From Loxodes magnus (taxonomy: Eukaryota > Ciliophora > Karyorelictea > Loxodida > Loxodidae), in NCBI GenBank assembly GCA_946699065.1, contig CAMPDV010000096.1, positions 434,001-498,000 on the forward strand: DNA of 64,000 nt, read 5' to 3'. Of this stretch, positions 1 through 64,000 are shown piece by piece (the stretch's first letter is position 1; every line of letters begins with the position of its first letter). The translations under genes and the position numbers were made by a program. The notes under the pieces were generated by a model. The model saw only the letters and a list, made by a program, of their open reading frames with translations. It made no database searches and was not told where the DNA came from.

Positions 1-561
1 TCTAGCAGTTTAGTTACTAGTCTATTCATTTCTTTCTAATACCTAAATAAAAAATTACTGAATAGATAGATTATTGAATTCCTTTTATTCCATTTCTTCC
101 AAAAGTCGATTAATTTATATAAGCTTCCTGAAAGGAAGTGCTTCATCCAATTTCTAACTAGCATTTTGGTCTTAATTTTTTTTATCTTTTGATGTGTTTT
201 TAAGCATCTGACTGACTTTTTGACTTAGTTTTTAGCTATCCAAAGTACTCTTACATGAAAGAGAACTAGACAACTATATTTGATCTGTTAAAAAGGAATT
301 AATTTTCTATTTGTTTAAGTTCAATTGTGATTTGGTCTACTTTTTTTCCATGCCAAGACTTGAACTTATTAGTTAAAAATCTGTTTTTTTAGAAGTATTA
401 GAACTCTATACATTTTAGCTTCCTTTTAACTTATTATAAAGATCCTAAGTTTTAAGAGAGCTTGTACTGTGTATCTAGTTTATTTGTGAAACGGTTTAGT
501 TTTTAAGACTCTACTTGTATTATTTTCATTTGCTGGATAAATTCTCAGATAAGCTTGTCAT
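1..561 (-). CDS. Partial hypothetical protein, runs off the left edge
   Basis: Seen: read as TAA/TAG=Gln and TGA=Trp, the minus strand from the ATG at 561 stays open for 187 codons to the window edge. The product is rich in Lys, Gln, Ser and acidic residues (starts MTSLSENLSSKWKQ; later LIQINRLLEEMEQKEF), with a coiled-coil-like stretch near the visible end and no recognisable domain. The amino-acid balance, with good Asp/Glu content, differs from translations of nearby intergenic DNA, which is the main support for coding. In-frame ATGs at 630 and 642 and an open frame further upstream leave the true N-terminus undecided; a short intron may lie in between. The C-terminus is outside the window. 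Function unknown. Confidence 0.65.
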
Positions 562-2650
562 CTATATTTTCACTCTAAGTTTTAATTAAAAATGTAGTTT
601 ATTTTACAGCCACTTAAATTAAATTTCCATACCTCTACTCATTTAACTGCTATAGCTCTATTATTTGCCTTTTCTTAATTCAAGTTAGCTTTTTTACTTA
701 TACTGTAATAATAAATTTTTAGATTTAATAGTTTACTTTCAGTGAAAACAGAGCAAAATGTAAGGCTTATATGTATAATCTCAATATTATGATAGACATA
801 GTCACTTTTACCTACTTTTCCCTTAATTTAAGCATAGGCAAAATAATAAATCAATAAGACTTGAAATATCTAAACATCAAGTATTAGAGCTCTTCCTAAT
901 TTGCTTAAAATGCTATAAGTTCTTCTTACCTTTACAAAACTTTATCGCTTTTGTACTATTTTTACTCAAACTCTAATTAATATAATTATAGGAAGTGGTC
1001 TTAAGGAATAACTACTGTTATAAAAAATAAAAGTATTTTTTGAATTGAAATAGTAAGTTTAAAATTTAGATAAGATAAGGCTATGAGGAAATTGATCCTA
1101 TTTAATATATTAAAAATTTAAAAAAGTAAAAGGAAATCTAAAATTATCTAAAATTAACTTAGCATTATATTTTTATTCAAAGCTAAATAGTCTAAACTCA
1201 ACGAAAAAGCTAATAATCAAGTAAAATCTTCAAATCAATCGCTTTTCTCTAATATGTAAGGATAATTTAATATAAATGACAAATCTTAAAGTTTGCATAA
1301 CTAATTGAAACAAAAGAAAAACAAAAAATTGATTTTTCAAATATTTTTATAAGATTTGTATAGTGAAATGAGACTGCAAGCGAATTAAATTAATATTATA
1401 AACTTGGTAAAAGTTAAAAAACAATCTTAGCAAGATTTTTAATTTAAATGGATTAATTTATTATGGTAGATACTTGCTTACAATAAACTTAGTTAAATTG
1501 AATACTCGAAAGTTATCAAGCAAAAACTAGGCATATAAAACAATATAGCTAATTTTAAAGCAGATTATTAAGCTTAGATTAATGGGAATATAATATTTAA
1601 TGTAATAAGAGTAAGTTTTAAAGTAAGTGAAATTAAATTAATAATAGTAAAACTAAAGGAAATAAAAAGAAATAGTAAAAGTGAGAAGTTTGGGGAAAAG
1701 TAGTATAGTTCAATTTATTAACTAATAACTTTGCTATATAATATTGAAAAATTATAAATTTACTACAAAAAGTAAATATTAGTAAAATAATTATAACAAT
1801 ATATGAAAAAGGAATAAAGCATTAAATATTAAATTTCTTAAACTTTAGAATACAAAAACTAGTTTAAATCCTTCTAAATTAAATATCAATTAGGTATTTA
1901 ATTTAGTTATAGCAATAAGTGTTCTTTTCATCAGATTAACTTTATTATCTTAGTATCAGCTTTTCATCTTAGGTTATTTCAGTTAGAACATATTCTTTTA
2001 TACCTCATAGCATAATAAATGATATCTATCATATCAGAGTGAAATTTAATGGTAATGTAAATAAGCAAATGTAAGATAGAGATGTGAAGAAATTAGGAAA
2101 AAGAGCAAATATTTACTTTTGTATTCAGATTATTAGGCTAATAAAACTAATACGTTAATATTAACTTTATATAATGATATTTTCATTTAGTATATTACAA
2201 GATAATTCAAGCTAGTAGGTAAAAATAGGTTGATTTACTAACTTCTATCATTAAAATGAAGAGTATTGATCATATTATATAAAATATTATATTATAATAT
2301 TTTATAATTTAATTATCTTATAAAAGTTAATTTTACCTGATTTATGTTGTAAATTAGAAATTAGAAGTTTTATTTCTATCATCCTAGATATCATTAGTCT
2401 AAGGTATGTTTTCTAAATTCTTGACACTGTATAGTCTCTTCAAACTTTAAATAGCAGAAAGAGTAAAATATTAACCAAAACTTAATTATTTTTATAAGTC
2501 TGCACTTGCTTAACTTTATTTAGTATTATAAGCTCTGAATGTAGTTTACCATAATAGTAGATGGAAAATAAATCTAAAAACACTAAAATTTCAAAGAAGA
2601 AATAAAAGGTTTAAAGGAATTGAATTTTTCTTAGATCAACATATTTTTAA
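562..2650. other. AT-rich stretch, no confident gene
   Basis: Apart from a possible 5' extension of the left-edge gene (to about 650, perhaps further), I see no gene, tRNA or obvious repeat. Composition is almost pure A/T, with long runs of alternating A and T words. All frames are fairly open under the reassigned code, so openness alone means little here. Confidence 0.5.
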
Positions 2651-3552
2651 ATGTTTGAAACCCTTTTATACTGAATATTCGGAATCATTTTCCTTCTCCT
2701 TTTATTTTTGTGAATATTCTAGAACAATATCCTCTATATTCCCCGACCTCCTGGAATGCCAGCTACAACTTTAGATAACCCTTAGTTTTATAAAAATCCC
2801 TTGGAAAGGAAGATGATTTATAAAGATCTTAAAATCAAAACTCCGGATAATGAATCTTTACATGCCTGACTAGTTTTGTCGAAAAGAGATCCTAAAAAAG
2901 TGGCGACAATTTTGTTTTTTCAAGAAAATGCAGGTAACATGGGATTACGCATGGATAATATATAAATGTTTAATGAGATGGGTTTCAACGTTCTAATAGT
3001 TTCATACAGAGGTTATGATACATCAACTGGCTAACCTACCGAAAAAGGCTTGAAAATAGACTCTCAGGCAGCTCTTGATTGACTAATCAATTGCTAGGAT
3101 ATTGATCCTAATTAAATAATTGTATTTGGAAGATCTCTGGGTGGCGCAGTTTCAATCAATTTAGTAGCAGAAAACTAGAATTTACCTAATGTAAAAGGAC
3201 TCATTCTAGAAAACACTTTTACTTCTATTTCTGATATGGTTGATGCTGTTTTTAAGTGACTGTCCATATTCAAGTCTCTTATTCTAAGAATTAAATGGAA
3301 TTCAATTGAGTCAATATAGAAGATTAAAACTCCTATAATGTTTATTTCTGGAAGAAAGGACGAGCTAGTTCCCCCGGTCCAAATGGACAAATTGCATTTA
3401 GCTGCAAAAAATGCTAAGTTTATAGAATGGGTATTTTTATAATATTATAGTATGCTGTCTAAGACGGAGATCACAACAGAACTTGGCATGTGGAAATGGA
3501 AAATTACAGCAATAGAATCGCCGCCTTTGTTGAAAAAGTACTTTATTCTTAA
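2651..3552 (+). CDS. ABHD13/BEM46-like alpha/beta hydrolase (active copy)
   Basis: A membrane-anchored serine hydrolase of the ABHD13/BEM46 family. Seen: one N-terminal hydrophobic segment (about residues 5-27), the motif NILYIPRPPG, an oxyanion-region sequence NAGNMG, the nucleophile elbow GRSLGG with Ser162, the acid in GRKDELVPP and the histidine in DGDHN. All three catalytic residues are present. TGA is Trp at several sites, including one aligned with TGG in the paralogue at 38794. A 20-nt intron (3431-3450) interrupts the gene just before the His motif; removing it restores the frame. Predicted length is 293 residues. The end is set at TAA TAA (3550-3555) because the paralogue ends at the aligned position with TAG TAA; no in-frame TGA follows for over 200 nt. 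The physiological substrate is not known. Confidence 0.9.
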
Positions 3553-4892
3553 TAAAAAGTATTTTAATAAAAATCTTAATTTATTTGCTTCCATACTATC
3601 CACCTCATCTCTATTAATACTTTACCTTTAAATTTCTTATCTAAGTCCTTTGTCTATGAGGATAAGCTTAAGCTTAAAACAAAATTCTTTATATGTTCGA
3701 AAATTCAGGCTATTTTATTACCTTAGTAATAAAGATCAGATAATATGTTCTCTTTTCAAATAAGAAAATAATAATGATATAAAGCTACAATCATAAATGA
3801 TTTTACCACCTAATTTAATTTTAATTTATATCAAATTTACTAGCTTTATCTAATTAAATCTGTGCTAGAGTGCTTTTATTATTATAAAGCCAGATTATTA
3901 ATCTACTTTAATGAGAAAAGCTTGACATTACGACTTAATCAAGTTATTTTGTTTTACTATAAAACTTTATTTCATTTTTCTTCTGACAAATTTAGCTTTT
4001 TAGAGAAACAAAATGACATAGTACTTAGTCTAATAGTATAAAAATAACTAAATATATTGCTTAAATCTTCAGTAACTAATTAAATGAGATATTAGTTCTA
4101 ACACAATCATTTGTTTAAAATTATTTGAGTATGATCTAGGAGTAAGATTTTATACCAGTCATACAATAGATTACTTAATTAACTTTTATAAAGAAAAGCT
4201 AAAATGTAATTAAAAGCAACTTTTGGAAGCTTTATATTGTTAATGTTTCAATTTTAGTGTTATGAAGTATATTTCTATAATATCAATAGTTGATTTAGAG
4301 GTATATTGATGCATTTATTACTATAACAAATAAATTATTTAATGTTTATTTAAATTTATCCTTTACTTGTATTCATAATTGGCTATAGTTTCATACTTTT
4401 CTCTATATGCCTTATATATCAAATTTATATATATGTCGCTATCTTTTTGGTTAAAACAAACTACTTTTGCAATTAAAAACAGCACTAATGAAACTATCTG
4501 TTGGCAATTCTTATTAAAGCAGCTTAGTTTATTATTTAGTTAACTAATTAATATTCTTAGTTACCACTAAAGTGCTAGAGACTTAAAGCAAGGTTAAATA
4601 TATTAGACTAGAAGTATATTAGATTGAGAAGAGTTAGTAAGTTTAATTAATTGAATGGTAAACTTATGATAGCAATTAGTTTTATTTATTTTATAATTAT
4701 TAACTCTTTATTATTCTAGATTACTGTAAAGTATCTAAAGGGTTATACACTATATTGACAGTGTTTAGTCGATTCATATTTCTATATAGATAATACAATG
4801 CTAGTACTTCCTTTAAGTTTAAATTAAGTTAAAATGCAAAGTATTTTAAATCTTATAATTTTAGCTCCATTTTTAGTTGAAAGTTTTGAAGT
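3553..4892. other. AT-rich intergenic DNA
   Basis: No coding-like segment, tRNA or repeat family is seen. The stretch lies between two plus-strand genes and presumably holds the hydrolase 3' end and the promoter of the WW-protein gene; no promoter motif can be named. Confidence 0.5.
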
Positions 4893-7800
4893 ATGACAGA
4901 TTAGATAAAAATGAGTAAAGGTAGTTTTAAATTACCCTTAAAAGCCAATGATAATAACTGAGAGATCAATTTTTAGCAGAGCAAGCATGTAGTTTCTAAA
5001 GATGATGTGTAATCCCTTTGTGACTAGATTGGAATTCATTAAGAGATAGATTTGCCAAAGTATCAGTGATTTTTAGATTAGGCCATCGTTTCAGTGTTGC
5101 CTGCAGCATGAACTAGGGAACAAGATCCTAAGGGTGAAGTTTATTTCCACCATAAAGCAAGTGAAGTAACTACAAAAATTCATCCTCTTATTCATAAATT
5201 AAGAGCAGCTTTTAATTAGGTAATTAAAAGAGATTTACAAGATCCTAGTTGTAGATGTTAACTAAACATAAGCTAAGATAAAATTACTAGCATGGATAAA
5301 GTCGTTCAATAGGTTGTAGAACCAATAGCAGCTAAGAAAATATTTTCTGAGTTAATCCATGAAACAGATTAAACAGACCCTGCTAAAGTGAATCTGAAAG
5401 AAAAAGTTATTGAATAAGCTACAGAGTTTTATTCTAACTATGTGGGTGATTATTATAAACAGCCTCCATTACATATATAGCAACTTAAATCATATCAAGC
5501 AGTTGATTTTAAAGATATCACCAAAAAAGCGATAGAGTTAGAAATGGACCTCTAAAATGAGTTTCCAATATTATGAGTTTCTAGATTAGCACTTGCCTTA
5601 CCTCTTCCTCCTAATTGGGAGAAAAGAAGAGGAGACACTAATTAATAAAATAAGAATGTAAAATTTTTCTACATTCCTCATAGTCTCTCCTTTGATGAGC
5701 ATCCCAGTTACTAGTTTATGCTACATTACTTGAGTATGGTAAGAATGTTTAGAAACAAGAACTAGAATCTATACAAGGATAACCAAAAGATAAATCTAGT
5801 AGATTGCTTGCAAAGACCTTATTAGGTAGATCTCAATAGTACTGAATTACTACCATGCAAGGAAACTAATCAAATTAATTTTTAATAGAGTTCCCCATAT
5901 GATGACATATTACTATTTCATGTAGCTTAATAGTGTGGAGTTAATATCTAAAAGGAAACACATCTCTTAACTGTTGTTCACAAAGTACTTAAAAAGTTAA
6001 GAAAGGGAAATTAGTTTGGTCCTTATTAATTCAGACACACTTTGGAAGGGTAAAGTTATTGGTATAATACCTAAAAGAAAACAGCACATAAAATATTTCC
6101 CTATATGCTCCTTATAAAAAGAAAAATCAGATAAGCTAGAAGCTTATAAGACAATAGGATATTAAAAAATCCCTTTGAAATAAATCAAATATTCTGAGAA
6201 TATGGAGATGATTTAATGGAAGCTGCTAAATAAGAAGCAATTAATTATTCAATTGCTTGATTCAATAGGCATAGTTATGAAAACATTGACTATTTAAAGT
6301 AACTCTTTAAGACAGAAGATGAGAATGAAATATTCCAAATTCTGTTCAGTAATACAACTAGACTCACCTCATATCTTGATTCCAAAGTTCTTGAAATCAG
6401 CTTCTCAGTTGATTCAATTGAACTTGAAGATGAAGATAACGGATAAGAAGAGAAAAAATAAGACTGTTAAAAGTAATTTACCTCATCAGTGATAAAAATA
6501 GGAGGAATCACTATAATTCCTAAGCTTTTTAACAAAAACCAATAGAAATTAAGTCAAGCAAAAATGTAAAAAGCTTAAAACATTTTTCTGCAGAAGTTTA
6601 AGTAAAAATAAGGTGAAGAAATAAAAGAAATCTTACAGAAAAAAATAGAGTTAAAGGTTAGTAAAATGAATAAGACAAACAGCTAAGATTTTGCATAAAT
6701 GCTAAACATTAATAGAAATAAAAATACATTATAAATACAAAAGAGTAGAGAGATAGTAAAGATGCTTGAAGAAGGTTTAAAAGACATATAAATCATTAAT
6801 AACAATCAATAACCTTATCAAACAGAAACTAAAGGTAAGTAGGGAAATGATATTAAAAAAACTTTAGGATTTGGTAAAAATATCAAAACTAAAAGGAAAT
6901 CAAATGATTAGCCTGAAATAAAAGAAGAAAGCACTATTAAAAATGTATTTTCTAAATTAGCATTAAACACTATTAGGAAGTAAAATCCAGAAAAGGAGTA
7001 AAATGCCTTAGAAGAAATAAAAGAAATAGAAGAAATTTAGAAGCTTATCATAAAAAAGCAATTAACCAGTAGGAATAAGTAGAAAGAATAGAAGAAATTA
7101 AAAAGAAAAGGGAATAAACTATAAGTTATAACTATGAATATTAGAGAAAACAAAAAGAGAAAAAAGAAGGAAAAATTAGGTAAGCACCATCCTAAGAGGA
7201 GTGTTAATTAAAATTAACAAGATGAAGAAGATTCTGGAAAATCTGAAGAATCTGAAGAAGAATTTTCTCCATATACTTATCGTCAAAAAGTCAGTGGCTT
7301 AATTTCTTAAACTTAAAGTGAAACTTAATCTCCAGATTCTTCTTTTATCTCAACCTATTCCCCCTTATTATTTCTTAAGTAATGAATCACCAGTTTCGTG
7401 TTCGGTTATATAAGGAAGTAGATAAACTAGAAATAAAGCGATAAGGATAAAGAAAGTTAATTGATTGAGTGTTCATAAGAATAGGAGAACTATTAAGAAG
7501 AGAATATTGAAAGATTGGAATAGAAATACACTTAAAAAGATGAAGATGTTATACCAGAATCAATACCTAAATAAAACGAAAAACCTAGGTAATCTAAACT
7601 GTCAGAATGGCAAATGGTTATAGGAATTAAAAGTCTCAAGTAGCATTTGATCTCAGATCCTTACAGTTTTTCAAATAATAAAAACACTTCAGAAAATAAG
7701 GAAAAAAATGAAGTTATTACATGGGAGTCTCGACAATAGTAAACTTAAATATTATAATAAAATACTAAAATGTAGTATATAAAAAACTAGATCCAAGAAA

Positions 7801-9549
7801 TGAAGTAAAAATATACCAAAATGTGGTAAGAAAGTGATAAAAGATTTGAAGATATAGAAAAAAATTGTAAAATTAAGGTGGCTATAGAAAATAAAAAGAA
7901 AAATCCCAATGATAATAAGAATAATGCATAAGAAAAGTAGCTAGAGCAAGAATAAAATAAGAAAGAACCTTAGGCTTCTTAACCTTAAAAGCCTTATAGT
8001 ATTAATTTAAATTTAATTAAAAAAAGAAGTAAAGCTTTAAATGAAATTTAAGAGCAAAAGAAATTTGGGAGGAGCAATATAAAAAGAAGTATTAAAAAAA
8101 GGTTAACTATAACATCATAAAATACATGTGAAGATATTCCTGTCTCTAGCTCCATTTTAAGCTATAATAGTTTTGAGAACAATGATTAGATGATTCTTTC
8201 CCCTTTACCTAATTTTAAATTTAAACCCAAAGAATAGTAATAAATAAAGGAATTAAACGAGTAGAATGAGTAGAATGAGCAGAATGAGTAGAATGAGCAG
8301 ATTGAGCAAATTGAGCAAAATATATAAAACGAATAAATAGTAATGGTAAATAATCCAAAAAATTTACTTAAAATGAAAAAAGTAGAAAATGAAATGGGTA
8401 AAGATTTTAAGTCTAAATTACCTAAAAACTTAAAACTTTATATACGAAGAAACTATAAAGATATTGTTGATTAACTACCCCAAGAAAACATCGAAAGAAC
8501 AGAATCGACGTAAGATACATAAAGTGATATTAAAAGCCCAGAGTTAGAACTAAAAACATTTCTTCTAAATGATTAAGTTTATAAATATGATATCAATTCA
8601 AAAAAGAATGGATTAGGAAAATATAAAAGTTTTTAGGAGTAGATTTAGAAGAAGTAGCAAATAGATATAAATGAAGCCATTACTTTAACTCAATTTAGAC
8701 GAGAATGGTTTCAGCATTATATAAGTATACATGGTCATCCATGCAAACAAAAGCTTAAGTTTTGTTAACCTAAAGTAGGAATAATTCCTTTAGATGTACT
8801 TTAAACTGCATTAAAGATTGGAATTAAAAAAAATGAAACAGATCTTTACTGAATAGCTCATTAGTATCTTTCAGCACCTCTACCTAACGGTTGCACATAA
8901 AATGATAATCCAGGCTAGGATTTCTTCAAGACAGTTTTAAACTAGCAGAGAAGATACCGAGTGTCTCATTTTAAGAAACTAAAACCTAATGAAGTAGATC
9001 TATACATTAAAACAAATAGCTGACTATTTTTTTTAATTTCAAGAAACGTACAATTTTATTACAATTTTGCGACTCAGAAACTTTCTAAGCATCAATATTA
9101 ACGTGAAAATTGTGAAAAAGATGAGATTCAAGAAGTGATAATGGAATTTAGAGATAGAGGAATCAACTAGAATACAGTAAGTCATAATATAGATAATAAA
9201 AGCTTTAAAGATAAAGCAAAAAAATGAAGAAAGCTCACCAATTCCAAAGAAGCGAATTGTAAGAATTAGTAGTCCTATTAGCAAATCTTCCAACTTTGCT
9301 AAAATTTAAATTTCTCCTACAATGTAACTAAACCAAGTCAGTCAAAGAACCAGTAGATAATCCTGTAAGCCTTTTTCTAAAAATTATTCATCTCCAAATA
9401 TGTATACGTTAAATCCAATCTCAGCAAGATTGAATTCTAAATCTAGAGCAGAAAGAGCGTTGAAGGAAAGAATATTTATGGAGCCGAAAAAGTTTAATAC
9501 ATTGTATGACCAATTTACTAAAGCAGAAAACTTGTAAGAATCTAAATAA
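4893..9549 (+). CDS. Large Cep164-like WW-domain protein
   Basis: About 1546 residues. The N-terminus has the helix-plus-WW arrangement known from centrosomal protein Cep164: IGIHQEIDLPKYQWFL, then LPAAWTREQDPKGEVYFHH. Two more WW-like modules follow, at LPLPPNWEKRR...FFYIPH and FRHTLEGQSYWYN. A long, charged, low-complexity middle (about residues 500-1200) includes a 7 x 3-residue Asn/Ile-Glu-Gln repeat. The C-terminal part repeats a Cep164-type helix (IGIKKNETDLYWIAHQYL, APLP) and a partial WW-like segment (NVQFYYNFATQ). A 16-nt intron (9177-9192) switches the frame to a basic tail ending near KAENLQESK. Stop is TAA at 9547 or 9535; no TGA follows for at least 150 nt. Family knowledge: Cep164 acts at basal-body distal appendages. 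A basal-body role here is an inference from domain likeness. Confidence 0.8.
8256..8318 (+). repeat. In-frame 9-nt tandem repeat (Asn/Ile-Glu-Gln)
   Basis: Seven 9-nt units inside the WW-protein gene read AAC/AAT/ATT, GAG, then TAG, CAG or CAA. The third codon is TAG in three units, CAG in two and CAA in two, so TAG alternates with true Gln codons within a recently expanded repeat. This is local evidence that TAG is Gln. Confidence 0.9.
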
Positions 9550-10365
9550 AATAACACTTTTATTAATTTAAATCTCAATATTCTTTTTTCTCTTCAACTT
9601 TAATAAGCTCTTTTTATAATAAATGACATAAATTAAATCTATTCATAACACTTTATCAGGAAATTAAACGAATTAAGTCTATGCCCTAAGTATATGAATT
9701 AAGCAAATTTTTAATTATTTATCCACAATAGCAAGAAAAACCTTAATTACAGAATCTAAGAATTAAAAGGAATATAATATTCTCATATTTTTAGATAAAA
9801 TAGCTTCAATTTTAATATTTAAATGAAGATTAGTAGTTTAAACTAATAAAATGGTTCTATCTATATACCTTTTAATTAAATAAGCGTACTCATGCTTATA
9901 AAATATAACTTTTAACTTACTTTATCTATAAATTACTAGCAATTAAGTTTATTCCTAATTAGATTTTTTTAATTCTATTAAATCTAGCCTGATAAATTGA
10001 TATAGCCATATTACTATAATTCTAATTTAAGCTAAATGGTATTTTATAGACTTATGAACTAATGCTTAAAACTCAAAATAGTATAATTCCATCTGATTAA
10101 AATTAAGTTTTATGCAGTTTCAAATCTAGCGAACTTCACTGAATTCATACTTAACTTTACTTTGAAGCATTTATGTTCATACTTATTTCACTAGAAACAA
10201 TGCTAAACTAGAAGTTTATGATGTATTAGTATGGATATAAGTAGCAGAATGATTGATTGTAGGATTTATAGTAGAGATAGTTTTATATGATAGATAAGGT
10301 AAAGTAGATGGAAGTTAAGCTTAATAAAGTAAGGAGTATAAATATTAAATAGTGTATTCAGAACA
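9550..10365. other. Intergenic region between converging genes
   Basis: 3' ends of the WW gene (plus) and the transporter gene (minus) face each other. AT-rich; no confident gene. A short open stretch near 10200-10320 overlaps the transporter 3' end and is not supported as a gene. Confidence 0.5.
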
Positions 10366-11775
10366 TCAATTACGTTCTACTTCAATTTACTAAGATTCTG
10401 CATTTCTTTACTTTATGTCTTCTTCTTCCTCTTCTTCGCTTACCTCTTACTGGACTTATTTCCCCTTCAGCTTTTCTTTGAATATAAAAAGTAGAAAGAA
10501 AGCTTTAAAGAATAAGACTACTATTGAAAGAATGAGATAAGAATAGCCTAATTTAAATAAAGAGACTGCGACAAAAGGCCCGAATAAGCGAGCAGCAGTA
10601 CTTACTACTTAAATACTTGACATCCATCGCTAAATGTCATCATCTCCTATTATCTTAGTAAACAGTGATAAAGTTACTGCTCTACCTATTGGAAATGATG
10701 CAGACACCATCGTAATTCCAATCAAAAATCTCCAAAGCTCAACTTAAGATTATTCAAAATTAATGATAGTTAACCATCCTAAAGTTCCTATGAATAATGA
10801 AGATATTAAAAGCTAAATTTCTGTTAGTTTAGCATCTTCATTCAGCCACTTAACACTAAAATAGGAAATCGAATTAATAATAGCAATTAGGATAAAAACT
10901 CCATACGCTCCTATTATATTAAAGTTAAATCCTAAACCATACTCTCCTACCTATATAAAATCACTTACAGGATTTACTACGAAAGGAATTATTAAAGTTT
11001 CTTGTACTACAAAAGAGTAAAATAAAATCAAAAAAATGACCAAGGAAACAGGAATCCCTTCCTATAATCTTATAGTCTCCTAAGCATCGTTTTCATAACT
11101 TGAAGATTTATCTTACTATGTCTCATCTACAACATCTAGCAGTGGAATTCTGTTCTCTTCTTACGCATCAAACTTGATTCATAAGATGATTGCGATAAGA
11201 AGCGTTAATAAAATTGAAGTGATGGCAATTATTTTGAAAACGTATTCCGGATCTGTGACGAAAAAGCTTATAATTATACCTATAATTGGACCAAGTACTA
11301 ATCCAAATACAGCAGCAGCACCTATTTCGCTCATTAATATAACAGCATCATTTTCTGAATACATTGAGCAAACCTAACTAATATAGCTTTGCTCTATAGT
11401 CTGCTATCCTCCCATTTAAAATCCACTTAATATTCTTGAAGCCAATATAAAGTAGAAAGCATACTCGGGGTAGAAATCAGCAATTAAATAAAGGACGCAA
11501 CCAAATATCCCAATTCATATGAAAAAGAGTAGACAAGTTTTACTATTATACTTTTCAAATAGAAAGCCAGATAAATAGCATCCTATTACTTCTCCATAAG
11601 CAAATCCTGCAAATATTAGAGCAAGATTAAGCATTCCATACCCATGCTTATCTATATAGAGCCAAAGCGAAGGTAAAATTAATGAGAAGCAACCACAAGC
11701 TAGGATTACATTAATTGAAAACAAATGTCGAAATGGATATTTAGCAACGCGCTGTTCCCACGAAATTTCTTCCAT
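10366..11775 (-). CDS. Major facilitator superfamily transporter, CLN7/MFSD8-like
   Basis: A polytopic membrane transporter of about 465-469 residues. Seen: start MEEISWEQRVAKYPFRHLF, then about 12 hydrophobic segments in two halves split by a charged loop (about residues 205-255, EENRIPLLDVVDETQQ). Family-type motifs include GFAYGEVIGCYLSGFLFEKY, the 2-3 loop region, and SRILSGFQMGGQQTIEQSY in the fourth helix area. The tail is acidic (SEEEEEEDIKQ). No intron is needed. TGA codes Trp in the third helix region and TAG/TAA code Gln throughout. The end may be the tandem TAG TAA at 10392-10387 or the TGA at 10368-10366; the latter is used here. The substrate cannot be deduced. Resemblance to lysosomal CLN7/MFSD8 is from overall pattern and is tentative. 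Confidence 0.85.
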
Positions 11776-13323
11776 TTTACTTTAGAAATAAAGTTCATAA
11801 AAACTATATAGCTATCACTAAAACAATTCTAGTTTTAAAAGTCCTTTAATTAAGTAAATAATCTATATAAAAATCTCTAAGTCAAGCCAAGTAAAAGCAA
11901 ACACTCTCGCATTTTATAATATTACTGTTGCGTAAATCTATTTGTCTTTTGCGTCAAAATTATCTATTTATTTATACAAAAAGGAAGTTGAATTTTACAA
12001 AAAATATACAGTTTATATTAAACCTTAAAATCTTTCATCTACTTAATGGTATTATCGGTAAAAATTGAAAACCAAACTCAAAATTATACAATATATTTCA
12101 TAAACATAATCTGAGTCACTCTTATACGATAAATTTATGTACTATTAATATATTTAAATTTGAAATCTTCAGATTAGGAAAATGAGGAAACTTTTTAATT
12201 GTAATAATAACAAAAATAAAAAAATAAAAAAACCTTCCTTTTCTAATTTCTCATTTACTTTCAAAGTTATTTATTAGTTTATTATAATTTCCAAATTTAA
12301 AGTCAAAGATTCTAGGTTTAAATCATATTTCATAATTATTTTATCAAACAATATTTTAAATATCACTCAGTTAGTATCTACTACAATGCTTCTAAGTTAT
12401 CTTCCACTTATATTTTGTATCAAAAGTATATTTTCTATAATTTGTCTACTTAAATCTTAATAAGCTAGATATTAATTTTTATTTAAGCAAGCTATTTTTT
12501 GATTGATAAATACTAAAATATTTAATAGCTAATGATAGCTTAAGACATAAGTTACTTCAGTCAATCTTCCTTCTAAGAATATTAATATATTGATTAATAT
12601 TAATTATAGAATCTTCTATAACTCTTTGCTTATTTTTACGCCTTTGTTATAGTACCATGACTATCCATTGAAGAATTACGTTAATTAATTAATGTTATTA
12701 TAATAGAAAAATAATAATTAAATATAGCAACTATATTACATGTTGTATTAACCAATTATCCTTTACTCTTTTACTATATATCATTTTAATAGTCATCTAA
12801 TTAGATCTGCATATTATATATAGTTCAATTATAGTTCAATTATAGTTCAATTCCTCCTCTTAACCAGAAAGGTTAAAACTGTTTAAAGTATCTATGTCTC
12901 CTAATTTAGTACTAAAATTCTTCTATTTATTATAGCTTTTAGAGTCTCTGCTAAATGTAATTTAATTTATAATTTGCAACTAGCTATTTAAAGCTTGCAT
13001 CTAAAGATAGATTTAGATGCTTTTGATAAAATTGAGTAACATTACTTTTGCTGATAATAAAATATAGTTGATTTGAAATATATAGCAGATTAATTAATTT
13101 TATAGTTCCTAATAATCATAGTTGCTAACTACCAACTTATAGAACATTGTTAAGTTTAACTTATGGTCTAGACAAGCTTAAAACATTCTTAATATCCTTA
13201 AATTGTATTATTTACTTTGATGTATCTCATAGAGTTATAGAATGAACTAAGATATAGAGATAGTTTAGAGGAGTCTTTGATAAATAAATAGTTAAAATTT
13301 AATTAAATATTGGTCTAATAACT
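11776..13323. other. AT-rich intergenic DNA with a small tandem repeat
   Basis: Lies upstream of the transporter and downstream of the MGC gene (both minus). Holds a three-copy 11-nt repeat at 12819-12852. A short open stretch at 13220-13320 (plus) reads as a charged peptide but has no supported gene structure. Confidence 0.5.
12819..12852. repeat. 11-nt tandem repeat, three copies
   Basis: The unit tatagttcaat is repeated three times without a gap in intergenic DNA. Function unknown; probably replication slippage. Confidence 0.8.
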
Positions 13324-14142
13324 TCAAGCCTTCTTCTCGATCTTTAAGCTTCCTTTTAAAAAAAGTTCTCTTATTCCTTTTGAACTAGTCCAGTCTTTCT
13401 TTTGCTTATCCATGTTTTAGGTCTTTATGAAATGTACGAAATTGTTTTTGGATATGTTTGGATTATTTTCGGTAAGTTTTTAAAGGAAGATGCTTTCAAT
13501 TATTTATAAATCTCAGTTTTAATCTCTGAATTCTGCGAAAGTTTCTTCGTTTCATGTAATTTACTAGGTTACATTATACCAATGCTTTTACCCATATATC
13601 AAAACGGGCAACTAAATAGCAACAATCTAAATGAGATCCTTTATGAATGCACTTATTACCTCCTTATCAACGAAAGGTCTTCTCTCACTATTGATAAAGA
13701 AGTCATATATATATTTGGATTTCTCTTTTGGACTACCAGTAGATAGCAAGATCACCATTAGATAAATATTCTTAATTTTGAATTCGTACTATATATCATT
13801 ATCGTAAGACTCTTCTGACATCTTTTTAATGCCTGGAGAATACTTTATATTTTTGGAAGAGGGATAATTTCTACTTAAGTTAAAGGATTTTTTCCTTTAA
13901 ACTACAAAACTTTTATATAAATCACTCAAAGGATTTTAGCTCTTAAAATCAGGTACTGTAAGTCTTAAATCTCTCAATATCTATTCTAGGCTACTTTGTA
14001 AAACATAAGGGTATCCCATATGATTCTAGAATATTTTGGTTATCTCACCAGGAGAAAGATTCTGATAGTTCAAACTTTTTTCGCTTTCCTCGAGCAAGCA
14101 ATACAAAGAATGCTTCTGATTCTTGCAAAAGTTGCATCCCAT
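13324..14142 (-). CDS. Short N-acylated MGC protein of unknown function
   Basis: 272 residues starting MGCNFCKNQK. A glycine at position 2 with nearby cysteines is the usual signal for N-myristoylation plus palmitoylation, so the product probably sits on the cytoplasmic face of a membrane. The body is mixed alpha-like (LSPGEITKIFQNHMGYPYV; VDKEVISAFIKDLIQIV). The C-terminal half carries TGA-encoded Trp in QITWNEET and RDQNWDLQ, followed by a basic end (LFLKGSLKIEKKA) and a TGA stop. No intron is needed. I recognise no family; an EF-hand-like or signalling-adaptor role would be a guess. A second, much longer MGC protein lies at 47751-50394; the two share only the acylation signal. Confidence 0.75.
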
Positions 14143-14599
14143 ATTTAGAAATTTATATCTTGCTGGTTTTATTTTCTAAGCAATTAAACGGTTAAAAGAA
14201 TAACTCTAATTACTAAATATTTAATAAATGTCAGCTAAATAAGTAAATACTTGCTATTTGCAACTCCATTCATATCTTGCTATATTAAATATTAACTAGC
14301 ATGCTTCTTATTTTTATGTAAGCAAGATACTTATTTACTATGCTATCTATCTCTTCATTATGCCTCTAAAGTATAACAATTTAATGTTTCATCGCTTTTA
14401 TATGTCTCTATGCTAGTGAGTATATTATTGGTTTCTTATAGTACTAAGGAATAAAAAAATGATAGTTTCTTATATTGAAAGCATCTATAATGTTAAAAGT
14501 AGAAGTTTATAGTGACAGTAAGGAAATATTAATGACTATGCTATTAAGTTTACTTACAGTTGGTAAAAGAATGGTTTGGTAAAGATATCATCAATAAAT
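14143..14599. other. Divergent promoter region
   Basis: Between the minus-strand MGC gene and the plus-strand TPR-like gene, so it should hold both promoters. AT-rich, no recognisable motif. An ATG at 14490 opens a coding-like stretch (MLKVEVYSD...) that could be a 5' exon of the next gene if two introns of about 31 and 34 nt are assumed; unproven. Confidence 0.45.
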
Positions 14600-15454
14600 A
14601 TGGAAACTGTTAATCTTTTTTATATTGAACAATCTATCAAAGTCAGGAAAAATAAGGTTGAAAGATTGGAGAATCATTTAAAACTTCTTAGACTATAATA
14701 GAACTCTTAAGAGAAAGCCTCTACTCTTTTCTAGTTGAGCAGAAATTTAGAGAAACTTGAAAAGTATGATGAAAGCTTGTAGACAGTTTTGCTTATAGAG
14801 CCTTACAATAACTTTTCAATGCTATGGAAGAAAATAAACGTTCTTTATAACTTGAACTAGTTTGATTTAGCATTGTTTGTTATATAGAACAACTAGCAGA
14901 TTAACCAGCAAGGAAATAATGATTACAGAGATTTGATAAGTTGACTTTATTACTACACTAATGATATTGTCAAAGCACTTTCTTATGCGACTCCAGCAAT
15001 AGCATATTGGGCAATAATTAACAATGACCTCAATATTAATGATCCTATTTTTTCAAATGCATAGAATTTTCAGAAGTAAATAGAGGAGTGAATTATATAT
15101 TAAATAAGAAACAGCCAAAAGTTAGATGATTCATAAGTTCAATCCTTAATATAATAGGAGCAAGATTTGTAATTTTCTATCAAGTTCTAGCCTAACAAGA
15201 AATAGCATTATTTGAAGTAACTATGGAGAATAAGATATGCTATTTGCTTAGTACTTCTATATCAAAATAAATTAGAGGAAACTAAATAAAAATTTCAACA
15301 ACTTATGGAAAATGGATTATGGAATTATGATATGAGTAACTTAAATGCTATTAAAGTGCTTAGAACTAAAATCTAGATATATGAAGGAAGAAAAGAAAGA
15401 ATAAACGCTTTATGGATTAGGAAATGCTTGCTAAAGGCTAGTGGTAAATAATGA
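14600..15454 (+). CDS. TPR-like helical protein
   Basis: About 283 residues, starting METVNLFYIEQSIKVRKN. Residues about 35-110 look like two or three tetratricopeptide-type helix pairs: LFQLSRNLEKLEKYDESLQT, VLLIEPYNNFSMLWKKINVL, then YNLNQFDLALFVIQ. The spacing of small and aromatic residues and the Pro after the second helix fit TPR. The rest is helical with an aromatic-rich patch (ISWLYYYTND, AIAYWAIINND). TPR repeats normally bind other proteins; the partner is unknown. The gene ends in tandem TAA TGA (15449-15454), so it does not tell which is the stop. An alternative 5' exon from 14490 is possible. Confidence 0.75.
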
Positions 15455-15542
15455 AAAATGTTTTATAATATTGATATAAAGCTCATACTATAAACTCTTA
15501 ATTGTATACTTACTTATTATCTTTAAAATTAGTTATATTAAT

Positions 15543-15845
15543 ATGCTGGATATTAACTTGGAAAATATAAACCCTTTATTAGAAGGGAAAGTTTATTGAT
15601 GATATTAATCAATTGATAATAAGTAGGAATCTATTAATTAAAAGGATATTTTAGATCTATATAATTTAGATGCAAATTTGTACTCAATAATCTATCTGAA
15701 TTTAAATTAAAATATATTGGTTACAATTGAATGTGAAGACAAAGATTTACTAGCATAACTTAATAATAAGTAAATTAGCTTAGATAAATAGACCAAAGGA
15801 TTAGGAGATAAAGATGGAAGTTTAATAAATTAGATATTTAAATAG
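15543..15845 (+). CDS. Possible small protein upstream of the tRNA
   Basis: Open frame from the ATG at 15543 to TAG at 15843-15845. The product starts MLDINLENINPLLEGK and is about 17% acidic, unlike most intergenic translations. A tandem TGA TGA (Trp-Trp) falls inside a possible 33-nt GT..AG intron starting right after GK; splicing would give about 89 residues and remove it. The end lies about 20 nt before the tRNA. No homology is recognised. If TAG were not the stop, the frame would run into the tRNA, which is weak evidence that TAG terminates here. Confidence 0.4.
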
Positions 15846-15866
15846 GGCATTATACTGAATATAGAA

Positions 15867-15939
15867 GCTCTTGTAGCTTAGTGGTTAAAGCGCTGGTCTT
15901 ATGAGCCAGAGATCGCGAGTTCGACCCTCGCCGAGAGCA
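15867..15939 (+). tRNA. tRNA-Ile, anticodon UAU
   Basis: A 73-nt cloverleaf: acceptor GCTCTTG pairing with CGAGAGC, D stem GCTT/AAGC, anticodon stem CTGGT/GCCAG with loop CTTATGA, variable AGATC, T arm GCGAG-TTCGACC-CTCGC, discriminator A. The anticodon is TAT, reading AUA (Ile), a very common codon in this AT-rich DNA. A five-T run follows directly, a typical RNA polymerase III terminator. No intron. Position 37 is G, where tRNAs reading ANN codons usually have A. The gene lies 33 nt upstream of lysA on the same strand. It is not a suppressor tRNA for TAA, TAG or TGA. Confidence 0.92.
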
Positions 15940-15944
15940 TTTTT
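15940..15944 (+). terminator. Pol III T-run terminator of the tRNA gene
   Basis: Five T residues immediately after the discriminator base, the normal RNA polymerase III stop signal. Confidence 0.75.
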
Positions 15945-15972
15945 GATATTAAGATTTTTTTTAATTTAAAAA

Positions 15973-17226
15973 ATGAAAAACTTGAGATAGACATTTTAAT
16001 AAGTTGACGTTCATTAGTTAGTAGAATAGTTTTCTACTCCATTGGTATTAGTAGATGAAGAAGTAATAAGAGATAGATGTAAAAAGCTAAAATAATACTT
16101 CCCAGATGCTTAATTTTATTATGCTGTGAAAGCAAATTATAATCCTTGGATCCTCTAGATTATACTTTCAGAAGGATTTGGAGTGGATGCAGTGAGTCCT
16201 AGAGAAGTAGAGATTGCTTTGAGATTGAAATGTCTACCTAATAAAATAAGTTATGTAGAAAACAACATGACAGATGAGGATATGGAATTTTCAGTAAGTA
16301 AAGGAATTAATTTAATAATAGGCTCTTTATCTAGACTTTAGAAATATTGCTAGTATAAGCCTAACAGCAGTATTGGAATTAGAGTTAATGGAAGCATAGA
16401 AGCAGGTCATCATTAGAAAGTTATTACATCAGGTCCATTATCAAAGTTTGGTATTGATTATGATGACATTGAAAAGGCAGTTCTTTTAGCTGCTAATTAT
16501 AACGTAAAAATTGAAACAGTTCAACAACATATTGGATCTGGTATGCTTGATCCTGAACCCATTTTGAGAGCAGCTTAAGCTTTGATGCAGCAAATTAAAA
16601 AGATGCCTGATGTTAAGCATATAGATTTTGGAGGAGGTTTTGGAATCCCATATTAGCCTACTTAAAATCCATTGGATATTGAAAAGTTAAGCGTTAACTT
16701 TTTAAAAAATTTTGAAGAATTCAAGTAGCAAGAAAATAGAAATTTCACCTACGCATTTGAACCAGGGAGGTTTATAATTGCAGAAAGTTCAGCTCTTTTA
16801 GCAAGAGTAAATACTAAAAAAGTAAATACTTAAGGTAGAACATTTTTAGGAACTGATTCAGGATTTAATCATTTAATACGACCTGCAATGTATGGCAGCT
16901 ATCATCATATAATAAACCTAACTTATTAGCTTAAAAGATAATAAGAATCATAAGAGGATATTTTATATGATATCTGTGGAAATTTATGTGAAAGTGCTGA
17001 TTTTTTTGGAAGAGAACGAAAATTACCTGAAACAAACGAAAATGACATATTAGCCATAATGGATGTAGGAGCTTATGGTCTTTCAATGGCTTCTGACTAT
17101 AACTTAAGAGGATTTCCAGCCGAAATTTTGGTTAAAGAGGGAAAATTCCAACTTATTCGCGAAAGATAGAGTTTCGAAGATATGATGATAAATTTCAAAT
17201 TCAATTTCGAAAAGGAAAACTCTTAA
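15973..17226 (+). CDS. lysA: Diaminopimelate decarboxylase
   Basis: A PLP enzyme (417 residues) that decarboxylates meso-diaminopimelate to L-lysine, the last step of the DAP lysine pathway. Seen: PLP lysine in YYAVKANYN (Lys53), HIGSGM, the glycine-rich phosphate loop [20 protein letters not shown], the substrate-site sequence [13 protein letters not shown], the catalytic cysteine region [12 protein letters not shown] and [12 protein letters not shown]. The RPAMYG and [14 protein letters not shown] pattern separates it from ornithine decarboxylases. There are no introns. The conserved C-terminus (IRERQSFEDMM) is followed after 13 residues by TAA at 17224-17226; the next in-frame TGA is at 17707, so TAA is very probably the stop. 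A DAP-pathway enzyme is unusual in a ciliate; bacterial transfer is possible but not shown by this window. Confidence 0.93.
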
Positions 17227-18621
17227 ATTTAATAATAACTATAAAGCACACTAATTCAACTTCAATTATCTTTCATTCTATTAGCACTTCTTTAATAAGA
17301 TCTTAAACTCTCTTCCTTATTTTTAAATACTAAAAATTTCCAATAATTCAAATATCAAATGATCGTTAATTTTTGGAAGGAAGGTATATATATATTAGAT
17401 GTGTTAATAAGAGTAATCTTCTAGATGTAGTATATTAATCATTAATTTCTTAAAACTATTATATTTAAATATCATATTCTAGTTAAATTAGATAACTTAT
17501 TACAAATCTAGAAACCTATTTAGATTTTTAGTTCTAGCAATTAACTTTTTAATTTCTAACTTATTCTATCATAGAAATAAGTTTGCTTCATATATCATAT
17601 ACCCAAATATCGCTATGACTTAATGCTAAATTTAGGAATGTATCTGATTACTTTTTCCCAACCAACATTAAAAGATAGATATATATCATCTTTATCTATA
17701 CTTTATTGAGTTTAAAGAACAGAATATACATAATAATTTAGTTAACTAGGTGACTAAATTGAAATGTCTTATAAAGGATTTAATAAATACTACAGTTGCT
17801 CTTACATGCATACCTTATAATTATTAATATAATTTTAATTTAGACTAAAATGCTTACTAACTAATATCCAGTTATTACATATATATCTGTATTTGTTATA
17901 AATACAATCGATATCTTAATGAAAATGTTTAAGTAGAAAAAAAGTTATAAAAGTTTGAGACAGGGGAATAAAGCGAAGACATCTAATAAGTAATATTTAA
18001 GTACTAATATAATGATATATTAATAAATAGATAGCTATTTAATTAATTAATAGAGATAAAGTCTAATTTAATGCTTTAATGGGCTATATTATTTAAGAAT
18101 AGATACTTCTTTGTTAATAGGTATTTTTATTGGCTAAGGAGGAACTATTCAACAATTAGTTTTGGTAGTTAAGCTTTAAACTTATTAAACAATATAGTGG
18201 AATAATAATTAATCAAGTAGGGATATTAATATAAAGGAGAAAGGAGCTTATTTAAGTTTAAATAAATATTACTTCTATAAAAGAAAGTTTATACCCTTTA
18301 GATTAATTACAATAAGTTAAATCCCTTATTAGGTAAATAGTATATACACTATACAATCACCTTATTATTCATTGCACTTTATTACATTTTAAGCAGATTA
18401 AACTTACAGAGAGATAAACTTGGTCTGGATTTATTATATTTAGCCAGAATTCAAATTAGATTTTTTTCTTATTCGAATTTTTTATCTATCGATTTTTAGA
18501 AAATATATCTGTATAAGCTAAGCAAAGTGAATGTAATAAGATAGCATTTTAGTATAAGAACAGATGAAATTTAAAGAGCATAAGAATGTTTATATACAAA
18601 TAAGGAATTAAAAATAGTTGC
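17227..18621. other. AT-rich intergenic DNA, no confident gene
   Basis: Lies between the 3' ends of lysA (plus) and the Zn-ribbon gene (minus). An open, hydrophobic reading at about 18130-18560 (plus) contains glycine- and proline-bearing stretches but no start, domain or acidic balance to support it. Confidence 0.45.
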
Positions 18622-20819
18622 TCAACTCTTGAATAACTGATTTCCACATGTTTTACAAAAGTGAGTTACAATTGGAATGGCGTCCTCTGTGTCAATATAA
18701 GAAGAACAGCAAAATAGGCTTTATAAAAAGGAGGGTTCTTTTTATCTATATTATACCTTACATAGAACGGCTTGGAGAAATATCATTAAAACTGACACTT
18801 GCAACGGATACTCTATCACAGTTACATTTTGGACAAAAAATAAGCTAAGGTCTGTTAGAAAAGTGCTCTGTAGAAATTTACTTACATCATTTTAATCTCA
18901 ATGTCTTAAGAATATGCTTAAATTTATCTTTACATTTGCTCTGCTTAAGTATCTATTTTCAAAGCTTATTTTGCATCTTCAAAAATAACATCAAAAGGCA
19001 AATCATTTTTAATTTAATGAGATTCCCGGAAAAGGAAATTAGGCATATTCATTTCCAGCTCATCTTAGTCATTATTAAGAGCAGTTCTAGGAACTACATA
19101 AATGCCATCTTGTGGCTTTCTTTGAAACTTAGTTACTATTCTTTGCTCAAAAGAAATTGATAGTTTTTCCATCGTTGTAAATCTTTCTGAATCAATGCTT
19201 CTTGTGGGGGAATTCATTAAGTTTCCTGCTTTAAAAGATTTCCTAAAAGGTGTATTTTCTATTGATCTAAACATTCCATTTGCTTTTCCTTTATTTTATT
19301 AATTGAAATTTTTTTGCTTTGAAGGAGTTGGAAATCATTATAACATTTAGTTAATACTATTTTAGTAACTTATTTCGTGATCTAGCTGTGAAATTCCTTC
19401 TTATTACAGTTTTTTAGAGTTTGGGTATCTGTGAAAGTTTATAAAATCCTGCTAGTCTATAGAATCTTCCATTTTTTATTTATGTGTTGACATCTCTTAC
19501 GACTAGTTTACATTCCTATACTTCTACTAATTATTTTGCTAGTAGTTCCTAGTTTTAGTTTCTAATACTTATTTAGTTTAAGTTTGCTGATTATTGTTCA
19601 TTAAATTGCTGCTTTAATTATTCTATTAACTAGTTAAAATTTAATTTTAATTAAGCTATTTTGGAAACTAAGGAGTCAGGTTCGATGGAGAGAAAATAAA
19701 GTTAATTTCTTTCTATTAAAATGAGTTATCTATTTGATACTGAAGGGTACGCTAAGAATTTTATAAACTGTTGTTATTTTCCTAGAGTGGGTAGTTGTTA
19801 AAACTTAAAGATTGCTATTGTTAATCGTATTCTTGGACAGTTAAAGACTTATTTATATCATAATTCTTAGAAGCTTTTCTTGAATTAGTTTTACTTTCTA
19901 GATGTGTCTACATTATATTGTAGCCAGGTGGAGGTTAATCAAATTCCATCTGTCTTTCAGTATTTTAATTTCCTTCTTAGATGAAATTTCCTGTTTTACG
20001 TTACTGATTCTCTATATAGTCTAGTTTTTATTCTATTTCTACTAAATTTCTGTTGAAAGGAGAATTACTGCGATTTACTTTTTCTGTCTAATTTTTCTGT
20101 TCAGCCTCAGCTATAGATTAAGTTTTACTTTCCATTTACTGTTTTTGCTATTATTCTTAATCATTATTGCTATAGTCACTTTGTTCAAGAGAAAAGACCT
20201 TTTAACTAGATTCTAAAAAAGTAGATTTTCCTAATAGTTTTTCATGATTAACTTCTTAAGTGCTAACGAATTAACTAGGGTCTTACAAGGAAACTAGAGG
20301 ACTTCTAAATCTAAACTATTCCTCAATTTCTATATTTTGCTATTATGACTGAGGATGTTGGTTCTAATTCTCAAAATATTTGTCTCTACTCTATTTATTT
20401 CAATTAGGACTGGAGCCATTTGAATAATTCTACTCCTAATCTTTCAAAAGTATAGGAGAAAACTGTAACTATTATTGTTGATTTTCCTCTTAGTTGCTTT
20501 AGTCTCTAATATCTATTTGTTTTTCCATTTCTATTTATAAAATCCAAGAGTTTATAAACTAATGTATATAACTTCTATTTAAGTAGGAAAAGTACTTAGG
20601 TAGTAATATTTTTACACCTTCCTTTTGCATTCTATTGAATATCACTTTCATGCCTCTACTTCCTTTATCTCTACTTCTACTCACAATCAATACAAAAGGC
20701 ATTTTGTATAGTTTCTTTTTAAATGCTCTTTACTTTTTTTCTATTTCCTTCTAGAAAATTATCCTATATTATGAAAAAGGTACAGTGGGTACTTGTAAAC
20801 TCAATTTTATGAAGCGCAT
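18622..20819 (-). CDS. Q/N-rich protein with C-terminal two-CxxC zinc ribbon
   Basis: About 721 residues. The N-terminal 100 residues are mixed and basic (start MRFIKLSLQV; IEKKQRAFKKKL). Residues about 100-550 are Gln/Asn/Ser-rich and probably disordered (QQQQLQF, NNYPLQENNN). The C-terminal third is charged (MFRSIENTPFRKSFKAG). The last 80 residues carry two zinc knuckles, LIFCPKCNCDR and THFCKTCGNQLF, ending FKS-TGA. Two 16-nt introns (18866-18881 and 18746-18761) fall around the first knuckle, and only their removal brings both CxxC motifs into one frame. The paired CxxC layout recalls the Yippee/Mis18 type of zinc fold, but conserved glycines and tryptophans between them are not clear, so this is tentative. 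The start could instead be the ATG at 20528. Confidence 0.75.
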
Positions 20820-21771
20820 AAAGTATTAGCTTTGAAAATTGATAGAAGCTAAATTAGATAATTTTAAAGGATAAGATTATCAAGCTAATTATTGGAAGTA
20901 CTATTAGCAATCATTTGGGAACAATATGATGATAATTTAGGGCTTTTTATGTAAAATGGTAATTGTTAAATGCTCTTTACTGAGTAAATAATCTACTATA
21001 GTACTGCTAAATAGAGCTAAAGTGTATTTATTAAATTAAATAGCCATTAGTTAGAATAATAAGCAATAGAAAGGCTTAGGAATATATTTGAAAATGGAGA
21101 ATACTCATTAAGCTATTAAATCTAGTATTAAATAAAGATAGGTTTTAAATTATTAATTGATAATAAGATATCTACTAGCTATTATTCCCTCTAGTTAAAT
21201 AAAGACTAATATCTTGACAATGGTATAATAATAAGCATAAGCATCGTACTTTACTTAATATGTATTAAGTTTTATCTCAAAGCAATACTATAATTCTCTT
21301 TCTAGTCCAACCACTTCCAAAGCAGTGGATTAATCTTTTAATATAAGATAAATTGCTTAATTTAGATTAATTTAGTTCATTATATGCTTAGCTTTAGAAA
21401 TTGCTTAATAAAGTAGAATCTTCAATAAAGTACTTTATTTACTTTCTATTTAAGTATCTAAATATCTATCTACTAATTCAAAAGCTTTAGGATAAAATCT
21501 CATAATAAGCATTTAGTTCTCATTCTACATCAAGATTACATTAACTCTATTTCAACCTTATACTCCAGCATATCCAATGATTAAGTAAAAAGAAGTTAAA
21601 AAAGGTAAATATAGTGAAAGCATAAAAAGCTAGGCAAAAGCTAAATAAGAACTTAGTTTGTGCAGATGATATAAGATAAGCTAGATATGAAGCTTAAGAA
21701 AGATGCAGTTTGGTATTATATGTTTATATATTTGGATTTTCAAATCAATTTTTAAGGAATAACTTATAAAA
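20820..21771. other. Divergent intergenic region
   Basis: Separates a minus-strand and a plus-strand gene and should contain both promoters. A long open frame exists on the plus strand around 21000-21600, but its translation is hydrophobic and nearly free of acidic residues, as expected of noncoding AT-rich DNA. Confidence 0.45.
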
Positions 21772-24318
21772 ATGGCAAAATAACATAACTTTTCCTTTAG
21801 AAATACTCTCATTGATACTGTAAGACTTCATATTAGGGAATTATTCAAATCAAGGACTATTAGAAAATAGTTGAAAGGAATAATACTGAAGAGTCGATAT
21901 AGAGCTTAGCGCTTTATCTTTAGGAGTAGGAGTATAAATAACTCTAAGGTATTCTATCATTATAGATACTTCTAGAAGGATTTATCAGAAGCATTAAATG
22001 AATTCTAGAATAGCTAAAGCAAGGAAATTATTTTAGCTCTCAGCTATATTTAAGAAATCAAGATAGTTAGCTAAGCTAAGAAGGTTTATATAGTGAACTA
22101 AGGTAATTCTTATTGATAAGCGCTTTTATGAAATTGACCGTTTAAAGTCATATATTAAGAGGTTAGTTGAGGAAAATAAGATTTTGCAATGCAGTTGTCA
22201 GTGTGGCCAACAAATCGTAGTAAAATAGAACTAAAAGAGTAATAAAATTTTGCTTCCTCCAAAGGTTTAAACTACTTTTACTAAAAAGGAGATTAAATTA
22301 CCTACCAATACTTATAACTTGGAATAAGCTGAGGAATATGCAGAAGCTGTATTTAATAAATAAATTGTCTTTAGGAATCCTATTTAAGCTAACTCTGCTC
22401 TTTCGTTATAAAGCAGATCTCAAACATGTTCCCCAAGAAGTGAATTTTTATCAAATGGTTTGTCTTAAGACAACACTTTTAAAAGCGTGAGAAGTAATAT
22501 TCATGATAGATTATACTAAGAAAGCTTTGGAAAGAAGTAAAAGTAAGAATAAATAGAACTTTAGAAGGAGTTTAAGGAACTGAAAGATTGTACTTTTAGA
22601 CCTGATTTAAGTTTGACTGCTGGAAAGAATCTAAGTCAAATATCTTAAAATGACTTACAAAGTAACGTTTATGATAGGCTAAGTTGTACCTACAATAAAC
22701 TAAAATCAGAAGACTCTTCAGAAAAAGATTAATATGAGCTAAAAGACTGCACTTTCCGTCCTGATATCTCACTCACTAATACACTATCCAGAAAAGCAAA
22801 CGAAACCTTTGCCTAACTTCATAATGATTACGAAAAAAAGCAAAACTATTTGAGAGCAAAGCAGATTCAGCAAAGTAACTTAGAGATAAAAGAATGCACA
22901 TTTTAACCTTCCATTTTAGGATCATCAATCAGGAAAAATATTTAGTAAGAAGAATTAAGCAACAATTAAGCAATCTCTCAGAAAGTTTACGATCGTTTAT
23001 ACTCATAATTTTAAACCAACCAAACTAATAGAGCTAAGCAAGAAAAGATAGTTTAAGAAGAAGCTTTAAAAGAATGCACATTTATTCCATAAATAAGTGG
23101 GTAAAGTAGATCAACTAAGGCGAGTATAAATTAGCGTAATACAAGCAATCCTCCATTATAAACATTTGATAGACTTTATAATCACAGAGAAACATAGGAA
23201 CATATGCTTAATAATCTAAAAAAGATAGTAGAATAAGAATAGAAGCTAAAACTTGAAAAATCTATTCCAGATTATATACTTAGAAAAAAGAAAAATTATA
23301 TAAGATCTAATTCTAGCGAGGCTTTTGAAAGATTATATGAAGATAGCAAAAAAAAAAAGTAAAAGCAAGACCAAGCTAAAGAAGATCTAATGAAGGAGTA
23401 AGGAGTTAGCTTTAATCCTAAGATAAACAAACTTTCTCAATAAATGACAGTTTAGAAAGAAAAAGAAGAAAGCTTAAAGGAACATTAGAAATAAAGTAAA
23501 AGTTAGATAAAATAAAGACCTTATGTTTAGTCCAGCTAATTCGAAGAATTCAAAAAGAATAGAAACTTTAGCAGTAAAAGATAAGATATTCAGTAGAAAA
23601 CGAATTAGTAAAACTAGCAGATACAGGAAGGCATGAAGAAGGATGCTATTTAAAAGGTAAGAGAAGAATTTCAAAGATGGAAGTTAAAATAAGATTAAGA
23701 TGCAATGGAATTTAGTGCAAGTAAGGATAGATAACTTATTCCTAAAATGGTTTGTAAGTTTTTAAAATTTCAGAAGCTAAAACTTTTTAAGATACCTAAT
23801 TGATTCAACATATGTATCTTAAAAAAGGAAAAGAAAGCTAGGATTATGAATAACCTTAAGTAGAAGTAAAATCAAATGTTAAAGAACTTTTAAACTGTGA
23901 AGAGTAAAATGATTAATATGATATACATCAAAACTAGCGATAAATATAATAGTAATTAGCTAACTAAGAATTAATTTAATTTCAGCAATCGAATTAGGAA
24001 AATGCTTATTAGCAAAAGTATTCATATTCATATGCTTATTAAGTGACAAGAAAAAAAGATTCAAATAATCAATCAGAAGAATAATAATAAGAAACTAAAT
24101 AGAAGATATAGCAAGGAATATAGATGCCTAAAGAAACATACAAGTATAGGAGTATTACTTACTCTGAATAAAAATAAAAAACTAACGAATTCTAAACTCC
24201 TGACTAAAATATGAGCGAAAATGAGTAGTAATAAGAGGAAGAATAGTAAAATTATTCTTAAATAAAGGAAGAAAGAGGATCCAATATTTACGAAGGTCTC
24301 TTTAACAAATTTTATTGA
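21772..24318 (+). CDS. CTFxP-repeat cytoskeletal-type protein
   Basis: About 835 residues. The N-terminus is basic and helical (MAKQHNFSFRNTLIDTVRLH; LFKSRTIRKQLKG), then a Cys motif CSCQCGQQ. The central half repeats a module three or four times: a charged helix, then KDCTFRPDL, KDCTFRPDI, KECTFQPSI, KECTFIPQI, each followed by a linker and a VYDRLY-like motif. The C-terminal third is Gln/Glu-rich. Two introns are inferred: 19 nt (22084-22102; position less certain) and 20 nt (23754-23773). The end is TGA at 24316-24318 after FNKFY. Cys-Thr-Phe-x-Pro repeats with DRLY spacers are familiar from large protist proteins of the cytoskeleton and flagellum, but I know of no biochemical function. 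Confidence 0.8.
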
Positions 24319-24728
24319 GTTGAACGGAACTTTTATATAGAGTTTATTTATTCATTAATAGCTTTTAATTCTCTTTAATATTTTAGCATTCATAATAATT
24401 ATTAAATATGCAAAATCAAAAGGGTTTGCATTTTAAATAGTTCTACCAAACAGAGAAATAATATCCTTCTAAAATTTCTTTATAGAATTTAAAAATTATG
24501 TTACTAGTTTTTCATCTTTCTTATCATTATTGATATAAATCAGATTTATAATATTACTTATTAATGATACTCTAAAAATTCTGATGTAAAGAATTGCTTA
24601 TATAAATTTTCAAGAGATATAGCTTTAGCTTAGTAATCTTTATAGTAGAGAAATTATTAGAAGGATTATCTATCTTTCTTATGTATTAAATTGAGATAAT
24701 TTTGAAATATTTAAAAACATACAAAAAA
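24319..24728. other. Short intergenic gap between converging genes
   Basis: 3' flanks of the CTFxP gene and the zinc-finger/ankyrin gene. AT-rich; nothing recognised. Confidence 0.5.
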
Positions 24729-25576
24729 TCACTTTAGTTTCTGTCTACTCATCGGACGAAAAGAAGCCCCGAATTTTGCAAAATGAATAACTGCATCTGT
24801 ATTTTTGTTTCTCTATGCAGAAACTATATTAAATCTTACTTGTTGGAGTATCTCCTAAGCTATTAGATATATTTACATCAGCTCCCATATCTACCAAATA
24901 TTGAGTCATTTGAAAAAATTTTTTATTCTTAGCAGTAAAATGAAGAGGAGTCTCGCCAAATTTGTTTTAGGCGTTAATCTAAAATCCTTTATTTAGCAAG
25001 TATTAGACAAGTTATAAATGTGGGGTTTAAACAGCTAAATGTAATAAATTATTTTCGCTTTCACCAACCTTTATTTTACTTAAATCTGTTCCATGAGCTA
25101 TAGAGTTTTCGATCTAATCAATATTACTATTCTATATTCATTTGACGAAAGATTCTCTGAATTAAAGCTTACTAATCTCCTTATGACTGCTCTATATGTA
25201 TCTACATATTCTGTTAATTAATCTTTATTCCACAAAATTTACATTGTTTAAGATTTTTAGTACAAAAAGTAGAATGCATCACTAGGTTTTACTTAGGAAC
25301 TTCAGCACCGCTATATAGCATACAGTTTAAATTAATATTACCAATTTTCACATATGCAAGTTGGATTTTCTGATCCATTTGTTATAAAAAATGTTTCATT
25401 TTTAGGTTCAGAATTATCAATAAAATTGTTCAGTCTTTTTAAAAGCGCATCATTCTCCCTTTTCAAAGCTTATATCATCATATCCTTTTTTAAATTCTGG
25501 TTTTATAGATCTTGGATAGTTCCTTCTATATGTTTCAACTAAATGATAAATTAGTTACAGTTCGTGGCGAGCACAT
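24729..25576 (-). CDS. TRAF-type zinc finger plus ankyrin repeats
   Basis: 254 residues from five exons. Start MCSPRTLKHIEGTIQ, a short coiled coil (ALKRENDALLKRLNNF), then a zinc module of the TRAF/TRAFD1 type: CENCGAEVP..N...H...C, KNLKQCKFCG and a final His (residues about 80-125). After a linker come ankyrin-like repeats: ENNLLHLAVQ, NKFGETPLHFTAKN and DMGADVNISNSLGDTP. The protein ends RPMSRQKLK-TGA. Introns at 25539-25558 (20 nt), 25311-25341 (31 nt), 25190-25205 (16 nt) and 24824-24839 (16 nt) are all GT..AG. Removing exactly these gives one frame with complete zinc ligands, which supports the model. Zinc-finger/ankyrin combinations usually serve protein binding or ubiquitin signalling; the specific role is unknown. 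Confidence 0.82.
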
Positions 25577-28011
25577 TTAATTTGCTTATTTATTAATACT
25601 TAAAAAATTAACTTGAAATATAGATTTATTTATTCTTCTAGATTATTAAGAAATAGAACTGTATTTCTATTAAATTGTAGACTTTTATATTCTTTACTTT
25701 TATAGATTGAGATCACTATCTACCACTTTATAGTTCTAAATTAAAAGAAGATTTAGAGATCTATTAAAGTTAAAATCTTATAATAAGGCTTTTCTTAATT
25801 GCCTTTGTTGCTATTAGAGGATTAAGCTTTTTAGCTCTATTTTGATTTATATGCTTTACTCTTCTTAAAGTTAAATTATCGTTCAATTGGATATATTATT
25901 TTTTAATATAACCATCATTTAATTTTAGTCTAGTTTCTTTTATATTTTTCTACAGTTTAACATTATTCCAATTTAAACATACATAGGAAGTTAAAATTTT
26001 CTAATATTAAACTTCATTATAATAATAATCTAATCCTCTTAAATACCTTATTTTGGCTTTCGAAAAAGAATTATATTGCCAATTAACTTCATTCAGGATA
26101 TAGTAGTTTGTTTCTATTTAGTATCAAACTAAGCTTTTTATTTGATACTCTTTTCTTTTTCAATCATAGAATATAGAAATAGGAAAGATCAAATATTTTT
26201 CGTCTCTCCAAGCAAAAATATGACTAAAATTAAACTACTTCTCTACAGGAATTACTTCATTTTTAAAAAGTATTTATTAAATTATATGAATCATAGCGAA
26301 GCATACTTTCTACAGCAATCTGTTCTTATATTCTTATATAGTATGCATGTACTTATCTATAGCTATTAAGTAATAGTTCTAATTAATTATTTATTTTCTA
26401 AAAGTTTCATCATTATAATAAATTTAAATAATGCTGTATTTAGAGTCAAGCTTTAGTTTTATCTGGCTGGATATGTATTAAAAATGGTTATTTATGCTAA
26501 ATTGAATACTCTAATTAGTACTATTTGCAGATAAGTTGATAGTTGATATTAAAATTAGAGGCATTTGTAGAGATTAATCTTATATCTATTTATTATTTAT
26601 TAGCTAGTCATTTTCTTTCTCCTCAATATTTTTGCGCTGTGTAATCAACTGTCTTTCTTGATAAAAGTCGATGTAAAGTTAAACTAAAAGTTGTTAAGTA
26701 AAGCAATAAGATAATTGATTATATAAAATAAAAGTTTCTACAAAGAAGTAAAATGATTAGTGACATCCCTTATTATAAGCATTTAATAAAGAAGGAAAGC
26801 AGACCTCTGTAAATACTGTTTTTATAGTATATTATAGAATTTTGACTAATATTCTAATTTCTGTCTAATAATGGTAAAGCTTCTTATTTACCTTCCTTAG
26901 AAAATAAAAAAGCATAATTAAGTCTATAGAATTAATCTTTTTATAGATAATTATTTAACTTTTAAGCTTCAGTTCATAAAATTAGCTATAATTAGATTAT
27001 AGCTTTTTATAAGAAGTTATAGCTTTCTTCAATTTAAATTAAGCAATATTAAATTTATCTTTCATTAACTAAATATTTGCAAGGTAATTAAAGCAAAATT
27101 AGTAATACAGCAATAGGAATTGTATGATCTTTTAAGTTTGGCTAGTATTTCTAAATTCTTCTTATGCTATTATTTAATAGCTGTATAGAATTATTTAAGC
27201 CTTGTAATTAAGCTTTAAGTAGCTATATCTAGAGGAATACTACTTAAATAACCTCTAAGTTTATGAAGCAATTAATATTATAATTATAATGCTCATAATC
27301 TATTTTCTTTGGAAATTTCTTTATTACTACTTTTAATAAAGCATTTGGAATAATTACTTTAAGACTATATAATATAAATTAGGCTATTTAATCCATAATT
27401 AAATGACAAAGTGATTATAGACTACCCTTATAAACTTATATTCTTCATTTAAATTTCCAAAAACCTTTCATTTGCTTCCATTATATTTATGGATATAAAA
27501 GTAAATTCATATTTAATTTCTTCCTTCATAGCTACTAATTTAGATATCCTAAACCTTTAATAAACCAACATTACATAGCTCAAACTCTTAAAAGGAGGGA
27601 ATAGCTTAATCTCTATAATACTTTATTTTTAGACAGTGAAGTGTTGTTTTATAAAGATTAGATTAATAACTTACTTATAAGTTCTGATGATAGAATAAAG
27701 GGAATTAGCTAATTATATGTTATTTAAACTAAGAATGCTAAGTTAAACTTTTTAAGCTTAATATTTTATAGATTAGTTAAAAATATTACAGTTCCTCTTT
27801 TAAAGGGATCCTCATTACTTTGTGAAGATGAAGAATATTTTATAGTATTAAGCATAGAACCATTAGTGTCTTAAGCATATTTGATATTACACTGTTTACG
27901 TTTTAATTACTAGGATAATTATGTACTCTATATGAACTTTAATCATTCCTAGATCTAGCAGGAAGGATAAGTAAGTTAATAGCTTTTAACTTGAAAGTGG
28001 GTTTAATAAGT
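25577..28011. other. Long AT-rich region, possibly with unrecognised exons
   Basis: An open plus-strand frame starting at ATG 26753 continues without a clear end to about 28000. It contains protein-like pieces (CEDEEYFIVLSIEPL near 27821) and could join the next gene through a 20-nt intron near 28000. Its first 250 codons are nearly devoid of acidic residues, so I do not call it as coding. Confidence 0.4.
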
Positions 28012-29115
28012 ATGGATAAGCTTGCATAAGATGCAATAGAAGGAAATGGTAGTTTATACGGTAAGAAAGATAATAATAGTAATATAACTGACAATAGACT
28101 AGTAAGAAGGGAAGTGAAAGTATTTATTCCATCTTTAAATTGATTTTATTCTTTTATTAAGTTAAGTGAAGCAATAAAAATGTGATAGAGGAATGATAAG
28201 AAGAAAGGATAAATGAAAGTACCTTATTTGAAGGAAAACAGAAGTGACAAGTAAAATTATTTAAATTAATATCAGAACACTGAGTAATACTTAACTCTTG
28301 ATTACTACAAACAAAATACCCAAGAAAATGAGATAGGAACTGCGATAAAAATTAGACCTAAGCATTAATATTCTAGTTCATACTCGTAGTGAGACTTTAA
28401 TAACATAGAATACAACCCTTAATAGAGTTTAAAAGGAATACAGCAATAAAATAAGAAATATACTATTTAAATCAAGAATTGTGATTAAAACAGCCAAGAT
28501 CAGTTTACTTACATTAAAACCTAAGCTGCTTATACTGATAGAGCTATAGAAAAGCCTACTTATAAAAGTTATGAAGAAAAGCAGAATAAAAGAAAAGAGC
28601 AAATCTAAGCTGCAATTAATAGAAAGAAACATATTAATAACATGCAAGAAGAAAGTAAGCAAGAACCCTTAAACTCATAGTAGTTTTTGAGTCCTGGATG
28701 AGCTTAATAGGGGAAATCAATAAAGGAAGCTTTATCTTTTGAAGATGTGATAATAAATGACGCTATTTCTAAAAAATCATGGAAAGAAAAAATTTAAGCA
28801 TACAAGCAAAGGCAAAAATTTTAGTCTGAACCAGCTTTGCTAGTTTAAGCAAGTATAAATTAGCAGATGACAGACTTAAAATAAAGACTTCACAAGCAAA
28901 AAAAGAAAAGCGATGAATTGAAGTAGAAAGCTAAGGAATAGATACTAATGACTATAATATAAATGGAATAAAAAGAAGAAGAAATGTCAAGCGATAATTA
29001 AGAATTAAGTAAAAATAACATAAACTAAGTTCCTAACGGTTTTGCCTCTCGTCAGATCAATATTCCAATTTTCAAGAGTAAAGGTTTCTAGACAAAATTT
29101 AAGGATTCATCATGA
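28012..29115 (+). CDS. Lys/Gln-rich protein of unknown function
   Basis: About 367 residues from the ATG at 28012 (MDKLAQDAIEGNGSLYG) to TGA at 29113-29115 (FKSKGFQTKFKDSS). The C-terminal 300 residues are clearly protein-like: YLTLDYYKQNTQENEIG, a central basic part (YEEKQNKRKEQIQAAINRKK), a helix-rich segment (SINQQMTDLKQRLHKQKKK), then an acidic patch. TGA codes Trp in SPGWAQQG. No domain is recognised. The gene may begin further upstream (open frame from 26753, joined by a short intron) or at the ATG at 28213; the 5' end is the weak point. Confidence 0.7.
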
Positions 29116-29829
29116 ATGAAATAATTCAACTTAGTTATGTATTTAATTAATAGTCCTCTTTGAAGTAAATTTGTAATCTGCCTCAAAACACTTTTTAAAT
29201 GAATTTTTATTCGTATTTATCATTAGAGTCTAAGTGATAATTTTTTAAAAGCTTTACACATAATTAATCATAATATAAGATAATAAAATACCTCTAACTA
29301 TGAAAACATTTTTATAAAAACATGCAGATTAATAAGAAACTTATTTTAAAGTCAATTATGATAGTTTTACCTTAGTTCTTTTAAATTTATTAAAACCTGA
29401 ATGTTGGAAAAATCAAATAAATATAGCACAAACAACATATTATGTAATGTTAGTCATAACTTTGTGCTAAATAAGGTTAATTAAAGTTATAAATGGTAGT
29501 TAGATTCTATTCCTATTTAGTTAAAATTGCAACGAATAAGAAAATTTGTTTAGCTTTGAAAATAATAAAGTGTATGTTAAAGGCAAGTAAGTAGCTTAAA
29601 GAGACGTATTTTTAACATTAGAAATGAGATTAAAACATAAATGATAGTGATTGAGTTATTTGGCATAGATGGAAAGTACGACATTAAATTAGAATTTATG
29701 GTTTGAAAATTAAAAGATCTCTAAAATTAAATTCATTTATAAATGAATAAATAAGCAATATAATTAGCATTCTACATCAATTACTTTAATTTTCATCTGT
29801 TATGAAATTAAGAAACCTGTGTAAAATAC
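29116..29829. other. Intergenic gap between converging genes
   Basis: AT-rich, 3' flanks of the Lys/Gln-rich gene and the Myb gene. Nothing recognised. Confidence 0.5.
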
Positions 29830-30999
29830 TTACTGGCTTGGACTTTCTGTGTCATCTGAAATGAAGCTTGTGGATTTACTTCTCCTAGGTTAACTTTTTG
29901 GAGTTTCATAAGTATATTCTTAGAAATTAGTGTAGTTATTGCTGTAGTAGATTGAATCTAGGAAATATTGCTACTAGCTATAATTTTAACTATAAAGAGA
30001 GCTTGGATCTGCACTTTAGATCTATTCATTTGAATTTTAGCTTGTTTTAAACTGTCCTTCTTGATTGTGGATGTTCATTTATTCGAATCCATCTGTTAGT
30101 ATTTTTTGCTGCTTCTACCCTTGAAGTGTTATACCTTTTGTTTGGAATATGTTTTAGCTTTCTACATTCTATAGCTCAATATCTTAACTTTTTGCTTTGT
30201 TTAACAATGGGAATAGAGGGGATTCTGTTTCTGCGTTAACAGGACGAGCTTTGCTAATTTTTTTGATAATGGGCTTAATGATAGATTTTTTTCGTATTTT
30301 CACCAAGTTTTTTTTGCTCTTTTCTACTTTTTATTTAGGCTCTCCGTTTTCATTGTTGGTTTTTGATTCAGTGGCTATATTCAGAGCTAAAAGGCTTTAA
30401 TTTTATGCAGGCTCAGTGTTTTGATCTAAAAGAGCTTTATCCAAGAGATCTTTTAAGCATAAAAAGCATTCCTTTGCCTTTTATTGGTTGTTTCCTGTTG
30501 AACATTTTCTTCCTCTCTTTTTCTTAAGTTCAAATTCCATTATTTAATTTTGCTAAAAGTCTTATTTATTCGTCTCTCCATGCAAGCAATTCTTATCTAG
30601 CTGACTTTACAAGATTTCTTGGAATTTTTGGGTTTTCTTTTTCATTGTAGAGTTCCAATGATTTTTCACGTTATTATCAGTTCTTCCTTCCAAACATTTG
30701 GTGATTTCAGCCCATCTATTCCCAAGCTTTTTATGAAGTAAAAACAAAATTCATTCTTCATTTTCAGTTCAATTTACTTTCTTAATGTTGGGATTAAGAT
30801 GATTGTACCACCGTTCTCTACATTATTTTCCGATTCTCCCAGGAATATTCTAAGCAATACATGTTCATTTCAAAGGACCTTTCTCCTAGACCATTTTAAG
30901 AACAATAGCGTCTTCTTCTTTGGTTCATGGTCCCGTTTTGATCAATTTTTTGTTTTGGATAGCATTCTACGATTAATTATTAATCTCTTAATTCTACAT
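29830..30999 (-). CDS. R2R3-type Myb DNA-binding protein
   Basis: 389 residues. Two Myb repeats: R2 at about 23-72 ([34 protein letters not shown]) and R3 at about 75-120 ([41 protein letters not shown]). Conserved tryptophans 25, 45, 77 and the nearby 83 are TGA, while 64, 96 and 115 are TGG, with the usual 18-19 residue spacing. The domain is therefore intact only if TGA is Trp. A basic stretch ([21 protein letters not shown]) and a Gln/Asn/Ser-rich, probably disordered tail follow. The family binds DNA and regulates transcription in the nucleus. The stop is taken as TAA at 29832-29830, since no in-frame TGA follows for over 200 nt. No introns. Confidence 0.93.
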
Positions 31000-31949
31000 T
31001 TAAATTATGGAAATTATCACCTATTTATTCATCTCTACGCTATTATAAAACACTACCTATTTACTTACTCTCTAATATCCCTATTAACCACTTATTCTCT
31101 TACCCTCTAAATTAAACTAAAAGCTATAGAAATACTGTTAAGACATACAATTCAGTAGAAGAGAAGATATAAAAATGAGTACAAAAGCCAGATTTAATAA
31201 TCAGCAGTTTATTTTTAAATTTGAAAGTAATATAAAGAAATAAAATGGTTTGAGCATTAATAGTATACAGCCAACTAAGAGGATTAGAGTAGTCTATTAA
31301 TTTAATTCTATATCCTTTTTTGTAATTTCTATTAATAAGAAAAAGATGAATTATATAAGTGATATACAGTAATATATTCCTTTCTTTAATCATACTATTT
31401 CAATTCCTATTTCTTCTTAGTATTTTAAATCTTCTATTTATTACTCTGCTAGTTGTTATCAAATCAGGTACTTTAGTATGAAAGTTTTTAAATGGAGAGT
31501 ATTAATACAATGACTAACTTTATTTCTGGATTTCTTTCCATTCTACTATATGTAGCTGCATTTGAATATACCTAGGTAAGATAGAAAATAAATGAAGCAA
31601 ACAAATAAGAGAACAGTAAATACTATATCACTAGAATTAGAATCAAGTAAATAAGCTAAGCTAAATAAAATTTATTATCTATACAATCTATTTAATTCAT
31701 CTCATTCTACCTTAGCTATATTTATTACCTCATATTAACATTCCTAAAGTTTAGCATACATTACAAATACAATCTATCACAGTCTGATCATAGAATGTAA
31801 TAGAGAAGTATTAGTAGATAGCTTTACATTCTAATTTATTTTAGGGTTAATATATATTTTTCTTTTTGCCTTTCAGTGGCACAGATGTTAGATAGCTTAG
31901 AATTAACTCTAACTATTGACTAAACCTTATGAAGAATGACATATTTATA
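31000..31949. other. Divergent intergenic region
   Basis: Between the Myb gene (minus) and the Q-rich gene (plus); should carry both promoters. AT-rich, no gene or named motif seen. Confidence 0.5.
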
Positions 31950-32907
31950 ATGGATAGGCATACTAATTTAAGTAACTTGGGAAAACAAATTTTAAATCCT
32001 TTATAGGTTAATCATTTGGATGGGCATAAGAATAATGTAGATCTCACTCCTCAGTCGGTACGTTATTAAGACCCTAATTATTCCAGTAAAGCTTTTAATG
32101 AATTTTCCAAAACGCAACCTCCTAGTAAATTTTAAAATTTCACATGAAATACAACAGCTTAGAGTCCTATTTCATCACCTAAAAATTCTTTAGAGGCTAA
32201 TTAGGGATACTTTAAGTGAAATTAGTAACTTAGTAATTAAAGTCCTTAGCAAATGAGCTCAACAACTCATAACTAGCAGGAACTTAGCAATTAAAATAAA
32301 ACAGAGACGTAATTTAACTAGAAGCTTTGGTAAAAGGAAGATAAAGATAGTTTTCAGTAAGATATAAGCAGGCTTGTTCCTTTGAAGATTTATTCTTTTA
32401 GATAAAATAACCCAGCAGATACTTTTTAAAGATTAGAAAATCCTTTTTAAGCATAAAACTAGCAGATGTAGTAAAAAATAACGTTTGAAGAGTTCGAAGG
32501 TCTGAATAATTAATAAAGCAGTGGTGGAAAATAGTAATCAAGGTATGATATATTCTACAAAAAAACATCTCCTGGAAAATAAAGTTATCATAGCCCTGTA
32601 ACACATAAAAGAATAAATTCTGAATTTAGCTAACAAGAGCCATCTATAATCAATAAGAAGTTCCAGTCGCTTACTACTAGAAATCTGTAGTAACATACAG
32701 AAAATTAGAAGATTTTTCAACAAAAATCAGCTTTAGACAAATTTTTGGAAACTGAATTTGATCATGACAAGAGCAAACTAAAATGTAAGTTTTAATTCAG
32801 TGTTGAGACAATAGAGTTCAATGTATCAAAATTAAATACAATAGTTTCCAAGTTAAAATTATAATTATAAATCTTTTTATAATAAGCCAGATATAATAGA
32901 CGCATAA
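31950..32907 (+). CDS. Gln/Ser/Asn-rich protein of unknown function
   Basis: About 313 residues, start MDRHTNLSNLGKQILNP (an in-frame ATG at 31929 would add seven residues). The sequence is low in hydrophobic residues and rich in Gln, Asn, Ser, Lys and Pro (SPISSPKNS, SPQQMSSTTHNQQ), with Ser-Pro sites (KKTSPGKQSYHSPVTHKR) typical of phosphorylated disordered proteins. A 16-nt intron (32785-32800) near the end shifts into a short tail (MYQNQIQQFPSQNYNYKSF) that ends YNKPDIIDA-TAA at 32905-32907. No TGA follows in frame for over 200 nt, so TAA is taken as the stop. No family is recognised. Confidence 0.72.
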
Positions 32908-33494
32908 GAAGTATGTTATTTTATACATTTAGTTTCTTTATACAAAATGATGCTAGTTATGTATAAAAACATTTTAGTAAATTATTTATTCATATCCCAA
33001 CTTTAAATTATAAGGATACTAATGCTTTGTTAATAACTACTAATTAGGAAGAAAAAATAATTAAATCTTGGTTTAAAAGAAAAATTTAGATATTTATAGA
33101 GTGTAAAATTCCCATAGTATATATTTCTATCTTTGCTTGATAATAGTTATTATTGCTCATATATCAAAACTTAAATTTAAAGTCAGCCATCAAAAATTTA
33201 GCAGTAGATATAAAAAAAGTAAATTTAAGTTTATCAAAAATTATATAGAAACAAGAAGATGCATTTTTCAGTTAGTGTTTTAGTTATAATAGCAGATAAA
33301 TAAAGGGAAGCATTAAATTAAATATAAAGTTTGCTTAAAAGCTAAATTTTTTTGAGTTTTCATTCATTTAAAACTATTACTAATCTTTATTGTTCTGAGT
33401 TTAATAAAGGGAAATATAAAAATAATGAATTAACCAACATTTAACTATTATTAGCCTTTCTATTCAATTACTATTTATAATTATAATTATTGAA
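32908..33494. other. Intergenic gap with presumed promoter
   Basis: Upstream of the large cysteine-rich membrane-protein gene. AT-rich, no coding-like stretch or named motif. Confidence 0.5.
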
Positions 33495-36400
33495 ATGCTT
33501 CAATTAGCCTGTTTTCATTTGAAAGGATCTAAAGTATTTTATGCATTTATTTTTTTCTATCTGTGGGGCTGTTATCATTGTGCAGAAATTGAATTGTTTA
33601 GGAACTTTTGCTGTGGCTCTTAAAACGCTAGCAAGAATGTTTGCTGTGGAGAAAATTACGTTTATGCTATGACTAAAAAGATTACTTTCTCTGTGTCGTT
33701 AGAAGAATTGGGATTGACAAGCAGTTAATAAGATTCTTAAGAGGATGAAATATAAAACTGAAGTATCTGATTCAAAGGCAAGGAATGTAGTAACGGCACG
33801 CTTCTTGAAAAGGTGGGCAAATAAAATTAAGTTAAAAAATTAGAAATAATTTGCAATTAGAATACATATAAAGTTTAATATACATCACAAATATCTGAAA
33901 TGCTTTCAAGCTAATTTGAATACATTTTCAGATTTTAATGTTGCAATTGAGTGTTTTTATCCCTAAGTCATAGTAAAGAAAGAGAAGGAATATAAAATAG
34001 ATATTAAATTTAAATATGCTCAGTCAGGTTTGATTAAAGTATAGAATGCTAATATTATGAAGAAGATTTGCTTCTTTAAGTAAGTCTCCAAAATACCTTA
34101 AGAATGTTCTAAGGAAGTTAAAATCCTTATAATAACTTTGTTGGACAAATTACTAATCATAGGCTATTTTACTCGCAAACAAACGAATTTACACTATAAG
34201 ATATTGATATTTTAGCGTTCGAATGAAACCCTTGCTTACCTACTTGTCCAAATAAAATATGTTTATCGCCTTTAAAATTCAGTTGTGGAGATCTTTGCCA
34301 TTAGTCCTGTTTGCACTGTAAAGGAAACTAAAAAGAAAACTGCTTATCTTGCTAAAATAAGCCTTTTGATGATAATATCTTAGATAATTAGTGCTAGTGC
34401 ATCAACAATACTAAACTATTAGATGGTAAATGTGTTTAGTAATGTGGTTTAAACTAGCTTGAGATAAATAATGGATGCACTAACTGCAGCAATTTAATCA
34501 AGTATTGTGAAAAATGCTTTATAGATACAGAAATAAAATGTGAGCAATGCAATATTAATTTTCTACCTTCCCAAGATTAAACCTTTTGCATTTTAGTTAC
34601 ACCTCAGATCTCCAAAGAGCTACTCCCTAATAATAAATCCTACTCTATAAATTAAAGTAAATGCAAGGCATTAAATAATTTAAACCTTTTAGAACATCAA
34701 ATAAAGAGCTTCATTATAACCCTATGAATTTAAGAAAAAGACTGCTAATTTGAAGGTATAGTTCTATAAATTTATAGCAAGCTTATGCAGCAAAATAAAT
34801 TATAGCTATACACTAAATATTTCAACAATAACTTATTTCTCTATTTCATAAAATAGAATTACTATGAGTTGGCATTTTAAAAATTCATGGATAGACAATA
34901 ATGCAATAAGTGGTATTTTATAGCCTTTTCCTGAGTTTAAATTAATAAAACTACATCTTTGGTTTAGTTTTGTGTATGAAACTTTAATGAAGAAAAAAGA
35001 AAATGCGAATTTGAGAGATAAATAAGAATTTAGTCACTCGATGTTGATGCAAAGGATTAGATATGCTAAGCTATTAAGAGATCTTAGTTTGATTTTTAGG
35101 GGAATGTAGTTTAACTTAGTTTTCATGCACTTAATAAAAGTATTATTTTGTAAGATTTTGCATTTTAATCCTGATAAAATAGTCCCTGCTATTAATCATG
35201 TCCTTTTCAATATTGTACAACACCAATACAAAGCAAATGTGCTGGATACTGTCATCAAACTTGCTTGAGATGTACAGGACCGGAGAGTAATTAATGCACT
35301 TAATGTGGTGAAAATGCTTTATTTGATCAATCTTCTGGCACGTGTAATAGTATATAAAAAGATTGAAAATTTACAAATAGAAATTGCTAAGTCAACTGCG
35401 TTCCTGGAGAGTAGGACTGAGATAACAATAATATTTGCGAAGATTGTGGCCAAGTCATACAAGGTTGTAAAAACTGCAGTTAATGAGAAGCAATATGCTT
35501 AGAATGCAATGATAATATGATTTTAATCAACAATACTTGCTAATATAACTATTTAACCATTTTACCTAATGATCAAAAGTATTTCGATATAGAACTGTAA
35601 ATAAACTCTTATTCTTTTGAAGAACTGGACTACATTGAACCAGAAATTAATTCTGATGAAGCTTTTTCGTACAGCACTTGATTTAAACTAGATTCATGTA
35701 ATAGTTTGGGTATTTTTTTTCAGATTTATAGTGACTATTTGTTCATAATTTAGGTGTATCAGTATAAGCAAAATCAATTAAAGATTATAGTTGGCATTGG
35801 TGATGAATTCTTATTTCATACCATGGATAATTTCGTAAATTGCGCTGAGTGGTCTTTTTTTGGTTTTACATGAAATTCCTTGTAAAATAGCTTAATCTGA
35901 AGTAACTATTCCTAAATTACTTGTACTCGTGCAATCTTTTAAAAATTAAGTTGTTATTCCCACAATGTCATTAAGTAGCCGTTTTTAAAATTCCAGAGTT
36001 AATAGATATTAATGACAGGATCAAACTAAAAAGATTAATCCTTAAAAGGTTTATTATATTAGAGTAGATTTTATACATTTAACACAGCTTTAACCTAAGA
36101 AAATTTTGATTATATTTCAACTTACCATAAATGCTTAACCACCTGTCCAACAATCAATCAATTTTGCATAGGACCTATAGAGTGAATGTGTTAAGATTGC
36201 CATGCAACTTGCAAAGCATGCGATGGTTTGGGTTCTAACGATTGTATTTCATGTGGTGTGAATGCTAATTTAGATTAAGGAACTTGTTAATGCAGTTAGG
36301 CAAATTTTCTATTTACACATAGAAATTGCTAGAGTAAATGCTATCAATATGAATAAGATTACGATCATGATAGAATATGTTAACCATGTTCATAAGTACT

Positions 36401-38598
36401 GCAAAACTGTGAACTATGTACTAGCGAAGGTTAAGAATGCGTATAATGCTATGAAAATTATTTATTGGTTAAATACAAAAATTAATGGGAATGCTAATGA
36501 AGTAACTGCAACTTTGGATGCTTGACATGCTACTAGAATTAAGAGAATATATGTATTATATGCAAAGATTCTTTCTAATTACTATCTGATGGATAATGCA
36601 CATAATGCAATGACTAATAAACCTATGTTAACAGCAAATGTCAAGATTGTAATAAAGTATTTAAAGGTTGCACAAAATGTATAGAATAATAGTGCTTTGT
36701 ATGTGAAGATTAATACTATCTAAATCAGTCTATCTGTTATTCTTGCGATAACCTAACTCCTCATTGTAAGACTTGTGATTAGATAGGTACTACTTGTCTT
36801 AGTTGTAAGTCAGAATATTATTTAAATGATTAAAAATGCTAAAAATCTAAACCATACACAATTTTATAAAATGCAAAGGATTTAAATTTAACAGACAATT
36901 AAGAAACTATGTTTGATATCATGAGTAGCATTGAAAACGTATTATTTTAAATAGCCAGAGCAATTACAATATCTCATTTATTACTGTTTGATAAAAGCTA
37001 AGCAATTCCGTAATACTTCTGACATTTTTTGGGTTTCAATGAAATGATATTTTTAAATAAATACGTTTCAGTATTAAAGCCAAATGTACTGTATGGATAT
37101 TATATCTATTCTACGAGAAACTTCTTTGAGATCTTTTTCAAAGACATTGACTTTTTTTAAGATTTACTGAATGAGAAACAAAACCTTAAGCAAGACCTTC
37201 AGTCAAAAATATCTAATTAAAAAGTTGAAAAACTAAATTTGCTCCTTTTTGGTTACTAATCCTATACTTTTATAAGTAACAGTTTATTCACAATATTCGC
37301 CATATTTATAGGGACTATAATTTACTACATTATTTAAATTCTCGCTTTACTAACGAAAAGTAGTTTTTTCATTAGACTAATAAAAAGGTTAAAATATTCT
37401 TACTTAATCCGAATCATAATAGTCTGCTGTTTGAGTATTTAAACTTCCTGTGCTATGTAAGTTTATAAGATTAATGGTGATGACTTATATATGTTTTTAA
37501 ATTCTTCACTCGCTTTTCTTTGGCAAGTAAGTATTTATTTAGACCGCTTATATCTAACTTTTGTATATAATCTGGAGTAAAGTTGAGTTGTATGCTAAGC
37601 TATATAATAAAAATGTAATATCTCAAAGAGATGTTTTATAAAGATATCAAGTCCTTCTAGAAGAAATTTATCTGGACGGAGATAGAAGTTCTTATTATTT
37701 CTACCTCATTTTTATAGTAAGGAGGATGTCAGTAAGTTGGGCCATTGTTTTTTTTTAAGATAAGCCAGAGTTCCAAACTTTAATCCTGATATATTTCTGC
37801 TGGTTTCAATTTTGGTATTTATGCAAGTATAAGCCTATTAAGTATAAGCTGTTGTACATACTAAACTGAATTGGGGAATTAGTTCTATCAGCAGTGTACT
37901 TTCTAAATATAATATTCATTTCATACTAAAACAAGCAAGATATTAATGATTACTATGATAATGCCAACTTCACAAATTCAGGATGAGCTACTATTTTCAT
38001 TTCCTTTATAGCAGATTCTATATATTGCATTGTCACTATTTTGGTAGTTGGAAAGGATCTAATTCTACAGATAATTCAATCAACGAAATAGCAGGAAAAC
38101 TTAAAGAGATTTGCTAATGTTCTTTCCCGAACTTAACTTCCTGCTTCTGAAACTCTTTAAATTAAAAATTTAGCCTAAGGAGTTGATCTATTTAAATCAA
38201 ATTCTACAAACATAATTCAAATAGAATAGCAAGATTCATCAAACCTATTTATTGATGAGATTGCTGCTAAAACTGATAAAATCAAATCACCAAAAAGACA
38301 AAAAATAACAGAAGAAAATTTCTAAATAAAAGATCCTGATAACATAGCTAGAAAAAAATTGAAGCTAATAATGATCAGACTTCTAAAGCATGAATTCATG
38401 CTAGTTTTTCCTAAAAAACCCTTTAAAAATTTGATGAAGGATATTAGCAAAAATGAAAAATCTCTAGTATAACTGATAAATGAAATAATGGATAATATTA
38501 ATAGCTTAGAAACAGATTATCAGTACTTTCCATTTAAGCAGGATGCAATCAATCTAAAGAGGTTATTCAAGAAGCTGATAAAAGATAATCTGCAGTGA
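33495..38598 (+). CDS. Giant cysteine-rich (GF-receptor/furin-like) multi-pass membrane protein
   Basis: 1692 residues. The start MLQLACFHLKGSKVFYAFIF is a signal peptide ending near YHCA. The ectodomain (about 1150 residues) alternates furin/growth-factor-receptor-type Cys clusters (CPNKICLSPLKFSCGD, CHQTCLRCTGPESNQCTQCG, CHATCKACDGLG) with two LamG/concanavalin-like beta regions (SKLMQQNKLQLYTKY and AFSYSTWFKLDSC). The C-terminal third has several transmembrane helices (IFAIFIGTIIYYI, LIRIIIVCCLSIQ, FISFIADSIYCIVTILVV) and a charged cytoplasmic tail of about 200 residues ending LIKDNLQ-TGA. A 25-nt intron (37563-37587) lies in the membrane part. Many TAA/TAG read as Gln and TGA as Trp. Large families of such receptors are typical of ciliates; ligand and role are unknown. 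Confidence 0.87.
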
Positions 38599-38793
38599 TT
38601 ACTTGTTATTATAATACTAATCTTACTTTAAATTTCTATTTATATGATAAGAAATAGCTTTAACCATATAGAGGGATATTAACTTTATAATTATTAGATT
38701 TGCTTGGTCATTAAATGGATATAAATTTTGTTTTTTATCTCCTTTTCTAAATAAAAATTTAAATTACACTTATAAGTTAAAAATTAAGTAAAA

Positions 38794-39713
38794 ATGACTT
38801 ATGTAGATGCAGTTTTGAACATTTTCTATTGAATTGGAGGTATTTTCGGATTAGTTGTGTCTATGATCTGATACTTCCAGGACAATATATTGTATATACC
38901 ACACCCTCCTGGATTACCGACAACTGCGAGGGACAATCCTGTTGGTTATCGCACACCAAGAGACAGAGGAATGCTTTATAGATCTGTTAAACTTAAAACG
39001 ATAGATAAATAAACCTTACACTGTTGACTAGTTCTACGACCTGATGGAACATGTAAAAAAGTTCCTACAATTTTGTTCTTCCTTTCAAATGCAGGAAATA
39101 TGGGTTTAATAATGGATAATATTGAGTAATTTTGAAATATGGGATTTAATGTTTTTGTTGTGTCTTATAGAGGATATGATACATCTACTGGAACTCCTAG
39201 CGAAAAAGGTATAAAGCGCGATGCAGATTCTGCTTTGGACTATCTTCTTAATAGCGAGGACATTGATAGTAATTAGATTTTCATATTTGGAAGATAACTT
39301 GGAGGTGCTGTAGCTTTATATATGGCTGCTAAGAACCCAAATTTAAAGAATATAAAAGGATTAATAATCGAGAACACATTCACTAGTATTTCAGATATGG
39401 TAAACGTGTTATTTTCCTGGCTTATATTCATAAAATGGTTAATACTAAGAATTGAGTGGAATAATCTAAAGCTAGTAAATAAAATTAATGTTCCCATCCT
39501 ATTTGTCTCTGGATTGAAAGATGAACTTGTACCTCCCATGTAAATGAAAATTTTATATGAAAAAGCCTAGAGTAATAAGCAAAAAGTAGAATGGGTAAGC
39601 TTTTATTTTAGTTTGAAGTTCCAGACGGTGATCACAACTCTACTTGGTTGATGGATTATGAGAATTATAATGCAAGACTTAAGTTGTTTATTGATAGCAT
39701 AACTAATCCTTAG
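38794..39713 (+). CDS. ABHD13/BEM46-like protein lacking the nucleophile serine
   Basis: 300 residues, paralogue of the gene at 2651. Seen: N-terminal hydrophobic anchor, NILYIPHPPG, NAGNMG, acid in GLKDELVPP and histidine in DGDHN. The nucleophile elbow reads GRQLGG: residue 168, the catalytic serine in the family, is encoded by TAA (39295-39297), read as Gln. The rest of the fold is well kept, so this looks like a maintained protein that has lost hydrolase chemistry, unless the base is a sequencing error or the codon is read otherwise. A 17-nt intron (39595-39611) sits at the same place as the 20-nt intron of the other copy. The stop is tandem TAG TAA at 39711-39716, aligned with TAA TAA of the paralogue; the next TGA is 39741-39743. 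Confidence 0.88.
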
Positions 39714-40003
39714 TAACACATACTTTAATTTTAAAAATTTTGAATTCTTAAATGTAATTTTCTATCTAATAGCTCACTCTTATTTAGTCTGAGTTAAATA
39801 GGAAAAGAATCTTACTGAATAAATAAACAAGTTTGTCATAACTATGAGATAAAGTGAATCTTAAGGGTATTGGATTTCACTTGCTTATAATATACTCATA
39901 TAATATGAGTAAAGCAAAAATGAGATATATAATACCACTATGGTGGTTTAAACCTTGTATTTATAATAATATAATAAAGATATTTCTGTTTATCAACATT
40001 AAC

Positions 40004-40714
40004 TCAATTTTCTTCAGCATCGGCAGACCACATGATAAGATTGTCTCTCAAAAGTTGTAAAATATTACTAGACTCTTGATACAAATCTTCAGACAATGAT
40101 TCGGCTTCTGCCAATCCTTCGTCATAAGCTGCTTTTGCCATACTGCAAGCCTTTTCAGGATCAGATAAAACTTCGAAATGAAAAACAGAAAAATTAAGAG
40201 CGAGTCCCAGTCTTAAAGGATGAGCAGGTGTCAATTCTTATTATGCTACTTTAGTTGCTTCATTATAGGCTTGTAATGCCTTTTCTCCAACTTCTGCATG
40301 CTTTTCTCCTTAAGCATATTCAGCAACATATCTATAGTAATCTCCTTTCATTTTGAAATAAAATATCTTTTCATCAACCTCTTTTGCAGCAGGTATTAGT
40401 TTGGTATCCAAAAGCTTCATTACATCGCTGTTAATCTTATCCATCTCGCTCTCAACTTTCTTCTGCATTTAATCAATTAATCTTAGTGATTATTCCTCTC
40501 CTTTTCTTTCTGCTCGATGACGTACAGAATGGAGCGCTCGCCAAGATGCACGCCTAGTTCCTATGCTATTTTTGAAAGCGGAACTTAGCCAAGATCTTTC
40601 TTCAGAAGAAAGAGACCCTAAGTCTACTACTTTTTTCATGAAGTCAACCATGTCGTCATATCTCTCAGCATGGAGAGCAACTTTAGCAAGCAATAACAAT
40701 CCTTCGCGCTCCAT
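40004..40714 (-). CDS. 14-3-3 phosphopeptide-binding protein
   Basis: 236 residues, a near full-length 14-3-3 (usual length about 245). Seen: start [43 protein letters not shown] (family: LSxEERNLLSVAYKN), the core segments [14 protein letters not shown] and [14 protein letters not shown], then [20 protein letters not shown] and an acidic tail DAEEN followed by TGA. The family dimerises and binds phosphoserine/threonine motifs in the cytosol. One block, [19 protein letters not shown], keeps the family Arg/Lys pattern of the third and fourth helices. There are no introns. This is one of the clearest cases where TGA acts as the stop, because the tail length matches the family. Confidence 0.95.
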
Positions 40715-41995
40715 TAAATTAGTGAAAATTATAAAATTTTAATTTAAACTAAAAATATAAAAGCCAAACTATATACTATCAATACCTTCATTCAATAAAT
40801 GTTTCTCATTATTCCTTCAAAGTTATATAATGTCATTTACTTAAAAATTTAATATACATCAGACTGATCATTTATCAATGTTTATAACTTCCCCTACTCA
40901 ACTATTATCATTCACAACCTTTTTGTATTAAATGCAAATCTATAATTTTTTATCATTTTTTAAACTTATGAATTGAAAAAATAGGATTAACATCATAAAA
41001 TAAAAAGATGATTTTAATGCTAACAAATTATTACCAAATGAATGGAAAGATTTACTCTTATGTAATCAAAACTAAATTGTATATTAATTTTTACTCAATT
41101 CTTGCTACAAATTACATAGCTAGAATTAGAATTTCACCTTAGTGTCGTCTTTTGATTTTACAAATAATACACTTTTTTCTTGTATATCCATTTATTTAAA
41201 TTTGATCCCCATATTTAATTAGAATAGGAACAACTTGTTATTTAATATATATCAAAGATAAATTTGAAGTCAACTAATTCTGTTCTATCATTGCATTAGC
41301 TATTCTTTTGTAAGGATTTTATATGATACACATAGCGTAAACGATAAATAGTTATCTTCAAGTACTTAATTTTTATATTAAACAGCAATAATAAATAAAT
41401 GAATCTATAAGCGTATTTAAAGGCTCCTGCTTTAATTATTAAATATAGATATAATATTTAGCTTCTAATCAGTTAATATAGTTATTATCTTTCCCTAGAC
41501 ATTCTATTAAGATTGAATCTTACTCAAAATAGCTTAATTTAATTCTTTTCCAGCATTAAATCTAGTAGGAATTTAATGCTGCTGATATCTATTTTTAATT
41601 TATTTCATTTGCTCTTATTCATTGAATCTATCCTAAGTAATTTTTCTACTCATTTTTGAAATAAAATAGAATTAATGAAAGCATTGATTAAGTCAAATAA
41701 AATGGAGATTTAGCACACATTATAAACATATTCAAATATATACATTTATTAGTTAAATGTGTCTACTATTTAGCCATTTAGTGTTAGATCTCTTTTAACT
41801 AAAGTATTAAAGTTAAGGATAAAAGAATTAAGATCTTCATTAATCAATCTAATTTTATTTTTATAAATTTGATAGTTTAACCCAGTACCAGTATATGAGA
41901 TAGGCTTTTTGTATTGATTAATTGTAAGATTTTATAGTAGTAAGTTTTGAGTTATAAATTTGTAAAGAAAACACATTTCATTAAACAAAATTGTC
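40715..41995. other. AT-rich intergenic DNA
   Basis: Between two minus-strand genes; presumably 14-3-3 promoter and CEP104 3' flank. No gene, tRNA or repeat seen. Confidence 0.5.
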
Positions 41996-44203
41996 TCAAG
42001 TCTACTTTTCTCTTTCTTCTTCTGCAGCGTTCGCAATAACTTGCTTCAAATTGTCCCAGTTAATGCTAAAACGCTTTCCTTTTGCTATTTTGCCTATTTG
42101 GCCTTGCTTCAAATTACTAGGACTTCCAGGAGGAGTCAGTTCTTACTCTTATTGAGCTTCCATTACAATCCCTAACTCTCCTTTCATAGCCTTTCTTTCT
42201 TAATTTTCTTTGTCAATGTTTTGCATTTTCTCAAATAAAGAGGTTTGAAGTTAAGGCTTAATATGCTTCAAATTTCCATCTAATTCCTTTCTTAATTCTT
42301 ATCCTAATCTTTAGTAAAGACCACAAGCTAACTCTACGCATGTCATTCTGATATCCTGATTTGGATGAGAGAAACAGGGAAGAATCAACCTTTAGAAAAC
42401 ATCTCTCCAATCCCATTGCTTCACTCCAAATTCTTAAGTAAGATGTAGTAGAACCTCTAAACGAGAAAGAATTAATCTCCAAGGTTGCTTTTCTGGAGAG
42501 TCTTCTGAAGGATTGCATATTTGCATGATATTATCAACTAAAGGTTTTATCTGAAGAAGTTCATGTCTAAACAAAGAAATCAAAGTATGCATCGTGACGT
42601 CACGAGCTCTATAGTTTAGTTCTGCTATTTTCTCCATTAAAATTGGAATAAAAGGTTTGAAATATTTGTTCACTGTTTTTGGACCAATTTTTGAATTAAA
42701 GATAGGAGGTTACATAGCTGTGATGAGCATTCTGAGTCCGAGAAAATAAATTAAGAGTAATTTATCTTGGCAAGCAATAAGACTAATTTCCATTGCTGCT
42801 CTAAATAAAGGTCTAGTATCTTTTTAATATTTTTCAATTAAAGGACTTTCTAAAAATTGGAGAAAGGCCAAGCAAGCAGCTTCTCTGTGTCTCCAGTTAT
42901 CGCTCTATAATGCACTCCATAATCTTACACCACAAGTAATTAAAATTCCTTTAGATTATGCCCATTTTAATTTTTCTACCTCTGAAATAGTAAGTTTTCC
43001 TCCTGCTTATGCTAATTTAGGTCTTAAATATGCTTCTAAGTCTCTATCACCTTCATTAAAGTCATAGGGATCATTTTCTACAACTTTGACGACTTGCTAA
43101 GTTTTAGTAGTTCGAATAACAGTATGAGGAGGCTCCCTTTCCCTTTACTTCTTCATATCTTCTAATTATTTTCTTCTTTCTAGTTCTTCCAAATATTTTC
43201 TATGCTTTTCCATTTCATCTTCTTTTTCTTTTCTCCTTCTTTCTGCTTCTAATCTTTATTCTTCCATAAGCTGTTAAACAAATGCCATGTGTTAGGCTGA
43301 TGGTTTTTCTAAAGCTATCATTCTCTCATATCTTTTAGTCTCATAAAGAGCGTCTATAGCATCTCTCGTTTATCTCATGCCAGAAAGCTTCTTCTTTAAC
43401 TCAGTTGCTGCTTCAAAATCTTCTCTGGAAAGTACTACTGAAAGTTCTCTCTTGATTTGTAGAATTTTCTAGCCAATCTCAAATAAAGTCTTAATATCCT
43501 TAGAAAGTTATTTTAAAGCTCCAAAATCTTCCATAGCATATGCTTTTGTCATCTTTTAATCCAATTCTTCTAGCGTTTCTCTTGTTTCTTCATCTATTGG
43601 AGCGTATTTATATGAATTATGATCTTCATTAGATCAGACTACTGTCTCTAAAGGTACTCCTATAGTTAAAAGTAATCTATCTACGTTATCTCTTTAAGAC
43701 CCAGGAACTTAATTCTTTAAATTGAAATTTCCAACTTATCTTCCTCATACTTTAAAGGTTCCAACTGAAACCTAGCCATGAGGATTTTAAGATGTTTTTT
43801 ATGGTCCTTTTAAGAATAAGAGCTTTATGTAACTTCCAATTCCATTACTTGGAATTTACTTATGAATAGCTCCAATTTCTTTTTATGTAGCTACTAAATT
43901 CCAATTCACATCCAAAAAACTGCCATAAAGACCATCTCCCAAATATACTTCCAATAAAGGAATTGTTCTATCAGGCTTAGTACTAACTAATACATGCTAT
44001 ATTTCAGCCCTCGCATCCAGTCTCAATATAATTTCTTAAGGATATGTCACAAATCTTCCTGCCTCTCAACTCATAGGAGTAGCCTTCTCACTTTAGGGTA
44101 AAAGAGATGCCAATGTTTTATCAGCCTCACTCGATGTGGCTACAACGCTATATCCAATTCACTCAAAATCGCCTGTAAAGAATTCAGATGCTTTCTTAAA
44201 CAT
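41996..44203 (-). CDS. CEP104: CEP104 / crescerin-related ciliary tip protein
   Basis: About 735 residues. The N-terminus (MFKKASEFFTGDFERIGYSV) starts a jelly-roll-like domain (about 1-200), with AEIQHVLVSTKPDRTIPLLE and GSYIKLLFLKGP. A charged coiled coil follows (about 230-420: RRRKEKEDEMEKHRKYLEEL). Then comes a TOG/HEAT array (about 440-680: HREAACLAFLQFLE, YFKPFIPILMEKIAELNYRA, ARDVTMHTLISLFRHELL). The gene ends soon after KGKRFSINWDNLKQVIA, at TAG (42004-42002) or TGA (41998-41996). Family: CEP104 sits at the tips of ciliary microtubules and its TOG domain binds tubulin. The zinc-finger array that follows the TOG domain in animal CEP104 is missing. There are no introns; TGA is Trp in MSWEAGRF and elsewhere. 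Confidence 0.9.
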
Positions 44204-46033
44204 TTTAATTTATTTTACTACACTTTATTATATGAAACAGCCTACTTTTAATCCAACACCCTTATACTTTACTACTATTCTATCGTACCCACCTATTAAT
44301 GAAACTTATTTACTTTATTTAATTTAAGTATTGTAGAATTCCTATGGATATCAAGTTACTTAAGATACTTATTTACTCAGGAAGGCTAAGCTTCTTTATT
44401 TAACAGAAAAGCTTGCTATTATAGATATCAACAGTAACCTTAAGAAGATTATCTTTTATTACTCTGAATAAGCATACTTTCTACACTAGAATATAAAGGC
44501 AATAGAATTATGCTAAAAAGGCGCTATTAAGCTATTAATAGTAATTAAATCACTTAATTATTACCATGTAAAACCAAATGCTTCTTTAATTACAAACCTA
44601 ATTTCACAAAAAAGCTAGATATCTACAAATCTAAGCGACAAAGTTTCTATTATAGCTTCAGAACTTTAACTAAAGTAATATTAAGATCTATAGATCTAGG
44701 AAAGAAAGTCTGTTTTCTTTATTATTTATATACCTTACATTGCTAAAGTCTAATACTTATTTTGTTTAATACCTTGGGGTTTTTTTGATAAACTCAATAA
44801 ATTCATATAACTATATAAGTAAAATGCTGCTTTAGTCTCAAATTCTTTATCACACTCCTTCAAATTGTATTAATTTCTAAATAAAGGCATTATTTAAACT
44901 ATTGGATTTGAAGTACAATGAAATAATAAAATTAGATAGTAATTTAAGGATTTTTATATATAATAATCAATCTAGAATCTCATCTATATAATGAACTAGA
45001 CTCTAATGACTATTTACACTTTTATAAGACATTTAGTTATTAATCTATCTAATATATCGGAGATTTAGATACTAAAGGAATAGAGTAATTCTTTAAATTC
45101 ATAGCTACTTTACTTAAGTATAATTATTAACTTCTTCTATCTTATTATTTGAATCCCTTGCATTTTATTGAATACTTATATAATAAATTTAAAACTCTAA
45201 TATACTTAAAAAGGGGGATAAGTCTTAATATAAAGTAGTCAACTTAGTTGCTTTTACTTAAATTGCTTTCTAGCATAAGTCTTAAGATCTATATTAGTAA
45301 AACAAACAAGGGGTATCATTTTAACCATATAGATAGAATAGTCAATCAATCAGTATAAAACAAGTTATTATTCTAAAGGGTATACAGAGTTTCCTCAGTT
45401 ACTATGCTTTTACTTTATATCATAAAAATAAAAGCAAAGCTTTAAAGGCACTCTAGTATTCATAGTCTAAAGAGATTTTTAAATATGGCATTTGCAGTTA
45501 TTTATAGTTATTATGGTATTATACATTTATTATAATATTAGGCTAAGAAATCTAAACGTCAGTGAATTAATGGATGTTGATGTAACTATTGAAATAAATA
45601 AAAATTAGATTAAAAATTTAGACAAGAACCTTTAAAATTGGAAAATATAGATCTGCTTAGTGGATCAAATATAATGAAACTTTTAAAAAATTAGCAAAAT
45701 ACAAAAAAACATTTTATTTAAAAACTAAAGTCTAACTATAATCGTAATTCTAACTTTTATCTATTATCATCAATCTAAATCAGCAATATGTATTAAAGCT
45801 AATTCCATTAACATTTACAAAATTAAACTACCTCAGAGCAAACTTTAAAATGGTATATCTCTACTAAGCTACTAATCTTAATTCACTGACCTCAATTAAG
45901 TCCCTAAATAAAATAATTATAATATCATGATAAATAAGTGGAAAAGCTCTGAACTTTCGGTATATATCTATTTATCTTGCTTTTAATATAAATTTCCCTT
46001 ATATTTTATAAGACTATTACAGTTCATTTAGCC
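44204..46033. other. AT-rich intergenic DNA
   Basis: CEP104 promoter side. Open frames (for example from ATG 44353) give hydrophobic or basic translations with almost no acidic residues and are not supported as genes. No repeat or RNA gene seen. Confidence 0.5.
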
Positions 46034-46367
46034 ATGGCTTTAGCGTCTTAGGATATTTCTAGTGGAAATTTTAAGGAGCTATGAAGTGAAAATAAAATAG
46101 AAGATATTGTGAGTAAAGAGTATATAAAAAGATAATTAGCATAAGTGTGTAATATAGGAACTTTGTAAAAGGAATAAAAGAAAGGCAAGAATCTAAATTT
46201 TCTGTAGTAAAAATGTTTATCATGAAAAGGTATTTTACTCATCAATAAAGGATTCATTTAAATCTATTTCTTAGAAAAAGCTTGATACACTTATTCCTTC
46301 GATTAGTAACGTATTAATGTGTCTTTTAATTCTCATAAATTATGTAATTATAATAAAGAAAATTTAG
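46034..46367 (+). CDS. Possible small tail-anchored protein
   Basis: The ATG at 46034 begins MALASQDISSGNFKELW (TGA=Trp) with balanced charge. A short intron (31 nt starting after IEDI, or a 13-nt variant further on) switches to a frame reading KRNKRKARIQIFCSKNVYH, then FKSISQKKLDTLIPSI and a C-terminal hydrophobic helix NVLMCLLILINYVIIIKK. It ends at TAG 46365-46367. About 100 residues. A single C-terminal membrane helix with a basic end would suit a tail-anchored protein of ER or mitochondria. No family is recognised, and the exon boundary is uncertain. Confidence 0.45.
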
Positions 46368-47750
46368 TTTTGCTAGGTTGTATGCTAAATAATATTTATT
46401 AATGAATAATAAAAAGGAAATATAAACACTTTGAATTTACCAATCATCTGAATTGATAAGGGATCTAATATAAATAGTAAAAGCTCTAGTTGCTGTTATA
46501 AAAAAGGTACATGAGTTAACGATATTATTCATTAATGCTTGAAGGATATATTAATTTACATGATTTTTAAATTTAATTAAAGAAAGACTTGCAGCTAGAA
46601 AAAGTGTGAGATAATTTTTTTTGATAGATTACTTTATTAACTCTACTGTACAAGAAATTAAATATTTATAAAGGAAATTTAATTAATTTATCTAGGCACA
46701 TTTAGTAATCCTCATTCCAATTATTTTATGGATATTTATCCTTTTAAATTTAATAATACATTAAAGTTTATTTGGAAATAAATGTTAAAAGACTATGCGC
46801 ATTATTAAGATTATTGTCAGATTCTTATAGTGTAACATTGATTAGAATTCGAAGTAATGTAATTAATTAATATACGAAGTCTTATTTAACTTTTAATGAT
46901 ATCTTCTTAGATTTAACATCTAAAGAAGATAAGAAAAAGGATATTAATTAAGATACATATTGCTATTTTGTTTACTTATTGTAAGTCTATAATACTTAGT
47001 TTAGATACCTTGTATTATCTATCATCTAGCTATTTTCTATTAAGTACTCTGTAATTAACAAAGTATTACTCTATTAGATTGACTCTTCATTCTTCTTTTG
47101 AATCTCATTTATTATATAACTATGATGCTGAGTATGTTTCTGGAATAGGTAGAATTGTAGATATAGAAGTGAAAAAGTAAAGGACAAATATAGCATTTAA
47201 AGCTAGGAAGTAAAACATGTTTTCCTAGCCTGATAACTAAGTGATAAATGTACTTGAAATATATAAGTTCATTTGGCAAAATTCTATCACTATAATAAAC
47301 TATAAAGAACGCTATTATTCAAAGAGACTATTATGAAGGAAATGAATAATAATTTATATGGATATTTTAATTGAGGTAATTAAAGGAATTTATTAAGAAA
47401 ATGAATATACTTTTATATGCTTACTTATAGTATTAAGTCTATCACCTAAATTATTTTATGTCTAAATATAAATTTGATTACTAATATTTTTGCCTTATTC
47501 CTTCTTATAATTAAAAACCTCTTTAGTGATGTTTTGCTAGATGAATTGTTGGATTTTTAAAAAATATGAATGAAAGTGAATGTCTAATACAATTTATTGA
47601 TAATGTTTATTTACAGAAAAAAGTATTTGGATACTAAATTTGTGAATATTTTAGTAAATAGAAATGAAATAGTCACTGGATATAAAGCAAAGATAAAGTG
47701 AAAATAAGTAAGATGAAAAAATAATGTAAGAGATCATATAATAAACAATA
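46368..47750. other. AT-rich intergenic DNA
   Basis: No confident gene, RNA or repeat. Downstream flank of the large MGC gene. Confidence 0.5.
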
Positions 47751-50394
47751 TTAAAGCTTCATATTCGAATCGGTCGAATTCCTTCTAGACATATTTCTGC
47801 TAACTACCTATTATAAATAATCTTACATTTAAAAATTTAGGGACTCTTTGCTTTGCTTCATGTTCTTTGTTTTGCTACTTAACTCCTTTCTTTATGATAT
47901 CAGAAAATTAATCATTCATAGTTCTTTTATTAAGTTAGGGAGTGTGATAAATTAGTTTTGGAGTGAGTAAAGGAGAAGGAATGGCATCATATTTTAACTT
48001 AGCAGCTGTGTTCATAGATAGAGGAGATCTATCATTGTTTTCATATGTTAAATTCACATTTTGACTACTTTGTCTACAATGGGATACTTATTGGAAATAA
48101 GTAAGCCTTTACTTCTAATCTTCAGGAAAAGAATTTTATATTTTTCTTGGTATTTTGCTAAGTTATAATGACATTGTTAAATTTTTATAGTTTTACTTCT
48201 CTTTTCTTTCCTATTATTCTTAAGTTTTGTCATTACTCAAACCAAAAGGATTAGCATTAATCTTTGAAGGCTATTATTATTATTGTTCAATTTAATCTAT
48301 TTAAGCATTGCTTTTTCCATTCTAATTTTCTTATTTCTTATTTTTTTTATCGCCATTAGGAATTATTTTAACCCGCATGCTTTTATTTAAATTATTTACC
48401 TCTTTTTCATTGCTGATTTCATTTAACTAATGCTTTTTTCTTTATTTTGATTATTATTCTTCTAATTATTTTTTTAGAGTAAAATCTAGTCCTAATCCAT
48501 TTTTCTCATTTATAGAAATTCTTCATTATTTTTAATCTCCTAAATCTATAGATTTTTTAGGTTTTTATTCTATCATTTGAGACTAAGAGTTTTATATACT
48601 GCTTACAGAGCATTAAGTTTAAATCTCTGACATTTTTGATTAGATCTATGATTGATCATTTTAATTCTTCTTCACACATTTAGCTAAGCTTGATTTCTTA
48701 ACTGGTAAAGGAGATAATCCCCTTGGATTATTTATGTGCTTTAATTTAACTGGAGATGAAGCAATAGATGATGCTATAGATGGTTTCTTGTACCTTGTAA
48801 CTTCTTTAGATTACTCACTACCTTCTATACTACTTTTTAAACTTCCACAATCGGAATTTTTTTGGTTTCTTCTATTCATAAAGAAAAAGTCACCTAAGTC
48901 TTTTTACTTTTGAGAAATGTTTAATTAATTTGAGGATCTCTTGCTATTAAAGGATTCTTTATAGCTGTCTTTTGCCTCATTCTTTTTACCTTCAGAACTG
49001 CAGTTTAAAGTTAAATTTTTTGGATGCTAAGATCTTCCAATCACTGGTAACGATAATTAAGCTTCTTCTAAATCATTTTAATTTTGTTTTTTTTTCCTCT
49101 AAAAGCTATCTAAACTCTTTTCTTTGTGCTTTGTTGATGATTTCCTACTTCTAACCTCTCTTTAATCTTTCTATACATAAGATTAATTGGCAAATGAATT
49201 TTCATTTTCAGAATCATCCATTTGCTTACTCTTACTTTCCTTCTTGTGTTACCTTATGATTTCTAGTTTATTTAAAGAGTTGCTATGCATTGTTTTGTTT
49301 AGCTTAGTAGGATTTGAGATACTTAGTTCAGAGGCTTACTTTGACATGATTGTCATTTTTCTCTAAAATGAAGGAAATTTCGTGACAGATTTCTCTGAAC
49401 TAGCTTCATTCTCATCAAAAGTGTTCTAGGTAGCTAAATTTTCATGTCCATTTAGCTTTTGCTAATTTAATTGATAAAGTTAAATCTTTTTGCTGAACAT
49501 CAAGTTAGTCGTTCAGTCTTTTATATTTATTAGATAGATCTTTTTATTCTCTCCTATTAGAAAGTTAGCCTTCAGGTGCTTTATTTCTTTCTGGTTATCA
49601 AAAAGAATTCGACTAAAAGATTTGACAAAGAATTTAAGATAAATGTCTATTTCTTAATACCCGACTAATTAGCTCTGATTATAATCTTATTCCATTGCAA
49701 ATCGACTAGGAATGGTATATTCATTTTTAACTTAATCCTACTAGGCAAGTTTAAAAATAGCTCGTTTAGTTTTATCTTCTTGAATGCATTAAAGTATTTG
49801 GTTGAGCGTCTGCATTCTTTCTGCGCTTTCTTCTTAATGCTGCCTATTTTTCCTCTATATAAAAATTTTATCTATTTCAATCTCTTCTTCGCTATCCTTT
49901 ATTCTAGTCTGAAACCTTGTTCTTAGCAAAGAAGTCACTTTTTTTCTAGGTTTTACGAATTTCTAGAAGACACAAGGTATAGCTTGAAGTTTACAATAAT
50001 CTCAAGCATTTAAGGCGTTCTCTCAGCTCATAAAGGGTCAGCAAATATCAGTACTTTATGATTAAATAGCAATCTTCAAAATAACAGCAGGTCATGGTCT
50101 ATTTTTCAATTCATATTTCTTGAAAAGGCCTCTAATCTCAGACTCTGTAATGCTTTTAATTATTAGTTAGTCATCAGGATTGGAATAAAAAGACAAGGGT
50201 TATTTAATATCAATTCCAAATGTAAAAGTACGAGGAATTTTAATTTAAATGTAATCCTAAGTTAGCTTTTTTAGGTATATCTAGTAAAGCAGCGTAAAAA
50301 AACTGAGCTCTGTGTATTTAGATAATTCAATTTACTTTTTTTCGATTTGAAAGAGAACATCGCTTTGCTTTAATTTAGAACATCCACAACCCAT
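47751..50394 (-). CDS. Large N-acylated MGC protein of unknown function
   Basis: 874 residues, start MGCGCSKLKQSDVLFQIEKK, a strong myristoylation/palmitoylation signal. The first 190 residues look folded: YTELSFFTLLYQIYLKKL, then ITESEIRGLFKKYELKNRPW, where TGA encodes four Trp within about 40 residues (NRPW, CWPFMSW, LNAWDY). The remainder is charged and disordered-like, with basic blocks (RQHKKESKSKQ), a TM-free Gln-rich part and Ser/Thr-Pro sites (SPLSMN, SPLLTPKLIYHTP). A 19-nt intron (47808-47826) precedes a short tail VVSRNMSRRNSTDSNMKL ending in TAA (47753-47751); RRNSTDS resembles a basophilic kinase site. It is probably peripheral to the plasma membrane or cortex. No known family. 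Confidence 0.8.
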
Positions 50395-53300
50395 TTATTA
50401 TTTAAAACTAAAATCAATTGACTTATTTATTAATATAACTCATAGTCCTCCAATTTTCAATTTCACGTGAAATTTTTTAAAAGCTTTATTGGTTAAGTAA
50501 TATACAAAAAGATCATTTAAAGAAAGGAAAAGCCTGCTCAATAATGTTATTGCTTATCCCACAATTTATCTAAGGCTAACTGAAAGAACATTGTAACTAA
50601 ATAGGTTGATGCTAAAAAAGGAAATTGATAAAGACATTCAGTAGAGGAAAGCAAGGATATGCATATTAGAAAGATTTTGAATCTATATTTTCAATGATCC
50701 TAAAATGTGGCTTATATATAATATAAAAAGTAATAATGAAAGTAATAAAAATTAGTTAGTTTCTTAAATATTTATTTTAAAATGCTGCTATTATAAAATT
50801 ATTGCTTTAATCTATTATTATTAAAATTTCAATATATACTAGATAATTTCAATTCAAGTCTCATTTATTACTCCTTATATTTCCTACTTATGAACATTAA
50901 ATTCATCCCTTTTTAATAATATAATAGTGCTTATGATGAATCATTAGTTCAAACTTCTTAGATTCTTACCTAAAATTATTGATTTACTAATTTAATGAAA
51001 TAATGCATATAATTAAAATAAATATCACTTATGTAGAAATAAATTAGCTAGTTGCAACATCTTCTTACTTTATAGAGGGTTTTTGCTAGTAAAGCTTATA
51101 TAGAAATGGGCATAACTTAGATTAATACAAAGATAAAGTAGTAATTAATAATTTAAGAAAAAAAGGTATATTATACATGCTTAATACTAAGAATATAGCT
51201 GAAGGCTTTATATTTCTTTTTAAAATATCATTTATCATTCTAGCTTTTAATCCTTTCTAATTTTCTATAGTGTCATTAACTATATACATTTCTATAGGGT
51301 AATTTATATAGTCTTTATGCCTTCCTTATCTTTAATTGAGGTATATCAATATTATTATATGCATTTGTAAATTAGGCATTGGAGATACTCTACTTAATGA
51401 TAAAATACAATATAAAATAAGGTTTTATGTGCTTATTTATATGAAATAAGATTATCACTTAATAGCATTTCCTTATAGATAAAATAAGTCTTTAGTTGTA
51501 AGTTATAAATAACCCTCTATTCTATGTACATTTACCTCTCTATCTATTGTACAGCTATTGGTTAATTTATATTATTAGACTATAAGATTTATTAATGTAA
51601 AAGGAACAAATAAAAGGTAATGTTACCATCTAATTTTTAAGGGCTACTTTATTAGATATGAGCTTGAATATTCCTTTGCAGTCGCTGTTAAAGGTAAAAG
51701 GAGAGGTTAAAATGTAATTGATAGTAGGATACTGATAGTATTTGAATTAATAAAATACTTAATTCTTTGTATATTAAGAGACTTTAATTTAATTTAGTTC
51801 AGTATTAAATAAGCAAGAAATAAGCTTCCTTTATCATTTTAAGAAAACTAATAAAGTCTGATAAATTAAAATACATAAGAATGCTAAGCTATTGCTATAG
51901 TTAAGCTCTTTAAGATCAATATAATCATTTAAAGAGACAGAGAATAATTATTAGATTTGCAGTTTAAATTAGCTAAGTTACTATTTTCTTAAAGATCTTA
52001 GGAAATAAATAATAGGACTTTCTCAATTTAAATGACTTAAGCTAAATCTAATTATCAGTCTTTTACTTGCTAGTATTGAAACAAATTATAAATTTATAGT
52101 ATCTGTCTATGAAGCAATTCACTATAATATCTATCATCTTATCTACAGTATCTTAGATATTAACTATTTAGAAGATAAATTCACTTAACTAACTATAACC
52201 TTAAATAGAGCTATTAAGCTAAAAATAATACCATAAAGGAAAATTTTAATCCAATAATTTTATATGTAGCATATATATAAATTAAGGACAGCCTAAAATT
52301 TTAAAATAAAGGTAACTTATATAGATTTTTGCTTTATCAAGATTTTTAGAATCCAGATATTGGAAAATGATATGATAATCTTTAGTATATGCATTAACTT
52401 ACAGATATATCTTTAAATTATTTTAATAGCTTATTTTTTCATTTGCTTTTGAGATTAAAAAAGTTTAATTTACTTTTCTAAGAATAAAGTGGAATATCTT
52501 TTAGAGCATAAATTTTAATTCAACAAATAAATAAGTCCAAAATTTTGCAACTTAGTCCTTTAGCATAATTATAGTAGATAAGCTAAAAATTATTTTAGAT
52601 TAGAATAACAGATATAGTTGGAAAGTAACAGATAAATTGAATATAATCCTTTTGAAGGTAGTTTAGCTTCTATTTGTTATAAGTTTTTCTAATACCTCCT
52701 TTTATTAAATTTAATTGTTTTAACTATTTTCTTTATTTGTGTAACTTCCTTATGAAAATTCCTCCTCTATCATTTTAACTTCTTAAACTAATTATCCCTT
52801 AATCTGGTATATGAGCAAGAAATAATACTAACCTCGTTTTTGATTTATACTGTTTATTTTAATTATCTTCTTAACATGATATTCTTTAAAATTCCTAAAG
52901 GCTCAAACTAAAAAAAGCCTCATCTTTCTCTATTCTCTTTCCAATAAACTTACGATATAATTTTCTTAATGAAACGTAGTTCATTTGAATAATAATTTGT
53001 ATTATCTAATATTAATACAAAGTAAGCAAAGTCTTATTTTCTTCTTTATTAGTTTTGCTAAATTCACTAAATCAAATTAAATAACTAATGCTTATTTAAT
53101 AGTGAGACTAATATATTCACTCGTAGGATATAAATTTCTAGTTTCTTATTAATTTTCATATTTAGTTAGAGCAACCATCTGCATATACCAAGCAAATGAT
53201 TGGTTTATAGTAGTTATTGTATAGATATAATAAATGAATATTGATATGGTACTTAAATGTAAATAATTTATGCTAGTTTAATTATTTTCTTGTGCTTCTT

Positions 53301-55031
53301 TATCTTATTATCTTTATGAGGATAAATTTACCTTTACATTCTAAAATACGTAATTTCTTTATAAAGCCAGAAATTTGCCTCTTTTTCATTTACCAATTTC
53401 GTCGAATTGAAATCAAATTCTCTTTCTAATCAACTAAATTACCTCTTCAATTTGAAGCGAAGAATTATAATTATTTTAAATATTTAATCTTATGGTTTTA
53501 TAGAAAAGTTACTTTGGACTAAATTTAGAGTATAATATTTGAAAACTCTAAAAGAACTGAAAGAAAGAAGGGACAATTTAGTTTACCATGAAAATAAAAG
53601 CATACACTATTAATTTTATCTGCTTCATATATTTAAACTAATATAAGATTTACTATTAGCAGACACTTTATTCACTTTGAGTTCTAAAACTTCTATAATA
53701 AAGTATCATATTTAATATATCATCATCACTCTTTATTATCTTAATTAAAGATTACAGGCAAGCTTGCCTTATTATTATCAATTCATTTAAATCAACTTAA
53801 TAGTTATTTATTTCTTCATCTTTGCTTATTTATTTAGTATGATGTTATTTTACCAATTCTGTAAAGAAAGCCAGTCTATGGATAGTTAAAAAAGTAAGTA
53901 ATTACAAGTAGAAATAATGCAGATAATTTCTAGATTAGTTATGCTTATAAGATCAAATAGTTATTATTAACTATAATTGCTTTAACTTCTTTATTTAACT
54001 TTAGCGGCATGCTCATTGCTTTTTCCAGAGAAAAGTATCAAAGTGTCTTTAAAATTAAGCCTCACTTATTGGTACTGCAAATTAATGAAACTGAATCAAT
54101 CACATTCTTATTAATATCTTAGTCTGCTATTATGATTATAACTGACGATACATTTAGAATGATTAAAAATTAAAGGGAAACACTTAAGTATTAAAAATAT
54201 TATCTATTTAAGTATTATAATTAAGATATTCTTAATAATACTAATAAAAAATCTGCTAACTATATAAAGATAGAGATACTAAGAAGATTCATTTATTTAT
54301 TTCTAAGATTCACGAAATTGAAAACGAATAGATTTTGATTTGTTATAACTATAAACTGTTTCTTCATTAGAAAATTATAGGTTTTTATTTATCAAAAAGT
54401 ATCTAAGAATAGTTAAATATAATTTATCAACTTAGTTAACTCTTCTCACATCAAATTAGAACAGCACTTTTATTTAATGCATTGATATTGCATTAAAATA
54501 ATTCAATTTAGTCTTTAAATTAATTTAGAAGACTTACTATAGCTGTAAGGTTAAACATATCTAAAAGATTGTCTAATAAATTGTTTTATCTTTAAAACTT
54601 AAAGCTAGCATTTTCTATCTATACAAGGCTATAGCCAGATTATTTTACTTTTAACAAACAATGAAAAAATGCGAAGGGCATAAGACTTTGATTTATGAGG
54701 CATCTTTGACTATTAAATTATGATATCTAACATATTTTTAAAGTGCTTAAATATAAATTTTCTGAATTGAGTATTATATACTTAGATCCCTTAAAGAGAT
54801 GGAATATAAATATCTTTTCACTACTAATATAATATATATGAAGATAAATGCCTAACTATTATTAGCTCTAGAACCATTTTAAATTTTACCTTTTTGAATT
54901 AGTTAGCTCGAAGGCTAATTTGATTTACCATAATATATGTGATTAATATAAGATTTTCAAATTTTAACAAGCTTTACAGTTTACTGGAAGGTAAGTATTT
55001 TAGTAGGCGAATCTCACGTAAATAATAAAAA
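50395..55031. other. Longest gene-poor stretch (4.6 kb)
   Basis: Extremely AT-rich, no tRNA or repeat recognised. At about 51650-52300 two different plus-strand frames are both open and both read as plausible peptides, which shows that openness alone is not evidence in this code. I therefore call nothing here. Confidence 0.5.
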
Positions 55032-55385
55032 ATGAAAGGGGAAGAAAACAATATTTTTGATGGTATGCCAAGTATGCTTGGAAAAAAGAGGCTAGAGTTC
55101 TCATAAGAATGGCCAACTAATATTAATTTGCCAAGTCCTTTTATCGTTAAGAGTACTAAGACTAGCATCCCATAAAGAGAGGTTAAACTTGTAACATAAT
55201 GCCCTCATTAAAACAAAAAGCACTATGCTAAAAATATGTGCAAGAACTGCTACATTAAATTAGGAAGAATCAAGCCTGCCTGAATGTGTTAGCACAAAGA
55301 CAAAGCGCATTATGCAAAAGGTTAATGCTAACTCTGCTATCTTTCAGTCTATAACAAAATTAAAAAAGAGAAATATTAACTTTGA
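55032..55385 (+). CDS. Small Cys-rich protein with tandem C..CY motif
   Basis: 115-117 residues, start MKGEENNIFDGMPSMLGKKR. The C-terminal half has two matching cysteine/histidine units: CPHQNKKHYAKNMCKNCY...GR, then CQHKDKAHYAKGQCQLCYLS. The shared pattern is C-x-H, a lysine, HYAK, a Cys, two residues and CY, which should bind zinc. TGA encodes the Trp just before the second unit (KPAWMC). A domain of this appearance occurs in proteins of other alveolates and stramenopiles as I remember them, with no known function. Ends TAA (55377-55379) or TGA (55383-55385). The gene stands alone in a gene-poor region; no intron is needed. Confidence 0.72.
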
Positions 55386-56663
55386 AGTTAATAAGTATAA
55401 TAAAAACTTTTAATCTTTCAGTTTTTTTATCATTTTTTATCTATCAAGGTTTAGTTTCGTGTCTATAGCCATCATTTATTCTAACTAAACTTGCAAATGC
55501 AATAAAGCAAATAATAGACATACCAACTAAATTATAATTATGTTTAACTATACGCCTTAACTTTCTTTTAATTTTGGTAAATCTTATTCATAGTCACAGT
55601 AACTTGTAATTTAAAATTAGCTTTATGCGTTTGAAAATTTGGTTACCATATTCTTATTTAATAGTTAAACAAATTATTAAACTCTTTGAGTAGCAGAAAT
55701 ATTATCTTAGTAAACCAATTAAAAAACGTAAATAGAGATATGCATATCATTATTACATTAAACACTAAGAAACCGTTTTTGTTATCCTTATACATATATA
55801 TTTTTAGTATAGTCCAATTATAAAACTTTCAATATTAAATCTTTTTTATTTTATCTTAATATAAATTATAAGATAGATACTATTATTCTAGTCTAAATCA
55901 ATCTAAGTCTGTTTTATAGAAAGTAAACAAAAATTGAGATGTTAAATTATGTTCTTTGAGTCTAATTAAGTTTTTAAGTTAATGGATAAAAATGAAAAGA
56001 AACAATTTTATCAACATATATTAGTGACCGTTTTATTAACTAGAAACTTAACTGATAAAGTTAGATAATAAAATCTTATAAATTTGCCATTTTAAATAGA
56101 GTAGCGTTTTAAACTATTAGCCTTTAATCTTAAATATTTAGATGGTTATAGATTACAAATTAATAAGTCAAACTTAAGTTTGAAAAGGAAATAAATAATG
56201 ATAGCAATTTATAATAAAGTCTCTTTTTTCTTTCTTTGGTTTCAATAAAATGTTTAATTACCTGGAAAGAGATAATTCTTTCTAGATCCTCTAAACATCT
56301 TATTATGCTGGAAGTTTTTTAATCATTTTCTGGAATTAAGAATTATTCAAATAGCTTCATTTAAATTTTGCTTATTTTGATTGTATTTGAAGAAGTTAGT
56401 TTGTTTAAAGGTTAGTTTAATATATTTTCTATGATAAGGGATTTTGAATTTTAATTTGAGATGTTAAAAGATAAAAAGAGATGGAATAGTAAAGAAGTGC
56501 TATTCTTTAAAAAGTTAATTGGAAGAAGTTGTGCATGTAATAGAATTAATCTATGTGTAGTTTTGAATTATAATTAAGACTAAAATTAAGTTAAGCAATT
56601 AGTATTTTAATTTAGTAATTGAGATTAAAGAGAAAAGATAAAAATATTGTATATTGTTTAAGA
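55386..56663. other. Intergenic gap between converging genes
   Basis: AT-rich 3' flanks; no gene, RNA or repeat seen. Confidence 0.5.
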
Positions 56664-57566
56664 TCAACATCCTGGTGGGTAATACTGTTGAGGAGGGTAT
56701 TGTTGGGGTGGATATTATTAATATCCGGCTTGTGGTGGATATCCTGGAGCAGGTGCTGTTTAGCCTGGAGGATATGCGGGTGGATATTATTATTAAGGAT
56801 AGCCAGTTGGTTGCTATCCATAACCAGCTGGAGGTGGTGCATAACCAGTTGGTGGTGGTGCATAACCAGTTGGTTGCTGTCCATAACCAGTTGGAGGTGG
56901 TGCATAACCAGTTGGTTGCTGTCCATAACCAGTTGGAGGTGGTGCATAACCAGTTGGAGGAGCATAGCCAGTTGGAGGAGCATAACCAGTTGGAGGTGCA
57001 TAGCCAGTTGGTGGATATCCAGCGGGTGGGTATCCAGCAGGCGGATATCCAGCAGGTGGATATCCAGCAGGTGGATATCCAGCAGGTGGATATCCAGCGG
57101 GTGCTTGCTATCCAATTACTACAGTTAGAGGAGCTCCTTATCCTGTTGTTTATCCTGTTGGTGCTTTGCTCTAATAGCCACCATCTGGCATAAATTTCAT
57201 TATAATTCTTACTTATCCTGCGCTCTTTCCTTTATAAGTAACTGGGAACCATTCTTCATGTGTTGAATTCTATAAAACCGTTGATAGAGGAATTTATCCT
57301 TCTGCAATAGGATCATCAGCTGTTGCTTCATCCTTATCATAAAGATTAACTTGTAAATAGTCTTCGCATGTTCTTCTGAAGCTGAGTTAATCTGACCATT
57401 ATGGAAATTTGCCACCAGAATGATGTACACCTGTTCTCTATCTTTGAGCACCACAAGAAACAATACAATAAGGATCCATTCTTCCAAAAGTATCTGTATC
57501 TCGAGTTAATTTAGCTGCCACTGGAGAGACTTACAATTATCCAGGCCTATTCCAAGCTGCTTACAT
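56664..57566 (-). CDS. C2-domain protein with GYPP repeat tail
   Basis: 300 residues. A single C2 domain (about residues 8-125): [29 protein letters not shown], then [34 protein letters not shown] and [18 protein letters not shown]. The Asp residues in [12 protein letters not shown] and [10 protein letters not shown] are the calcium ligands of the family. After position 150 come repeats: PPAGY in 15-nt units, then PTGYAPP and PTGYGQQ units, ending QQYYPPGC and TGA. C2 domains bind phospholipids, often with calcium; Gly-Tyr-Pro-Pro tails occur in annexin XI, synexin and penta-EF proteins and favour self-association. No intron. Start at ATG 57566. Confidence 0.9.
56800..57110. repeat. Tandem repeats encoding GYPP/PTGY units
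   Basis: The plus strand shows 15-nt units of the ggatatccagcaggt type and longer units built on cataaccagttggaggtggt, matching the protein repeats of the C2 gene. Unit sequence lacks stops in most frames on both strands, which creates long spurious ORFs over the gene. Confidence 0.9.
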
Positions 57567-58138
57567 ATTTATTATAAATATCTCATTCAAAAATAAAAGA
57601 CTTTTTTAATTTATTTCATAAATAGCTTATTTTACTTATTACACATTACTTAAAATATCTCTACCCTATAATAAGAAATAAATCTATTAATCAGAAAATA
57701 TCCAAAAATAATATATTCTTATAAATTACTTTCCTTATTATTTATATCATTAAGTTTTCTTCTAACTAGCAAGAACACTTTTGTATTATCACTTATTTTA
57801 TTTATAAGCAACTGCTCACTTTTTTATTAGATATTTAGTTAGGCGTAGCTGAAGTAAATGTATTTTTCATAGTTGTATTTCTAAATTAAGCTAGAGTAAT
57901 TATTATTTTCAAATTACCGCTTAGTATTGAAATAATATTTTACTTGTTCTTATATCTAATTATATGTTATTACTATTTAAAGAGATCTGTATAGAGTAAC
58001 TAAGAGAACACAAAGTACATTAATTTAATCATTTGTGACTAATCTATAATCATATGCTTTGTCTTTTGTTATTCTCAACTTGTTTACTTTAAATGTCTTT
58101 ACTTATACTTAATTCTATTATTAAGTGTCTAATTAAAA
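57567..58138. other. Divergent promoter region
   Basis: Between the C2 gene (minus) and the next plus-strand gene. AT-rich; nothing recognised beyond position. Confidence 0.5.
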
Positions 58139-58891
58139 ATGCAATAGAAGCAAATTCCTTTAACTACTTTCCGATAGACTGCTTCTCAGATTCTAAGTCC
58201 ATACACAATTTCTCTCTAAGCTCATCCTAAGTAAATAAGCTTTTTGCAGGATAGTATTAAAGTATAAACATAAAAATTGAATGATGAGCTTTAAAAATTT
58301 AGAGTGATGAAATCTCCTTCAGCTAAAGACTATTATGATAGAGTAAAGAATATTAGTTATAAAGGTTAGAAAGAATTGGAGGAAGATCTAGATATCAAGA
58401 AAAATGAAAATGCGTTTCAAAAACCCTAATGGCCTAATCATTTTAACTCTAATTACGATGAGAACTTAATAAAGAAACAGGAAGAAGCGAAAAACAAGTT
58501 TTCCACATAAATTCCTATAACTTTGAACTCTTACAAAACTTATGAAGTAAAGCAATAGAAGAAATACATATGATAAGATCCTTCTTAATAAAAGCAATCA
58601 GTGTTTCCTAGTTGACTAAATGATCCTATCTTATAATAAACTCAAATAAACAGTAGTGTCTCTAACTAGAACTCAACTAGAGAAAATCTTACTCCTTATT
58701 CTGTTTACGATAATTTATATGGAGAAACTCATAAGTAGAAACCAATTCCTCTTGTAGTTAAAAACGAAGATTTTAGAAAGAAGTTTGAATACTAAAAATT
58801 CAATTTGAATAAGCAAATCAAGAAGAGGAAGAAAATGCTCAAAAACATCAGCGAAGGCTTGCCAACTGTTGTAGATATAAACGAGTTATGA
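58139..58891 (+). CDS. Hypothetical protein, basic and Gln-rich
   Basis: 250 residues, start MQQKQIPLTTFRQTASQIL, end TVVDINEL-TGA. The sequence is charged and mostly polar with recurring Tyr-Asp motifs (SAKDYYDRVKNISYKG, TPYSVYDNLYGE) and a basic C-terminal helix (KFNLNKQIKKRKKMLKN). No signal peptide, membrane segment or known domain. Two TGA-encoded tryptophans (KKYIWQDPS and FPSWLNDP) and many TAA/TAG glutamines. No introns. The YDxLY-type motif resembles the spacer in the CTFxP protein at 21772 but is too short to claim kinship. Function unknown. Confidence 0.75.
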
Positions 58892-59808
58892 GTTAATAGC
58901 ATAATTAAACTAGCTTATTTAGTTCATTTTATACTCTATCATTTCAAACTACCTATACTGTCAAGTTAATCAACTACTACTTGCTTTAAATAGGTTCTAT
59001 TTTTATATCTTAACTATTCATCTTTTTTCTCTAAAGTATTGCGAATGTTATTTCATAACCATAGATATTTAGCAATGCTAGTTTATTGCAGATAAATTGT
59101 ATATAAAAAGGTGCTGATAATAGTAAAAAAGGGAAATTCAAACTGCAAAGCAAAATAAATTTAAGAGTAACATATACTAATGAAATCTTAATTTGGTTAT
59201 TCAAATAAACTTTATTAAACAAAAATGATTTAGAAGTTAAGATTGTTCTACTACCTCTAAAAAGAACTCTTTTATAACTAGAGTAATTAAAATTACTAAA
59301 AGCTATGCTTGTATTTTCAAGATTAAGCTGTTAAATTTATAAATAAGTGATTGAATTTACGTAAGGATGAATACCCTTTTATTAAATATAATACTCTCAA
59401 AAAATAACAAAGGAGAAGTTATCTTATAAGAAAGGATATGCTATCAGAATAAATTATTTAAATGAATGATATATTTATAAATATATTCAGTTAGACTTGC
59501 AAATGCAATTTAAATAGCACTTAAAAACTGAAAGCGGGTTACTGTTTCTTTTCACTACATTGAAAATAAAGCGCTTTCATCACTAAACCTCATGAATAAT
59601 TAATTATCTATCAAGCTATATATTCTCTTTTCTAAAGAAGCTGCTAATTTTTATCTCAATAGTTGTGTTTGGACTTATCTAAAAGATAAGGAAAAGGTTT
59701 GATTTTGAAATAAGATAAAGTTCTGATGTTTGTAAATATCTTCAGTTGAAAAATCTTTCTTTCATACTTAATTTGAAATATATAAGATTTGATAATTCAA
59801 AATTTAAA
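58892..59808. other. AT-rich intergenic DNA
   Basis: An open stretch from ATG 59225 to TAA 59452 reads as a basic 75-residue peptide (QKLRLFYYLQKELFY; NLRKDEYPFIKYN) but cannot be separated from chance. No RNA or repeat seen. Confidence 0.4.
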
Positions 59809-61176
59809 ATGAATACAGGTCTATTTGGTCAAAACTAAGGTTAGTCGCTCTAACAAAACATGAATCTTGGGTAGTAGTAAGCTTTAGGATAGTCTTTATT
59901 AGGATAGGGATAATAACAGATTCAAACTACGCCTACTCTTTTTTAATAATAACCTCAAAATTTCCCTAGCTTCGGATCTGCTGGTTTTAATGCTTTATAA
60001 TAATAAACAATGAATCCATAGTTCCAAGGATAATAGTCTTTATAGTAGATGGGATAACTTAATATGCAGAATTAAATGAATATGGGAGGATAATAGCTAA
60101 TGGGATTACAAGCTGGAGGATTATAAGGAGCATAAAACCCTCTAGGAGCTCAACTTCAATAAATGCAGGCCTCTCCATAATAATTCCAACAATATTTGCA
60201 ACAATAAAATATGATAGATTGGCAGTCAAAAGCTTTTTAGAATATCCCTTAGAATTTTTAAGAAAATATCTAATAAATCCAGCAAAGTCTTTATTAGGAT
60301 GTTTATCTACTGCACAAGATAGATTAAGACTAAAAAGCAAACTTCAATAATTAGGATCAAAATTTAGACCAACTTATAGATGAGTATAAAAGTAAGATTT
60401 TTTTATATATAGGAGCTGCAAATGAGTCTTGCCGATCTTTTGAATAAGTCCGTGAGATTAGAGATATATTTGAAAATATTTACCAAAAGGGAAAGCAAAT
60501 AGCCTAAGATTGGAAACATTTCCAAGATGCACTAAAAGTAAATTAAGATGCTTATTTCAAGAGTCCCTTGCCTATTATGAACTCGTTATATGACTACCTA
60601 TCTCTCCAAGTCATAGATCTAAAAAATTTTTGCTAGAAGATGGAGATAATTGCTTTAACTGGATAAACATTACAAGAAAATAAAAGTCTATAAGAGTATT
60701 AATTGGAGGCATATAAGTAGTTGATTGATCTAATCAGTCAAATAAACAGAAGGATATAATAGTGTGAGACTCAGCTACTTTAGATTAGAAGTCTATCGAC
60801 TTAATAAGATTTATCTTAAACTCCTGGTTAGTTTTAGAATGAAGTTCCAACTTAATTCTAATCTACATTTTTCGAATAGAGTCCATATTCATATAAGCTA
60901 CCAGTTTCACCATATTAAATGCAGCAAGATCAGATTTTAATCTAATCAAGATAGTTCCAAGAAAGAGAGAAGGCTAAATACAGCAATTTTGGAAAATACG
61001 ATCCTCTAATGCCGGTAATTAACGAGATACCTGAAACTCCTTATATCTCTCAAGCTTCAGCTGGAAGAAATTTCTAAACTTTTTAGCATGACGAGCTCAT
61101 TTTGGGGAAAAGCGAATTTAAGAAGCAAGAACCAAGTAGCTTTTTCTAACTTTCTGTATAATCATAATTTCATTGA
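59809..61176 (+). CDS. FG nucleoporin, Nup58/Nup45-like
   Basis: About 448 residues after splicing. The N-terminal 120 residues are Gln-rich with scattered FG/GLFG-type motifs (NTGLFGQNQGQ, FPSFGSAGFN) and many Gly-Gln-Met repeats. They are followed by a coiled-coil region (about 130-330: SLYQDVYLLHKIDQDQK, RSFEQVREIRDIFENIYQ, LEAYKQLIDLISQINRRI) like the helical part of Nup58/Nup45 in the central channel complex. The tail is Ser/Gln-rich. A probable 21-nt intron (60392-60412, gtaag...atag) interrupts the coiled coil; being a multiple of three and free of a definite stop, its retention would not break the frame. The stop is taken as TGA at 61174-61176, but TAA codons at 61147, 61159 and 61165 are also candidates. 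Confidence 0.72.
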
Positions 61177-61746
61177 ATAGTTTAATTAATTTAAACTCAA
61201 AGTTCTAAATTTCTCATCTATATTCTATTCCCTTATGCAATTAAACTGTACTAATCTTTTTATGATTGTACTAAACTGTTTTTACTTAGCTATTCAATAG
61301 TTACATTAATGGATATACCTTAATATCCCTAGCTGAGTAAAAAGGTTAAATTATTAACAGTCTTATCTTATTTAAACCTTTAATTAGCTTAAACCTTCAT
61401 TAAAAAACCCAATAAAATATATAACTTATAGCCTCTCTTCTCTACACTCAATTCATATTTCTAATAAAGCACAGCAACTCTAAGGTTCTATTCATTCAAC
61501 AATTATCTCAACTGAGGAAGTAAATCGATATGGAAGTCTATTAGAAATTACTTTTTGTATAGATGCTAAAATAAAAAGCAGAAGGAGCTATTAATAAATC
61601 AATTTAAAGACTAAGCCATAGAAGAAAAATAAGTCCGAATCAAAAATGATCTTACTTAATTAATTAAATTTAGTGTAATTAGGTATTTAAATACTTATAA
61701 GCTGTTTGGTTCTAAATTTCAGATATCTATTATCTATGTTATAAAA
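61177..61746. other. Intergenic gap with presumed promoter
   Basis: Upstream of the pseudokinase gene. AT-rich; nothing recognised. Confidence 0.5.
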
Positions 61747-62787
61747 ATGGGTTCTTCATGTAGTGGTAAAGTTAGAAAAGAATAAGATGTTGATGAAGCT
61801 GCGTAAGTTTAGAAAGAAAGCTTCAATAATTAAAAAAGACCCCCTGCGCTTAATATAAATAGCAAATGTAATTATCATAATAATTCTATTAACGGCTATA
61901 ACACTGGGTGCACCTTTGGATCTGTTTCTAAGCATTCTAATAAATAAGCATTTGATTTTTTGGGAAATGAAAGTACATTGGTTCATAGAAAAAATCCTAA
62001 GATAAAAATTAGTATAAATATAGGGGAAGGTCCTCATGGTAAAGTCTATGAGTGCTTAAATTAAGAAACTGGAGAAATTTGTGCTATCAAAATATTTGAA
62101 AGCAAAAATGCATCTTCTCGCTAAACTTAAGACAATGGAAATAATAAGAAAAATGAATTAGAATAAGCTGGAAAGGAAGATAGTAAGGAAAATTAAAATA
62201 TAGTTAGTGGAATTTTTTAAATAAAGGAAATATTAGATTTAAGGAATGTAAATATAATAAAATACTTGTGAGTTGACTAAACAAATCATTAGGTATTGAT
62301 GTAGTATATGGAGGGTAGATCTGTCAAAGATCTACTTAAAAAATTCGGAAGATTGGACTTAAAGATAATAGCTAAATACATAAAATAGGCTTTTATGGGC
62401 CTTCAATTTCTTCACACGCATAATGTAATGCACGGAAATTTGAAATGCTCCAATCTGCTTGTAGACACTAAGGGAAACATAAAACTATGTGATTTTTTCA
62501 ATGAGAGAGATTCTTAAAAACAGAAGCAAGAACTTGAAAGTTAAGATATTAAATAAATGGGAGCAACTATTATCGAAATGCTAACTGGCACCTATCCCAG
62601 TTTATCACAGACAATTGATTTATAATTTTTAAACTAGCAATGGAAGGATTTTATAAACACATGTCTCGAAAGCGCAATAAACATATCATAATTACTAGAG
62701 CACGAAATAATGAAAAATGTGTAAATACCAGAAATGATATAGAAAGGAACATCACCTATTGTTTTGGTTAATTAGAATCCAAACTAA
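61747..62787 (+). CDS. N-acylated pseudokinase (protein kinase fold)
   Basis: 346 residues, start MGSSCSGKVRK, a myristoylation signal with Cys5 for palmitoylation. The kinase domain begins near residue 85: glycine loop IGEGPHGKVYE, ATP lysine Lys115 in CAIKIF, a hinge YMEGRSVKDLL, and a STE/MAPKKK-like helix MGLQFLHTHNVMHGN. The catalytic HRD is HGN (229-231), with Asn where the catalytic Asp should be. The DFG is DFF (249-251), and the activation segment with APE is almost absent before ATIIEMLTGTYPS. Lys115 and the magnesium-loop Asn (CSN) remain, so nucleotide binding is possible but phosphotransfer unlikely. It probably acts as a membrane-bound scaffold. The stop is taken as TAA at 62785-62787 (TAG at 62773 also possible); no TGA for about 200 nt. 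Confidence 0.85.
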
Positions 62788-64000
62788 ATTAATTTGTTTA
62801 TATAAAGCAATACATTTATTATTAACCTTTATCAGCTTTCTTACTTTACATCATTGCTTCAAAATAAAATTCATGCTTCTCAAAAAGAACCAAGTTTAAC
62901 TATTCATACATCCTTGGCTTATAATTTATTACCACATTATAAGTCCCTTTTTGGATTACAGAATCATAAGAAAATTAACTTTACTCTTATTCAAATATTC
63001 TGAAATTAAGAGTAAGAATTTAACAGGGAGAAGCTTCAATATTAGAAGTGAAGCAAATTATAAAGAAGCTATACAGATATAGAAATAATAGAAACCCCAA
63101 TCTTGTTATTATTATTTATTATTACATATTAATATTTAGTTTATTTCCTTATAAAAGAAATCCATAAGCAAATTTTATGAGCTAATCAAGTAATTATCAA
63201 GATGAGAGTGAAAGAGAACCATGAATGAAAAAGTAGAAACTTTTAAATTAAGCATAACTTGCATGGTTATATACTAATAATTATGCAATTATGTCTCAAT
63301 ATTCCAAATGTTGAAACTCTTATTGTTTATTATTATTATATTTAATTTATTGTACAATAATGCAAATTATTAACTAGCATTTAATTAATTAAATATCTTG
63401 CATTAATATATACCTTTTGCTTGCTGTTTAATTTCTTTAACTTAGTCTTCATTTCTTTTCTTCATAAATAATTGAAATTCTTTTATTTTATAATTCACTA
63501 TGGAGAAAAATAAAAAATCATAAATTTTCTTTTAATTGAGCAACTTCAATTTTTAGACTTAAGAATATATCTTACGTATTTCTATTTATTTATAATATAC
63601 AAGTATTATTACTCTTAATATCAATTAAAAAGAAACTTCTTTTATTTTAAATGACTTAAATTCACTTCTTTGAGTTTATCAGTGTTGGCTAAGAAACTAA
63701 ATTAGATGGATAGTAGGATAATTCTATAAATGGATTATTATTTTTTTATTTAATAATAATCTCCTAGAAGCGCTATTTATAATGGCGATAGTTTATCAAA
63801 TGGTTATTTTAGGCAGTTCTATATTATCACAGAATTTTAACTAAGCTATTATTTGGGAAATTAAGATACTTTTGTATAGAAATAAAGTTGAAGATAGTCT
63901 TTTGGAGGAGTTGAAAAGTTTAGTTAATTTTAGTAAATTATTTGTAAGTAGGAATAGTAAAGTAAAAGGTATTAATATGTTTATTATTCAACTATTTATT
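62788..64000. other. AT-rich right end of the window
   Basis: No confident gene, tRNA or repeat to the edge. Short charged readings near 63000-63230 are not long enough to support a call. Confidence 0.45.

Follow-up and report, generated by a model that had tools for sequence, protein, structure and literature searches.

UGA as the main stop and UAA as an apparent minor stop, with UAG apparently sense only, in the macronuclear genome of Loxodes magnus

In the karyorelict ciliates Parduczia and Loxodes, the genetic code (table 27) reads UAA and UAG (UAR) as glutamine, and UGA as tryptophan inside genes and as a stop near their 3′ ends. A minor use of UAA as a stop was reportedly suggested by Seah, Singh and Swart in 2022. 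The code of Loxodes is itself already published: the macronuclear assembly of L. magnus (706 Mbp) has been described with table 27, short 3′UTRs and introns with a mode of 17 bp, and UGA was stated to be the sole stop of this species (PMC11441545, section 9). In Condylostoma magnum (table 28) all three of these codons are likewise sense codons, with termination set by position, and transcripts with only UAA within reach have been described (PMC4967479). Blastocrithidia (table 31) also uses UGA for tryptophan and UAA as both sense and stop. A tRNA-Trp(CCA) with a 4-bp anticodon stem accompanies the reading of UGA as tryptophan in some trypanosomatids and ciliates. The L. magnus genes described here differ from each of these systems: from table 27 in that UAA apparently also terminates 9 of 154 resolved ends, from table 28 in that UGA predominates and no UAG-only end occurs among the 154, and from table 31 in that UAR is glutamine rather than glutamate and UGA is the main stop.

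The analysis started from a 64,000-nucleotide stretch of L. magnus DNA (the window), and further loci were taken from an assembly of 705,730,643 bp. The longest stop-to-stop stretch in the window is 633 nt under the standard code and 1911 nt with TGA as the sole stop, and a codon-usage HMM called 28 coding segments there, totalling 33,255 nt. TAA, TAG and TGA account for 5.3, 2.6 and 0.6% of the codons in these segments, beside 2.2% for CAA, 0.8% for CAG and 0.5% for TGG. In an alignment of nine 14-3-3 genes, columns with TAA or TAG hold glutamine more often than any other residue in the remaining sequences (9 and 4), and tryptophan occupies the sole TGA column, a thin direct count for that assignment; the H4 alignment columns with these codons give glutamine. 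An earlier note on the window had assigned TAA and TAG to glutamine and TGA to tryptophan inside genes, and codon use and both sets of columns agree with it. In-frame TGA also occurs within numerous full-length matches to Ras and actin domains that pass the curated cut-off. These domains, the tryptophan in the 14-3-3 column and the plentiful tRNA-Trp(CCA) cores whose anticodon stem has 4 bp (below) make the standard ciliate code (table 6), under which UGA would only be a stop and the TGA-bearing genes would have decayed, scarcely credible, even though glutamine at UAR and stops at TGA both hold.

A tRNA-Gln core pattern gave 392 matches at up to two mismatches, against 9 for the reversed pattern. 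At least 100 were exact, all those listed having anticodon TTA; the UUA anticodon is thus established for at least 100 of the 392, and the remainder may include ordinary tRNA-Gln. The CUA form of the pattern gave no exact match, and tRNA scans of 37 loci found no suppressor tRNA. For tRNA-Trp, the core pattern had 298 matches (1 for the reversed pattern), which lie in arrays; among the 100 matches listed, all carry anticodon CCA, and in 97 of them positions 27 and 43 are mismatched, which leaves an anticodon stem of 4 bp. A general tRNA family search, a method that yields no anticodons, covered 63 of 42,786 first-look candidates at the scoring stage.

A neutral HMM, in which stop codons were scored as background, was run on the window and on 20 stretches of 10 kb picked arbitrarily. 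It shows an increase of TGA where coding segments end, but its noise would mask any TAA excess as large as expected, and conserved protein ends were therefore used instead. A TGA end was scored when TGA lay at, or at most 9 codons from, the expected protein end. The 156 ends tested, from six multi-copy families and hence not independent, comprised 145 with TGA (a count inflated by the near-identical actin copies L038-L042), 9 with TAA only, none with TAG only and 2 left unassigned, which makes 154 resolved ends. TGA stands at all ends examined of H4 (9/9), LC8 dynein light chain (18/18), ornithine decarboxylase (8/8) and 14-3-3 (8/8 and 12/12, plus the window copy). The actin superfamily (20 loci examined) contributed 17 TGA ends, 2 TAA-only ends and 1 left unassigned, and the Ras superfamily (80 loci examined) 72, 7 and 1, respectively. 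The position-dependent reading of stop and sense put forward in the earlier note thus appears right.

Within the window (Table 1), three of the five TGA ends previously listed, those of 14-3-3 (40006), the C2 gene (56666) and the CTFxP-repeat gene (24316), were borne out, and other genes end in the same way. Six TAA ends had been listed as well, and of these lysA fits best as a TAA stop. Its product matches PDB 2p3e (E 1.7e-58), with PDB matches reaching query residue 411-414 of 426 and stopping no more than about 10 residues before the two best chains end; the next in-frame TGA lies 160 codons beyond TAA 17224, and the surroundings of this codon hold no helpful GT..AG intron of 16-26 nt. The TAA end of the first alpha/beta hydrolase (3550) also stands, the next in-frame TGA being 74 codons away, and a gene at 9115-9546 that had not been listed is perhaps TAA-ended at 9547. 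The second hydrolase has TGA 8 codons after TAG 39711/TAA 39714, so both end types are within reach. Three of the listed TAA ends have a TGA within reach: the MGC gene at 47736, and the other two likely by way of tiny introns, read by eye from the DNA. In the Myb gene, the supposed terminal TAA is part of GTAAGT, which would be the donor site of a candidate intron of 17 nt, and removing this intron would give TGA at 29779; in the Q-rich gene (31950), TAA 32905 would be read as glutamine, and candidate introns of 16 and 22 nt would lead to TGA 32948.

Table 1. Genes of the window and the codons at their ends
Feature	Position	Strand	Remarks
Alpha/beta hydrolase 1	2741..3552	+	Pfam PF00561; candidate 20-nt intron 3431-3450; TAA 3550-3552
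Gene without assigned function	9115..9549	+	HMM segment; TAA 9547-9549; next in-frame TGA +223 codons
MGCNFC gene	13324..14367	-	TGA stop 13326-13324
Gene ending TAA-TGA	14477..15454	+	TAA-TGA 15449-15454
lysA (diaminopimelate decarboxylase)	15946..17226 (5′ limit approximate)	+	Pfam PF02784/PF00278; TAA 17224-17226
CTFxP-repeat gene	21584..24318	+	TGA stop 24316-24318
Gene	27934..29115	+	TGA stop 29113-29115
Myb gene	29777..31107	-	Pfam PF00249; candidate 17-nt intron 29833-29817; spliced end TGA 29779-29777
Q-rich gene (31950)	31869..32950	+	candidate introns 32785-32800, 32911-32932; TGA 32948-32950
Gene	38050..38598	+	TGA stop 38596-38598
Alpha/beta hydrolase 2	38899..39743	+	candidate 17-nt intron 39595-39611; TAG 39711, TAA 39714, TGA 39741-39743
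14-3-3	40004..40714	-	five internal TAA; TGA stop 40006-40004; other 14-3-3 copies end likewise
CEP104-like gene	41996..44197	-	Pfam PF21040; TGA stop 41998-41996
Large MGC gene	47734..50394	-	TGA stop 47736-47734
C2 gene (name from the earlier note), PAGYPP-type repeats	56664..57566	-	TGA stop 56666-56664
Gene	58136..58891	+	TGA stop 58889-58891
Kinase	61762-63099		

The TAA-only ends bear directly on strict table 27, under which UGA would be the sole stop, as published for L. magnus, and these ends would be stop losses or gene-model errors, with UAA read as glutamine through to a later UGA. A single transition turns TGA into TAA, TGA does stand at the great majority of resolved ends, and the candidate introns account for the Myb and Q-rich cases. 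In addition, three Rab2-like paralogs share the order CC-TAA-X-TGA, with TGA kept after a variable codon, which suggests that this TAA is read as glutamine two codons ahead of the stop. However, stop loss would sometimes produce another one-step sense codon, and none replaces TGA among the resolved ends. The next TGA is also distant, not only in lysA: it follows after 15 to more than 51 codons in the Ras cases (L098 being traceable for 27 codons only) and after 22 and 39 codons in two actin-superfamily genes, presumably ARP1-like from their KTF end, where TAA stands at the conserved end and the downstream translations are unlike each other. In the Ras superfamily, the TAA lies directly 3′ of CNC, CSC and CLIF boxes, which we take to be prenylation motifs and necessarily C-terminal, so that extensions would bury them; L085, a TAA-ended Rab with a CNC box, has a paralog (L071) ending in CNC-TGA. 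GC content falls from 30.5% in the 60 nt before the seven TAA-only Ras ends to a 3′UTR-like 18.3% after them, and from 30.9 to 18.5% at 50 TGA Ras ends.

Introns were considered near the TAA ends as candidates of 16-26 nt (GT..AG) that would bring TGA into frame. For 10 of 12 TAA-only ends there was no such intron nearby, and in L085 and L124 a possible intron yields another TGA; intron removal is weak evidence in either case, because a chance intron giving another TGA was also available in 16 of 50 TGA-ended controls. Taken with the distant TGAs and the prenylation boxes, these findings leave strict table 27 an unlikely account, though a serious one. UAA seems to act as a second, minor stop, apparently genuine in some genes (the nine resolved ends and lysA, as judged from DNA), although several of the TAA ends named earlier have a TGA within reach.

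UAG looks like a sense codon only. A TAG adjoining a TGA stop behaves as sense in one Ras-superfamily pair (NQ-TGA vs N-TAG-TGA in L106/L099), as does one a little further off in another (CC-TGG-YV-TGA vs CC-TAG-YV-TGA in L089/L080). The absence of TAG-only ends, in this small sample, against nine TAA-only ends is no more than suggestive, because base composition leads one to expect roughly one TAG for every four TAA in non-coding DNA. Over their final 20 codons, TAA-only genes contain no in-frame TAA (0/140) and five TAG (5/140). The HMM sample shows a depletion of TAA ahead of TGA stops (27/800 vs 233/4400), and of TAG to the same degree but not significantly (12/800 vs 104/4400); because the two depletions are alike, the asymmetry between UAA and UAG rests on the end codons and on published release measurements.

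These measurements concern the release factor eRF1. A match to eRF1_1 on C2 was rejected as eRF1 and is presumably pelota. The copy at C196:19713 matched eRF1 in a PDB search, and a second C196 copy (54613) was left out. Aligned to yeast and human eRF1, L160 carries A55 and F125. Release by human eRF1 Y125F was 100, 34 and 100% of wild type at UAA, UAG and UGA, and by E55Q 75, 35 and 80% (private communication quoted in PMC4698671, Table 1), the two having been measured singly and not combined, and residue 55 being A, not Q, in Loxodes. A literature search found no published test of E55A, and no single eRF1 substitution was found to track the codes (Swart, 2016). A Condylostoma-type code with three stops, as proposed in the earlier note, is thus very improbable: UGA and UAA do both occur at ends, but TAG alone closes none of the 154 resolved ends, TAG beside TGA behaves as sense, and eRF1 is changed at two residues where mutations make release at UAG less efficient.

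Overall, the best explanation is probably that UAR stands for glutamine and UGA for tryptophan inside genes, and that most genes end at UGA, a minority at UAA and none detectably at UAG. Near the mRNA 3′ end eRF1 would outcompete tRNAs, usually at UGA and in a minority of genes at UAA, with no detectable use of UAG; proximity to the poly(A) tail would decide between stop and sense, and ribosomes would halt at the TAA-only ends. The changes at eRF1 positions 55 and 125 may cause the loss of UAG termination. The chances are about even that the code is asymmetric in just this sense, with A55 and F125 dropping UAG release, UGA and UAA being both sense and stop, and UAA contested by abundant tRNA-Gln(UUA) and eRF1 according to mRNA position.

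Should UAA prove to be a true second stop, gene models built with UGA alone would extend the protein wrongly at its C-terminus in several percent of genes, also at Rab prenylation sites. Loxodes would then also offer a natural example of UAG being set apart from UAA and UGA by two eRF1 residues that matter for UAG in human mutants.

The genome of the window comprises 705,730,643 bp in 7,843 contigs, and passages of a published account describe a 706-Mbp macronuclear assembly of the karyorelict L. magnus read with NCBI table 27, in which UAR encodes glutamine and UGA is the sole stop, with short 3′UTRs (median 41 bp) and an intron length mode of 17 bp (PMC11441545). The claim of the earlier note that TAA and TAG are read as Gln and TGA as Trp within genes was borne out. 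The longest stop-to-stop interval in the window is 633 nt under the standard code vs 1911 nt with TGA as sole stop. Across 28 coding segments found in the window by a self-trained codon HMM, TAA (5.3%) and TAG (2.6%) together exceed CAA plus CAG, and TGA is scarce (0.6%). Q is the commonest residue opposite both TAA and TAG in paralog alignment columns, W stands in the single TGA column, and lysA, with TAR codons in frame, encodes a complete diaminopimelate decarboxylase (PDB 2p3e, E 1.7e-58).

Core matches to the corresponding tRNAs are abundant. Allowing at most two mismatches, the tRNA-Gln core gave 392 matches vs 9 with the reversed pattern, and the anticodon is UUA in all 100 matches listed, each exact (at least 100 of the 392). 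The tRNA-Trp core gave 298 matches vs 1 with the reversed pattern, with anticodon CCA in 100/100 of those listed. Stems were read by hand from the sequence letters of these core matches, not from whole tRNAs; a 27:43 mismatch, and hence a 4-bp anticodon stem, occurs in 97 of the 100 listed, including one on contig C148 apart from the array there, and the other three (contig C110) have five pairs. A tRNA-Trp(CCA) with a 4-bp stem is a known route to reading UGA (PMC13092985). tRNA genes are multi-copy (contig C103), with 42,786 first-look candidates, many identically scored.

End codons were surveyed in six families chosen for conserved C-termini, the fetched members being mostly the best-scoring; 154 of 156 ends were resolved, as 145 TGA, nine TAA-only (TAA at the expected protein end without TGA in reach) and no TAG-only. 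The TAA-only share is 7/79 in the Ras superfamily (3.6-17.4%), and 9/136 of resolved ends before LC8 was added or 9/154 with it. In 14-3-3, TAA lies zero or one codon ahead of TGA in 4/21 genes (L005, L008, L148, L150). TGA immediately follows the last conserved residue in 16 actin-superfamily genes, and in one TAG is followed by TGA 8 codons on; in two ARP1-like genes TAA stands exactly after that residue, with the next TGA 22 and 39 codons on. Actin genes are multi-copy (contigs C266, C437, C524, C707, C711), many of the family matches being identically scored.

Features located and gene families surveyed in the genome of the window (G000; contigs C)
Feature	Location	Sample	Observation
tRNA-Trp(CCA) array	C67:482309-491186	at least 48 core matches among those listed	~187-base spacing; 27:43 mismatch
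tRNA-Trp(CCA) array	C148:157310-168712	at least 48 core matches among those listed	~241-base spacing; 27:43 mismatch
tRNA-Ile (anticodon TAT)	window 15867-15939 (+)		directly 5′ of lysA; coding HMM ran through it
TGA codon	window 55281-55283 (+)		within repeated zinc-binding-like motif (..KPA-TGA-MC..HYAK); W the best-looking reading
Kinase-like gene (by eye)	window 61762-63099 (+)		in-frame TGA close to its end
H4		9 matches	TGA 9/9
14-3-3		20 fetched of 53 other matches	TGA 20/20 (8/8 + 12/12), also window copy
Actin superfamily		20 of 96 matches fetched	19 resolved: 17 TGA, 2 TAA-only
Ras superfamily		80 of 150 listed places fetched	79 resolved: 72 TGA at or near end, 7 TAA-only
Ornithine decarboxylase			TGA 8/8; one via TAA plus 7 codons
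LC8		18 fetched of 21 listed	TGA 18/18; one via TAA plus one codon

In the seven TAA-only Ras genes, TAA abuts what we take to be a prenylation motif, with at least 15 codons lacking TGA. Since prenylation boxes have to be C-terminal, and no intron bringing TGA into frame was found nearby in 10 of the 12 TAA-only ends checked (window genes included), UAA is probably a stop at these ends. The same is indicated by the fall in GC from 30.5% before to 18.3% after the seven Ras ends (30.9% and 18.5% around 50 TGA ends), by the last 20 codons, where TAA fills 0/140 positions and TAG 5/140 (31/1000 each in TGA-ended genes), and by a Rab ending CNC-TAA whose paralog ends CNC-TGA. Seah, Singh and Swart reportedly stated in their 2022 abstract that stop-UAA may serve a small minority of karyorelict transcripts. 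Of the 72 TGA ends in the Ras superfamily, five run through CC-TAA or CC-TAA-X. In the Rab2-like paralogs L088, L110 and L116, which share CC-TAA-X-TGA, X varies and TGA is kept, which suggests that this TAA is read as Q and counts against a UAA stop. Published GC for L. magnus is 18.6% in 3′UTRs and 33.5% in coding sequence (PMC11441545).

Within the window, TGA lies a few codons from the end of the coding signal in many genes. Six genes had been said to end at TAA, and this held for lysA and hydrolase 1, where the next in-frame TGA lies 160 and 74 codons downstream; past the end of another gene (9115-9546), 223 codons pass before TGA appears in frame. The MGC gene reaches TGA directly, without an intron, and in hydrolase 2 adjacent TAG and TAA codons are followed by TGA 8 codons on. 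The supposed TAA stop of the Myb gene sits in the GTAAGT of a candidate 17-nt intron after which TGA would be reached, and the Q-rich gene may reach TGA via candidate introns of 16 and 22 nt, although 16/50 control ends have chance introns of the same effect.

The release factor may account for the absence of UAG-only ends. In the N domain of eRF1, taken from L160 (one of the two copies on contig C196), GTS and NIKS are conserved, as are C and F within YxCxxxF; by a hand count on the alignment, human positions 55 and 125 are occupied by A and F, respectively. In human eRF1, release at UAA/UAG/UGA is 100/34/100% of wild type with Y125F and 75/35/80% with E55Q (private communication in PMC4698671, Table 1). 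A55 and F125 would thus weaken release at UAG and keep it at UAA and UGA, matching the end codons found and the published observation that UGA and UAA, but not UAG, are depleted before stops in L. magnus (PMC11441545). TAA was likewise depleted before stops in our HMM sample (27/800 vs 233/4400), at a ratio no different from that of TAG. A limited literature search found no printed account of this eRF1 link for Loxodes.

Condylostoma uses all three codons as stops (passages of PMC4967479), whereas the Loxodes sample has no TAG-only ends among the 154 resolved. Rather than the Condylostoma-type code earlier proposed for the window, the sequence evidence fits table 27 with a minor UAA stop added.
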